The notes beneath the pieces were generated by a model. That model did no database searches. It was not told the origin of the DNA and saw only the letters and a list, made by a program, of their open reading frames with translations. 64,000 nt of DNA from Gymnopus androsaceus JB14 (taxonomy: Eukaryota; Basidiomycota; Agaricomycetes; Agaricales; Omphalotaceae), in NCBI GenBank assembly GCA_009733575.1, contig ML769628.1:39728-103727 (forward strand), given 5' to 3'. Numbering within the stretch: position 1 is the first letter of the stretch; each line of letters opens with the position of its first letter. The position numbers and the translations under genes were made by a program. Below, one piece after another: positions 1 through 64,000 of this stretch.

Positions 1-228
1 CCTGTCTATCTAGTTTCTGCTTGTCCTTCGACCTCTGTCGGTGTTTCTTGATGGTCAATATTACACTGCAGTTACGAGCCTAGTACGAATCGTCACCTTA
101 CAAATGCCAGTACTAAGAGCTTTAGAACAGTACATAACCGCCTCTGAGCCGTCCACTGCGGTCCTTCAAGCTTCATTACACGTCCAGCTTTGTAATGTTC
201 TTGCAGGTATAAATTCTCCACTCCCAGC

Positions 229-794
229 TAGGGCTCTTCACCGTATCCGTACCCATACGGATACGGACGGTACGGTACGGAGAAATTCCGTACTGTAGCT
301 GCTCGAAGCTTTCCGTATACGGTACGGAAAAATACGCCGTATACGCCGTAATACGGGACGTAGCACCCAATTTTAAAAAACAGTCGGACAGGGTGAGTTT
401 TGGGCCAATTATTGGCTTTCATTTGGAGTGCATGCCACAATAGTCTTGATTAAGCATTAAATACATGTTTTCAAGATGCTTAAAGAATATTTTGCATACT
501 AAAATCTGTGTCACACTAAGTCACAATCACGTCTAAGCTCTCGTTGTTCAATATTTGAGCGGTATAAGTCCTAAATGTGAATATATGCGGCATGTGCATG
601 CTTTATATCTTCTTTTCAAACATAAAACAAACTATATAGTGGTAGGATACTGAGTTTAATGCCGAGAATATAAATGGTCCGTATACGCCGTATACGGCCG
701 TATTTTTCTCGTACCGTACCGTAGCCCAAAGAAATTCGACCGTAATACGGAAAAAACTCCGTACCGTATACGGTACGTACGGTGAAGAGCCCTA
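229..794. mobile_element. hAT-like non-autonomous MITE with 8-bp target duplication
   Basis: A 566-bp element has terminal inverted repeats starting TAGGGCTCTTCACCGTA at the left and the matching complement at the right. It is flanked on both sides by the direct repeat CTCCCAGC (221-228 and 795-802). An 8-bp duplication and termini starting TAGGG fit the hAT superfamily pattern (YARNG). Subterminal parts of both arms are dense in CCGTATACGG and GGTACGG words, while the middle is AT-rich and non-coding. No transposase is present. The short open frames inside are by-products of the repeats. Confidence 0.85.
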
Positions 795-802
795 CTCCCA
801 GC

Positions 803-1555
803 GGCCCCAGTCATCAAGCAAACATAATTGTGAGATTCTACCTTCATCGTAAATTGCTCTCAAGTCCGTAAAAGCCACTGCTTCCCAGGCGATAATTGTC
901 CTGCTTACGGATTTTGGTTGAAGCTAGTGGGGTTAAAGAAGAAGGCTCGTTTCTCGTTGCATAAAGGTGGCGAGGGGGATTCGAGTACAACTTGAAGCTA
1001 ATTCGACATTATTTAGGACCGGTGGCAAGACGAAGCATCTACACAAGACGTTATTCTAGAGCGGGGAATAGAAGGGCTAGACCTCAATGATGCTGTTGCA
1101 ACTGTATGCTACTTGTGCCATCTCAGACCGATGTGGGTATCCCATCGGAATCAATGACGCTTTGCAAGCATAATTCGCCTCTATTTTTATCGGACAGCGT
1201 ACAGATTTTCTTCACCCTACGCGCAGCCTTCCAATACCCAACATACAGTCAGGCCAAATCGACTTTCAATTACCGATCCGGCATCCAGCATGCACTCAGG
1301 CCAAATCGACTTTCCGTTACTGATCCGGCATAGTACGCTCATGCGACAATTCGCGCAGCTACCATGCTACGTCGGCGACATCAAACAAGTTGGAATCTTG
1401 AGTAAGTACATTGATACACATCCTGTTAAAAGGTGTTTCACGCAGCATTCTCTGCGCAGCGACATTCAATTCTTTGGGGACGTCGACCGTTCATCTTCAT
1501 CTCGTACTGCATCGTCGTGAGTCTATTGCAAGTATCCTGCAGTTGATCACCGCAT
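803..1555. other. Upstream region of the hydrolase gene, no gene seen
   Basis: No reading frame here resembles a protein. The stretch holds the tandem repeat at 1249-1342 and is probably 5' flank and promoter of the hydrolase gene that starts at 1607. Confidence 0.5.
1249..1342. repeat. Two-copy tandem repeat, period 47 bp
   Basis: The words TCAGGCCAAATCGACTTTC and GATCCGGCAT recur at a spacing of 47 bp (copies start at 1249 and 1296), with several substitutions between the copies. It lies about 300 bp upstream of the hydrolase start codon. A regulatory role is possible but unproven. Confidence 0.7.
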
Positions 1556-1564
1556 ATTTATGGC

Positions 1565-1571
1565 TATATAA
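1565..1571 (+). promoter_or_regulatory. TATA box of the hydrolase gene
   Basis: The sequence TATATAA lies 36 bp upstream of the ATG at 1607, a plausible core promoter position with a short leader. Confidence 0.5.
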
Positions 1572-1606
1572 GCTCACTACAGCTGCCTCAATGGTCTATC
1601 ATAATC

Positions 1607-3750
1607 ATGGCCCACTTTGCTTTGTACTGCTCTCTAACTTGGCTAGTCTTTGGTCATGCTACTGCTTCTTCGCTCTCGAAAAAAGATCAGGTTCAAGAGA
1701 TCCAGTGGGTCAATTGTACCGATTTCGTACCATCTACACTTGTTCAGTCAGAACTACCGAGTCCATTGCCCGCCACGCTTCATTGCGGTAACCTGGTTGT
1801 ACCGATGGACTACTCTAAAGGAATCAGTCCATCGAACAACATTACCATCAGCTTTGCCATGCGTCGACCTGATAATCCAAAGGGACTCATAAACTAGTGA
1901 GTCGTTCTGGTGCGCCGCTGCATGATGCAGTTCCTAACCTTAGTGATCTTAGTTCTCCTGGTGGGCCTGGCGGAGAAGCCAACTCCTTCGCATGGGCTTT
2001 CGCTTTGAATATTTCATCCGAGGCGTTCGGCTTCACAGGCTTGGAGGACTATGACTTTGTCGGTGTGTACAGTTCCAAAATTCTTTACGCAAGAACTTGA
2101 TCCTAGGCCTAATTACTATTTAGCAATCGATGTCCGGGGCACGGAGTTCTCCAATCCCATAAACTGTACCTCCAGCGAAATTATTCCCTCGTTCATGTCA
2201 GTCCAATGTCTTATCGTGTACGTTCGTGCTTAATATTTAATCCATGAATCTGTCTAGCCCGTCTACCCAGGCTCAGTTCGATGAGATCCAGAATATCACA
2301 GCGTCGATTTACAACGCATGTGAAGCTCAGAGCACCCCCCAGGGCATTCTCAACTTTCTAAGAAGTGAAGATCTCGCCAGTGACTGGGACAGCGTGCGCG
2401 CTGCGCTAGGTTACGATATTACTCACCTGCTTGCTCTGTCCTAGTGAGTTTCTTTCGCCATATTAATACAATACCGCATACTAAACGTTATAAATCAAGC
2501 GGCACTTTTACTGGAGCAATCTACGCAACAAAATTTCCTCAACGTGTTGGGCGGTTCGTCCTAGATGGTGTAGGTTCTACGAATATTGTAGGTTCTCTCA
2601 TTCAAAAGGTGATCTTCTGTGACAATTCTTGAATAGACAATCGATAATTATGTCGTCAATCAAGTCAAGGCTTACAATAGGCTGTTACTGAGAGCTGACG
2701 CATACTGCTTGAACGACACGACTTGTCCCTTTCACTTACTGGGAAAAGGCGCTATCCCGGAGGTTAGCCTTTTCTTTCCGCCCTATAGCTGTGAATCTGT
2801 TGTTGACGTTCAACTATAGGCGTTCCAATCTATTATCACCAATGCCACGGCGGGCGATTTCCCCAACGTTAATGCAGACGACATTCGAGCGGTCGCAGCT
2901 CTTTCCTTCTTCGCGGGATCCCCGAATTTTACAGCTTTCAACCTCGCTCTAGCTGAGGCTATACAGGGAGATGCAAGTTCACTTACTTACAGTGGTGCCT
3001 TTGCTACTGAATATTCTGCTGGCCTTATTGCCATTCTTCCTTTGTTCTGTTCGGATATTCGTGAGTTTTACTTCCAATTTCATGGAGTGGTTAATCCATA
3101 CTGATTGCCGCGTATCAGTTATTCCGGACACGTCTTTTGATGCATATGCAAAGATCCTGAGTGATGTTGCAGCGGTTGATACGTTTGAATTGCGGTTCTC
3201 CCAGATCCTAAGTTTGGCAGTACGTAGTATTGCAAATATTCCGCGCAGGCTTTTGCTGATTCGTTGTAGGCCGTTTTGCGATGCCTGGCCTATACATGGA
3301 GATGTAACTGGACCTCATCCAGACAATTCTTCATTGATGCTTGTCACGTCCGATTTCGATCTCAAGTAAGAGCTACTAATAAATCCAAGCATGCGATACA
3401 GTCATCCTAACAATCCTTGTACATAGCACCCCTACTGAGAACGTCATCTTTCAACGAGGAGACACGCCCAGCTCGGTCGTAGTTCGACGCCACGGGGAGG
3501 ACCATGGAAGTTACTACGGTAAGTCTCAATACTACAATCAATGGTTTTTTTCTACTTGCTGACATCAAAAACAGTTCCTGGACCAGTACGCGATGTAGAA
3601 ATAGCCTACCTTACCACTGGAGTGTTCCCAGAAGCAACTAACCAGACCTTCATATCGGTGTTTGAACCCGGTCAAACGATTCCTGGCCCAGAAGATCCTT
3701 ATGCTGTCCCGGTAGGACCAGCTGCTGGAGAGGGGTTTTCTCCTGAGTAG
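1607..3750 (+). pseudogene. Secreted TAP-like alpha/beta hydrolase (S33-type), one frameshift
   Basis: This multi-exon gene encodes a fungal alpha/beta hydrolase of the tripeptidyl-aminopeptidase-like (TAP-like) type. The start at 1607 gives a hydrophobic signal peptide of about 20 residues. Later exons show the oxyanion-hole type motif SPGGPGG, the block YDFVAIDVRGT, the nucleophile elbow ALSYGT (Ser in the usual GxSYG place), and FPQRVGRFVLDGVG. The C-terminal part has the catalytic Asp region (VTSDFDL) and the His region (GEDHGSY). Introns are 45-70 nt. Exon joins recognised include ...INY|SPGGPGG, DFV|AIDVRG and LSY|GTFTG. At 3274-3277 the run TTTT has one T more than the paralogous fragments at 26.5 and 31.6 kb, which shifts the frame just before a conserved CDAWP segment. 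This is either inactivation or an assembly error. The family includes peptidases, so trimming of the neighbouring K peptides is imaginable but is inference only. The 3' third of this gene (from about 3158) is what was copied into the other modules. Confidence 0.75.
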
Positions 3751-4432
3751 GTTGTTTTCCCGTCGTTATCCACCTACTCCGGTTCCTCTTCTTTTTAGAT
3801 ATATGTTTCAATTTTATTTCGTTGCTTGTTCTAGTTAGTATCATTACTCTAGATCTATGAGAACTTGCTTTTGATTTTAACTCTGGCACTGGGTGTCTGA
3901 GATGCGACCTTCACCGACTCATCAACATAGCTTTATGAGGCCAACGCAATTGACATACTATTAACATGTTGATTATCAGTCGTCCTCCACGAGAATTCTA
4001 GAGATTATCCCGCCATCCTTTAGAAGAGACCGCTTTAAGCCTAATCAGTTGTCAAGGACGCGTCTCCGACGATACGAAACATACTTCAAAGAGGAAACCG
4101 AACTCTGGTTTCCTCCGACTCTTCCCTAGGAAAAGTTTCCCAGGCTGAGCTGAAGCTGGTACTTCGCGTCATGTCATGGGTAGAGCTCGGGAAAACGAGA
4201 AGTTCTGTACTACAACTGCACAAAATCATGCAAGAACGAGAAGAATGTCGATTTCAAGGAGTTCAATTACTATTTTACAGGTACACAAATTAATTATTAA
4301 GTAGCAAGTATTAATTTTGAGAGATAAATAGAGGAATAAAAAGTCATTTATGATACTGTTAGTATAATGTGTCGAGGATGAACCACATAAGTTATAAAGC
4401 CGAGACAAGTCGGTATGATGCGCCAGCAAGTA
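3751..4432. repeat. Module spacer between H1 and K1
   Basis: This is the shared 3' flank of the converging H1 and K1 genes. Related sequence recurs near 9040-9420, 27290-27900 and 32110-32790, including the word GTACACAAATTAATTATT and the AT-rich stretch after it. No gene is seen. Polyadenylation signals for both strands probably lie here but cannot be pinpointed. Confidence 0.6.
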
Positions 4433-5252
4433 TCATGCTTCGTGCCCAAGAGCTTCGAGTTTCCAAGATGGAGGATCTGGAGAAGCGTTCCGCTCAGAAG
4501 GAGTGGATGTGTCCTTTGCGAGTGCGTGAGAACCAGAGTCGGATGCATTACGCTTCCAAGACGGTGGCGAAGCTTCATGCTCATCAGACTCGCGCCTCCA
4601 AGAGGGAGGACTGGGAGCAACAGCTCGCTCACGTTTCCAATCAGGAGGGGAGGGCTTGGCCTCTCGCTTCCAAGACGGGGGAGCTGCAGACTCGGATGCG
4701 TCACGTTTCCAATCAGGAGGGGAGGGTCGGGCCTCTCGCTTCCAAGACGGGGGAGCTGCTGATTCGGATATATCACGCTTCCAAGAAGGAGGGGAGGGTT
4801 GGGCCTCGCGCTTCCAAGACGGGGGAGCCGCAGATTCGGATGTATCACGCCTCCAGGAAGGAGGGGATGGATCTCTTTCAACCGACTCGCGTTTCCAAGA
4901 GGGAGGAGCAGCGCTAGGTCCGGAAGCTTCCCGCTTCCAAGAAGGGGGAGAAGGACTGCGTTCTACTTGATCCCGCTTCAAAGAACTTTCGGGATTGGTG
5001 TCCCTTTGTGCCTAGAGAGGCAGAACTAGATCCAGATCCATTGTCCATCCAGGAAATAGATAGTTCGGGTTCCACTAACTCGAAGTCCCGAACAGAAGTT
5101 GATTGGCCCTCATTAGAGAAGGTTTCACGCTACAGAATTCATTAGAAAAATTTCTGAGCACGGAAAGATGAAGTTTGAACACTCACCAAAGGTAGAGCGT
5201 AAATTCCAGAGAATAACAAGGCTAGTATAGGAATGATCGAGGAAAAGTGCAT
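4433..5252 (-). pseudogene. K1: Kex2-processed repeat precursor, frameshifted
   Basis: Exon 1 (5187-5252) encodes a 22-residue signal peptide, MHFSSIIPILALLFSGIYA then LPL. It ends at a GTGAGT donor, and exon 2 starts at 5129 with RETFSNEGQS. Exon 2 encodes alternating peptides such as DASESAAPPSW and EAKPSPPDW, each followed by the dibasic Kex2 site KR or RR, plus a unique tail ending LGHEA. Compared with K2 and K4, one extra C lies at about 5007-5011 (GGCACAAAGG instead of GGCAAAAGG). It throws the signal peptide out of frame with the repeats. The tail itself is intact, so the break is recent or an assembly error. The repeat unit is 72 bp (13 + 11 codons). The repeat region is almost identical to K2. 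Confidence 0.8.
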
Positions 5253-5342
5253 TTCGTCGCGTTTGGGTAAACTGAAGAAATTATGAGGCTGAATAAGAAG
5301 ACTGATAGAGACTGATAATGAATAGGAAATGAGACACAAACA

Positions 5343-5350
5343 CTTTTATA
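5343..5350 (-). promoter_or_regulatory. TATA box of K1
   Basis: TATAAAAG on the minus strand lies about 90 bp upstream of the K1 start codon. It is kept at the same place in front of all four K copies (also 10372, 28893 and 33798), which supports it as the core promoter. Confidence 0.65.
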
Positions 5351-5430
5351 CCCCTCCTACTACATAACGCTTCCATATTCGGAGGGGCAGACCCTGACAT
5401 TCGCCAGGAACAGTTGGCGGATCATCCTTG

Positions 5431-6880
5431 CCATTCGGAGGGGACGTTAGCAAGGAGGTTGATCGAGTGTTCTGTCCTGCGGTTGTCACAACCGATTAAC
5501 TTTAAAAGGCAGGATAGGCTCCATGACTATTAGCGACTACTAGTTATAGACATCCGAGCGTCTCGAAGCGAGTAAGTAAATACTTTTTCTCCAACCTAGA
5601 TGGTAACGGTTGCACCGGGATGAGATGCGTACTTAAAGAGGAAGCACTCAAGAGCGCTAACGATATGTTGTCTTCGTCGGAGATTAAACCCGGCATCATT
5701 AAGGACAAGAAGCCTGAAGACCGGCTCTAATGATTATCAACTATCTAAGGTGCTCGGAACTGGGGACCCTCAGCAGCAGCGCGAGGATATGCATCACCGA
5801 TGCATGAACGGTGCCTTCGAGCCTGAGGTACATGTAAGTAGCTTTACCAGATCCCTGGCATGATCGCTGTCCTCTCTCATAAGTTGCCATTTGTGGAATC
5901 TTATAAGGTATGGGGTTTGAGTAGAACCTGTTATTCCGATCGATCCAATACATTCAGGATTGGCATCATATCTAGGTTCCAAAGGAAGACTTCACCGTTG
6001 AAAATATGCCTTTTCTTTTCCGCACTTCCCAACCTATTCGCCATTTTTGTCTGAACCAGAACAACGCTGACTCTGTCAAATATCTTTCCATATTGGTACA
6101 TATACGGACAATGTCTGTGGTAAGATAAAACACCAAAGAGCGTTTCTCTTGAGACAGTTAAATAACAGTTCAACCGGCGCCACTACTCCCGCGAACATCC
6201 CTGCGGCATTGACCACGACAGCCATATGAAGTAGTAACTGAGTTTGACATCGTCCACATTGCGACTCAGTTCAGGAAGCCCGATGCCGTACTGCTTTTCC
6301 TTTTCATCGACGCTTGAGGTAGCGGATTGCCAGTCTACGGCCTTGTATGCGCTCGGTTCGGAGTACTTCACCGGGTTATTAAGGTTATATGCGGCGTTGC
6401 TACTGAGATTGGAGCGCAGATATGAGCTGAAAGGTGCTTGGATAATAGGCAATTACCCCCTCGATTTACTCCAAACATGGAGAATCGCCGCCGACACCGG
6501 AGCCTAAGGTTGCCAGTCGGTCAACCTTTTACCTATGTGAAGTTCAAGTACATCCGCCACAGGAAACGCTCTGTTAGCTGGTTAAACTCTTCGTGATTTC
6601 AGGGATATTTTGATATTTAGATCATTCAGCATGGATTTGAGTGAACTCAGGCTGATGATTATTATGATCACTTGATTCGGTAGAGTAGTTATAGGATAAT
6701 AGAAGGCGTAACAAAAACATACGGTGAATAATAGCAAGATTATACAGAACTCAATAAACACATAGGAGTCACTAACGCTACAAAAAAAAATAGAAAAAAC
6801 AAGCTATCGTGCTGAAAGTGCGGAGTCGTAGTAGACTAGTAGTACATTAAAATCATAATTATCACGGAAGAAGAATAGGA
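5431..6880. repeat. Decayed module block R1
   Basis: About 1.4 kb shared with 10430-11960 (R2), 28950-30490 (R3) and 33850-35320 (R4). On the minus strand short coding-like pieces survive, for example SEPSAYKAVDWQS..VDEKEKQYG (6183-6452) and IFNGEVFLWNLDMMP (5931-6173). Stops and indels separate them in every copy, and their order suggests one ancestral minus-strand gene. The segment GEVFLWNLDMMPILNV faintly recalls RTA1-like seven-helix proteins, but I would not rely on it. No copy has an intact frame. Confidence 0.5.
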
Positions 6881-6889
6881 ATGATGCCG

Positions 6890-7218
6890 TTAAACAAAAC
6901 TTATCTGGATTTCTATTCATTGGAATACTCCAAAGCAGGGTCAATGCTTGTGGTGCTAGCGCTCGACCAAAGATCTGTCAAGGTGCCTGACCCGTCGACA
7001 GTGGGAGGAACTTTAGCAGAAATACTTCAATCCTCTCCCGAAGACGAGTGGACCGGAAGCTCAGCTGAGTAACTGCTGGCACTAGCAGACTGAGTAGTAT
7101 GACCCTGATCCTCTCTGCCACTGGTACTTGTATCTGTCCTATGGTTTGCGACAGACCTGTTGGGAGCATCGACAGCAAAAAGATTTTGCATTTCGACATC
7201 AGGTCCTGAGCTGCACAA
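6890..7218 (-). pseudogene. Duplicated 3' end of the HMG-box gene (unit 1)
   Basis: The minus strand reads SGPDVEMQNLFAVDAPNRSV and continues in frame to a stop at 7027 (…ELPVHSSSGED). This matches the last exon of the HMG-box gene at 12218-13935 plus its 3' flank, without the DNA-binding domain. It therefore preserves what is probably the ancestral C-terminus, which the parent gene has lost through an 8-bp deletion. It is joined directly to alcohol dehydrogenase sequence at about 7225. Confidence 0.7.
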
Positions 7219-7225
7219 TACCGAC

Positions 7226-7539
7226 TCGATCGATAGGGACAGCTTTGACGATGCCCACAGCTGAAGAACGCGTCAAAGATGAGATGCGTCGAACTGACTT
7301 GAACTCACCTTCGTGTCCAAGTGCCATATCCTGAGTTCAAAATGCAAATTTGTACCACAGAGGCCCTTTCGCGATAGAAGGTCCGCTATAAGGATAGAAA
7401 ATAGTAAAAAATATGCCCCTACTCGCGAATGGGTTACTTGAACAACGACTTCATCAAGCTCTAACCCTTGATGAGTGAAAGAAGCTTTGACCACCTTTCC
7501 CTCCTTCGATCCGTGATACGTCACGGTTATCCCTTGCAT
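7226..7539 (-). pseudogene. Alcohol dehydrogenase 5' fragment (unit 1)
   Basis: Sequence matches the first exons of the dehydrogenase at 24719-25882: start codon at 7539 (MQGITVTYHGSKEGKVVKAS), the VVQVTH exon end with its GT donor, and the GLCGTNLHFE exon. Exon 3 is cut to a few tens of bases and runs into HMG-gene sequence. The fused piece combines bases equivalent to 25276-25300 and 25583 onward of the parent, so two breakpoints are visible. It cannot encode an enzyme. Confidence 0.75.
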
Positions 7540-7944
7540 GATGAATAACAGCGAAAGAAGATGAGAATCATCCAATCCATTGCTATCTTATAAGTAGAAT
7601 TATAGTAACGAAACAACAGAGCATGCATAAAACAGCTCTGTATTTCAACCTACCGAAATAAAGTAGATTACTTATTTACTCTTTGCGGAGGCCAAAGCTG
7701 TAGATATTGGTTGTGACTGCTGTGACTGATCGGTGACAAGTACGAGTGCGTTGCATGTTATTTTGACACTTGAAGCCCTCGCAAGCCAGAATGTCTTGAA
7801 ATGAAGATAATCCTGGTTTTAACGGGGAGTTTGGCATGCAGTCGGAATCTAGTAATGGCGCAGCTCGCCTTCAAGCATCCGCAATCGGAATAAAGTAACT
7901 TGGAAATGTTCATTACCAACGTTGCAGCTGCACAAGAATAATTC
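7540..7944. repeat. Module spacer between dehydrogenase and hydrolase fragments
   Basis: Shared with 25890-26450 and 31100-31506, including the word TTTGCGGAGGCCAAAGCTGT. No gene is seen. It corresponds to the 5' flank of the dehydrogenase gene up to the hydrolase breakpoint. Confidence 0.6.
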
Positions 7945-9031
7945 GTGATGTTGCAGCGGTTGATACGTCTGAAGTGCGTTTCTCCCAGATCCTGAGTTTG
8001 GCAGTACGTAGTCACGGTGTTGCAAATAATCCGCGCAGGCTTTGGCTGATTCGTTGCAGGCCGTCTGCGATGCCTCGCCTACACATGAAGATGTAAAAGG
8101 ACCTCATCCAGACAGTTTATCATTGATGTTTGTCACGTCCGATTTCAGCCTCAAGTAAGAGCTACTAGTAAATCCAAGCATCCGATACAATACACGGCTA
8201 GTGCGTCAAATAATTTCGAACGAAATTATTAGCGAAATTATTGTTGTGATTAATTACCTTTTTCAGTATGAATTTCGGCTGAAAAACAACATATTTTTCT
8301 TATGAAAAACGCATTGAGAAAGAATCAGAATTTCGCTCGGAATGATTCATAATTTCACGTGTAATAAGTCGTGTATTTCGCTCGAAAAACACAAAAAATT
8401 TCACAACCCTAATTCAATTCAATCGCCTTCAGCGCTTAGTTTCGCTGATTTTTGGCGCTCATTATTTTAAATTGAATTAGGGTTGTGAAATTCTTTGTGT
8501 TTTTCGAGCGAAATAGATGACTTATTACATGGGAAATTATGAATCATTCCCGAGCGAAATTCTGATTCTTTCTCAATGCGTTTTTCATAAGAAAAAGATG
8601 GTGTTTTTCAGCCGAAATTCATACTGAAAAAGGTAATTAATCACAACAATGATTTCGCTAATACTTTCGTTCGAAATTATTTGATGCACTAGCCGTGAAT
8701 AACAATCCTTGTACATAGCACCCTACTGAGAACGTGATCTCTCAACGAGGAGACACACCCAACTCGGTCGTGGTTCAAAGCCATGGGGAAGACCACGGAA
8801 GTTACCACGGTAAGTCTCAATACCAGAATCAATGGATTTTGTCTACAAAAATAGCTTCCGGACCGGTACGCGATGTAGAAATAGCCTACCTTAACACTAG
8901 AGTGCTCCAAGAAGTAACTACCAGAGCTTCATATCGATATCTTACCCGGTCAAACGATTCCTGGTCTAGAAGATCCTTAATATGCTGTCCCGGTAGGACC
9001 AGCTGCTGGAGAGGGGTTTTCGTCTGACTAG
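7945..9031 (+). pseudogene. H2: hydrolase 3' fragment interrupted by a MITE
   Basis: Similarity to the parent hydrolase begins abruptly at GTGATGTTGCAGCGGTTGAT, equivalent to about 3158 of the parent. It covers the CDA(S/W)P exon, the VTSDF region, the GRED-type exon (EDHGSYH) and the VRDVEIAYLN exon. There is no N-terminal half or start codon, and a 505-bp element sits in the intron region (8193-8697). It is not functional. Confidence 0.75.
8193..8697. mobile_element. 505-bp palindromic MITE, 4-bp target duplication AATA
   Basis: Nearly the whole element is one inverted repeat. The ends read CACGGCTAGTGC and its complement, the arms run about 210 bp each, and the central spacer is about 70 bp. 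Direct AATA repeats flank it (8189-8192 and 8698-8701). The orthologous position at 31752 reads GATACAATAACAATCC without the element, so an empty site is available inside this window. The arms are rich in TTTCGCTCGAAA-like words. No transposase is encoded. The superfamily is uncertain. Confidence 0.88.
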
Positions 9032-9525
9032 GTTCATGTCGAATGTTAACGATGACTCGGACTTGAATGGTCTTGTCTTGTCAACGCTGGCGTACTGTTT
9101 AAAATTATAGTCATTCCTTACTCTCTCTCGTCGTTCTCCACCTGCTGCTCCAGTTCCTCTTCGTTTTAGATATATACTTTTAGTTTGTTTCATTCCTTGT
9201 TCTAGTTAGGATGATTAGTCTGGACTCTATGGGAACTTGCTTTTGGTTTCAATTTCAAGGCGTCGAATTACTATTAAAGGAGTACAATTACTATTTTACA
9301 GATACACAAATTAATTATTGAGTAGACAATATTAATTTCACGAGGTAAATAGAGAAACGAAGATCCATATATATGTGTCGAGTCATGAACAAAAAGCCGA
9401 GTGCGCCAGCAAATATCATGCTTCGTAGGACCGGGAGAAGCGTTCCGCTCAGGAGGGGATGTGTCCTTTGCGAGTGCGTGAGAACCAGAGTCGGATGCAT
9501 TACGCTTCCATGACCGTGGCAAAGC
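9032..9525. repeat. Module spacer and detached K2 tail
   Basis: Continuation of the module 3' flank. Between about 9415 and 9522 the minus strand still encodes remains of the K tail (SWKRNASDSGSHALAKDTS), now downstream of the K2 premature stop and shortened by a deletion. Confidence 0.6.
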
Positions 9526-10281
9526 TTAAGCTTCATGCTCACCAGACTCGCGTCTCCAAGAGGGAGGACTGGGAGCAACAGCTCCCTCACGCTTCCAATC
9601 AGGAGGGGAGGGTTTAGCCTCGCGCTTCCAAGACGGGGGAGCTGCAGATTCGGATGCGTCACGTTTCCAATCAGGAGGGGAGGGCTTGGCCTCTCGCTTC
9701 CAAGACGGGGGAGCTGCAGACTCGGATGCGTCACGTTTCCAATCAGGAGGGGAGGGTCGGGCCTCTCGCTTCCAAGACGGCGGAGCTGCTGATTCGGATA
9801 TATCACGCTTCCAAGAAGGAGGGGAGGGTTGGGCCTCGCGCTTCCAAGACGGGGGAGCCGCAGATTCGGATGTATCACGCCTCCAGGAAGGAGGGGATGG
9901 ATCTCTTTCAACCGACTCGCGTTTCCAAGAGGGAGGAGCAGCGCTAGGTCCGGAAGCTTCCCGCTTCCAAGAAGGGGGAGAAGGACTGCGTTCTACTTGA
10001 TCCCGCTTCAAAGAACTTTCGGGATTGGTGTCCCTTTTGCCTAGAGAGGCAGAACTAGATCCAGATCCATTGTCCATCCAGGAAATAGATAGTTCGGGTT
10101 CCACTAACTCGAAGTCCCGAACAGAAGTTGATTGGCCCTCATTAGAGAAGGTTTCACGCTACAGAATTCATTAGAAAAATTTCTGAGCACGGAAAGATGA
10201 AGTTTGAACACTCACCAAAGGTAGAGCGTAAATTCCAGAGAATAACAAGGCTAGTATAGGAATGATCGAGGAAAAGTGCAT
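9526..10281 (-). CDS. K2: Kex2-processed repeat precursor, truncated tail
   Basis: Two exons (10216-10281 and 9526-10158) give a 232-residue secreted protein. The signal peptide ends near YALPL, then comes a Ser-rich leader ending SLGKR. Twelve or so peptides follow, separated by KR or RR: DTSESAAPPSW, EAQPSPPSW, DISESAAPPSW, EARPSPPDW, then two pairs of DASESAAPPSW with EAKPSPPDW. The design predicts cleavage by Kex2 in the late Golgi, trimming of basic residues by a Kex1-like carboxypeptidase, and secretion of peptides ending in Trp. A 6-bp duplication (AAGCTTAAGCTT at 9523-9534) creates an in-frame TAA, so the last ~45 residues seen in K4 are lost. The repeats themselves are open, so peptides could still be made. 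It carries one repeat pair more than K1. Confidence 0.78.
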
Positions 10282-10371
10282 TTTGTCGCGTTTGGGTAAA
10301 CTGAAGAAATTATAAGGCTGAATAAGAAGACTGATAGAGACTGATAATGAATAGGAAATGAGACACAAACA

Positions 10372-10379
10372 CTTTTATA
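10372..10379 (-). promoter_or_regulatory. TATA box of K2
   Basis: TATAAAAG about 90 bp upstream of the K2 ATG, identical in position to the other copies. Confidence 0.65.
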
Positions 10380-10429
10380 CCCCTCCTACTACATAACACT
10401 TCCATATTCGGAGGGGCAGGCCCTGACAT

Positions 10430-12217
10430 TTCGCCAGGAACAGTTGGCGGATCATCCTTGCCTTTCGGAGGGACATTAGCAAGAACGTTCATCGAGTATT
10501 CTGTCCTGCAATTTGCCTGCAATTGTCACAGCCGATTAACTTTGGATAGGCTCCATGACTGTTGGCAACTAGTTATAGACATCCGAGCTTCTCGAAGCGA
10601 ATAAGTAAATATTTTTCTCCAACCTGGATGGTAACCGTTCCACTGGGATGAGACGCGTGGTAACGCTTAGAGAGGAAGCACTCAATGATATGTTGCTTTA
10701 TTGCCGATGTCGAAGATTACAACCGGCATCGTTAAGGACAAGCCTGAAGACCAGCTCTAATCATTAATGATTATCAACCATCTAAAGTTCTATGAAAATC
10801 ATGGGCTCGGAACTGCATGAACGGTGCCTTCGACCCTGAGGTACATGCTCTGTAAGTAGCTTTAGTACCGGATTCGTCGCATGATCGCCGTCCTCTCTCA
10901 TAAGTAATAGTTGCCATTTCGAGAACCTTAATATTATGGGGTTTGAGCAGAACCTGTTATTCCGATGGATCCCGTACATTCAGCATTGGCATCATATCTA
11001 GGTTCCAAGTGCAGACTTCACCGTTGAAAATACGCCTTTTCTTTTCCGCACTTAGTACTTTTATTACCAACCTGCTCGCCATTTCTGTATGAATCAAAAA
11101 CAACGCCGACTCTGCCAGATATCTGACGCGTACGTGGCACCTTAGCACATATCCGGAGACTGTCTACGATAAGATGAAACACTTCTCTTAACAGCTCAAC
11201 TGGCGCCACCACGCCCGTGAGCAAACCCTGCAGCATCGGCTAACCAGGACAGCGATATGAAGTAACTGAGCTTGACATTGCCCGACAGTGCGACTCAGTC
11301 CAGGAAGCCGACGAATGCCGTACTGTTTTTCCTTTTCATCGACGCTTGACGCTTGAGGTAGCGGATTGCCAGTCTACGGCCTTGCATGCGCTCGATTCGG
11401 AGTACATCACCTGGTCATTAAGGTTATATGCACCATAAAAACCTGAGAGAGGTAAGATCTTGTATATATTCCGTTTGGCGGCGTTGGCGCTGAGATTGGA
11501 GCGCAGATATGAGCTGAAGGTTGCCTAGATAATAGGCCATCACCATCTTGATTTACCCCAAACATTGGAGAATCGCCGCCGACACCGGAGCCTAAGGTTG
11601 CCAGTCGGTCAACCTTTTACCTACGTGAAGTTCAAGTACATCAGCCAAAGGAAAGGCTCCTGCAGTGTGAGCTGGATAAACTCTTTGTGATTTCAGGAAT
11701 ATTTTGAGCTTTCAGCATGGATTTGAGTGAAATCAGGCTGATAAGTATTATGATCATTTGATTCGGTAGAGTAGTTGTAGGATAATAGAAGGCGTAACAA
11801 AAACATATGGTGAATAATAGCAAGATTATACAGAACTCAATAAACACATAGGAGTCACTAACGCTACAAAAAAAAAATAGAAAAAACAAGCTATCGTGCT
11901 GAAAGTGCGGAGTCGTAGTAGGTACATTAAATCATAATTATCACGGAAGAAGAATAGGAATGATGCCGTTAAACAAAACTTATCTGGATTCCTATTCATT
12001 GGAATACTCCAAAGCAGGGCCAATGCTTGTGGTGCTAGCACTAGACCAAAGATCTGTCAAGGTGCCTGACCGTCGACAGTGGGAGGGGCTTTAGCAGAAA
12101 GACTTCAATCCTCTCCCGAAAGCGAGTGGACCGGGAGCTCAAGCCGAGTAACTGCTGGCACTAGCAGACTGCGTGGTATGACCCTGATCCTCTCTGCCGC
12201 TGGTACTTGTCTCTGTC
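10430..12217. repeat. Decayed module block R2 and HMG 3' flank
   Basis: Counterpart of R1. The minus strand has remnants GVVAPVELLREVFHLIVDS (11018-11236) and KAVDWQS-like pieces broken by indels. From about 11990 it becomes the 3' flank of the intact HMG-box gene and matches 6890-7100 closely. No intact gene is seen. Confidence 0.55.
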
Positions 12218-13935
12218 CTATGCTCTACGACAGACCTCATCGACAGCAAAGAGATTTTGCATTTCGACATCAGGTCCTGAGCCGCATATCGGAATTACAA
12301 TCTGAGAAGTCTGTAATTGAACATCTTCCCTCTCCATCGGAACTGGGGACCCGGCAGAAGATCGCGAGCTGGCTTCCGAGTCTATAGTTGACAAAGGGGA
12401 AGCATGCAGAAGATCGAACGGAGTGGCAGCGGAATACGCGTCAAGGAAATCCAAGGATAGTTTGTTTGGAAAGTCATCTGAACAGTTATTGTGAACGATA
12501 AATGGCTGATCATGATACGTATGTTGCGAAAGTGAGAAATCTGGGAGGGAGCCTCCGTCACCGTACTGCTCTTTTCCACATTGCTTCTCCAATGAGCTCG
12601 AACCGAACACGAGCTCGGGCTGAAATAGGGAAGAGGAATGGGTCTCCGGCGAGTCCCAGTCGTCGATGTGGCTTTCAGACTTTAGCCCATTTTCAGTGCA
12701 AGCACCGCTGAACCCCTGAGCGCTTGACGACCGTCTACAAAAGTCGAGGTTCAAAGCAGGGAGGAGAGGGGAGTAGGTCTCGCGGGACGCATACTGGGAG
12801 AGCAGAGAGGGGATCAAAGGCATGGAGAATGATGGAGCAGAGACAAAGGTATGAATCGGAGGAAGCTGCATGCTGTTAGTGTCATGCGACGTGGCCGAGC
12901 TAGCATTGCTATAGGATGGAAGACATGAATCGAGGGGAGGGAGATAATAATGAGATTGGCTACTTTCGGAACCAGCAGTCTCCAGGAGCAGCGGCGCAGA
13001 AGATGATCTGCGGCTGGGATATCTCGATGGTGCCGCAGAGGGAGCGCTAGAGGAAGGAGAAGAGAGTGAGGACAAGACAGGTAGTGTGGGCACCACGATA
13101 GGACTACCCTCCGTACGTGATGATGGATCGACTCTACTACGAAGAGAGTCCCATTTATTGACGGCCACAGTCAATCTATCGTTCTTCTTTCCTTCGATGA
13201 GACATTGGGCAATATAATCTTCACGACTGGGAGTCGGAGGATCGATAGACAGGACTTCAAACGAAGGCTCTGTCACAAGGAAACTCGAGGTCGAGGCGGA
13301 GAACGGCTTTTTCCCATCGTCTTTGGTTTTTTTCTTTTTGCCGTGGATGGGGGTGAACCGATAGTCGGGATATTTGCGTTTGTGTTCCGCCTTCGCCGCA
13401 TCGGCCTTTTTATACCAAAACCTCCTTTCTATCTCTGGCAGTAATTTCCAGCAAGAGGCTGCAACCACAATATCAGAGACCAGAGCGAGATCGAGTTATT
13501 TGTTTCTTACCGATAATCTTGCTCAACGAGCCGTGGCTTGTTTCAATAGAACTCGGTACACGTCTCTGCTTGACGAAATCGGAACGAAAAAGCATGAAGG
13601 CATTAGGAGGTCGAGGGATATGCCCAGGCTCTTTCTGAGTCCGACGACGTGATTGAGAACTTGAAGATGAAGCTTCGGCTGAGGGTGGAAGTACAAATGA
13701 CGATTCGTCTAAAAATTGCTCGTCGTCCTCTTCTACTTCATCATTGCAGTTGAATGTTCCTGGAGTAACATTCCGAGCGAAGTTGAATGTCGTTTGACAT
13801 GGTGTGGTGGCATCTGTGGCAACGCGACTCGGTCAGTCATTGAGCTGTAAACGGGATGAGACTCAGAGGATGTTGCATACCTGGAAACCCAGAGAATCCT
13901 CCCTGGGTTCTTGTGCTAGAACGCGTCGCAGGCAT
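12218..13935 (-). CDS. MATA-type HMG-box transcription factor
   Basis: Three exons (13881-13935, 13511-13813, 12218-13458) join in frame to 532 residues. The HMG box spans roughly residues 87-165. It starts HIPRPPNAFMLFRSDFV, continues through SLSKIIASCWKLLPEIE across the second intron, and ends AEHKRKYPDYRFTP, followed by a basic KKKK stretch. This is the sequence-specific MATA_HMG class, whose basidiomycete and yeast members (Prf1, Ste11, pcc1) regulate mating and development; the exact role here is unknown. The rest is Ser/Pro-rich and probably disordered. The C-terminus ends EVCRRA because an 8-bp segment (GTTGGGAG on the plus strand), present in the duplicated tails at 7.2 and 35.6 kb, is missing. 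This replaces about 45 residues. It is the only copy with a DNA-binding domain. Confidence 0.85.
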
Positions 13936-15540
13936 TATTGATTGACTGGTTGGAATAAGTAAGATTTGGATCAGATCTTATTTCGAAACGGATTCAAAAT
14001 TCAAACTGCCAGAGAAGAAAGAGATGGCTGGAAGAGAATGCGGGAAATAAAGAAAGGAGAAAGAGCAAGTATAAAGGACAAGAAGAAGGCAGCTCTTATA
14101 AAGTTAGCGTCAGTTGACATCGCCACATCGCCACATTCAAATTTGCCGCCACACTCACGTAAAATTTATGTGATTGCTATGATTGAGTCACAGAACTGGG
14201 CGCTAACGCGTGCTAGAGTCTTGAAAGATATCTCAAGATCCAAGCAAGCTCCAACATCCTTGGAACGTCTCCAGAAACCTAAAGAAGATAGCCCGAGTCG
14301 CACAATAATCGATTGTCGGGGGATGCTACCAATCCTGATTCAAACAAAGAACTTGCCGAATACAAAGATTGTTCCAAATCGAGACATGAAAGTCCTTGTA
14401 AATTGTTCGAGGAAAGCCTTGTATGTATGATCGGCATTCCAATAAGAGATTAAAGGCATTGAAGGTAGCCGAAAAAAACAGAGCATACCAATTTAAGAAC
14501 AAGCGTAATTTAGGTCCCGGCTTGCGTGGAATGCTCAACTACCTCAACTACTTTGTCGTTCCAATGGTAATTTGCAACCTTGTTCCTTGAAGGGATTCTG
14601 TTCTTGTCCTTCTTTTAATAAGCAAGGCCACTTGAGGCAATCGTATCTGTGACCACTTCTGCGTTTTGGATCTCGACACGATTTCCAGCAAACCCTTCAT
14701 CTAAATAAGCGGGCTTAGAGTACCGTGATGTCAATTAATTGCACGTCGTTAAGAACTTCTATTTTGCTGCTGTTGTGCATCGCGTCAGAATTTTATGGGC
14801 ACTGAGCTTTAGCCATAAATACCTTCGTCTTCTTGACGCCGGTCTTTATTAGTTCCAATTTATCGCAACAACACCAAGGACCGGAAGGTTGTCCATAGCT
14901 GTTAGTCTTCGCGATGGTCCAACCAATATTTGGGCTGGCAGCCCGTGGCAGATGAATGTTATCGCTCCGCCGTCAAATGTTGTCAAGCGTCCGTCCGTTG
15001 AAGGACTTGGTAACTGGTTCAATGTTAGAGCTCGAGGAACTTCGATTCTAGCATGTTCTTTGACAGAGTCATTCCGATTCGTTGAGCAAATTTGAGGGTA
15101 CGCGCGCGCCCATGTCATTGAGCGGCCGTTTGATATGACTGAACCTGACAGAGTATCGGCAACACCATTCAACGATGACTATGATGAGATCGGCTTGGGT
15201 TTCCAAGCGGGAGGCGATGCGCAGTTGGAGATTTTTGAATGAATGAATCCGGCTCCTATCGAAGAGTCTTGCAGGAGAGTTGGGCAAAAACACGAAACAA
15301 AGCTTTTGTCTTTTAGCTGCTACATATATGAGATGAAATCATGAAAGGAACGGATAAAGGAAGGAAGCCATCAAAAGTCTAAGAAGCGCTCGGAGCGATG
15401 GCCCCACGTGGCATGTGCATCACCAAAATGGTGCTGTCACAGTGCTGTGTCCGTCTCTTCAGTCTTAACTTCAACTTATACCATTTCCACGACTTGTCCA
15501 CGACCGTATTTCTGCCAACTGCAGAAGCTGCAAGTATAAA
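13936..15540. other. Gene-poor interval between HMG and RhoGAP genes
   Basis: This 1.6-kb stretch separates two divergent genes and should hold both promoters. Open frames exist (13966-14430 plus; 14849-15172 minus), but neither shows a recognisable domain, a convincing start or splice continuity. I do not call a gene. Confidence 0.45.
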
Positions 15541-18500
15541 ATGGCAGTCTTATCCCTGCCTTTGAGCTTCAATAACTCGTTCTGGTCCCAAGATTATCGT
15601 CGGGGTGTGGAGACCCTCTACAATAAGCTCGAACAAGTGTGTATTTGTTTTCCTCTCACTGGAAAACTTCTGACTTTATTGACTAGGGAACCATTGAGAA
15701 TGAGGAGATCATCGCGTTCATACGGGTATGTCCACATTCCAATCTGTCTTTTGACTCAAGAATTAATCCTGAACACGTCAGGCGCGCGCTGAAGCTGAAA
15801 GCCAACTAGCAGATGCTTTGAACAACACTGCACTTACCGGTACTACCGGTATGATCTTAACTTAATGGAATCTTCCAGCCTTCATGCTCACAAGAGCTAA
15901 TAGGAATTGGATTCGCTGCGGACGATGGTGCATCTTTGCTCATGGCGTTCCGTGGTCTCCAGACAGAGTCCACCACTCAAGGTCAAGTGCATCAGAATAT
16001 ATCCAAGGAGCTTGCTAGTTTAGTGGCAGACCCTTTTGCTGAGTGGGCCAAGGGATACAAGGTATTTACTCTAGCTGTTGGATCCCAACTGCATGTTTAC
16101 ACGTTGTAAAGGACCGCATCATGCAAAGCAAAGGAGTTGTACTCAGCCAATGGCTCTATAGCTATGAGCACAACATAGGAGAAGTAGCTAAACTGAAGCA
16201 CCAATATTTAGCCAAAGTCAGGGCGGCTGATGAAGCTGAAGACGAGTACGGTTCTTCCAATTCATCCATTCATTCTACGTATCTCAGCATTTATCTAGTT
16301 TGAAATTCGCTCCCAACTCTGGCAAAAGCGATAACTATACAACATCTCCCCGACTTCGCCCAATCGACGCTCGTTCCCCTCCTATGCGGACTGCAAGCGT
16401 TTCAGAGCGAATCGCTGCGCGCTTCAAGGATATTCAAAAGAAAAGCACCAGTGCATTATCTGGCGAAAACACCTCGCTTCTTTCCTCAGAACCCGACGAA
16501 GTAGCCAAAGTGGACAAGGGGAAAGGAAAGGCCGTAATTTTCGAGGCTTCCCCTATGCAACTCAACTCCCCGCTTCCCATGTCACCACCCTTACCTCCAA
16601 AAGTGGAAATCCCGAGTTCCCCGATGCCACCAATGGCAGCTGAACCCATGCTTCTTGCGGGGCTTTCTCTTCCGCCTGTTGCTGTATCTCAGCTTCTTAC
16701 CAAAGCAGCTAGTGAGCTAAACCTACGGCCCGTTCGGTTCCCATTGTTGGGAGAGTACAAAGACTGTTTCACTGGGGATGAATTTGTTGCATGGTTGAAA
16801 GAAAATGTTCAAGGCCTCGGAGGAAGCCTTGACCGCGCTGAACAAGCTGCCAAGGACCTTACCGAGAGAGATGGTCTGCTGCGACGAATCGGAGAATTAG
16901 GAAACGATTTCGAGCACTCGGAAGAAGCTTTTTATCAGTTCCGACCCAAGGCACGCCAATCTATGCTGGCGCCTCAATTCTTACTGACCTTGATTCATTC
17001 TAGGCATTCGACATTGAAGGGAAGAACGCAGATGCCGCTAGTAGTCTTTCGCCGATCAAGCTGCAACCAGATCAATTGCTCAAGCGTACAAACACTTTCT
17101 TCAACGTTGTCACTAAAGCACTGAATGCGAACCAAACGTCGGAACCTACTCACATGAAAACACGCCATGAGGCTGAAGAAGCCGACAAGGCCTACCGTGT
17201 TGCTGTTCGCCAGCTTGACCGACAACGGTTAAGTATTGAGGAGAGACTTGAGGATACGTTAAAGACGCTTCAAAGATGGGAAATTGAAAGACTTCGCGCT
17301 GTCAAGACAGGTAAGCTTTATACTTAAAGTTCTTTTCCGTTTTTCCTTATTGACGCGGGACAATAAGTATTGCTTCAATACCAAGGTACACTCGCGAACC
17401 TGCCCAAGTCGCTTGAGCCTATCATTGAGCGCCAAGGGACTCTGATCGCCGCTTATCAGCCTGAAAACGACCTCAGCGCTCTCATCGAGCGCTACCGCAC
17501 TGGACCGTTCAGACCTGATGCTCAGGTATACGAGTCGGTTGCTCACGATGAATCAGATGTGGTTTTCGGTATCGACTTGAGGAAATGGGCCGAAGGCGGA
17601 TGGAGTACGCTGATGTCGGCTGACGAAGAAAAAAAAGAGACGATCCCACCTGTGGTTGACGCGTTGCTGAACGGTATAACTGCGGCGTATGCCAAACTTC
17701 CTAACGATGCAGGTGCGTGCGTCTCCCTGGAGTAGCATCCTTATTCTCCACTAATGCCCATTTCAGAGAAACGCAAGGCCTGGATCTATGAAGTTCCTTT
17801 GTCAGCAGTGCATCATTTGCGTGAAGCTCTCAATGCTATACCCCCCGAGCAGCCCATCAAGCCCGAGGTGTTTGAGCCTTTCGATGCCCCTGTCATCGCC
17901 GCTACTATCAAACTATGGTTGCTTGAGCTCGATCCTCCGCTCGGGCTCTATGAGTCGTGGGATGACTTCCGTAAATTGTATCCCACTTTGGGTGCAGCTC
18001 TTGTGATTAAACCAGAAGGCGAAGACACCAGGGAGGAGAAAATCAAGGAATTGAGTATAATGCTTCAACGCCTGCCTCGAGTCCATCTTTATGTCCTCGA
18101 CAAAATTGCTAGTCATTTGAAGAAGTGACGTATATTTTGATCTTCACGTATCATGTTCTTACTAAAGTATCCGCCTCTAGCCTTATTCAAACTACAAAAG
18201 TCGATGAGCCGGATGAAGTTTTTATTACAAAAATTGCTCTCTCTATCGGACGCAGTAGGTTTCATTTTGCGAACTAGGTTTACCGATCTCTAATGTCTCT
18301 TTCAGCCATCATTCGTCCCAAATTTGAGACTGAAATGTCTATCCAGGATCGTCATCCTACATGTATGTCTATTCAAAGCATCTTGTCTGTAATATCTGAC
18401 ATCTTTTTTTGCAGTGCTGTTCATCGATATCCTGAAAGATTATGATGCCATTATCCCTCCGACTATTGCCCGCAAGAAACGGGAGTCGGAGCGCAAGATA

Positions 18501-19361
18501 CCCCTCCGAAAACGTACGGCCCCGATGGACATGAGAATCCACAGAAGCAGACTTTCGACTGGTGTTGATGCAAAGCAGTTGTTGGCTGCTCAGCACGCTG
18601 CACAGAATCCGTCTGGCAGGACCAAGTCTCCGCCGCCGGTTCCTCCGATGCCTTCGATACCGATACCAGGTCCTCCGCCAATCGTCTCGCCTCAACCTGT
18701 AGTCCCTCCGCCTCCACCGCCACAAGTGATTTCGCCTCCGCCTCCTCCCCCGGTGATTCCTCCTCCACCTCCGTTGACTTCCCCGCCTGCTGCGGACGCT
18801 CCTCCAAGACCATCTTTTAAAACCCCTCCTCCTGAAGACGAGGATCTTCCTGTTCGTCCAACATTCAAGGAGCCGCTCCCGGAACCTGAAGAACTCGTGG
18901 CACCGCCAAGGCCTCAGTTCACTGACCCATCTTCAGAGCCCGATTCGCCCAGTGTCCCTGTTATTCCAGCCGTATCGCCTCCCACACCAAAACCGATTGC
19001 GAATGCCAGTGTTCAACGGTCAAGTAGCGCGCGCGCTGCTAGCCCCAAAATCGGTTCCCGTAGTCCTTCGCCTCCGGCTGATCAGACTCTGAGTGCTGCC
19101 AAATCTTCGATAACGAGGTCTTCGTCCGGAGGAGTGCGTGGTCCAAGGATGACTCGTGGTCCTAGAGCTCCCGGTGGAACCAGTAGGAACAGTGTTGTTG
19201 GTTCTCCTACAAGCACTAGCAGCAATTCTCCTACGAGTCCCAACTATAAACGCAATTCAGGTGGAAGTGGTAGCAGGCCGTCGAGTGTGCTAGGCAGGTC
19301 CTCAGCATTTTCTCGTAGAACGATGGCTAGTGATGCAGAGGATGAGGTTGTTGACAAGTAA
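15541..19361 (+). CDS. F-BAR / DEP / RhoGAP protein (Rgd2-like)
   Basis: This multi-exon gene encodes a protein of about 1000 residues. The N-terminal F-BAR (FCH) begins SFNNSFWSQDYRRGVETLY and continues through FIRARAEAESQLADAL to a long helical segment. A DEP domain follows (FPLLGEYKDCFTGDEFVAWL ... GLLRRIGELGNDFE). More helical F-BAR sequence follows (RHEAEEADKAYRVAVRQLDR), then a RhoGAP domain (VFGIDLRKW ... VPLSAVHHLREALN ... PVIAATIKLWLLELDPPL). The C-terminus is Pro-rich, with stretches suited to SH3 partners. This order matches yeast Rgd2, a GTPase-activating protein for Rho-type GTPases at the plasma membrane and septum. The usual GIFR arginine-finger motif is not seen; the aligned place reads EKRKAWIYEVPL. 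The intron at 16951-17003 starts with GC rather than GT. The Pro-rich tail ends at TAA 19359-19361. Confidence 0.85.
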
Positions 19362-19617
19362 TTTTTTTGGCTGCTGGATTGACTTGAGTATGCTTCGAAA
19401 TATGCTGCTGGTGCTCTGCTACGAACTTTGATTTATCTATGAACCTACTTAGTGGTAGCTTATTTTCTTCATGTCATACGCGTTACTTGCTTTACGAACT
19501 ACTATTTGAGAAAGAGATTTCGAAACGATGACGACGGAGCTCCTATTTAGTGCTTATTTAGTGCTTCTTTCCTCTTGACCTTACGACTATCTCCGACCTT
19601 TTGTCTATCTTTTACTC
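19362..19617. other. Short spacer between two head-to-tail genes
   Basis: The 256-bp spacer holds the 3' end of the RhoGAP gene and the promoter of the SNX9-like gene. No further feature is seen. Confidence 0.5.
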
Positions 19618-22250
19618 ATGGCGACGCTTCCACGACCTACAAAGTCACCCTCAGCGAGCATTATTCGCCCTCATTCTGAATTTGACGCTGGAATAAATGC
19701 TTCCAACGCTTGGACACAACATCAGCTTTCAAGCGATCTATCCGATGAAGAAGACTTGGCTGGCGACACAAGCAATCGCAAACCAGCGAGAGCCTTGTAC
19801 GATTTTGAAGGAAAGCCCGAGTTCCGGGAGCTCACTGTTCGTGCTGGAGATGAGCTTGAAGTTGTCAAAGAAGAACTTGCAGACGGATGGAGTCTGGTCA
19901 GCGATGTCGAAGGTGAAATCGGTTTATTACCCAGATCTTACTTCATAGTGAGTAATGTTTCGTCCAGATCTTCAAATATTGCTCAATAATTCTCAATAGT
20001 TTACTTCAGAATTCACTTCAACTTTTGAGGCCGATGTTACTTCTCCGACCCAGTCTGCTACTTCAAGCAAGTTTCGAAAGAAAAGGACGCCTTCCTCGGG
20101 CTCACTCACTCCTAGAAACTCGGTCGTTGCACCAGCAGCACCCATCATGCCTCAGCATACCGGAGAATGGATGTTTCCCAGCTTCAAACAAAGCTTACTA
20201 GGAGGTAAAAGCCTGAATAGGTTCTCGAGTTTCGTAACTAGCGGCGCAGAAGAATGGGTGCTGAAGGGGAAAGCGGCAGATACAACCATTACTGCTACCA
20301 CTAATTTCGGAGAAGGAGTTTGGCCAAGTCATGAAAAGCTAAGCAGCATTGCTTCTGAAGACGACGAAGATGTAGATCCAGAGTTGGCTGAAGCTGACGA
20401 AAGAGCCTCTCGTTTGAATGGGACTCATCTAGCGGAAGCAGATCGTCACTTTGTCGATGCTGGACATGCCTGGAAATCCAAGCTTCCCCCATTCAAAGTA
20501 CTTGTCCATTCTCCTTCCAAACGTACTTCCATCCTCTCGGGGGCGTATACTGTGTACAACGTTACTTCATTGTTCCAAGTACCTTCTAATCCCGATGCTG
20601 ATCCCGACGAACCACCACCATCACCTACGCGAATAACTGTCCAGCGCCGTTTCTCTCACTTTGTCATTCTCCATACAGCCTTGTCTCGTAGGCTACCTGG
20701 AATCGCTCTACCTCCCCTGCCAGAGAAACAGTATGCAGGCCGCTTCAGTGACGATTTTGTCGAAGCTAGGAGAGGAGACCTTGAACGATACATCGGAAGA
20801 GTTGTCAGACACCCAGTGGCCAGGTATGCCGAGGTCGTAACATGGTTTTTGAGCTGCGAGAGCGATTCTGTAAGTTTTCTCTGTTCTATTTTAGTACAGC
20901 TATTCATAAGATCTCTGTATCTAAGGAATGGAAAAGGCTTGCTCCTTATCACCTCGCTCAAGCTCCTGCTGGACCGTCATTCTATGCTCAAGTTTTCCAT
21001 CCTGCGTTTAACCTTGACCTTGAGGATGCAGAGGAGGCGGTAGAACGCTTTGCAACACACACTCGTGCAGTTGGAAAAGGTGTTCAAGGCTTACGGAGTA
21101 TCTTTGGACGGGTCCGGGAGGCTAGAATTGGTGAGTTGGATTGGATTTACCATCGCACGCTCATTCACTAGTTATCCACAGAAATGTCAAAAGCCGAACG
21201 TCTGCTCTCTTATTCCCTACTATCATTGATAACTTCCAAGCCTCTGGCTTCTATGGGACAGTCTCCATACATTCCCGGGATTGCAGAGGAGGATGAGGAA
21301 GAAGAAGAGTCGATAGCAAGTGGTTCATCTACCGGAACGGTAAGGCCCAGGCATAGATATAAAGGGAAAGGTCTGATGAACGGGGATGGTGCTTGGTGCT
21401 GGCGGGAAGGGTGTCCAGAGTGCTTAGCCCTTACCAAGTCAATACAACGGACCGCGGAGACGTTGCAGAGTGTTGCAGATATATACGATGATCATGTTCG
21501 TGCTGTTCAACCATACTTTACTATCGCACACAACTGATAGCACTCTCTAGGCACGGCGCACCCAACTGGCGACTCATGAATCGTTAAAGGGAGTTGCTCA
21601 TCCGTCGCCGATATACGAGGGTGTTGTGAGTACTCATAGATCGACTCTTACAAGGTACAGGGATGCAGGGCGAGAGGGCCATGTACGTATTTCTGTCATT
21701 TCCAGTTCACTCTCTAAAGCACATTTTTGATCCATGCAGGTGGACGAGGAGATGGCTGCACGCTGTGAAACAGTTCTCAACACGACTATGGCAGAGATGG
21801 AAACTTATCACTCACAAAAGGTCGAAGATTTCTCCACGTTAGCTAAAGATCATTTAGATGGAGAGATTGCGCTTTATGAACAAGTGAGCCTTCTTCATTT
21901 CTCTGGGTACTTGCGTTGTTGATCTAGATCACTCTGAGCAGATTCTGAATCGTCTTCAAACTGCTCGCACCTCTTTCGACACCCCGGTGTTACCTGCATC
22001 TGGGTCTACTTCCTCAACACCATCGTCACCATCGCTGTTGATCCATGCTTCCGCTTCCACACCACGCCAGCCGTCCATCTACGAACGTGAACTGGAAGCA
22101 CCGCGGCTTACGCCAACACCACTGCTTCAGCCAGTTCCCCATGTATTCGATTCCACGCCAATGCGTCCCGTCAGTGTCGCTGTTGGTAGCCTACTTGGTG
22201 GAGGGTACAAAGGTGAAGGGAGGGGTAGTGTTTTCGGGATGTTCTGGTGA
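19618..22250 (+). CDS. SH3-PX-BAR sorting nexin (SNX9-like)
   Basis: An SH3 domain comes first (ARALYDFEGKPEFRELTVRA ... GEIGLLPRSYF), a linker follows, then a PX domain with the phosphoinositide-binding pattern (YTVYNVTSLF ... VQRRFSHFVILHTAL ... LPPLPEKQYAGRFSDDFVE). A helical BAR-type region completes the fold (EEAVERFATHTRAVGKGVQG, then exons to about 21920), and the C-terminus is Ser/Pro-rich. This is the architecture of SNX9/18/33 proteins, which bind phosphoinositides, dynamin and actin regulators during endocytosis. Exon joins check in frame: SCESDS|EWKRL, ARI|EMSKAERL, YDDH|ARRTQL, GREGH|VDEEMA. No break is seen. It lies 256 bp downstream of another membrane-curving regulator, the RhoGAP gene, so the pair may act together on membranes and actin; that is inference. 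Confidence 0.85.
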
Positions 22251-23066
22251 AATCGTTTGGACCCTTGCTCATGCATTTACCTATAATTCCTGCATTTCCT
22301 GGACACAATGTACACAGGCTGTGCATTACGGCAATTCATGACTAATTATATTCCATTGCATACACTGATACAGTACCTAAATCATACATTTCAAAGCGTC
22401 TCGTAAATACTGCTTTGGCCTTTGCCGTCCGGCAGTTTTTATTTTTGGAACTTACTTCCGGCTAAGTACAATCCCGCTACAACAATGCATATGATTCTCT
22501 TCGATACCTCAAGAGCTTATGTTCTCTAAATATATATGTGCGCTCTTTGAGTAAGTTTCCAAGTTTATAGGTTTCCGGTCACTGGAACGATTGAGGTGCG
22601 TCGGAAAGTTCAGGGCGTCAGTCAAAGCCAGTCACTGGCTCGCTCGAATCGCCGGAAGCAATGCAATCAAGATTTTAGAACACTTGCCCGGAAGGGAGCC
22701 CTCGTCCCGTTCTACTTTGCGGTCCGTGCATTCAAAACAAAGGAAATCGTCTGCGCTCAGGTTCCCGAAAACCAAACTCATCGTCGCGCCCCGGCGGCCG
22801 GGCAAAAACTTCGGAAAAAGGTGGAATATATATGCTTGATGGCACTCACTCCAACCACTTATAAACTTCGGAAAAGTAAAACCACATATGTTAAGTTTCC
22901 TTGGGAGAATACGAGCCCTACATAGTACAAGCACGAGGGAGTTGTCTTGTGTTCATTGTTCTCAAATGCCCAGTCAAAACTGTCAAATGATTTGGAAAAT
23001 TATACCGGAATTCGTCCATAAGCTCTTTTAAAAGAGCGAAAATCGTCTATTCTACTGCAACTTGAC
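22251..23066. other. Intergenic region upstream of pectate lyase
   Basis: No supported gene is present. Open frames near 22591-22934 on both strands lack family features. The region carries the 3' end of the SNX9-like gene and the promoter of the pectate lyase. Confidence 0.5.
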
Positions 23067-24368
23067 ATGACTCAAATCAAGTACGTTTTCGCCTCCCTCC
23101 TGACCTTTGGGCTCCCCTTGGTCTCGGCTCTAGCATTCCCGGGAGCCGTTGGCTTTGGCTCTATCGCGACTGGAGGGTCAACCCCTTTCGTCGTAACCTC
23201 CCTCGCCGACTCTGGTACTGGCACCTTCCGTGACGCCGTGAGCGTGTCAGGCAGAAACATCACTTTCGCCGTCAGTGGTTATATTGTGCTCGAAACCCCT
23301 GTATCACTGGAGAGCGACCTCACTATCAATGGCCAGACAGCACCGTCGCCGGGAATAGGTGTTATGGCAAGGGAGGTCTCTGCAAGTGGACAGAGCAATA
23401 TTATTATCCGAAACCTCCGTATGCGCCAAGGGTCACTGGAAACAGATGACGGCAAGAGTGCTTTCAACATGGGAGATGCCACCAACGTTATTCTCGACCA
23501 CTGTTCTGTAGCGTTTGGCGTATTCGACTCTGTTGACGCTGTAGGTGCAGTGAATGTTACTGTTTCGAACTCCATCATTGCCTTGCCCATCGGTCAAGCA
23601 GTTTGGTGCTCACTTGGAAACCGGACCAGCGGTAGGAATGAGAATTAACGTTAAATTTAACCTGCACTGACGCAAAAACTATCAACAGACTTGGTATGCA
23701 AATTTGTGGGTTTCAGCACACAACCGTCAACCGCTTACCAAGGTATACAAAATTTGCTGTCATCGTAGTACTCTGCTGACAAGAAATAGGCAAACACGCA
23801 ATATATCAACAATGTCGTTTACAATTATCAAGCCGCTTATACAGTGCATATATTCATTATCATCATATTTACTATCGTTGTTCTTACAGGAGACATAGGT
23901 CGCAAACACTGGGGGCGATTTCTCACACGATATAATTAACAATTACTTCATCGCTGGACCAAGGTTAGTTGTGGTGTTCGCTCCCAGAATTTGATGCTCA
24001 TCGATTTTTCTTACCCAGTACAACCAGCGCGGGTGATGATTACTTCCAAATCGACGATAACCAACAAGTTTTCGCCAGTGGAAACTTTCTGGATCAGTAA
24101 CAAAGACGGAGTGCTGAATGGAGCCGCTGCTAACACAGTAGGAAGCGCTGCAGTTTTGAGTTCGCCTTGGGCATCTACATCGCTCAGTATAGCCACTCTT
24201 ACCGCTGCGCAGGCCTTCACTTCTGTGGTAGCCAATGCTGGTGCTTCACCTCGCGATCAAGTCGATACTTTTATTGTTTCTACTGTCCAGTCACTTGGAA
24301 CGTCGGGTGCAATTATTACCAACCAGGACAGCACTGGGCTGTCTAATGATGGATATGGAACCCTTTAG
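23067..24368 (+). pseudogene. Secreted pectate lyase (PL1 family), two frameshifts
   Basis: The start at 23067 gives a signal peptide (MTQIKYVFASLLTFGLPLVS). The PL1 beta-helix follows: FPGAVGFGSIATGG, TPFVVTSLADSGTGTFRDAV, NIIIRNLRMRQG and VILDHCSVAFG. Later exons give TWYANLWVSAHNRQPLTK, ANTQYINNVVYNYQAAYT, VANTGGDFSHDIINNYFIAG and the tail QDSTGLSNDGYGTL. The family cleaves pectin by beta-elimination outside the cell. Two single-base insertions break the frame: an extra G at about 23598 (before QFGAHLETG) and an extra C at about 24094 (between NFLD and SNKDGVLNG). Splice sites between the breaks are intact, so loss is recent or the bases are assembly errors. Confidence 0.8.
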
Positions 24369-24718
24369 CTGCTTGAATCAGAACTATATCACGTTGTTTC
24401 TCTCCTATGGAAATTTTTTTGATTGATACATTGATATGAGGTCGAGTCTCGTAAGCTCTGCTTTGACCTTTATATAATTTATATCCTATCCTATCCGTCC
24501 GGCATTTTCCCTGTCGCACTAGTGGAGTGCATCCTTCCTTGGCTATCACAAGCAGTTCTACTCGATTTTGCATATAGAAGATGCATTGTTTTTCATCGAA
24601 ATCTAGTTACTTATCTTAGCTTTGTTGGTGTTCAAGTTGCAGAGGGATGGAGCTTGAACGGAACGTGTTTGATCATTGGGGGTCTAGGATATTATTTGTA
24701 CTAGTACGCGGTCATTAT
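24369..24718. other. Spacer between convergent genes
   Basis: Convergent 3' ends of the pectate lyase and the dehydrogenase. No gene is seen. Confidence 0.5.
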
Positions 24719-25882
24719 TTAATAATCCCAAGATAGCACGCCACGATAACGCATCTTCCCGTCTTTTAGTTTCTGAATCGCTTCATTGATGCCTTGTTCA
24801 GACATAGGAAATTTTTCGATGATGGGTCTGACGTTGTTTCGGTCAGCAAACTCGAGCATTTTGTTTCTGGAAGTCATCAATGTCAGTATTTTTGTTTAAC
24901 CGGAAGGAAAGGCTCACTGTATGTAACGACTCGCTAGAATAGATCCAATAATCTTGATCCCTCGAACAATAGTACCTTGATTAGGAGCGACGAGCATATC
25001 GGGCGAAACAGTCAGAGGCATGATTGTAGCCTCCGGAGATAGGATAGGATAGTATTGTCCAAGGTTCACTAGGGATGAGGTAGTGATAATCAAACGGTCC
25101 ACTGGTTTGGTGATTCCCAGTTTGGATAAATCTTCGAAACCGTTTGTCGCATAAAACTCTTTTGCGCCTAGAGACAACGCTTCTTCTCGTTTTGAATCAG
25201 TGCCGGAAAATGCGACAACGTCACAACCCATCTTCGCAGCAAACTGGATGGCCAGATGCCCTAGACCACCGATACCCACAATACCGACTCGATCGATAGA
25301 GCGGCAGTATTCAACAAGAGGCATGAAGACAGTCGCACCACCACACATTAGTGGGCCAGCATATTCAGAGGGGAGCCCATCGGGTATGCGGAATAGCCAC
25401 GTCTCTTTCCACACGCCGATGTTGCTGAAGGAGCCTTGATCAAGGTCAGCTTGGCCGTACATCTTTGCTTCTGGGCAATATCGATCGCTGCCGGAGAGAC
25501 ACTGCGGACAGACACCGCACGACATGTGCTCGTATCCCCAGCCTACGCGGTCACCTTCTTTCAACAATTTGCATGAGGCTCCGACAGCTTTGACGATGCC
25601 CACAGCTGAAGAACACGTCAAACTTGAGATACGTTGAACTGACTTGAGCTCACCTTCGTGTCCAAGTGCCATATCCTGAGTTAAAAAATGCAAATCTGTG
25701 CCACAGAGGCCCCTTCGCGATAGAAGGTCGGCTATAAGGATAGAAAATACTAGTAAACAATATGCCACTACTCACGAATGGGTGACTTGAACAACGACTT
25801 CATCAGGTTCTAACCTTTGATGAGTGAAAGAAGCTTTGAGCACCTTTCCTTCCTTCGATCCGCGATATGTTATCCCTTGCAT
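24719..25882 (-). CDS. Zinc-containing NADP-type alcohol dehydrogenase (CAD-like)
   Basis: Four exons (25776-25882, 25654-25712, 24918-25605, 24719-24866) join to 333 residues. The catalytic-zinc ligands sit in HSGLCGTDLHF and LGHEAVGIV. The structural-zinc cysteines lie in HMSCGVCPQCLSGSDRYC. The Rossmann dinucleotide motif is VGIVGIGGLGHLAIQFA. The C-terminal exon reads NKMLEFADRNNV and ends RGVLSWDY. This is the medium-chain cinnamyl-alcohol-dehydrogenase-like family, which reduces aldehydes in the cytosol with NADPH. The length is slightly short for the family, with a compact N-terminus. No inactivating change was seen. Pieces of this gene recur in each module: 5' exons at 7.2-7.5 and 30.8-31.1 kb, and internal exon 3 sequence at 35.66-35.88 kb. 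Confidence 0.88.
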
Positions 25883-26451
25883 GATGAATATTAGTTGAAG
25901 ATACGAATCATCCAATCCCTCACTCTCTTATAAACTTTAAAGGGAATGAATTACTAAGTCGCGGAGCCAGCCCGACAACTATAAGTCAGCATTTTAGAGA
26001 CAGGCTGATAAACCAGCCCGAGTCCGAAAATCAGCATCCGGGACTTGCCGAAGTTGTGGATATCGGTCCATCCTTTTAGCGGCTCCTGCTTGAAATTTTG
26101 GGCACGTCAGTGTTATTTAACGAATCAACAGATCACACATAAATCAGTTCTACTTCAACCTAACGAAACAAAGTAGATTACTTATTCGTAAGTAGTAAAA
26201 TTTACCTTTTGCGGAGGCCAAAGCTGTAGATATTGTTGCAAGTTATTTTGACGCTTGTAACCGTCGCAAGACAGAATTTCTTGAAATAAAGATAAGCCTG
26301 ATTTTAACGGTGAGTTCGACATGTAATCGGAATCTATTAATGGCACAGCTCGCGTTCGAGCGTCCACAGGGTTCTTCCAGCCTTCATAGTTCGCAATCGG
26401 AACAAAGCAACTTGGCAATATCAATTACTAACGTTCCAGCTACACAAATAG
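25883..26451. repeat. Dehydrogenase 5' flank, module spacer
   Basis: Promoter side of the dehydrogenase. From about 26130 the sequence matches the spacers at 7540-7944 and 31100-31506. No gene is seen. Confidence 0.55.
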
Positions 26452-26831
26452 ACGTTGCAGCGGTTGATACCTTTGAAATGTGTTTCTCCCAGATCCTGAG
26501 TTTGGCAGTCGTAGTGTTGCAGATATTTCGCGCAGGCTTTGCTGATTTGTCGTAAGCCGTTTGCAATGCCTGTATACATGGAAATGCAAATGGACCTCAT
26601 CCAGACAATTCTTTATTGATGCTTGAGATTTCGACCTCAAGTGAGTGAATCCAAGCATCCGATACAATCACACAACAATCCTTGTACATAGCACCCCTAC
26701 TGAGAACGTCATCTTTCAACGAGGAGACACGCCCAACTCGGTCATGGTTCGAGGCTACGGGGAGGACCACGGAAGTTACTATGGTAAGTCTCAATACTAC
26801 AATCAATAATGGTTTTTGTCTACGTGCTGAC

Positions 26832-26921
26832 AAGACCAGAATCTCCTATGGAACCTCCCTCGGCCAGAGGCCCTAAATGACGCTATTTCGAGGGAGGTTC
26901 CATAGGAGATTCTGGGGTCCT
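26832..26921. mobile_element. 90-bp palindromic insertion with 7-bp direct repeats
   Basis: Perfect 26-bp inverted arms (26837-26862 and 26889-26914, starting CAGAATCTCCTATGG) flank a 26-bp loop. The repeat TGCTGAC borders the insert at 26825-26831 and 26922-26928, while the other modules have a single TGCTGAC or its variant at this intron site. It looks like a very small MITE. Confidence 0.75.
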
Positions 26922-27087
26922 TGCTGACATCAAAAACAGTTCCTGGACCGGTACGCGATGTAGAAATAGCCTACTACCTTACCACTGGAGTGCTCCTAGA
27001 ACAATTAACACCTTCATATCGGTGTTTGAACCCGGCCAAATGATTCCTGGCCCAGAAGATCCTTATGTTATCCCGGTAGGACCAGCT

Positions 27088-27227
27088 TGTAACGCTTACC
27101 TTCTTACTGGGGCGACAGATGCGTTAAGAACTCGTTCTATTGTGAAAAACGACGATACGCGGTACGCAGATGACGGTAAAAAGAAAACAATTAATTATCT
27201 AATCCGGCCCGACTTTGCCATATCCGT
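27088..27227. mobile_element. 140-bp insertion with 4-bp AGCT duplication
   Basis: The other modules read GGACCAGCTGCTGG here. H3 has 140 extra bases between two copies of AGCT (27084-27087 and 27228-27231). The insert starts TGTAACGC and shows no obvious inverted termini, so its class is unknown. Confidence 0.65.
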
Positions 27228-27275
27228 AGCTGCTGGAGAGGGGTTTTCTCTTGAGCAGGTTCATGTCGAATGTTA

Positions 27276-28096
27276 ACAATGACTCGAACTTGAATTGTCC
27301 TGTCTTGCACTCCTTATCTCGATGCTGTTGTCAACACTGGTGTATTATTTCAAAATTATAGTCGTTTCTTACTCTCTCCCGCCGTCGTTCTACGCCTTCC
27401 TCTTCTTTTTAGATATATACTTTAATTTTGTTACGTTCATTGTTCTAGTTAGGTTCATTAGTCTACATCTATGAAAACTTGCTTTTGATTTCAAACTCTG
27501 GCACTGGGAGTCTGGGATGCGACCTTCACCGACTCACCAACATGCCAAGGCTATTGACATGCCATTAACCTGTCCTTATCAGTCGTCAAGAACACGTCGA
27601 GTCTGACGATACAAAAACATACTTAAAGAGAAACAGAGCTGCGGTTTTCTCCGAATCTTCCCTAGAAAAAATTTCCCGGGCGAGGCTAAAGCTAGTATCT
27701 GACGGACTTCGCAGCATGCCATGGGATGGGCTCGGGGAAACGTGAACTTCTGTACTTGCAAGAATGAGAAGAATTTCAATTTCAAGGAATCGAATTACTA
27801 TAAGTAGAGTTACTAATTCACAGGTACACAAATTAATTATTGAGTAGTAAGTATTAATGTCAAGAGATAAATAGAGAAATAAAGATCCATATATGATATT
27901 ATTAACAAAAAGCCGAGTGCGCCAGCAAGTATCATGCTTCGTGTCTAAGAGACTCGAGTTTCCAAGGTAGAGGACCGGGAGAAGCGTTCCGCTCAGAAGG
28001 AAAGGATGTTTCTTGTGCGAGTGCGTGAGAACCAGAGTCGGATGCTCTACGCTTCCAAGATGGTGGCGAAGCATCATGCTCGTCAGACTCGCGCCT
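27276..28096. repeat. Module spacer and K3 pseudo-tail
   Basis: Module 3' flank as at 3751-4432. Between about 27930 and 28096 the minus strand carries the untranslated remains of the K3 tail, downstream of its nonsense codon. Confidence 0.6.
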
Positions 28097-28818
28097 TCAA
28101 GATGGAGGACTGGGAGCAACAGCTCGCTCACGCTTCCAATCAGGAGGGGAGGGTTTGGCCTCGCGCTTCCAAGACGGGGGAGCCGCAGATTTGAATGCTT
28201 CACGCTTCCAATCAGGAGGGGAGGGATTGGCCTCGCGCTTCCAAGATGGGGGAGCCGCTGATTCGGATGCATCGCGCTTCCAATCAGGAGGGGAGGGTTT
28301 GATCTCGCGCTTCGAAGACGGGTGAGCCGCTGATTCGGATGCATCACGCTTCCAATCAGGAGGGGAGGGTTTGGCCTCGCGCTGCCAGGAAGGAGGAGCG
28401 GATTTAGACACAGAATCATCGCGCTTCCAGGAAGGAGGAGATGGTCCTCTTTCAACCGACTCGCGTCTCCAAGAGGGAGGAGCAGCGCTAGGTCCGGAAG
28501 CTTCCCGTTTCCAAGAAGGGGGAGAAGGACTACGTTCTACCTGATCCCGCTTCAAAGAGCTTTCAGGATTGGTGTCCCTTTCGCCTAGAGGGGCAGAACT
28601 AGATCTAGGCCCGTTGTTCATCCGGGAAACAGATAGTTCGTGCTCCACTAGCTCGAAGTTCCGAAGAGAAGTTGCTTGGCCCCCATTAGAGAAAGTTCCA
28701 CGCTAAAAAATCCATTAGAAAATTTTCCGAGCACAGAAAGGTGAACACTCACCAAAGGTAGAGCGTAAATACCAGAGAATAACAAGGCTAGTATAGGAAT
28801 GATCGAGGAAAAGTGCAT
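28097..28818 (-). pseudogene. K3: Kex2-processed repeat precursor, Trp-to-stop
   Basis: Exons 28753-28818 and 28097-28702 would give 223 residues. The signal peptide is as in K1. The leader Kex2 site is changed from KR to ER (PLGERDTNPESS). Some repeats are degenerate: SAPPSWQR, SAAHPSSKR, EIKPSPPDW and AFKSAAPPSW. The codon for the Trp after APSPPS reads TGA, ending the frame about 60 residues early. Several peptides remain open and flanked by KR, so a shortened product is possible. It is the most diverged copy in sequence. Confidence 0.75.
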
Positions 28819-28892
28819 TTTGTCGCGTTTGAGTAAACTGAAGAAAGAAGACTGATAGAGACTGATAATGAATAGGAAATGAGACACAAACA

Positions 28893-28900
28893 CTTTTATA
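28893..28900 (-). promoter_or_regulatory. TATA box of K3
   Basis: TATAAAAG about 75 bp upstream of the K3 ATG. The spacing is shorter than in K1/K2 because a short stretch of the leader is deleted. Confidence 0.6.
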
Positions 28901-28949
28901 CGCCTCCTACTACATAACACCTCCATATTCGGAGAGGCAGGCCCTGACA

Positions 28950-30490
28950 TTCGCCAGGAACAGTTGGCGGATCATCCTTGCCATTCGGAAGGGACGTTAG
29001 CAAGAAGGTTGATCGAGTGTTCTGTCACAGCCGATTAACTTTGGATAGGCTCCATGACTATCAGCGACTAGTTATAGACATTCGAGCTTCTCGAAGCGAA
29101 TAAGTAAACACCTTTTCTTCAACCTGGATGGTAAGCGTTCCACTGACTGCTTAGAGAGGACTCAAGAGCGCTAACGATATGTTGCCTTCTTGCCGGCGTC
29201 GGAGATTACACCCGGCATCGTTAAGGACAGGAGGTTTGAAGACCAGCTTTAATGATTACTTTCAATCATGAATTATGGGCTCGGACTGGGGACCCTAGCG
29301 GCAACGCACACACCAGGATATGCATGAATGGTGCCTTCGACCCTGAAGTAGTAGTTTTAGTACCGGATTCGTCGCATGATCGCCGTCCTCTCTCATAAGT
29401 AATAGTTGCCATTTCGAGAATCTTAACATCATGGGGTTTGAGCAGAACCTGTTATTCCGATGGATCACATACATTCAGCATTGGCATCTTATCTAGGTTT
29501 CAAGTGCAGACTTCACCGTTGAAAACATGCCTTTTCTTTTCCGCACTTAGTACTTCTATCACCAACCTGCTCGCTATTTCTGTCTGAAGCGAACATCACC
29601 AACTCTACCAGATAAATCTGCGTATTGACGCGTACGTGACGCCTTAGTAAATATACGGAGACTGTCTGCAATAATATAAAACACCAAAGATCGCTTCTCT
29701 CGAGTCAGTTAATTCAACAGCTCAACCGGCGCCACTACGCCCATGAACGTCCCTGCAGCATTGGCTGACCGCGACAGCTATATGAAGTAGTAACTGAGCT
29801 TGACATTGCCAGCCCGACAGTGCGACTAATTCCGGGAAACCGACGAGGATGCTGTACTGTTTTTCCTTTTCATCGACGCTTGAGTTAGCGGACTGCTGGT
29901 CTACGGCCTTGTATGCGTTCGGTTCAGAGCACTTCACCTAGTCATTAAGGTTATATGCACCATAAAAACCTGAGAGAGGTAAGCGCTCGTATTTTCCGTT
30001 CGGCGGCGTTGCTACTGAGATTGGAGTGCAGATATGAGCTGAAAGGTGTTTGGATAATAGGCCATTACCCCTCGATTTACTCCAAACATATGGAGAATCG
30101 CCGCCGACACCGGAGCTTAAGGTTGCCAGTCAACCTTTTACCTACCTGAAGTTCAAGTAAGTACATCCGCCACAGGAAATGCTCCTGTTCGTACAGTGTT
30201 AGCTAGATAAACTCTCCGTGATTCCAGATCGCTTGATGTTTTGGTCTTTCAGCATCGATCATCGAGATTTGAGTGAGCTCAGGCTGATAATTATTATGAT
30301 CACTTGATTCGGTAGAGTAATTGTAGGATAATAGTAACAAAAACATATTGTGAATGATCGTAGGGTTGTACAAAATTCAACAAAAAAAAATGGGAATCAC
30401 TAACAATACAAAAAATTGAAAGAACAGACTATCATGCTGAAAGTGCGGAGTCGTAGTAGGTACATTAAAATCATAATTATCATGGAAGAA
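28950..30490. repeat. Decayed module block R3
   Basis: Counterpart of R1/R2/R4. The part from about 29640 to 30360 is essentially identical to 34465-35190 in R4. The 71-codon minus-strand frame (29722-29937) and its R4 twin (34550-34765) encode the same residues, indicating recent copying or gene conversion. No intact gene is seen. Confidence 0.6.
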
Positions 30491-30499
30491 GATTAGTAA

Positions 30500-30770
30500 T
30501 GATGCCGTCGAACAAAACTTATTTGGATTCCTATTTATTGAAATACTCCAAAGCAGGGTCAATGCTTGTGGTGCTAGCGCTTGACCAAAGATCTGTCAAG
30601 GTGCCTGACCCGTCGACAGTGGGAGAAGCTTTAGCAGAAATACTTCAATCCTCTCCCGAAGACGAGGGGACCGGAAGCTCAGCCGAGTAACTGCTGGCAC
30701 TAGCAGACTAAGTGGTATGACCCTGATCCTCTCAGCCGCTGGTACTTATCTCTGTCCTATGCTCAGCAGG
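30500..30770 (-). pseudogene. Duplicated 3' end of the HMG-box gene (unit 3)
   Basis: Matches the HMG-gene 3' exon end and flank (SSGLPVPSS-type codons and the GCTAGTGCCAGCAG region), without the DNA-binding domain. It is shorter than unit 1 because the segment around DVEMQNLFAVD is deleted. Confidence 0.6.
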
Positions 30771-31100
30771 TCCTGAGCGGCACGATACCAACTCAATCGA
30801 TAGGGACAGCGTTGAAAATGCCCACAGCTGAAGAACGTGTCGAAACTGAGATGCGTTGCACTGACTTGAACTCACCTTCGTGTCCAGGTGCCATATCCTG
30901 AGGTAAAAATGCAAATCTGTACCACAGGGGCCCCTTCGCGATAGAAGGTCAGCTATAAGGATAGAAAATAGTAAACAATATGCCCCTACTCACGAATGGG
31001 TTACTTGAACAACGACTTCATCAAGCTCTAACTTTTGATGAGTGAAAGATTTGACCACCTTGCCCTCCTTCGATCCGCGATACATTACCCCTTGCATGAT
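30771..31100 (-). pseudogene. Alcohol dehydrogenase 5' fragment (unit 3)
   Basis: First exons of the dehydrogenase (start codon near 31100; VVVQVTH exon; GLCGTDLHF exon), fused to HMG-gene sequence at about 30780 in the same way as unit 1. Non-functional. Confidence 0.7.
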
Positions 31101-31506
31101 GAATAACAGTGGAAAAAGATGAGAATCATCCAATCCATTGCTCTCTTATAGATAGAATTACAGTAACGAAACAACAGAGCATGCATAAAACAGCTCCGCA
31201 TTTCATCCTACCAAATAAAGTAGATTACTTATTTACCTTTTGCGGAGGCCAAAGCTGTAGATATTGGCTGTGACTGCTGTGACTCTGATCGGTGATAAGT
31301 ACGGCGAGTGCGTTGCATGTTATTTTGACACTTGAAGCCCTCGCAAGCCAGAATATCTTGAAATGAAGATAAGCCTGGTTCTAACGGGGAGCTCGGCATG
31401 CAGTCGGAACCTAGTAATGGCGCAGCTCGCCTTCAAGCCTCCGCAATCGGAATAAAGTAACTTGGCAATGTCCATTACCAACGTTACAGCTACACAAAAA
31501 TAATTC
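31101..31506. repeat. Module spacer before H4
   Basis: Same spacer as 7540-7944. No gene is seen. Confidence 0.55.
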
Positions 31507-32110
31507 GTGATGTTTCAGCGGTTGATACGTTTGAAGTGCGTTTCTCCCAGATCCTGAGTTTGGCAGTACGTAGTCACGGTAAGTATTGCAAATAATACGC
31601 GCAGGCTTTTGCTGATTCGTCGCAGGCCATTTGTGATGCCTGGCCTACACATGAAGATGTAAAAGGACCTTATCCAGACAGTTTTTCATTGATGTTTGTC
31701 ACGTCCCATTTCGACTTCAAGTAAGAGCTACTAGTAAATCCAAGCATTCGATACAATAACAATCCTTATACATAGCACCCCTACTGAGAACGTCATCTCT
31801 CAACGAGGAGACAAACCCAACTCGGTCGTGGTTCGACGCCACGGGGAGGACCACGGAAGCTACTACGGTAAGTCTCAATACTACAATCAATGGATTTTGT
31901 CTACATGCTTACATCAAAAATAGTTCCTGGACCGGTACGCGATGTAGAAATAGCCTTCCTTACCACTAGAGTGCTCCCAGAAGCAACTAACCAGAGCTTC
32001 ATATCGGTGTTACCCGGTCAAACGATTCCTGGCCCAGAAGATCCTTAATATGTTGTCCCGGAAGGACCAGCTGCTGGAGAGGGGTTTTCCTCTGACTAGG
32101 TTCACGTCGA
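31507..32110 (+). pseudogene. H4: hydrolase 3' fragment
   Basis: Fourth copy of the hydrolase C-terminal exons, without insertions. The exon read AICDAWPTHEDVKGPYPDS has no extra T at the place where the parent is frameshifted, so it serves as an internal reference. There is no start codon, and the end of the frame is disrupted. Confidence 0.75.
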
Positions 32111-32824
32111 ATGTTAACGATGACTCGGACTTGAATGGTCTTGCCTTGCACTTCTTCTCTCGATGCTGTCGTCAACGCCGGCGTACTATTTAAAACTGTA
32201 GTCATTCCTTACTCTCTCCCATCGTTCTCCGCCTGCTGCTCCGGTTCCTCTTCGTTTTAGATATATACTTTTGGTTTTTTTTCTTTCCTTGTTCTAGTTA
32301 GGATCATTAGTCTGGACTCTATAAGAACTTGCTTTTGGTTTCAAGCTCTGGTACTGGGAGTCTAAATGCGACCTTCACCGACTCATCAACATGACTTTTA
32401 GAGGCCAAGGCTATTGACATGCTATTAACCTGTCATTATCAGTCGCCAAGGACACGTCTCCGACGACACAAAAACATACTTCGAAGAGAAAACCGCGCTC
32501 TGGTTTTCTCTAAATCTTCCCTAGAAAAAGTTTCCCGGGCGGAGCTGAAGCTGGTATGTGACGGACTTCGCGTCAAGCCATCATGGGATGGCTGGGGAAG
32601 TTCTGTACTAAAACTGCACTGCACAAAATCATACAAGAATGAAAAGAATCTCAATTTCAAGGCGTCGAATTACTATTTAAGGAGTAGAACTACTATTTCA
32701 CAGGTACACAAATTAATTATTGAGTAGAAAATATTAATTTCACGAGGTAAATAGAGAAATAAAGATCCATATATGATATTATTATGTGTCGATTCATGAC
32801 AAAAAGCCGAGTGCGCAGCAAATA
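32111..32824. repeat. Module spacer between H4 and K4
   Basis: Shared 3' flank of the converging H and K genes, as at 3751-4432. No gene is seen. Confidence 0.55.
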
Positions 32825-33708
32825 TCATGCTTCGTGCCCAAGAGCCTCGAATTTCCAAGATGGAGGATCTGGAGAAGCGTTCCGCTCAGAAGGAGTGGAT
32901 GTGTCCTTTGCGAGTGCGTGAGAACCAGAGTCGGATGCATTACGCTTCCAAGACGGTGGCGAAGCTTCATGCTCACCAGACTCGCGCCTCCAAGAGGGAG
33001 GACTGGGAGCAACAGCTTGCTCACGCTTCCAGTCAGGAGGGGAGGGTTTGGCCTCGCGCTTCCAAGACGGGGGAGCTGCAGATTCGGACGCGTCACGTTT
33101 CCAATCAGGAGGGGAGGGTTTAGCTTCTCGTTTCCAAGACGGGGGAGCCCCAGATTCGGATATATCACGCTTCCAATCAGGAGGGGAGGGTTTGGCCTCA
33201 CGCTTCCAAGACGGGGGAGCCCCAGATTCTGATATATCACGCTTCCAAGAAGGAGGGGAGGGTATGGCCTCGCGCTTCCAAGACGGGGGAGCCGCAGATT
33301 CGGATGTATCACGCCTCCAGGAAGGAGGGGATGGATCTCTTTCAACCGACTCGCGTCTCCAAGAGGGAGGAGCAGCGCTAGGTCCGGAAGCTTCACGCTT
33401 CCAAGAAGGTGGAGAAGGACCACGTTCTACCTGATCCCGCTTCAAAGAGCTTTCAGGATTGGTGTCCCTTTTGCCTAGAGGGACAGAATTAGATCTAGGT
33501 CCGTTGTCCATCCGGGAAATAGATATTTCGTGTTCCACTAGCTTGAAGTCCCGAAGAGAAGTTGCTTGGCCCCCATTAGAGAAAGTTCCACGCTAAAAAA
33601 TCCATTAGAAAATTTTCTGGGCACAGAAAGGTGAACACTCACCAAAGGTAGAGCGTAAACTCCAGAGAATAACAAGGCTATTATAGGAATGATCGAGTAA
33701 AAGTGCAT
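32825..33708 (-). CDS. K4: intact Kex2-processed repeat precursor
   Basis: This is the only full-length, uninterrupted copy. Exons 33643-33708 and 32825-33592 give 277 residues. Residues 1-22 form a signal peptide (MHFYSIIPIIALLFSGVYA, LPL). A Ser/Asn-rich leader ends PLGKR. About fourteen segments follow, nearly all ending in W-K-R or W-R-R: EASGPSAAPPSW, ESVERDPSPPSW, DTSESAAPPSW, EAIPSPPSW, then three alternations of D(I/A)SES(G/A)APPSW with EAKPSPPDW, then EQAVAPSPPSW and ESGEHEASPPSW. The tail (NASDSGSHALAKDTS ... LGHEA) lacks further dibasic sites. The layout matches alpha-factor-like Kex2 precursors, the fungal KEP class, and Ustilago Rep1. Dikaritin RiPP precursors such as UstA share it too, but no UstYa-type (DUF3328) gene was recognised nearby. 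The function of the peptides is unknown. Confidence 0.85.
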
Positions 33709-33797
33709 TTCGTCGTGTTTGGGTAAACTGAAGAAATTATAGGGCTGAATAAGAAGATTGATAAAGACTGATAAGAATAGGCAATGAAACACAGAGA

Positions 33798-33805
33798 CTT
33801 TTATA
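33798..33805 (-). promoter_or_regulatory. TATA box of K4
   Basis: TATAAAAG on the minus strand about 90 bp upstream of the K4 ATG. The surrounding leader is conserved with K1-K3. Confidence 0.65.
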
Positions 33806-33849
33806 CCCCTCCTACTACTTAACACCTCCATATTCGGAGGGGCAGGCCC

Positions 33850-35320
33850 TGAAATTCTCCAGGAACAGTTGGCGGATCATCCTTGCCATTCGGAAGGGAC
33901 GTTAGCAAGAAGGTTGATCGAGTGTTCTGTCCTGTAATTGTCACAGTCGATTAACTCTAAAAGCAGGATAGGCTCCATGACTATAGGCGACTAGCTATAG
34001 ACATCCGAGCTTCTCGAAGCGAATAAGTAAATAGATTCTCTCCAACCTGGATGGTAAGCGTTCCACTGAATACTTAGAGAGGACTCAAGAGCGCTAATGA
34101 TATGTTGCCTTGCCGGCGTCCGAGATTACAACCGGCATCGTTAAGGACAAGAAGCCTGAAGACCAGCTTTAATGATTATCAACTATCTCAAGTCCCATGA
34201 TCGCCGTCCTCTCTCATGAGTCATAAGTAATAGTTGCCATTTCGAGAATCTTAACATTATGGGGTTTGAGCAGAACCTGTTATACCGATTCATCCCATAC
34301 ATTCAGCATTGGCATCATATCTAGGTTCCAAGTGCAGACTTCACCGTTGAAAATATACCTTTTCTTTTCCGCACTTGGTACTTCTATTACCAACCTGCTC
34401 GCTATTTCTGTCTGAAGCGAACATCACCAACTTTACCGGATCAATCTGCATATTGACGCGTACGTGACGCCTTAGTACATATACGGAGACTGTCTGCAAT
34501 AATATAAAACACCAAAGATCGCTTCTCTCGAGTCAGTTAATTCAACAGCTCAACCGGCGCCACTACGCCCATGAACGTCCCTGCAGCATTGGCTGACCGC
34601 GACAGCTATATGAAGTAGTAACTGAGCTTGACATTGCCAGCCCGACAGTGCGACTAATTCCGGGAAACCGACGAGGATGCTGTACTGTTTTTCCTTTTCA
34701 TCGACGCTTGAGTTAGCGGACTGCTGGTCTACGGCCTTGTATGCGTTCGGTTCAGAGCACTTCACCTAGTCATTAAGGTTATATGCACCATAAAAACCTG
34801 AGAGAGGTAAGCGCTCGTATTTTCCGTTCGGCGGCGTTGCTACTGAGATTGGAGTGCAGATATGAGCTGAAAGGTGTTTGGATAATAGGCCATTACCCCC
34901 TCGATTTACTCCAAACATATGGAGAATCGCCGCCGACACCGGAGCTTAAGGTTGCCAGTCAACCTTTTACCTACCTGAAGTTCAAGTAAGTACATCCGCC
35001 ACAGGAAATGCTCCTGTTCGTACAGTGTTAGCTAGATAAACTCTCCGTGATTCCAGATCGCTTGATGTTTTGGTCTTTCAGCATCGATCATCGAGATTTG
35101 AGTGAGCTCAGGCTGATAATTATTATGATCACTTGATTCGGTAGAGTAATTGTAGGATAATAGTAACAAAAACATATTGTGAATGATCGTAGGGTTGTAC
35201 AAAATTCAACAAAAAAAAGGGAATCACTAACACTACAAAAAATTGAAAGAACAAGCTATCGTGCTGAAAATGTGGAGTGGTAGTAGTACACTCTTAAAAT
35301 TATAAGTGTCGTGGAAGACA
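33850..35320. repeat. Decayed module block R4
   Basis: Fourth copy of the R block. It lacks about 130 bp present in R3 near 29280-29390. The right half is virtually identical to R3. No intact gene is seen. Confidence 0.6.
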
Positions 35321-35665
35321 AATAGGAATGATGCCGTTTTTTTAAAAAAAGTTGTGGATTTCTATTCATTCGAATACTTCAGAGCAGGGTTCATGTTTGT
35401 GGTGCTAGCGCGCGACCAAAAGTCTGTCAAGGTGCCTGACCCGTCGACAGTGGGAGGAGCTTCAGCAACAATATTTCGATCCTCTCCCGAAGGCGAGGGA
35501 CCGGAAGCTCAGCCGAGTAACTGCTGGCACTAGCAGACTAAGTGGTATGACCCTGATCCTCTCAGCCGCTGGTACTTGTCTCTGTCCTATTCTCTACGAC
35601 AGACCTGTTGAGAGCATCGACAGCAAAGAGATTTTGTATTTCGACATCAGGTCCTGAGCTGCACA
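35321..35665 (-). pseudogene. Duplicated 3' end of the HMG-box gene (unit 4)
   Basis: The minus strand reads VEIQNLFAVDALNRSV, matching the longer C-terminus kept in unit 1. It then hits a stop within the STSG segment. There is no DNA-binding domain. Confidence 0.65.
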
Positions 35666-35885
35666 ATACCGACTCAATCGGTAAGGCTGCAGCATTCAAC
35701 CAGAGGCATGAAGACAGTCGCACCGCTACACATTAGTGGGCCAGCGTATTCTGAAGGGAGCATGCGAAATAGCCACGTCTCTTTCCACACGCCAGTGTTG
35801 CTGAAGGAGCCTTGATCAGAGTCAGCTTGGCCGTACATTTTTGTTTTTAGGCAATAACTATCACTGCCGAAGACACACCTCTTCT
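35666..35885 (-). pseudogene. Alcohol dehydrogenase exon-3 fragment (unit 4)
   Basis: Matches the interior of dehydrogenase exon 3, equivalent to about 25276-25500 of the parent (GVWKETWLFR, QADxDQGSFSN and the zinc-site region in degenerate form), fused to the HMG tail. Units 1 and 3 share the same HMG junction but have lost this interior, so unit 4 looks like an intermediate of the fusion. Hydrolase-spacer sequence follows for about 60 bp (35886-35945), where the duplicated region ends. Confidence 0.65.
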
Positions 35886-36093
35886 AGCCCTCACAGTTTG
35901 CAATCGGAACAAAGCAACTTGGCAATATCCAATACCAACGTTACAGACAAGAAACACAAAACACAAAATCTTATAATACGAAAACAGCTCGCTCTAGAAG
36001 ATTTTAGATCGTAGCGTATGAGGCATATATATAGCTTAGTGCTTGTAAGTTATACATTCTTTGAACCTAATTTGAAGATAGGTCTGAGCCCCA

Positions 36094-37867
36094 TTACGCC
36101 AGGAGCCTTCTGTGTTGTGAAAACTTGTTCAATGCTGCAAACCCATCAAAATCAGTTTCATGGAAATGCGTCAGATTGAGACAAAACTTGACATGCCTGG
36201 CAAAGGAACGGCCTTTGGTTTCTGGCATGTAGAACCATGCCACGGCAGCAGTTGTGAATAAGCATCCCATAAAGAGCCAGTAAGCTATGTGGTGTTTAGA
36301 TTAATGAGTGGCAGCTGATATGATAGATATAAAAGAGCGTCACACATACGTCCTGTAGTGGTGCTGGCCAGAAACACAGGGAACGTCAAGGCTACGAGTG
36401 TATTCACACCCTGGTTGCATGAATTGGCAATCGAAGACGCGGCAGCGCGATTGCGTAGAGGTTGGATCTCCGAAGCGTACACCCTGTGATTGTAGGTTCA
36501 GCTCATGGAACAATCTGTAAGTATCAGTATAACTTGCCTTGTAGTAAGAGCCCAAGTGCTGCCGAATGCAATCAGAAAGAGGTAAAGGCATACAATGATT
36601 ACCCATTGACCTCCTCCTGTGCTAGCTCCAGAAGCGTAGATACTACCGATAATACAAATGATACAACCCATGGTAATGCCACCTATGATGGTAGACCTTC
36701 GCCGTCCCATACGGTCCATGAACGGTGTGCATATGATTGTGACAGCTACGTTGAGCAGACCAGACACACCACTAGCCAAAAATTTCGACGTAGAGGCTGA
36801 AAGTCCTGCTTGCGCAAACAGAACCGGGGCGTAATAAAGGATACCGTCGATTCCCGAAAGTTGTTGCATAGCTAAAACCAAAGCAGACCCGTTAGGGCCA
36901 TCACTGAAGGGTATATAACTTGGCATACCCATTAAAAAGCATGCGAGGAGCGTACGCTTCCGAACATCCTTTTTGAAAATATCACGAATGTCCGACTTCT
37001 GTTCTGTTTCATCCACGTCAACTTCGAATTCTTCCACATTTATGGACTCGTTGCTTCCGTTTTGTCTATGTAGGGATCGCATTACTTCCTCTGCTTTGGC
37101 TTTCTTTCCCTTCATGTATAACCAACGTGGGCTGAAGGGAAGTATGAAAGGACACCCAAGGCCATAAATCAACGCCAACGAAGATTGCAATAGGAATGGT
37201 GTTCTCCAAGCAAAGGAGTCACTTATATGGACGGTTCCATAACAGCAAAAGAATCCAGCGGCAATTCCGAGTGTGACTGCGATTTGAATGATGCAAGTCA
37301 CTCGACCTCGAGATACGGCCGGAGATATTTCGACACTGACGATTTATTTCAGCTCAGCCCAAAGCCCACAATGTAAAAGAAAGGCAAACCAGTATACCGC
37401 AATGATAGGAAGGAAGAATCCTTCTCCTACGCCTGCTACAGCTCGACCAACAATCAGGCAAGCCAGATTAGGCGATACGCATTCAATGGCGGATCCAGCG
37501 CAGAATATAGCAGAACCAATAGCCATGGTGAAGACGCGAGATATTTTGTCTGATAATGAACCTGCAAAGAGACCCGAAATCGTGGATGTTATAAGGATTG
37601 TTCTGTGACAATGTATTCATACTTTGTTGTTATTCGGGCACTCGTTCTGGCTGTACTCACGAGACTACAACACCCTGAAGAGTTGGAGAAAGCTTGAATC
37701 CACTGTCAACGAACTGGTTCATGACTACTATTGAGCCAATACTTCCAGTGTCAAATCCAAACATGAAAGCTCCTAGTACGTTTTGTTAGTAGCATACCGT
37801 TGCAATATTTTGATGACTTGCCTAGCGATGCAAAAGAGGCTGCCCACCAAACTTTTGCGGATACCAT
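36094..37867 (-). CDS. MFS sugar transporter (sugar porter family)
   Basis: Six exons (37822-37867, 37661-37772, 37390-37602, 36538-37335, 36350-36483, 36094-36284) give 497 residues with about 12 membrane segments. Family signatures are GAFMFGFDTGSIG in helix 1, VGRAVAGVGEGF in helix 4, VEISPAVSRGRV after it, the central-loop start PFSPRWLYMKGKKAKAEE, QQLSGIDGILYYAPVLF in helix 7, DRMGRRRSTIIGG and the C-terminal PETKGRSF. It would import hexoses or related sugars across the plasma membrane. Two introns (37773-37821 and 36484-36537) begin with GC in a strong GCAAGT context. The start at 37867 was chosen because it leads directly into helix 1. It is divergent from XPF. Confidence 0.88.
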
Positions 37868-37975
37868 ATTGGAGGAAGGAAAGAACTTTGAGTCCGACTC
37901 CGAGTATCAGCAATCGCATGATAAGCGCCCACGCCACAGACTTCTTTTCCTGATTCCGACCGTCATGCTGCAATC
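37868..37975. promoter_or_regulatory. 108-bp shared promoter of MFS transporter and XPF
   Basis: The two start codons face away from each other with only 108 bp between them. Both 5' leaders and core promoters must fit here, so a bidirectional promoter is likely. No TATA box is seen. Confidence 0.6.
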
Positions 37976-40900
37976 ATGTCGACTCTGTTACCATTTCATA
38001 CATCGATCTTGAATGAACTATATGATCCTGCAACTTCTGACCTGCTCGTTCTTGCCAGAGGTCTTGGATTGAGGAGAGTAGTATGCACTCTTCTCAAAAT
38101 ATACGACTCTCCGCAGAATCTGGTTCTTCTCGTCAATGCCACCCAGGAGGAAGAGACTGAAATTGGAGAAGAGCTCGGGATAATGGGATGCCGCAAGCCA
38201 GGTCTACGAGTTGTTGGGTATGAGACTGGCACTAGCCGTGATCGGTGAGCTTTTTAGCTATTCCCTCTTTGTTGTATTAAGTTCTTTTGGAGACAGGACC
38301 TGTACAAAGCAGGCGGATTAATTGCAGTCACATCGCGTATCTTAGTTGTGGATATGCTTCAAAACATAGTTCCTATTGACCTCATAACGGGTATCATGGT
38401 CATGCATGCTGAAAGGTGCCGTCAACTCTCAAGCTCTCGATTCATGGCACTGAATATTTCAACAGAATATCGCCGTTGCATCTTGTGTCCTTCATTACGC
38501 GCCTATACAGGGAAAAGAACACGAAAGGGTTTCTGAAAGCGTTCACTGACCAGCCAGAACATATAACCAGTGGAATGTCGCCGCTGAAGAATATCATGAA
38601 AGAATTACAACTGAGACGAGTGTCGGTTTATCCTAGGTATGTGCCAAATTGTGGACGCCTAACATTTTTTGATGAACGTCCCAAGATTTCATCAAGAAGT
38701 CAAGGACACCTTAGAACGGAAGCGTGCAGATGTTATCGAGCTCGCCCAGAATCTCACTGATAATATGGACGATATTCACGGTGCTATCATTCAATGCATG
38801 ACTCTCACCTTGGCCGAGCTTCGCCGATCCAAAGTCGAGGTACGCTTATTCATGTTTATCTGGCATCAATAATTGAAGCCCTTCAAAGTTGGACCTCGAC
38901 AGCCTCAATCTCCCTGCTGCTTATTTTTCTTCCTTTGACCACACCGTCCGTAAACAACTCGATCCTATCTGGCATAAAGTCGGTCCCAGCACGAAAGCAC
39001 TTGTACGGGATCTCGGCGTGCTTCGTAGACTGGTCAATTATCTATTGGTTTATGACCCGCTACAGTTTCATTCCTACTGCCAATCGCTCATAGAGAGCGC
39101 CACCAATACCGAGACTGGTGGATCTGGCAAGAGTCAATGGATGTTGACAGATGCTGCCAACATTGTTTTCCAAGCTGCCAAAAAGCGCTGTTACGTCGAA
39201 GCCGTAGAACCGCCGCCGGTTGAGGTGATCGATTTGGACGACGACGACGAAGCATGGGATGCTGTTTTTGAATTGGAAGGTCGCCCTTCGGTACCTCGTC
39301 AAACCAAGAAGAAGGCGGGAAAACGTCCGGAATGGATTCCAAAGGACATGCATCCGGTGCTGGAGGAATTACCCAAGTGGAGCTTGCTTGCAGATGTGTT
39401 GGAAGAGATTGAGGGGGAAATCGTGCGCATGGAGAGTACGGTCACCTCTCGGCCAGTCGAAGAACCTCCTGGGACGAACATTACTCTCGTGATGTGCTCT
39501 TCTACAGCCACTTGTACACTGCTCAACGACTTTTTATCTTCGATGGATGATAAGCGTCCAAAGGGAGAATGGGGTCGGCGGATGATGTTGAAGAAACTTC
39601 GAAGTTGGCTGTGGTGGGAGAAGAGAAAGAAGATGGAAGTACAGAATTCTGGTGGAAAGAAGGGCGCTAGCTCATCTGGAGGATCGAATGCAGAGGACAT
39701 GATGTGGCGCGGAGAAATCCCAGCAAGTGATGACTTGAGTGAGGCTTTGAAGAGAAAGGATCGTGAAAAAGCTGCACAGGCGGCATCTCGAAGGAGAGTT
39801 CGGGGAGGTGGCCCTGTCGGCAACGGAAGGGGCTCTACTGTACCTCGAGATACGCCTGCACCGGTTGCTCAAATGCAAGATGACTTGCAAGTCTTGACTA
39901 ATGTTTTCACTTTTCTTTACTCACCCTTCCTTCTTTAGCTTTACCGACCACAACCTGGAGCTATTAGTTCTGAATGATGAAGAGCTCGAGTTGAACCTCG
40001 TCACTGATATGTCCACTCTGGAGTTTGCCACTGAATTCGATACTCATTACGGGCTGCTTCCACCAGCGCAAACTTTGCTGATTCGCGCCTACTCGGATGA
40101 CACTGACGACAGGATGCTAGACGAGATCAAACCTCGGTTCATCGTCATGTTTGAACCCTGTATGGAGTTCGTTCGACGTGTCGAGGTATGTGTTATGAAT
40201 TAACTTCACTGAATATTTGTTAATTATCACCATCTAGGTCTACAAATGCTCCAATCCAGGTCTTCCAGTCAGGGTTTACCATATGGTTTACGCTAATTCA
40301 TGCGAGGAACACAAGTATCTTGCTGGGATTCGCCGCGAGAAGGATAGTTTTGAGCGATTAATCAAGGAACGAGGAGTAAGTTGCTCACTTTCTTGCGAGA
40401 TGAACGCGACTGAACTGTTTGCTTCCATAGTCCATGCTTCTGCCCATCATCGAAGATCGACGTGCAGCTGAAAGTGATGCTATCATCAAGACCATTAGTT
40501 CAAGAATAGCTGGCGGGCGAAGAGAACTGAATACCGCTCCATCCCAAGTATGTCCAAATTCCTTTACCCCTGGGCCTCATCTCATTCCAAACTTAACCTA
40601 GGTCATTGTGGATATGCGAGAGTTCCGGTCCACTCTACCTTCTTTGTTACACGCATCAAATCTACTCGTCATACCAGCAACTTTGACTGTTGGAGATTAC
40701 ATCTTGACGCCCGAAATTTGCGTCGAGAGGAAAAGTTTGTCGGATTTAGTGTCTAGTTTCAATAGCGGACGTTTGTGAGTTGCCAAAAGATCTGTGAAGA
40801 GCTCGTCGAAATTAACCCGACTCAAGGTACACACAGTGCGAGCTCATGTCCGTGCATTACAAGACTCCTGTCCTTTTAATCGAATTCGAGGAAGATAAAG

Positions 40901-41445
40901 CTTTCTCTTTCGAGGTCTGTCCTATCATCTCGATTCTAGATATCTTACTGATGCTTCCTTGAAAGATCATATCTGATCTCAAATCTTACGCCAAACCAAA
41001 TAACCGTTTTCCTCCCAAAAAGAAAACGACCGGGAATCCAGCGGAACACGACTACAGCTCTCCTACTATCCAATCAAAAGTTGCCCTCCTCACTCTTAGC
41101 TTTCCACGTCTGCGCATAATCTGGTCTTCCTCGCCATATGCTACCGCTGATATCTTTAATGATCTCAAAAAGGACCGTCCAGAGCCAGATCCGGTAAAGG
41201 CTATTGCAACTGGTGCGGAGGAAGATGATCAAGCTGGAGCAGGGGTGAATGCTGCTGCCGAAGAGCTTCTTCGCTCCTTCCCTGGAATCACAGCGAAGAA
41301 CGTGAAACATGTTATGAGCAAGGTTCACAACGTTCGGGAGTTGTGTGAGATGGAACTCACACAGGTTCAAGGAATATTGGGCGCGGAACCTGGGAAAGCG
41401 TGTTACGAGTTCTTACACAAAGGAGACAGAAGTTTGCGTAGATGA
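37976..41445 (+). CDS. RAD1: XPF/Rad1 DNA-repair endonuclease subunit
   Basis: The protein starts [19 protein letters not shown]. It has the degenerate SF2 helicase-like N-terminal half ([66 protein letters not shown]). A linker follows, then the ERCC4 nuclease domain with its catalytic signature ([21 protein letters not shown]), and C-terminal helix-hairpin-helix motifs ([19 protein letters not shown]). With Rad10/ERCC1 it cuts the 5' side of bubbles and flaps in nucleotide-excision repair, crosslink repair and recombination. The intron at 38416-38465 restores the reading HAER|ISPLHL. The C-terminal exons join in frame to the TGA at 41443-41445. No defect is seen. Confidence 0.9.
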
Positions 41446-41859
41446 AGCACTGCAGTTACTTCTTAATTGTAATGTCAAATGATGCATCTAGATTTGGTCT
41501 GGTGAACTTCCATTTTCTTGTTTTTTGTGATCGAATTTGATTCTTTTTTGGGTAAGAAGTAACCTTTTTGAAAAGTTGACTCGTGTGTGCAATGCTTCTA
41601 AATGGTTTCAGTGATGTGATTTTGGATGTGATGTACTGGATTTGTGCAATAGTATAAAAGGTAACTCGCCGTCCCTTCTCTTTCCTCTTTCTTAATTTCC
41701 CTTCAAAATTCTGCAGCTTTTTTTTCGCAGCATTACACGGCCGTTATACACTTTACTTGCGTTGACTGCGTTTTTGGAATTTTCATTGTGATTTGAGGTG
41801 GGTTCCTGCCCCGACTTGTTCTATGCACCGAGACCAAGTAACTTTCTCCATCAGCTACT
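41446..41859. other. Spacer between XPF and DUF6697-like genes
   Basis: AT-rich 3' flank and promoter sequence. No gene is seen. Confidence 0.5.
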
Positions 41860-43749
41860 ATGTCGACACCAACAGACTCCCGTACTCGCTTGGGTACCAT
41901 TACAGCCGCCTATATGAAAGATCAAGAAGCGTCGCGAAACAAGTGGCGGGCCGACATAATTTCAATGCATCTGGAAAAGGCAGACCTTCATTCGATGGCA
42001 GCAGCCTTGGAGCAGGAAAATGACGAGCTTAGAGAGAAATTAGCTGATACCAAAATTCGCATCCAGGATATGGAGAAGAGTCTCAAAGAGAGGAACTCGG
42101 ATCGGTCGAATGCGAATTCTGCGGGCGAAAACCAAGTAGTTCTGGTACGTTGGATCTTTGCTATGGAAAGCATCGATGTTTATTTCCTATTAGAAGACTC
42201 CGCAGCCAAAAGTGAATGCAAATCGTGCTCAGTCGCAGCAGCTCGGTAGCCCTTCGGGCGAAAAATCGAAGCAGACGCAGAAGAAACGGGTCCTACCCGC
42301 GGATATCATCAGTGAAGAAGAAGAGGAGGATGAAGAGGAGGAGCCTATGCAATTGCAGCAACAGAAGAAATCAAAGCAAATAACTTCGGTAAGTATATTT
42401 GGACTTACGATTGCTCAATTTTTACTTAGGTTAACATGAACGCAGTCAACGTACACTACACCGACAAAGAACAGTCGACGTATGTTCTATGTGCATTCCA
42501 GCGTCACTAAGAAGCGTCAACAGGGTGAAGCCACGAGCGAGACTGCAGATGAAAATGCGCCGAGCGAAGGAAGTGTAAAACGTCGCAAAGTACAAATTGA
42601 CTCGGAAGCAAGCGCTTCGTCGTCTCATCAAAATGAACCAGGTGAGTATTATGAAGCTATATCTTCATTTCACGTTTATGGCTCTAATATTTTCGAAGGA
42701 TTCTCGAAGCCGAGAGTTATATCACCACATAAGAAACCTACCACTTCTGAACAAAGCAGGAACGAGGTTAGTTCGTATCTCATTTCAAAGCCTACCTTCT
42801 CTCACTGCCAGTAGAAGCCTCAAGAAAATCGAAACAAACACTCAGACTGTATCACAATTGATGCAAGCGCTGTAGCCTCCATACTTCGACACTGCGTCAA
42901 GATTCCCGACGTCTCCCCGAAAGTAACCGACCTCCCGCAGCCAGTTGATGGACGCCTACGGAGGTGGAAAGACTTCCTTCCTTCAGGCCTATCCTTTGAA
43001 ATATCCCTCGATTCGCCTGAATATAAAGTCTGTTCCTGGCGCTTCACAGACTAAACAAAGGATATTTGTGTTTCCGAATGCAGCGCCTGAACTAAATGCT
43101 CATTTCCCTGCTCGGCCGGGAGCCCATGGGCTGATGTTCGGTATGAAACCCCAAATCGAGTCTTTGTTGAAAGACGATGACTCGGTGATATGCGAGTTAT
43201 TTGCTGCAGCACCTGAAATCCGGTTTACTACTGCTGTTTCGAAAAGCATCGAGTACTATGGGACGTACCGCATCAGTGAGACTAGGCCAATGACCGCTGA
43301 AGAGTTCAAGGCTCAAAGCAAAACAGTAAGTGCTCGAGTTCTCACTGAGGGTTTTTCGTGCGTTAACCTTCTGCTTGACAGATACAGGAAGCAATCGCAT
43401 CGGAAATCATTGACGCTGGTCCAGGTGGAACGATTCGATATCTAGCAAATAAAAGCAAGATCGGCCTACCGTAGGAAAGGAAGAGAGATAAAAAGAAACA
43501 AGAGTTGGCCTACGGAAAATTTCGAGCAGAAACGTTTTCTTCATGAAGTGGGGAAGGGTATGGAGGAGGAAGATATCATCAAGAACCTTGCGAATGGCAA
43601 TGAAGTAAGTCCTAAACCTTCCACTGCTTTTACCGATCGCGTGTTGAGAGCTTATACTGCAGAAGTTACCCATTCTTATCTTGGAATATATCAAATACGA
43701 CAAGGATCTCGCAAAAAGCATTGTTTCTGCAACTGCTAACACTGTATAG
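41860..43749 (+). CDS. Coiled-coil protein with probable DUF6697 domain
   Basis: The N-terminus has a coiled coil (KADLHSMAAALEQENDELRE). A Lys/Glu-rich linker with nuclear-localisation-like KKR and KRRK clusters follows. The C-terminal globular domain shows FPNAAPELNAHFPARPGAHG, LFAAAPEIRFT, YYGTYRISETRPMTAEEF, a basic stretch AYRRKGREIKRN and KLPILILEYIKYDKDL. The YxGxY...L/MTxEE...LEYxxYD pattern resembles DUF6697, common in Agaricomycetes and of unknown function. Most introns join cleanly. The join near 43380-43446 is unclear: the domain continues in a different frame after CTAG at 43445, but only a very short intron would fit. The last exon (43656 on) ends SATANTV. The call is a hypothetical nuclear protein. 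Confidence 0.65.
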
Positions 43750-44168
43750 CTGAATGGTTTTGTTACGGGTGCTTTCTTGAATTCTGATTTTGTAATATCT
43801 TTGTAAATGAGCCGTACAGGAAATAGATAGCTGGTATAATACTAATTTCGCGCATGGTGGTATCGTCATTACTCTCACCAAATGCAGGTGCATGTGTGAT
43901 TTCGCATCCGAGCTGGACTCCAGTGCGACACCTCACTGGCATGAAGTGTTTCGACTTTTACTCCGAATGCGTCTACGACAGCCTTTATAGCAAGGTCAAA
44001 ATTTCAAACACCCCCTGCAAAAGATTTCCGGAGAGGAATGAGATCAACGCGTTATGTAATATGCGCCTTCACCCTCCGGGGAACGCGAATAAGCGCTGGG
44101 CCACGTGCCGAACAACGTTCGTTTGAGACCGTCACGACTCACGAACAACGCTCGCTCCGGATCCACTC
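43750..44168. other. Intergenic region
   Basis: Convergence of 3' flank and the MZT1 promoter. No gene is seen. Confidence 0.45.
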
Positions 44169-44528
44169 ATGTCTTCCAAGGAATCAGATCGCTTTATATC
44201 TACTCAGAAAACATTAGATAGTAAGCCAATCTTGTCCTCGCAAAACTCAAGCTCAAATCTCCATCGCTACTGCAGTTTTATACGAAATGTCCCAATTACT
44301 AAACGCGCAACTGGACAAGGAAACGTTAACGACTTGCGTTAGGATGATCGAGAGTGGCGTTAATCCTGAAGCTCTTGCGGTACGTATTAGTATTAGTATT
44401 AGGTGCTGAGACCAACTTGTTGTGCTGATCTCTTTCGTACATATACACAGGCTGTCATACAGGAACTGAGGCGAGAGAATTCCGCATTAGCTGGTCGCGC
44501 GCCAGCTAGCGCTGCGCCTCAGCGGTAA
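44169..44528 (+). CDS. MZT1: MOZART1 homologue (gamma-tubulin complex subunit)
   Basis: Three small exons (44169-44220, 44276-44379, 44451-44528) join to exactly 77 residues. The core reads [20 protein letters not shown] then [20 protein letters not shown] and [11 protein letters not shown]. This is the MOZART1/GIP1 signature (three short helices with the invariant GVNPEALA). MOZART1 binds GCP N-termini and is needed to recruit and activate gamma-tubulin complexes at spindle pole bodies. The length and all splice phases match the family. The gene is easily missed because no exon is longer than 104 bp. Confidence 0.9.
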
Positions 44529-45417
44529 TATGTTCGGCAGTAGATACTGGAATGAGTAACTGCGACGCGAAGCGAAGGGTTTTCGGGCTTGCTGTTTCTT
44601 GGTCTTGGTATTCGGAGCCGGAGCGTAATACATATATACCATGCATGCCGGACTAGCCAAGAGTGTGAGTGTTTTATTCTTGAACACTGATCATAAGCCA
44701 AGCTAAGTTAAGCTTGCTGTTTCAGGTCTGTGTGTATGTCTGTCTTGGAAATCTCCGAATACCATCCTATCCTAGAAGATCGTCGTGTCATACCCGTTTT
44801 GGACCTTTGTTGGCCTTGAGCTGTTATCTCAACCTCACTCTTGCCATTATTCTACCACCGCCCAATGTTCATCTTTGTGTTCGTGTTCTTCGTCAGAATG
44901 TGATTTTTACATGAAATCTTATTCGCGCTCAGAGTGAGTTTAGAGCGTTGTTCATTCATTCAATTCACGTATATGTGCTGATTGACGTTGTTTCAGAGTA
45001 GAGCAGCCCCGCGTGCGCACCTCAGCCTTGAGCTTAAAAGAGTCGGGTTTCGAACGGCTTGTCTATATAGAACGGTGGATTCTCCTGTGGTGTTTCTTTT
45101 CGGCCATTGTCGCTGATCCAGGACCAGTCTCTTTACTTTAGTACGGACATCAATCAACCAGTGTAATAATAGGATAGACTTAGTCAAAAATCGCATTGTG
45201 TGCAGCCGGAAGCCGATCGAAAATTGAGAGAATTGAGAAATTGACGTGCGGACCTGACCTGACCCGCTTCCTTACCACTACTCTCCACTTTTCATCGTCA
45301 GCCACAACGACCACGATCCATCCTTTTCCCATTCCATCACTCATTCAAACTGGATCCTTTGGCTATTAAACTGCGCTAAATACTGTTGTTAACGGTTATT
45401 TGCAGCGGGTTTCGACA
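44529..45417. other. Intergenic region upstream of the Zds gene
   Basis: No supported gene is present. A TTGCAG just before the Zds start (45398-45404) could be the acceptor of a 5'-UTR intron. The rest holds the MZT1 3' flank and the Zds promoter. Confidence 0.45.
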
Positions 45418-48079
45418 ATGCAGCCTTCGACATACGATATTCAGCGTGAAGTGGAGGCTCTGAGGGATATTCGAAGGCGATCGACGACCCCAGGAGCGCT
45501 GGCCATTGATCCTGATTTACCCAATCAGACTTCCCCGACGTCGACGTCGAGCTACTGGTCAGGAGTCGATGATTCCTCGAATAGCTCCAATGAAGACAGC
45601 AGCAGCAGCACTGGCCACACTACAGAAGAAACCGACGTTCCTACAGACGATCCTTTCCATCTTTTCTGGGTTCCAGCCAGTGTACATCCTGAAATCGCTC
45701 CTGCAGAATTTCGCGAATTCCTCAGGGAACATTCTCGCTCTCCCCCGCCTTCAGATGGCTCTACTGTCAGCAGATCTTCGTCCCTTTCTTCCTCGGGTCT
45801 CGATAGGAAAAAATCCATGCTCAGTCGTCAGTACAGACCCTCGGAAAATGACGGCGTCGGAGAACATGAGGAACGAATAGTGCCTCTTAGTAGAAATCGG
45901 AGCACCCGCTACGGCAACCAGGGCCCTCAGCTTACCATAAGCGATCTCCAAAAGCTCGAAGAACTGGCAGAGGAAGCCTCTGAGAGCGATGATCCGTCGA
46001 AATTGAGGAACATTCTCCGAAGAAGTCTTAGTCTCAATGTATCGCCAACTGGTGAGTGATTCCATTGTTATCCTCAAATCCCTATTAAAATCTTCCATAA
46101 AGCCATAGAAAATATGAAGAATATCCCAGACATGGGCGACGAGGCCGACGTTCCTATCATCATTCCTCCCCGTGGCCAGATCCTGAAACGAACCCGTCGT
46201 ACCCAAATTCGAAAAAAGCCTGGTCTGCCTTCCAGACGTGGTCCTCGCTCAGCTACTGCACCTACAGACCCTGGACTTCCAGACCGTACCTCTCTTGATC
46301 AATCATCTAGCGACCACGGTGAACTAGAACTCGAGGTCAGGTCCAGGGTACTATCCAATGAATTTCTACCGAGACCGGATTCGTTCAGTGAAGAGGCTTC
46401 CATTTACGATGCATACGTTAATGAGCCCGAGGACGAGACCACGATTGTCGTGACTGCATCTCCTCCTCCACAAGAGGATAACCCAGAACCTCCACAGGAA
46501 ACACCCGTGGAACCAGCCCCTTCACATCAACCCGAAGCTGATATGCTTCACCATCCTCAGCCACAGCGGCTTTTGTCGCCGCAGGTTGCTTCTGAACCCT
46601 CGCCACCTTCACGCACTCCTTCCCCTTCCGAATCTCCGATTCCCGAACCAACTTCATCTCCGCCATCCTTCCTTTCCGGTCCTCCACCATCCCAACCACA
46701 TCAACAACATCGAAAGGAAAAGGACAAGAAAGGTCTCTTTGGGAAATGGGGGTCAGACAAGAGTGGAAAGAAGGGCAAGGATCACAACAGGAGTGAATCC
46801 AACGATCGCGCGGACAAGGAAAAGGAAAAAGACTCTGGGTTTTTCGGATCTCTTTTCGGTGGAAAGAAGAGTAAGGATGCAGACAGTTCAAGCTCCTACA
46901 GCCTCGGGTGCTCATGCCTCCGGGCGAGAGGCTGCTCAGGCACTCCTGGGAGCTAGCAAAAGTTCGAAAAGCTACCAACCACCTCCCTCTCCAGGTGCTC
47001 AGGCTATCAACAATTATTCGCGTTATCCCATCCACGTCGAACGCGCCATCTACCGACTCAGTCATATTAAATTGGCTAATCCGCGGCGACCGCTTTATGA
47101 GCAGGTTTTGATTAGTAATCTGATGTTCTGGTACTTGGGGGTGATCAACAAGGCTCAGGCCCCGCAGGCCAATGGGCAAGCGGGTGCTGCTGCGAATGGA
47201 AGTGGAACGGACAAGGAACAGGAGGAAAAGGAGCGGCTGGAAGCAGAGCAGAGGGAGAAGGAACGGCTGGAACAAGAGAAACAGGAGCGGGAACAGCGGG
47301 AACTACGAGAAAGGGAGATGGAACTGAAGAAGCAGAGGGAAGTATCGCCAAAACGTGGTCCGTTGACCAAGCCGCCGCCCATGGGTACACCTGGAGGTAG
47401 AAGGGCTGAGATACCCATCAAAGGTCCTCAGTATGATTTGCAGCATCGGGAGTTGGAGCAGCAAGCGTATGGTGGTTATAATAGCGGATATTCCGGAGTG
47501 GGACCGATACCACAACAACAGAATATGCCTCAGGGAAGACGGTCTCCTGCTCAGAGTCAACGAGCTCCGCCATCTCCGCAAGGTGCTCCGCGGCTTGTAC
47601 AACCTCCAGAATCACAATCTTCAGAGCCCTTTTACTATTCGCCGGATATGATCCAAAATCAGCCACCCCAGCAAATGATGTATCCACAGCAGCATCAGCA
47701 GCAGCAGCGGTTGCCTCCAGGTGCGATGCCTCCGATAGACCAGTCTAGTTGGTCAGCTCCTGGTTCTCCGAGGCAGCATACAAGCTCGCCACCTCCAAGT
47801 CCACAAGCCCGCTCACGGTCCCCGCCAAACTTCAACCAGTATGGTAATAACATGATGGCTGGTGGAGGTCGGGCACCTGGACGGTCATTATCAGCGACAG
47901 CGGTTCCTTCAGCGCCCAACGTGAACGGCAAGTTACGCAAGGGAACGAGTGCTCATGCAGTCGTGCCAAAAGGTAGACCACGAACGCCTGAAAGTCAACA
48001 ACATGCATATCAGGCGAATGGTACATCGGAAGAAGAAGACGTGCCACTGGCTGTTTTTCAGCAGCAGCGAAGACGATAA
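45418..48079 (+). CDS. ZDS1: Zds-family regulator of PP2A/mitotic exit, one frameshift
   Basis: The true start is the ATG at 45418 (MQPSTYDIQREVEALRDIRR). The N-terminal Zds block DPFHLFWVPASVHPEIAPAE and the C-terminal Zds_C block YPIHVERAIYRLSHIKLANP followed by RRPLYEQVLISNLMFWYL identify the family. Yeast Zds1/2 bind PP2A-Cdc55 and promote Cdc14 release and mitotic entry. The middle is disordered and Pro/Ser-rich. After Zds_C come a Glu/Arg coiled coil and a Gln/Pro-rich tail. Intron 46052-46102 is clean. Near 46885 (GGKKSKDADSS) the frame must shift by +1 to reach VQAPTASGAHASGREAAQAL. No intron of usable size fits, so a one-base insertion or assembly error is likely. Confidence 0.8.
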
Positions 48080-49140
48080 AATTTGTTGTATGTACGTCAC
48101 AATTTACTTTTATTGTATTGCTCTGTAAGCCCTTATCTTCCTCTTCACCTAGCTTTCCTTTTTTCCCTTCGATCTTTGTATTCTGTCTTTTTGTCTGCTT
48201 TTCAGCATCTAGATTACAATATGAGTGGAATTTTCCGTCGTCATCATCGTACTTTTTTTTTTTTAATGTTATCTGCCACCGTCGCTTTCTATTCTTCCTT
48301 CTTATATACTACCGCGTCGCCTCAACCAACATCTTGACGACTTTCTTTCTTTGTAACATCCCCCCCCGTTCCGTCCCGTCCCCAACTGCTTACCTCTCGC
48401 ATCGCACTTGCTATGATGAACACTTTTTTTTCAATTCTTTTCCCCTATTTCCCCCCGCACCTTTCTTTCTTACGCTTCATGTCTTTCACCAACTCTCCCC
48501 CACTTGTCTGTCTCTTGTTAAATCAGGAACTGGCAATCATTATCATGGACTTTGAAACAAATTGTAATTAAATCAACATCGACGACGACGAAGACGATGA
48601 TGAACGAACGAACGAACGAATACAAATATGATCACGAACACGAACATTGACATTTAGCAGAAAGTACATACGTATGATACGATACGATACTTAATCTGGG
48701 GGTACGCTGGACACTGTCGCTTTTTTTAATTATTTCGTTCTTCTTCTGCAATTGCTGCTAAATACTTTTGTATATCAAGGTTTTTCTTTTATTTCTTTCT
48801 TTTTTCTTGAAAGTTCGTTCGCCTTGTCTCTTTCTCTCTTATCACAATTCCATTTATCCATTCATCCATCTACCTACAATACCCGGCTTTGATTCCCTTT
48901 TACATTCTATCTAATGTATGTACTCGCAACAAAATGTTTTTTCGTTCACGTACTGTAAGTCGAGTCGTCCCGACGCTTGTTCAAACAAATTATAGTTCTC
49001 ATCAAGTTCACAAAGTGACTGAGTGGACGCAAACGATAATATAAATGTCCGTCCTAGTCCTGAGCGTCGTTCATGTAGAATTTAAATATTTAAATACTTA
49101 TAACGCCTTATAACACGCGTACAGATGGAATCAATAATGA
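48080..49140. other. Zds 3' flank, pyrimidine-rich, with (GAAC)n
   Basis: Long C/T-rich stretches, then a short tetranucleotide run (GAAC about five times, 48602-48620). From about 48840 the sequence is duplicated at 50140-50400. No gene is seen. Confidence 0.55.
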
Positions 49141-49400
49141 GTACTAGTGTTCCTACGAACGTGGATTCTTAAGAGAGGGGTTCAATATACTATATGGGAT
49201 AGAACCGAAAGAACACGTACTGGGGACGGTCTGGAGGAACGTAAGTACCTATTCGTCGTAGGACACCGCAGTAAGCGCATTTCTTTATACGATCGGTACT
49301 ATTTGAGGCCCGAGAGGAGGCAGTTACCAACATCTGTGCTTCCAAACGGGAAGCTTTAGCAGATTTGGCCAAAAGGAAAAAGAACCTAGTTGATTGGTAC
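49080..49400. repeat. Diverged repeat block, copy A
   Basis: Related to 53730-54060 (B) and 54990-55350 (C). Shared landmarks are GTTCATG(T/C)AGAATTTAA, ACGTACTGGGGACG, a GTAAGTAC donor-like site, and CAGATT(T/A)GGCC near the end. The conserved donor hints at a former gene on the plus strand, but no copy has an intact frame. Confidence 0.55.
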
Positions 49401-49433
49401 GATTCTCCAATGACATGAGCCACAGTCAGAATC

Positions 49434-49580
49434 GGGCAAAGCACAGAGTATCTGGAGATGATGGAGAAATACATGATGAAAAGTTGCGTTTATTGATTAA
49501 ACCCAACTTTTCATCATGCCCTTCTTTCATCGTCAGCGCCCCCGGGGCCGTAAGTACTCTGTGCAGGCGCTCCCGAGTCC
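49434..49580. repeat. Fold-back element, copy A
   Basis: Imperfect inverted repeat about 145 bp long. The inner arms are GATGAAAAGTTG and its complement, and the outer parts are GCACAGAGTAT and its complement. A second copy lies at 54100-54240 downstream of block B, so the fold-back is part of the duplicated unit. Confidence 0.7.
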
Positions 49581-50139
49581 CTTCCCTTCATTGTGATGAC
49601 TCGTGCAGTAAGTAACTGCAGTTCAGTGAAATGAACTCGAAAATGGACGCGGAGAGTAGAGAGTAAAGTCTGAGTGTGGTGTGTCGAGCGAATGGGAGTA
49701 AGAAAGTAAAGACCAAGGCCCTTATATAGGTCCGGTGAAAAAGCTATCCACGTATATGCGGGTAAACGTTAACTCCTTGCGACATTTCCAATTTATTTTG
49801 GAGGTAACCATATATAGAATGTAACCGGTAGTGTGGGCAGGAGGCGCAGGGTCGCGTTGCGCGGCAGTGAAGTTCGGATTTTTGAAATATATGTTTATAG
49901 ACTCTACTCGGAGAGCCATGTTGCAGTAGTGTCAATCCGACGCGCTCACAGTTCCTGGGTATTGGAGGTACGTTTATATTGCTCCTTGGTTAGCTCCTTG
50001 GGATAGCTTTGCTTGGAGTACATGAAACGGATAACGATATAGACCGAAGTTTTGTTTTTAAGGGGCAGGCCCGGAACAGCACCTAAGTATATTACAGGTG
50101 GAAGTTTCGTTTCATTTCTAGCCACTGCTAGCGCTTTTG
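49581..50139. other. Intergenic, nothing recognised
   Basis: Partly repeated at 54270-54600 (GGTCCGGT(G/T)AAAAAGCTATCCACGTATA). No gene is seen. Confidence 0.45.
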
Positions 50140-50460
50140 GTTGCAGGACTCTCTTTCTTTCTTATCCCAATTCCATTCATCCATCTACAATACGGTATAC
50201 CCAGCTTTGATTACCTTTTACATTCTATCTAATGTATGTACTCGCAACAAAATATTTTCGTTCACGTACTACGTCGAATTGTCCCGACGCTTGTTTAAAC
50301 AAATTATCGCTCTAACGGTCTAAAACATGTGAAGAACGGTGTGGGCGCAAACATACTTATCTGTTAGTCCTGAGCACCTGAACATTGTTCATGTAGATGT
50401 AGGATATAAGATGTAGATTTAACGGGTATAAATGGAACGGATTCGAATCAATACTAGTTA
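50140..50460. repeat. Duplicate of the Zds 3' flank
   Basis: Matches 48840-49150 over about 300 bp, for example the shared words ATCTAATGTATGTACTCGCA and GTCCCGACGCTTGTT. Scattered substitutions and small indels separate the two. Confidence 0.75.
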
Positions 50461-50700
50461 AAGGCAGTATATTGACATGGAAGGTCGTCCACCGTGACTC
50501 GGGTCCAAACTCTGAAAGAGAAATACCAAAGTGAACATTGCAACGCAGCAATGTGCCAGGATGAGGCTGAAGCTTACATCGTTCGGGCACCTGCCCTTGC
50601 CTTCCTCTATAGTACAGTAGAGCACATGGATTACTGCTGGGTAGAACAAAATACCTAGAAGTGATATTGCTGAGGCTTCTGCTCCGTGCAGTTGACCTTT

Positions 50701-51070
50701 CTAATAAGTAATCCCAGTGTCAAACAACTCGTCGGATCCGGGTTTCTTCTTCCACACGGTTCTGGTCCTAGCATCACAAATCCCCTTCTTTTCGTTCGTC
50801 TCGATCCACTCTTTCACCTTGTCTGCTGTTCCTGGCAGACATCTCTTCGCGCCAGGGAATTGCAAGATTTCTTCAGGGGTGTAGCCTTCTGGTGCATAGT
50901 AGCTATGATAGTTGAGCTTTCGGTTTGTGAACCTTACAATGTGGACGTCGGGAGGGGGATCGTGCCTGACTCTCCAGTCTTTAAAGTTCTGAATGGATAG
51001 GTTATTAGGCGAATTGATGAGGGTAAAAACTGACTTTAATGACCGGGGACGATGAGTTCATGGTCGACAT
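50701..51070 (-). CDS. Small two-exon hypothetical protein, 107 residues
   Basis: Exon 1 (51035-51070) reads MSTMNSSSPVIK. A 46-nt intron with a GTCAGT donor and a TTCAG acceptor follows. Exon 2 (50701-50988) starts NFKDWRVRHDPPPDVHIV and continues LNYHSYYAPEGYTPEEILQF, PGAKRCLPGTADKVKEWIE, ending GSDELFDTGITY with a TAG. Coordinates give exactly 108 codons. Composition and the absence of stops over 288 bp look like real coding sequence. I do not recognise the family. There is no signal peptide or membrane segment, so it is probably soluble and intracellular. It lies between repeat blocks and may be a remnant of a larger gene. Confidence 0.55.
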
Positions 51071-51236
51071 TCGACGAGGATTAAGGAGGACCCTGGGGAG
51101 TCGGTGCATGATGGGCGTTAACGGTGAAGCTAGGAAGGCCCAGATCACCAGCCCGGCAATTACACCCGTAGGTCACCATCTTCGATGCCACAATTTCATC
51201 TGATTTGCACTGTTTGCACTGATTCATTCTGACAGA

Positions 51237-51437
51237 AAGGCGTCTGAGTTTATTGAGTGGATGATTGCAAATAGGACCACTGTCGCTTCTATCCCAGCAG
51301 GACTGTTCAGCGGCGAAAGTGGCACTGAACCTCATTTGGTGCACTCTCGTCAACTTGCCGGGAAGACCTTGGGAGATCTCATACGCAAGGCTAAAATCCC
51401 ATACAAGGGTTGGACGCCGGTCAATGATTTTAGCTGA
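51237..51437 (+). other. Unassigned open frame, possible exon
   Basis: Starting just after an acceptor-like GACAG, the plus strand reads ASEFIEWMIANRTTVASIPA then GLFSGESGTEPHLVHSRQLA and ends PYKGWTPVNDFS with a TGA. No upstream exon could be joined in phase. The minus strand is also open here (51081-51488), so the coding strand is uncertain. Confidence 0.3.
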
Positions 51438-52005
51438 AGTATTCAGAGTATGGGTCAGAAAATGTGGCTGGGACGGCATATGTTTCACTTAAGAATCAAG
51501 TGCAGGAAGATATTACCTGGAAGATTTTTTCCTCTGTGTACACCTTTCTGGGAACCATATGCCGTTCGTCCAAGAAGAGATAGCTTTGTTTTCGCCTTCT
51601 CTTTCTCTTCTCCTCCATCTACAGTACCCAGATTTGATAACCTCCAGCAGTAGTGGCAGCGGTCCTTCTCCAACTCCAATAAAGCTTTCATAGCCATCGA
51701 CCCCACCGAAACATTTGAATCCGCATCGTAATAACTTATTGTTGAGGTTGACTCTAGAGATTTTTTGAAGACTAAAAAAGGTTGTTAATAACACTGTAGT
51801 GTCGATGAAATTTTTTCACCACTGCTGGCTACTCCAGAGTCCAGCATCCTAGCTCAGAGGAGAGCCTGTTTCGCGAACAAAACTCGAGATTAAGCGATAA
51901 CATATAACAGTAAAATGGAAGAACAAGATAAATTACAGAGCTCGAAATGGTTTATGACGATGCAAGCGTTTGGAAGTACCTGTTCAGCTGCTAGGTCAAT
52001 CTTAT
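51438..52005. other. Intergenic, nothing recognised
   Basis: No supported coding sequence. This is the 3' flank of the kinase-like pseudogene. Confidence 0.45.
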
Positions 52006-52933
52006 CTAGGCAAACAAAAAGCTGTCAGACTTACCTACGTCGTTTCTGTGGAATGGAACCAGGAAATAAGATGCGGACACAATGGCGTTGACATCCGAAT
52101 CGTCTGATTGAGGATACTTGACATGTCGGGCCACCGCCCGAGGGAAGCCGTCAAGTTCCTTCATCATCGCGACAGCGAAAAATGACGGAGGCAAGAAGCA
52201 CGCGAAACGAAAGTCGAGTGCGACTACGGTACCATCCGGAAGCCTCTTGAAATTGCCGGGTTCTATATCACAAGGGCAGAGGAAAAGGCCATTGCTGGCA
52301 TCGGCCACCAAGTTAACACGTTTAGAGACTTCCATCATCCTAAGGATCTACTGTGGTCATAAGTTACCCAGGATAAGTAAAAACTAAAGCTCATGATCAC
52401 TTACACCGTTTACATGACTCTGTAGGTCCTCGGTCGTCTTATATCTGATAGGGGATACACCGTCGACAAAGAACCCGTGTGCGACACGACCTCCGCCAAC
52501 ATGTCCGGGTGCAGAGCTTGGACCTCTGACGCTAATAAGCGTCTGGACAGCCTGTGCCACCATCTCATAGTCTTCGAATATGCAATTAGGGGCGTCGATG
52601 TACTCCATAACAATGTATCCGGTGGTCCAAGTGAAGTGGGTTTTCGAGCAATAGTGAGAGGCCATGAAATAGGCATAGACCCGAGGGGCCCTCACGTTGG
52701 CCTCAGGCATGGCATTGAGCTGCTTTGCAACCCAGTCTTGGGTCAATGCCTCTTCGATCGGGAGCTCAGGGCGATACTTCACCCAGGCGATACTTCACCC
52801 AGGCGATGATAGGCCCTCCGGGCTCAGTGAACAAGGAGATTCCAGGGAGATGTCCAGCCTCTTGGCACATGGCTACGATCCGGTCCTGAGCCGGTAGATT
52901 GTCGTTGGGGAGAAATCCATAGGACGAGGTCAT
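52006..52933 (-). pseudogene. Aminoglycoside-phosphotransferase-like kinase, 16-bp duplication
   Basis: From the ATG at 52933 the frame reads MTSSYGFLPNDNLPAQDRIV ... GGPIIAWVKYR. It then shifts because GATACTTCACCCAGGC is present twice in tandem (52773-52788 and 52789-52804). Past the duplication the correct frame continues PELPIEEALTQDWVAKQLNA, TGYIVMEYIDAPN and SAPGHVGGGRVAHGFF. The last exon (52006-52347) carries PCDIEPGNFKRLPDGTVVAL and DFRFACFLPPSF. The pattern (VMEYID, D-x4-N, then DF) is the APH/choline-kinase-like fold common in basidiomycete accessory genes. The intron (52348-52404) fits in phase. The exact 16-bp duplication suggests a recent replication-slippage event. Confidence 0.75.
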
Positions 52934-53729
52934 GGTGACTAGCAGAAGGTAAGTGAGTTTGTACGGATAGGTGTGAAGGAAGCAGGCTATGTGGAAGAAG
53001 GGCTAGAGAAGAAGAGCTAGAAACGTATGATGTGATTCAACATGGACTGACGATGAGAGAAGTGCAATACGGCGGACGTGATCCCTCGGCAATGGCCTAA
53101 ATAAGCGCTTGCCACCAGTATATATGGCAAACTGGTAAACTAGTTGCAAACAAGCTGTGAATGGTTAGGGCGTAGATAAAGACAATGTATTGGTTTAGCT
53201 GGTACGGAGCTGTTACGGAGCAACGAGAGCTCGTAAGTAAGAATATCAATAGTAAGTAAAGAGCTAAAGGGGCTGTTGCTTCGAGTCCGAGATTAGTAAT
53301 GTTACCAAGAACGGAACCTAACTATTAGATGCTTGGAAATTCACCATACATGCGTATGAATTGGCGACAAGTTACTTGGACCTACATACCATACAGTACA
53401 CTACATAGTTACCACTGGCAGTTATTGGTGCTCTCGGGCACGTTTCATTCCTTGCTACTCATAAGTTACCAGCACAATCATTTATTATCCATAGACACAT
53501 AGGGGACTCGATGCGTAGGAAACCAGTAGCGTATTGGTAGCGTATTGAGACACAAAAGGGAGACAATTTCCCTACTTCTCAATATAATTATTCCCCAGCT
53601 CGCGAACAACTTCGATTAGCCCTCTCGAACCCAAAGCACGTCCTCATCTCACACGAGACCTAGCTTTACAGCACTACTTGTGTAAGAAGCCAAACCTAAA
53701 GGTTCTGCAATAACGCTTTATAGCACAGG
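52934..53729. other. Intergenic, nothing recognised
   Basis: AT-rich promoter-side sequence of the kinase-like gene, without a supported reading frame. Confidence 0.45.
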
Positions 53730-54060
53730 TGCAAATCAACAATGAGAATGAGTACTACTCACTATGGATGACAAGAGCAAAATAAGCAATTTCCTATGAA
53801 CGTGGATTCTTCAGAGAGGAGCTCAGTATACTATATACTAGTATAGGATAAAACGAAAAGAACACATACTTGGGACGGTCTGTAGGAACGTAAGCACTTA
53901 CTCGTAGTAGGATACCGCAGTAAGCACATTTCATTGGTACTATCTGAGGCCCGAGAGGATGCAGTTAACATCTGTGTTGCTTCCCCGTCAAGTAAACGGG
54001 AAGGTTTAGCAGATTAGGCCAAAAGGAATGCCCAAGTCCATATGCATGTTGATTGGAGTA
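53730..54060. repeat. Diverged repeat block, copy B
   Basis: Counterpart of 49080-49400: CTATGAACGTGGATTCTT, ATACTATATACTAG, GGGACGGTCTG and the GTAAGCAC site are recognisable, with about one change in six or seven bases. Confidence 0.55.
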
Positions 54061-54099
54061 CTATTCTCTTTGGGTCACAAGTAAATCAAAAAATCAAAA

Positions 54100-54240
54100 G
54101 TCGGCGCCTGCACAGAGTATCTGAAGATGGTGGAGAAGTACATGATGAAAAGTTGCGTTCATTGATTAAACCCAACTTTTCATCATGCCCTTCTTCCATC
54201 GTCAGCGCCGCCATACTCTGCGCAGGCGCAGCCTTCGCTT
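54100..54240. repeat. Fold-back element, copy B
   Basis: Inverted repeat with outer arms GGCGCCTGCACAGAGTAT against the complement of ATACTCTGCGCAGGCGC, and inner arms GATGAAAAGTTG / CAACTTTTCATC. The pairing is better preserved than in copy A. Confidence 0.72.
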
Positions 54241-54989
54241 TGCCTAGTACTAGATATGAACGACAGTAATGGGTTTCGAAAGGCAAGCCCGAGTTATTGG
54301 TTCCATAGAATGAACGCGCCATGCGAGCGAATAAGACGTAGTGAGATGATGGGGGTCAGAAAGCAAGGTATGTTGAAGGTAGGTCCGGTTAAAAAGCTAT
54401 CCACGTATACGGGTAACGTTAAATAACTCCTTGCGGCATTTCCAGTTTGTTTCCAAATCCTGTACTACAATAAGCTAACCAGATATATAAGTAGCTATGT
54501 AGGTGGGATTCACGTGCAGGGGCATCGCGTTGCGTGGCAGCTAAAAGTCCGAAAAGTAGGTTTGTAGAGAGCCATGGTGTGTGTCTGAGGATAACTGAGG
54601 TAAACACAACGACACACGGAATCACGGATGGACACCTCGGAGGTCACTGCAAAGTGAACTTAGAGGGATGATATAAGAAAAGAGACGAAGTATTCTATCA
54701 GATTCTATCGGATCCGCCGAAAACAGCTCCAGGCAAACTTTGAAAAACTTTCGATGCCTTTATATGACTTTACTCCTTCAGACGAAGGAGGAAGGAAGGA
54801 CGGAATTTGAAGGCTTTGAGGCATAGCTTGCTTTTCTAATTTCCGATTGGTGGTTAGGCACCCAGCGAGGGCCCAGAGTGGATAAACCTACCTCTTGAGA
54901 TGGAAGTGTAGAAGTACGTCGATTACTAGATAGAATAGCGCTACGATCTTGCTCTTTGGTGGGCGATGCAAATGTATTTAGTTTCTCCG
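54241..54989. other. Intergenic, nothing recognised
   Basis: Contains the partner of 49690-49930. No supported gene. Confidence 0.45.
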
Positions 54990-55400
54990 TTCAAGTCCTG
55001 ACCATTGTTCATGCAGAATTTAATAAATATAACAGGATTACAAAGGGGAGGAATCGATAATGACCAGCACTACTATGGTTGGTAACACTGAACAGTAAAC
55101 TTGAAGCGGTATATCCTACGTACGTGGAGTGGTTAAAGAGAGGCTTCAATATGACGAAAACACGTACTGGGGACGTTTTGGAGCACGTAAGTACTCAGAC
55201 TTCAGAGTGGAACACCACAGCGCGCGCATTTCTTTTTACGATCGGTGCTATAAGTAGGCGGAGGAGAGTTCAGTTAGCTTTCATTCTTCACCGTCGAAGG
55301 AACGGAAGGATTCCCTACAATAAGCAGATTAGGCCGATTGGAAAAAGTAGAACGGCCGTAATGATTCCACCTGGAAAACGTAGAGTGAGATAAAGAATCC
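54990..55400. repeat. Diverged repeat block, copy C
   Basis: Third copy of the block at 49080 and 53730. It has the longest plus-strand frame (55079-55393), reading VEWLKRGFNMTKTRTGDVLE before the donor-like GTAAGTAC, but no homologous open frame survives in A or B. Confidence 0.5.
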
Positions 55401-56115
55401 CCACCCAAGGGAATCACTTACAGGTTCCGTATTTGGTCTCGACGTCGTGGTTTCCTTTAGCACATTCGTTCAACACTGTAAATGAGAATATACCGGGTCA
55501 GGACTGCAGGTTGTAGATCCGTACACAGAAGAAACGTACGTTGAGCTTGGTATTCGGTAGCCATTTGAGAAGACGGTGGAAAGATGAAAGTAGAGAGAGA
55601 GAGAGAGAGAGAAATCAGACGAAGGAGGGTAAATGTTTGGATAAGGCAGGTAAAGCGACGAAATATACTTCATAGGATCGAACTCACTCTGGTTAAATAA
55701 GCTCTGGACTGAATGCATACCCATATACCGTATACCATACTATTAAAAAACCAGGATCAGCGCTCGTGTCTGTCGCAATACCCATTCAAATTTCAAGCCT
55801 TTGCTATAGCACAATATCATCTGTAAAAACGAGCCACAGAGCCACCTCGGGCGCTGCGATATCAAAGTTTTTCGTCGCCGGTTTAGTTTGGGCGTACTTG
55901 ATTGAATCACTCACATCCACGTTAATTGTTTATAACCGTTAAAGCAGGCTGACAGCTGATGCTTGTCTATACTAGTACTGTAGACACGTATTCAGAAAGT
56001 TATGTAGCGTGTTAGTCTGGAGAAAATCAAGCAATACCAGCGCGTACCTATATATAGATACATAGATTCTTATAGTGTGTCCGGTTCGTTGAGCGCGTTC
56101 AGAAGATCCTACGCA
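55401..56115. repeat. Gene-free stretch with (GA)n microsatellite
   Basis: The run of GA dinucleotides at 55592-55612 is the only clear feature. No gene is seen. Confidence 0.55.
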
Positions 56116-56535
56116 TCATAGCCAGTATTCAATCAACCAGGGCAGTAATTGCGCTCCAAGTACTTTACATAGCAGTAATACTTGAGGATTGACTCGATTG
56201 ACTCGGTTGAACTGGATCTGGCGCGCATGCCCAGTCTCAAATACAGCTAGGCAACTCGGTTTACGGTAGGACGCAAGAGAAGGAGCTGGTTGGATGCATC
56301 TTGGGATCGTACCGTGGCTCGTACGGTGTTTTCTTAGCAATAAGAACCTGTAAATCCGTGAATATTCCTGGGATTGATTCAGCAGATAGCCCGGCGTCGT
56401 GCCTTTATCACACCATAAATCTTCTCTTGAATGGGAACAACGATTCGGAAAAGATATGACCGGTGGGCAGACTGTGGTTCCTGCGCGCGCCGCTGTCGCT
56501 GCCAATATCGGGCAGTAAAATTCAGTGAAACGCAT
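56116..56535 (-). CDS. Hypothetical protein, 139 codons, weak
   Basis: A single open frame starts MRFTEFYCPILAATAARAGT, which could be a weak signal peptide. Its remainder is Cys-, Arg- and Leu-rich with no recognised domain. No intron or promoter supports it. It may be a chance open frame. Confidence 0.25.
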   Translation of the reverse strand: MRFTEFYCPILAATAARAGTTVCPPVISFPNRCSHSREDLWCDKGTTPGYLLNQSQEYSRIYRFLLLRKHRTSHGTIPRCIQPAPSLASYRKPSCLAVFETGHARQIQFNRVNRVNPQVLLLCKVLGAQLLPWLIEYWL

Positions 56536-56693
56536 TGTCTAGATGCGACTTGGACTGTCTTGGAAATTGGAAGTTGGCACGTAAAGATTTTGATGTGGAG
56601 TCAGTTGAACATTGTATCATGTATGAAGTCCTATAACAAAGCGTATGCATAGCGTTCCGTATCCACAATAAGTACATTCATTCACCTGCAGTA

Positions 56694-57966
56694 TCAGCCT
56701 CCTCCTCTCCTCCTCCTCTCCCTCCAACTTACTATCTGTACTGACAACTTCCCTGATCTCTCCAAAAAAGTCAAATTTCCACTGATTAACTCTCTGATCG
56801 CAGTGATACCAGCTGGATATTCATCGAGATTGACATTAAACAACCTGAAATCCACCTTTTCAAGTAAAGCAAACTCTGGCCTCTCGAACATTGCATCAAT
56901 CGCAGACCATTGACCCCATAGCAATCGATTCTCCAGTGCACTATAGACGAGGTGTAGATCAAGGGTTAAATGCTGTAGAGAACACCTGCTTCCGACATCC
57001 TGGTTAAGAAGAGGTTTGAGAAGGGCCTGAATCATAAATACAGCAGTGCGCTGCGGAAGATGGCGCAGGTGTAAAATCTGTATATTGAGCGCATATTCAA
57101 GATAATTATTTAAATCTAGAAGCAATAAGCACAATTCTTCATAAGAGATAGTCCTGGCGCACCTTGAAATTGCGGGTTCTGGATCTCCAACTCTCTCAGG
57201 TTTCCACCGACATACTGCAGCAAGCGAATGCATTCGAAACTTGCCAAGTTTTGGCCAAGGCATAATGACCGCACATTACGAGCTTCGAATGGACATGAGT
57301 CATGTTGAAACCAAGTTATGAATGGATCAACCTCTAAACCCAGCCTCAAGCGTTTGAGCTGAGATTTTGGAGGTGGACCACCCGTTTCCAATTCGTGAAC
57401 AGAACCTGTCAAGTCCTGCCAGTCCGTCCAAACTATAGAGACATCTTAGGACCTCTAAGTGCATTGTGCGGCTTAACAATGATGTTAGTTCAGCACATGT
57501 GGAGATGTAAAATAGTTCGAGGGAAAGCTGTGTGAGAGAAGGAGCCCGCAATATTTTGGTCAGTTCTGTCCTAAGCAGAGGTGAAAGGGTGATCCAGTAG
57601 ACAGTAGAGAATGAGAGATTGTTCACATTGGAGAGCCGACGAACGACATCGGCTGTAGCATTATCTAGTTCGTCAGTGCTCCCATTCTCAAACTCTCGGA
57701 GTTCCAAGGACTGTACATATGACGGCAGGTAAGGTTTTGGCATCAAAGGAGGCAATAAATTGGCTAGTGGTCTTCAGATAAGCATCTATGCGCGCGCGCG
57801 AAGAGGATTTACGCGACGGCGGTTTGAGAACGATTTGTCGGAAGATGCCACGCTGCGAAGAGCGAACCCAAGCGCTTCCAACAAGGGCGCAGTTGCGAAG
57901 AGTACGTGTATCAAAATAGAGGTTGTCGAGGATGCAGTCTACAAGTTCGGTAGGTAGTGATTCCAT
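56694..57966 (-). pseudogene. F-box/LRR-like protein, two frameshifts
   Basis: The ATG at 57966 opens the F-box (MESLPTELVDCILDNLYFDT then RTLRNCALVGSAWVRSSQR). Leu-rich repeat-like segments follow: PYLPSYVQSLELREFENGS, LTQLSLELFYISTCAEL, LKRLRLGLEVDPFITWF and LRELEIQNPQFQ. A clean intron (CAAG|GTGCGC ... TTCTAG) then leads to DLNNYLEYALNIQILHLRHL and a tail at 56694. F-box proteins recruit substrates to SCF ubiquitin ligases. The frame must shift +1 twice: at the A-run 57735-57738 (DAKT versus DAKPYLPSY) and at 57446-57447 (before DVSIVWTDWQD). Each fits one extra A. It is either decayed or the sequence has homopolymer errors. Confidence 0.7.
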
Positions 57967-58086
57967 GTACACCGACGATTGGACGTTGACGTGAGGCGTG
58001 GTACTGTCACTCTTCAGTGACACGTGGCTGGTTGCTCATCCTTTTTCCCCATCCAACTTCAGCTTGACGGCTTGACTTCACTCATT
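57967..58086. promoter_or_regulatory. 120-bp divergent promoter of F-box gene and TMA16
   Basis: The F-box start (57966) and the TMA16 start (58087) point away from each other with only 120 bp between, so both promoters overlap here. Confidence 0.5.
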
Positions 58087-58827
58087 ATGGCTCCTTCAAA
58101 GACAGGAAAATCTGCTGCTGCTGCGGCCAAAAAATCATCTGGGAAAAAAGAAAAGGTCTTCCATCCTCAGTCCAGAAAAGCCGATCAGCTTTCACGAAAA
58201 TCTTTACGCAAAGAGAAAATGGGAAGTCTGGTATCTAGTCGGAATAAGAAGCATAATTTACTAGGTGAGTTTGCTCAACTTGTGGAACGGATCTATGTAT
58301 CGATTAACTTTCTGTATTATTCGTGAATTTCCATAGCCGACTTTTATGGATTTTTCTATCATTCATTGCCTGACGAAGGCACCCTGACGTTGGAAGAACT
58401 TCATGCCATCATAGCGAATGTCTGGCTCACACGACACGATGAAGAACTGGAGGAAGAACGAGCTGCACGGCGAAAAGGGAGACCAAAGAGCTTGAAAGAG
58501 AGTAAACTGGAAGAAGTAAAGTTACGGGAATCTGAGGAATATCGAACGGGTTTTGGTGAGTGTTGCTAACGCTTTGCTTTTCGTGCATTACGCAACTAAC
58601 CACCTCCCATTCCAGAGGTAATCGACTTAACACATCCTCAAAATGTCGCGTTATTCAGAACTTGGGAGCAAAAAGAAGTCGCATTCATTGACTTGCTGAG
58701 GTTTATACGTATCTCCAGTGCGAATCCGACGAGCGTTATCGTTTCGCGGCCGGGTAAGCATGTTTCAATAACGGGCCATCCGTCGATGGCTTTGGAAGAC
58801 AATGCCGATATGGAGCTGGATAGCTAG
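58087..58827 (+). CDS. TMA16: TMA16 ribosome-biogenesis / translation-associated protein
   Basis: Three exons (58087-58264, 58337-58555, 58616-58827) give 202 residues. The N-terminus KKEKVFHPQSRKADQLSRKS, then LRKEKMGSL, is the basic Tma16 signature. The exon joins ADFYGFFYHSLPDEGTLTLE and GFEVIDLTHPQNVALFRTWE continue the family pattern. Yeast Tma16 associates with pre-60S particles and ribosomes. The length is normal and no defect is seen. Confidence 0.88.
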
Positions 58828-58998
58828 TGGTTTAATAGTGGACCCTGTCATTCCGGTCGTACTGTGGAATAGATTCTTCGTCGGTTCTTCGGCGCTGCAG
58901 GCCCACTTCTTACCTGTACATGCTGTGGATACACACATATCTTGAAATACTATTATGCCGCACTGTTGCTGTTGAGAGAATGTCTCACTTTGTTTCAA

Positions 58999-59318
58999 TT
59001 TCTTCTCTTCAACCTCTTCGTTCTCTTACAGTTGGCGTTCCTCATCGAAGTCAAGGACACCATATGAATCGCAATCGGCCTATTGGTGAGTACTAATTTC
59101 CTGCAAGTGGTTTCACTCGCATATACTGCTTTTTCAGGTTGCAGCTGAGGTCCAGGCCTGAATGGGCTCCCAATACGGTACCTGGAAAGCTCTTTGCTGA
59201 ATATCTACAACGAATCCGTTCAGTTAATCAGGCTACTTCATCTCACGTCTTCCGCCGCCGTCAGATTAGATGGCCTCGACATCGAGGAATGCTTGCACAG
59301 CTCTATCTTATATCATGA
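58999..59318 (+). CDS. Possible small gene, two exons, unknown
   Basis: An exon ending ...SRTPYESQSAYW and a second starting LQLRSRPEWAPNTVPGKLFA and ending MLAQLYLIS with a TGA join in phase across an intron (GTGAGTAC ... TTTCAG, about 59090-59137). No ATG lies in this frame upstream. An ATG at 58978 opens the other frame, reading MSHFVSISSLQPLRSL, which looks like a mitochondrial presequence but is out of phase with exon 2. A one-base error would reconcile them. Function unknown. Confidence 0.35.
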
Positions 59319-59589
59319 AGGAGCTTCAATCTCCTTCAAACGCTACCCGAACATAGGCTGCTAGGCTGGTCCAAAACAACTGGCCATCTGTATTCTTTTA
59401 ATTTGGATACTTCACACCAATTTATCTTACGCGAAAGTTTCAACAACCAACAATAAAATCGACAGGATTCACTCGCAATTGTCCTGGGATCTTTGAAAAG
59501 ACATACTATACATAAGTATAAGAGCATAAACATAAATTGCGTATCGCAAAAACAGGTAGGGAGTGAAGGGAATGGGTGTAAAACCAAGG

Positions 59590-59990
59590 TCGGCAGGGGT
59601 TGTGGCGGGTCTTCGTCGTAGTCGATGACCTCTCCAACCCGCTTCAGGAGATTCTCCCTCGGCCTGCAGATTGAGGTAGTCATCCATTTCATCCCAGACG
59701 TTCTGGGCTTTGTATACCGATTCTTCTGAGGGTCTCAGTGGAGATCCTGTCCTAGTAAAGGCACTGGTTTCGCTCAGGAACTCAACAAGGGCATACCCTC
59801 CTCCGAGCCTAAGATCTCTGCCAGGTATATGTCCGGCGATAGGGTGTCACGTAGCGAGGGCTTGGGCGTAGGATGTGCTCGCAAGTCTGTAGCTCTTCGC
59901 TAGAAGTGGAAGCTACGATCTGGTTCTGAAGTTTCGGATCTACAGAGTTTATCGAACTGCACAACCCAGTCGCTATGGTCAGTACGGGTT
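59590..59990 (-). pseudogene. Decayed coding remnant, unknown
   Basis: Coding-like pieces on the minus strand follow one another in different frames: GLCSSINSVDPKLQNQIVAS, PSLRDTLSPDIYLAEILGSE, then FLSETSAFTRTGSPLRPSEE with KAQNVWDEMDDYLNLQAE. No intron of usable size separates them, so frameshifts are required. The family is not recognised. Confidence 0.35.
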
Positions 59991-60011
59991 TATCACTTCA
60001 ACTCTTTGCGT

Positions 60012-60585
60012 CAGATTTCACGGATCTCCACAGCTGTTCGACCAGTGAGACTGATGGTTGAATAATGAATAGCGGTCTGGGCCAACCCTCACTGCATTGA
60101 AATCGGAGGGCCACTGGCATAATAGACATTAAATGACTCAAGTGAATACGTATATGTATTGCGCTGAACATGCATTGTATGGTCGGAATCGAACGAGCTA
60201 TGACCCTGGGTGGAACTAAGTATACTTATACATACTAATGTAGGCCATAATCACGTCGAATTTCGAGGTAAAGAGGGTCGGTTGGAAGTAATAGAATGCA
60301 ATGTTTCGCATACATGAGCTTTCATAAAGGTAAGTTATCTGAGGTCAGAGCTAAGTATATATGTGTGGGGATTGAGTACTGCTGAATACCTTTCAGGTTT
60401 GGATGCTCGACTAGGTGATATGTTCTGAGGTTGAGCTTACTTAGGCTGCTGAGGAATCTTATCGTTGTTGCTACCTGCGCTCATTCTCACAATGTAACAT
60501 TGGGCCCAGACCTGAGACCGCCATTCAACCATCAGTCTCACCAGCCCCCTAGCCAACAGCTATGAGGATCCGTGGGATCTGACAC
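60012..60585. repeat. Imperfect inverted duplication
   Basis: The minus-strand sequence of 60012-60083 (CATTCAACCATCAGTCTCAC, GGATCCGTG-like, ATCTGAC) matches the plus strand at 60502-60585 with several changes and small indels. It may be arms of an old inverted element. Confidence 0.45.
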
Positions 60586-61251
60586 CTCTTGGGCGTCAAG
60601 TCTGAAAGGGCTCTTCGATTAGGCTGATCCTGTTCAGTTAATTCACGTTTGAGCTATTCGAGTTCTCATGATCAAGACTGTTAAGATCTAGGGCCAGATA
60701 ATCCAATGAAATGTAAATTTTAAGGTCGAACCAAGGAACTCGCAACTATCTCCGACGAGTCTGCATTAGCTTTGGACTTGGAGCTGTAGTTATGCTCCAA
60801 AACACTTAGCTTTCGTGCAGTAACTTCTCGAGTCCATGACGATAAGCTCTCAGATATCAATGCTCCTACTCGAAAGGCTCGACAATCTGCTCAGTACTCA
60901 GGACCTATTGACTTCGATATCAGGAAAGTATCAGCCTCCTTCGTCTCGCTGACCAGTAGCTTCAAGTAGTTCCTTGCAGCTGTAAGAACTCGAGGCATGT
61001 TTTTTCTTGAGGTCTGACAGAGCTCAGTTTCAAACTCGAAGAACTTGTGGGCGGTAGTATGATAGCTCATACTAGTATTTCTGGGGCTGCAAGCCTTGTG
61101 TCATGGTCACAACTACAGTGGAATGGGTGCTACTTATTGTACCGCGGCATCAAAGTTCGAGGCACCATGAAATATCAGGAGTGCCAAATGGGTGCGATAG
61201 GGTGTTAAATGTCCCAATTTGGCCCGAAATTTCTGCCGACCAGATGAAGCA
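60586..61251. other. Intergenic, nothing recognised
   Basis: No supported gene, promoter or repeat beyond ordinary low complexity. Confidence 0.4.
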
Positions 61252-62030
61252 TTACCCAGTTTTCCGCTTGGTACAGCTTTCCCGCTTGTGGCGTGGAAGG
61301 GAGCCCTCGTTCATAAGGACTGCATTACAGTCTAGACAGTGTGCGCGAAAACCCAAGTGTGCTGAATTGAAATGATCTATATAATCGATCAATCAGATAA
61401 TATTGTGAGAAAAAGGAAATTCGACCCACTTTCCCTACCCTGCTTGCTCGTGTATTCGCCAAGGCAGCCAAAATATTTGCAAAGAAATTTCCCGTTGGCC
61501 TCGCGGGGAGGAGGCTCGTAAGGGGCGATGTACAGCATTTCTTTAGGTATATTGAGAGTCTTACAAGCCCATGCCTCAAATTCTTCTGGTCCAGCGTAGG
61601 ACTGCACGAACTCTACCCACTCTTCCGGGGTCATGGGTTTTGGACGATCGCTGCAACTGTTCTTGATCAATCAATGATATTACCGCATTAAGATACAGGA
61701 ATGACAGATCCAGCCTGTAGACCAAAATGTTTTGCGAGACTGCTACACTCACTTTGAGAAAATTTCCTACTGGGGCTTTAAAGATATAGGGTATATCTTT
61801 AAAGCCCCATTAGGAATTTTTTTAAAGGTTTTGCGGTTTTATGGGTCGCGTGGTACCTGCTGGGACTGTCATTCCTGTCTTAGGAGCTACTCACGCCCTG
61901 TGTATCAAACTTTGAGCATTATGATACTCGCGGAACTCTTTTAATCTGCCATTCGGTGTCCTCAGTCTCAGCGCAATGAGATAGAAGAGATATATATTTA
62001 CCTAGGGAATAGGGATGATGCAGCAACCAT
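61252..62030 (-). CDS. Small zinc-finger-like protein, four exons
   Basis: Exons 62002-62030, 61895-61960, 61439-61650 and 61252-61361 add up to exactly 139 codons. The reading is MVAASSLFPRTPNGRLKEF, then EYHNAQSLIHRADRPKPMTP, EEWVEFVQSYAGPEEFEAWA, FLCKYFGCLGEYTSKQAHLG and FRAHCLDCNAVLMNEGSLPR followed by HKRESC. The last part has paired Cys (CKYFGC, CLDC) and an R-H...C ending that resembles a C2H2/C2HC zinc finger. All acceptors and donors are AG/GT, although the first intron (41 nt) is short. A TATAAAAG sits 114 bp upstream. It could be a small DNA-binding regulator. The family is not recognised with certainty. Confidence 0.55.
61758..61823. repeat. Near-perfect hairpin inside an intron
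   Basis: An 18-bp perfect stem (TGGGGCTTTAAAGATATA and its complement) with a 3-nt loop is extended outward by about 11 bp of imperfect pairing (AATTTCCTAC / TTAGGAATT). It lies in the 244-nt second intron of the zinc-finger-like gene. It looks like a tiny inverted-repeat insertion. Confidence 0.75.
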
Positions 62031-62143
62031 TGAATATTGTGATTCGAAAGTCAAGCTTGGGTCTGGGGAAGAGGATCTTCAGGGAGGAATGTCTCCAGAC
62101 TGCAATCAGCTTCAAAGTTGGAGATTGGGACGCTGGGCACCCG

Positions 62144-62151
62144 CTTTTATA
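62144..62151 (-). promoter_or_regulatory. TATA box of the zinc-finger-like gene
   Basis: TATAAAAG on the minus strand, 114 bp upstream of the proposed ATG at 62030. Confidence 0.5.
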
Positions 62152-62159
62152 GAAGGACA

Positions 62160-62870
62160 CCATGAGTTCGAAAGGGTCCAAAATGAAACAAAACTCACTA
62201 TTAGGAGTGCTGCTGCGTTGATGAATACTTTAGTTCGAGAACACATTCAACAACGTTACTACTTTTGAATGAGCCTGATTAGGAAGAATTACATGCTCGG
62301 TTATCGCAGGGATGTACTCGGAAAGAGGAGAGCTCGTATACGGAACAATACCATCCCTTGTTCCGAGCGAATCGACCAGCCTTCAATGATTTCCAAGATT
62401 CACGACCTGCAGTGATGGAAGATAAAAAGCAGGATAGCCGTACTCGTAGCAGTCTGTTTCGAGACCTCTGCCAGACAGCCTACTAGTACCAATTCTTCGC
62501 GTAGGTTCGACCTTTGTGTGGGAGGTGTCGGTAGCGAAAGCGTTGTATCAACGATGAACCCCGAGCGAGAGACGCGTTGGTGGCGCTGGTTCCAACGTAG
62601 AATTGCCGAAGATCTACATGTCGTGTCTGAAAATGGGAGGTTCCAACGCACCAAACTGAAGGATGTACCGTAGAGTGCTGCTCTCAAATTCAGCTGCGAA
62701 TTGACAGGTATTTGACCTGTCAAATAATCGCAAGCAGAACTTGCTGCTTGGCTTTTAACTTGGTTTGTTCACCGAGATAGCTCGAGGACGTCGAGCTGAG
62801 AGCGTTACATGTCCCACGGAACGATAAGATAATAGCAATGGCATCGTGATTGTCACATGATTCTATTTGA
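62160..62870. other. Intergenic, nothing recognised
   Basis: A 107-codon minus-strand frame (62400-62723) has no recognisable feature. No gene is called. Confidence 0.4.
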
Positions 62871-62876
62871 TTTAAT

Positions 62877-63010
62877 GCCAACTCCGAGATAAGTCAACGG
62901 AGTTGGCTTATCAGAGGATAAGCCAGCGCGGGATAAGCCAGCGCGGGCGTTGAGAGTCAACCGGCGCCGCTCCAGCGCCTATTAGCTTTGTTCTTTTGAC
63001 TCTCACCACC
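62877..63010. repeat. Cluster of short inverted and direct repeats
   Basis: CCAACTCCG and its complement form a hairpin (62878-62907). GATAAGCCAGCGCGGG is repeated in tandem at about 62918-62948. TGAGAGTCAA and its complement TTGACTCTCA lie about 50 bp apart (62950-63005). It is possibly the end of a degraded inverted-repeat element whose other end near 63110-63200 has CCCGCGCGGGCT and CTGGCTTATC. Confidence 0.5.
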
Positions 63011-63270
63011 ATCATCGAATTATCTTCAAATTCTCGCTTACCCACCCACCCTCACCTTTACCAGCTGTATGCTCCAGCTTTAGTCTCTGCGCGTGTAATT
63101 TATTTGCCCACCCGCGCGGGCTAAAGCCCAGCCAGATAATTTCCACTATTAATTATACTCCTACTTATCTCGATCTAACCACAGTCTGGCTTATCTACTG
63201 ACTAAGACTTCAATCTTGAATTCTCCGTGGCCACTCCGTTTATCCTCTATCTAGAAAGAAATGAGTCTGT

Positions 63271-63602
63271 TAGGCCTGAATACGATCCCTCTAGGAGGCT
63301 GACGTTGTACAAGAATCCTCGCTAGAGGCCTGCAAAGCGGAGGCAAATTTTGGCGTAGACTTTTTATTACCCGATATATTTTTGTAGATTAGCTATTTTG
63401 GGATCGGCCCGTTATGAAATGGAACCTGTTATCAGTATTTGGCCCGGTATATCCGAGCGGGCCAATCCCAAAATAGCTAATCTATAAAAATATATATCGG
63501 GTAATAAAAAGTCTACGCCAAAATTTGCCTCCGCTTTGCAGGCCTCTAGCGAGGAATCTTGTGTAGCAACGTCAGCCTCCTAGAGGGGTGGGATTCAGGC
63601 TT
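63271..63602. mobile_element. Palindromic MITE with 10-bp target duplication
   Basis: A 332-bp element made of two arms of about 135 bp, starting (T)AGGCCTGAAT / AAGCCTGAAT, with a spacer of about 60 bp. The arms share CTCTAGGAGGCTGACGTTG, CTAGAGGCCTGCAAAGCGG and TAGATTAGCTATTTTGGGAT. The 10-bp repeat ATGAGTCTGT borders it exactly (63261-63270 and 63603-63612). Target duplications of 9-10 bp suggest a Mutator-like origin. There is no coding capacity. Confidence 0.87.
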
Positions 63603-63612
63603 ATGAGTCTGT

Positions 63613-64000
63613 CAATGTCTGCTCAGGATCTGTCATACCCAGTTAGGAAGGAAAGAAGGAAGGTCCATTACACGGCATCCAAGTGCTGAACCCCGGTTTC
63701 AAAGCATTCGGTGTGGCAAGCACCGTTATCTCTGGGACTCCCGCTAGCCAGCTCTCATTGCTTGTACGTGATTGAACCTGCCTCATTGCCTAACAAAACC
63801 TTTTCGCTTCCAAATTCTGTATCACGAATTTTTACACGTTCTCTTTCAACATAAGTATACTGTTAATGGCTCATCGATCGCATCGAACTTACTTCAGTCA
63901 TTGGTGGTAAGTCTGCTATATTGGTGCAGCAGCAAATAACAGCGGTTCACTGAACAGCCTTCGCGTTCCGAAAATAACAAACTTATTTCTTCCTTATCAA
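63613..64000. other. Window end, nothing recognised
   Basis: No supported gene. The sequence may be the flank of a gene beyond the window. Confidence 0.4.

What the first reader, a model, noticed from the sequence alone, without database searches (positions are those of the whole stretch)
4433..33708. Four-copy family of alpha-factor-like Kex2 repeat precursors with alternating Trp-ending peptides
Seen: four paralogous minus-strand genes encode a 22-residue signal peptide plus alternating peptides of two types, D-x-SES-(A/G)-APPSW and EA-x-PSPP(D/S)W, each followed by KR or RR. Known: this layout matches Kex2-processed precursors (yeast alpha-factor, Ustilago Rep1, fungal KEPs, dikaritin RiPP precursors). 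Inferred: two distinct secreted Trp-terminal peptides are released from one precursor in near 1:1 ratio, possibly as signals, cell-surface peptides or cyclised RiPPs. The PPSW/PPDW family is not one I recognise as described.
Basis: partly seen in the sequence, partly recalled or inferred. Interest (0 to 1): 0.9.

Follow-up and report, generated by a model that had tools for sequence, protein, structure and literature searches.

The report
Mushroom secreted-peptide repeat precursors
The genome of the mushroom Gymnopus androsaceus carries four copies, one of them intact, of a gene built from two alternating short peptide units that would likely be cut out, trimmed and secreted, probably as signals; precursors of this kind are already known from other mushrooms.

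Summary
The repeats are real. Four minus-strand copies (K1-K4) share a signal-peptide exon, a 50- or 57-nt intron, and a repeat exon with D-x-SES-x-APPSW and EA-x-PSPP[DS]W units and dibasic linkers. Only K4 is intact: K1 has a frameshift, K2 a TAA, K3 a TGA. The repeats are under purifying selection; the leader shows little or none. The genome is Gymnopus androsaceus JB14. This is a Kex2-processed repeat protein (KEP) family. A dikaritin route is unlikely: no UstYa match on the contig, no Tyr in K4 outside the signal-peptide exon. Added here: three further, otherwise different KEP genes of this genome share the PP[SD]W tail, and the genome has one STE2-related seven-helix receptor candidate, although class I receptors are reported as Ascomycota-only. 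A ligand-receptor link is untested.

The parts
33643..33708 (-). K4 exon 1: start codon and signal-peptide codons (22 codons)
   Evidence: read by eye as a signal peptide, no predictor was run
33593..33642 (-). K4 intron, 50 nt, GTGAGT...TAG, phase 0
   Evidence: by splice signals and frame only
32825..33592 (-). K4 exon 2: leader and 14 units, intact to the stop (277-aa precursor)
28753..28818 (-). K3 exon 1
28097..28702 (-). K3 exon 2: leader and 11 complete units, ends early at TGA (223 aa); one unit ends PSS and one linker is QR
10216..10281 (-). K2 exon 1
9526..10158 (-). K2 exon 2: leader and 12 complete units, ends early at TAA (232 aa)
5187..5252 (-). K1 exon 1
4433..5129 (-). K1 exon 2: leader, then a one-base frameshift, then 12 units in another frame
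33029..33310 (-). K4 central array of alternating D-x-SES-x-APPSW and EA-x-PSPP[DS]W units (72-nt dimers)

Best explanation
This is a segmentally duplicated family of Kex2-processed repeat proteins in Gymnopus androsaceus JB14, one intact two-exon gene (K4) and three copies with lesions, whose precursor is predicted to be cut by Kex2/Kex1 after each PP[S/D]W unit and trimmed by a Ste13-type dipeptidase into unmodified, Trp-ending peptides that likely act as secreted signals. Seen in the sequence: the repeat units, the dibasic linkers, X-A and X-P dipeptides after the linkers, purifying selection on the repeats, and matches to Kex2-type and Ste13-type protease families elsewhere in the genome. 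Inferred: the splice sites, secretion, the Kex2 cut, loss of the basic pair, and Ste13 removal of EA then xP (leaving SPPDW or SPPSW) and of DA (leaving SESAAPPSW), while DI and DT units stay full length. The PP[SD]W end is the constant part and the likely recognition element, because otherwise different KEP genes of the same genome share it and one of them ends exactly at W before its stop codon. The signalling role is the least certain step.
For: Units and linkers. Selection: between K2 and K4 the repeats differ at 20.5 of 102.3 synonymous and 9.5 of 311.7 nonsynonymous sites, Fisher p 4.8e-7; five of six copy pairs give pN/pS 0.15-0.32, the sixth (K1-K2) differs by one synonymous change; the leader gives dN/dS 0.51, 1.04 and 1.24 in three pairs. 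STE13 signature: 27 of 49 units begin X-A, 14 of 15 short units begin EA-x-P. Enzymes: two P_proprotein loci, one DPPIV_N gene. Shared tail: C29 (10 PPDW units, last W directly before the stop), C112 (5 PPDW units), C209 (6 PPSW units). Precedent: C. cinerea KEP 490115 gave QMRPPSW and QYKAPSW in P. pastoris after RR cleavage and XA/XP removal; GPPAPSW found in C. cinerea supernatant; AADW-ending KEP peptides in Lentinula and Pleurotus fruiting bodies (PMC9769878).
Against: No transcript or peptide was seen. Three of four copies are broken, so the family may be decaying or only K4 may matter. Only 27 of 49 units carry the X-A start; 22 do not, and the C29, C112 and C209 units mostly lack it. 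The copies are mosaics, so the selection tests are not independent. Knock-out of six C. cinerea KEP genes, 490115 among them, gave no phenotype, and synthetic peptides showed no antibacterial activity (PMC9769878), so a signalling role has no support from mutants.
Confidence: 0.7

Rival explanations
1. The peptides act outward on other organisms (defence, competition or communication with partners) rather than as signals to the fungus itself. Processing is the same.
For: Vogt et al. favour a role with the biotic environment because KEP knock-outs grew and fruited normally (PMC9769878). Copy number change and lesions fit a fast-changing outward role.
Against: No antibacterial activity was seen for the synthetic KEP peptides tested against five bacterial strains (PMC9769878). 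The units are short, Pro/Ser-rich and without Cys, unlike typical antimicrobial peptides (general knowledge).
Confidence: 0.25
2. Dikaritin-type RiPP precursors whose cores are cyclised by UstYa oxidases.
For: Same precursor layout; the genome has UstYa genes (51 exon-level matches).
Against: None of the 51 UstYa matches lies on contig C246 (103.7 kb). Both Tyr of K4 lie in the signal-peptide exon. Umemura found DUF3328 genes near only 103 of 1680 basidiomycete KEP genes (PMC7329392). Le Marquer et al. state that the STE13 signature is absent from cyclic-peptide precursors (PMC6339444).
Confidence: 0.04
3. Structural cell-surface peptides like Ustilago Rep1 repellents.
For: Kex2-cut repeat layout is shared.
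Against: Rep1 peptides are 37 aa and lack the STE13 signature (PMC6339444); most units here are 9-12 aa and Pro/Ser-rich.
Confidence: 0.04
4. A decaying gene family without function; the repeats persist through duplication and gene conversion.
For: Lesions in three of four copies, a further fragment on C68, mosaic copies.
Against: Purifying selection on the repeats in five of six pairs, an intact K4, and 350 nt upstream of the start kept at 91-94% identity between copies.
Confidence: 0.12

Closest known systems
Coprinopsis cinerea KEP 490115 and other basidiomycete KEPs with STE13 motifs and C-terminal Trp (Vogt et al. 2022, PMC9769878)
   Same: Repeats, dibasic sites, XA/XP dipeptides, products ending PPSW or APSW (QMRPPSW, QYKAPSW)
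   Different: Other core sequences; here two unit types alternate in one precursor. I did not see the 490115 sequence or their Fig. S10a, so direct homology is untested
Lentinula / Pleurotus AADW KEPs (PMC9769878)
   Same: KEP layout, Trp end; STE13 motifs in the Pleurotus precursors
   Different: AADW instead of PP[SD]W; a search of this genome with the L. edodes unit returned 11 matches, the best E 4.9e-4, all to the PP[SD]W genes on C112, C246 and C68
Two-motif KEPs of Le Marquer et al. 2019 (PMC6339444)
   Same: More than one repeated peptide type per precursor
   Different: 77 of 1193 surveyed KEPs have two types and two have three: uncommon but known
Yeast / ascomycete alpha-factor precursors
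   Same: Signal peptide, Kex2 sites, X-A spacer dipeptides; Trp is also at the end of some alpha-type peptides such as the PCW ending named in PMC6339444
   Different: No sequence relation detected (no Pfam match of K4 at E 0.01); [quoted passage not shown]
Ustilago Rep1; dikaritin precursors
   Same: Kex2-cut repeats
   Different: No STE13 signature there, longer peptides (Rep1) or UstYa-modified cores (dikaritins) (PMC6339444)

Membership tests
Kex2-processed repeat protein (KEP) | Repeated peptide units separated by dibasic Kex2 sites | tested here: met
   46 of 49 units followed by KR or RR
Kex2-processed repeat protein (KEP) | N-terminal signal peptide | tested here: inconclusive
   Hydrophobic 22-codon exon ending ALPL, by eye only; no predictor on hand
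Kex2-processed repeat protein (KEP) | Precursor cut and peptides secreted | not testable with these tools
   Needs peptidomics
STE13-type, Trp-ending basidiomycete KEP (Vogt et al. 2022) | XA/XP dipeptide after the dibasic site | tested here: met
   27 of 49 units overall, 14 of 15 EA-x-PSPP[DS]W units
STE13-type, Trp-ending basidiomycete KEP (Vogt et al. 2022) | C-terminal Trp of the core | tested here: met
   48 of 49 units
STE13-type, Trp-ending basidiomycete KEP (Vogt et al. 2022) | Ste13-type dipeptidase in the genome | tested here: met
   DPPIV_N on C27, two adjacent exon matches, 160 and 52 bits against a cut-off of 22
Dikaritin RiPP precursor | UstYa (DUF3328) gene close by | tested here: not met
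   0 of 51 matches on contig C246
Dikaritin RiPP precursor | Tyr in the core for cross-linking (feature partly recalled; ustiloxin and phomopsin cores carry EDYXI in PMC6339444) | tested here: not met
   K4 has 2 Tyr, both in the signal-peptide exon
Ascomycete alpha-factor | Sequence match to alpha-factor families | tested here: not met
   No Pfam family at E 0.01 for K4
Rep1-type repellent | Long (37-aa) peptides bound to the hyphal surface | tested here: not met
   Length only: most units are 9-12 aa; location not testable
Class I (STE2) receptor, for the C121 gene BT96DRAFT_761514 | PF02116 match over the curated cut-off | tested here: inconclusive
   29.8 bits by six-frame search and 27.9 bits on my approximate join against a cut-off of 27.2, but of the 8 deposited proteins only P0014 passes (28.8), five are below it and two give no match
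Class I (STE2) receptor, for the C121 gene BT96DRAFT_761514 | Ste2-like seven-helix fold | tested here: met
Class I (STE2) receptor, for the C121 gene BT96DRAFT_761514 | LPLSSMWA-type motif with Pro290 on helix 7 (99% of Ste2; PMC8942848) | tested here: not met
   All 8 aligned proteins read GV[LI]FAT[IMV]W in helix 7: the Trp is kept, no Pro (placed by eye)
Class I (STE2) receptor, for the C121 gene BT96DRAFT_761514 | Pro258 on helix 6 (98% of Ste2; PMC8942848) | tested here: inconclusive
   SNFVFP is present in 7 of 8; P0010 lacks the segment; equivalence placed by eye

The most novel reading that the evidence does not exclude
Mushrooms run a non-mating alpha-factor/Ste2-like peptide axis: the secreted PP[SD]W peptides, made by several otherwise different KEP genes that share this tail, are ligands of a divergent Ste2-type receptor (C121, BT96DRAFT_761514, with relatives in Lentinula, Tetrapyrgos, Crucibulum and Dendrothele), a receptor class held to be confined to Ascomycota.
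Probability: 0.1. Interest if true: 0.9.

Novelty: new member of a known kind. Interest (0 to 1): 0.48.

Why it matters
Alpha-factor-like KEPs of basidiomycetes have no known receptor or function in the papers I read. This genome supplies several precursors with one constant tail and variable bodies, which points to PP[SD]W as the element to test. It also supplies a Ste2-related receptor candidate, so the open question of what senses these peptides becomes testable in a yeast reporter assay.

Tried and rejected
Dikaritin reading: disfavoured by UstYa position and by the absence of Tyr in the cores. Alternative frames: the repeat regions also keep long open frames in other frames of both strands, because the unit length is a multiple of three; selection and motif point to one frame. 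AADW-type KEP: searched with the L. edodes unit, 11 matches at E <= 10, all to the PP[SD]W genes already known. A Trp-KEP beside the receptor gene: the 8 kb around it gave one frame with two W[KR]R, which overlaps the receptor gene itself and is not a KEP; the window also holds one such frame at 18372-18932 on the minus strand, antisense to a Pro-rich frame, not a KEP either. Relatives of the K family: 5 proteins at E <= 1, but only the 7998 candidates sharing most words were scored; P0002, whose GAPPSW units lack dibasic linkers, was not counted as a KEP. The pattern only sees linkers that start with A after TGG, so CGN-first linkers are missed. Other receptor classes: in the VIA lists TAS2R14, rhodopsins and class A receptors also reach high Z, so the fold alone does not settle the receptor's class. 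Literature on Ste2 in basidiomycetes: three searches; their listings, of which I opened three papers for passages, showed no report of a basidiomycete class I receptor; two papers state that the class is confined to Ascomycota.

Full report
What is there. The window is G000:C246:39728-103727 of an 83.27-Mb, 934-contig genome. Two deposited proteins of Gymnopus androsaceus JB14 lie on contigs whose lengths equal C30 (374,632) and C121 (189,901), so the organism is taken as G. androsaceus JB14 (Agaricales, Omphalotaceae). On the minus strand four copies share a 22-codon signal-peptide exon, a short phase-0 intron (57 nt in K1 and K2, 50 nt in K3 and K4), and a second exon with a leader and the repeats. 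K4 is a complete 277-aa precursor. K1 has a one-base frameshift between leader and repeats, K2 a TAA after 12 complete units (232 aa), K3 a TGA after 11 complete units (223 aa). No protein identical to K4 was among the five returned by the protein search, so the gene is probably unannotated.

Units. From the repeat start to the first stop in each copy (K1 in the frame of its repeats) there are 49 units: 48 end in PP[SD]W and 46 are followed by KR or RR. Fifteen are E[AI]-x-PSPP[DS]W (one has EI). Thirteen fit D-x-SES-x-A-x-PS[WS] strictly, and EAFKSAAPPSW is a variant of it. In 14 of 15 short units EA is followed by x-P, so repeated trimming would leave SPPDW (11 units) or SPPSW (3 units); the residue x, which takes five values in 15 units, lies in the part trimmed away. 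I recalled, and did not test, the rule that such enzymes stop before X-P-P. DI and DT units would not be trimmed.

Selection. Between K2 and K4 the repeats differ at 20.5 of 102.3 synonymous and 9.5 of 311.7 nonsynonymous sites (Fisher p 4.8e-7). Five of six copy pairs give pN/pS 0.15-0.32; the sixth, K1 and K2, differs by one synonymous change. The leader gives dN/dS 0.51, 1.04 and 1.24 in three pairs. Within the short units the residues PSPP[DS]W show almost no synonymous change either, so part of their sameness may come from DNA-level homogenisation; the evidence for selection rests on the comparison between copies. The copies are mosaics: K1 and K2 are identical through exon 1, intron and leader apart from the one-base length change, but in the tail K1 is closer to K4 (97.9%) than to K2 (94.5%), which suggests gene conversion, so the pairs are not independent.

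Genome context. The copies sit in duplicated blocks of several kilobases; matches to the zinc alcohol dehydrogenase region at 24914-25933 recur beside them. No UstYa match lies on the contig (0 of 51). Kex2-type P_proprotein (two loci) and one Ste13-type DPPIV_N gene are present. STE3 has 33 exon-level matches, none on C246.

A shared tail. A motif-pair scan found 95 matches against 49 for the reversed control; 61 of the 95 fall in arrays on C246 (40), C29 (10), C112 (4), C209 (3), C68 (2) and C30 (2), by my count of the rows; the other 34 are scattered. C29, C112 and C209 read as two-exon genes with a signal-peptide-like first exon: 10 PPDW units with the last W directly before the stop, 5 GPPDW units, and 6 GDPESSNWPPSW units. 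The intron of C29 and C112 is phase 0 right after the signal-peptide exon, as in K1-K4; that of C209 is phase 2. C68 holds a fragment of a K copy and C30 two degenerate inverted copies. Beyond this genome, P0001 (ENA), P0003 (Pleurotus eryngii), P0004, P0006 and P0007 (Hohenbuehelia grisea) carry PPSW, PPDW, APDW or RADW units with dibasic linkers. P0003 and P0007 end at PDW.

Literature. Seen: PMC9769878 (abstract, Results parts 1 and 2 of 3, Discussion, passages), PMC6339444 (abstract, second half of Results, section 15, passages), PMC7329392 (abstract, passages), PMC12842992, PMC13308352 and PMC8942848 (passages only). Supplements were not open to me. Vogt et al. report C. cinerea KEP 490115 giving QMRPPSW and QYKAPSW after RR cleavage and XA/XP removal in P. 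pastoris, and many other basidiomycete KEPs with STE13 motifs and a C-terminal Trp (their Fig. S10a, not seen). A search for PPSW, PPDW and KEX2-processed, of which the best 15 of 9,048 papers were listed, listed no other KEP paper that holds PPSW or PPDW. So the family is a known kind; the K genes are new members.

Verdict. A real, selected, partly broken KEP family; most likely precursors of linear Trp-ending peptides. Ordinary in kind, with two useful additions: the shared PP[SD]W tail across several KEP genes of one genome, and a Ste2-related receptor candidate.

Noticed in passing
G000:C121:25136-25600 (L046, L047): Exons of a seven-helix receptor, deposited as BT96DRAFT_761514 (partial), related to Ste2 by profile and fold, with relatives in other Agaricales although class I receptors are reported as Ascomycota-only.
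   Followed up: yes
G000:C29:129123 onward, C112:142901 onward, C209:62546 onward: Three further two-exon KEP genes with PPDW or PPSW units and different bodies; C29 ends at W before its stop codon.
   Followed up: partly
G000:C30:253000-259500 (L032): Two inverted, degenerate PPSW-bearing copies, one deposited as BT96DRAFT_935258; between them lie inverted copies of a reductase-like reading frame.
   Followed up: no
window 8190-8700 and 63271-63603: Two palindromic stretches that match their own reverse complement (90% over 513 and 84% over 346 alignment columns), perhaps fold-back elements.
   Followed up: no
window 29371-30764 and 34192-35594: Flanks of K3 and K4 are 94% identical, above the 85% of the stretch that holds the K genes themselves; no long open frame seen there.
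   Followed up: no
window 12218-13832 (-): HMG-box gene between K2 and K3 (50 bits on an approximate exon join).
   Followed up: partly
window 24914-25933 (-): Zinc alcohol dehydrogenase whose parts recur beside K1, K3 and the end of the K4 block at 84-88% identity.
   Followed up: partly
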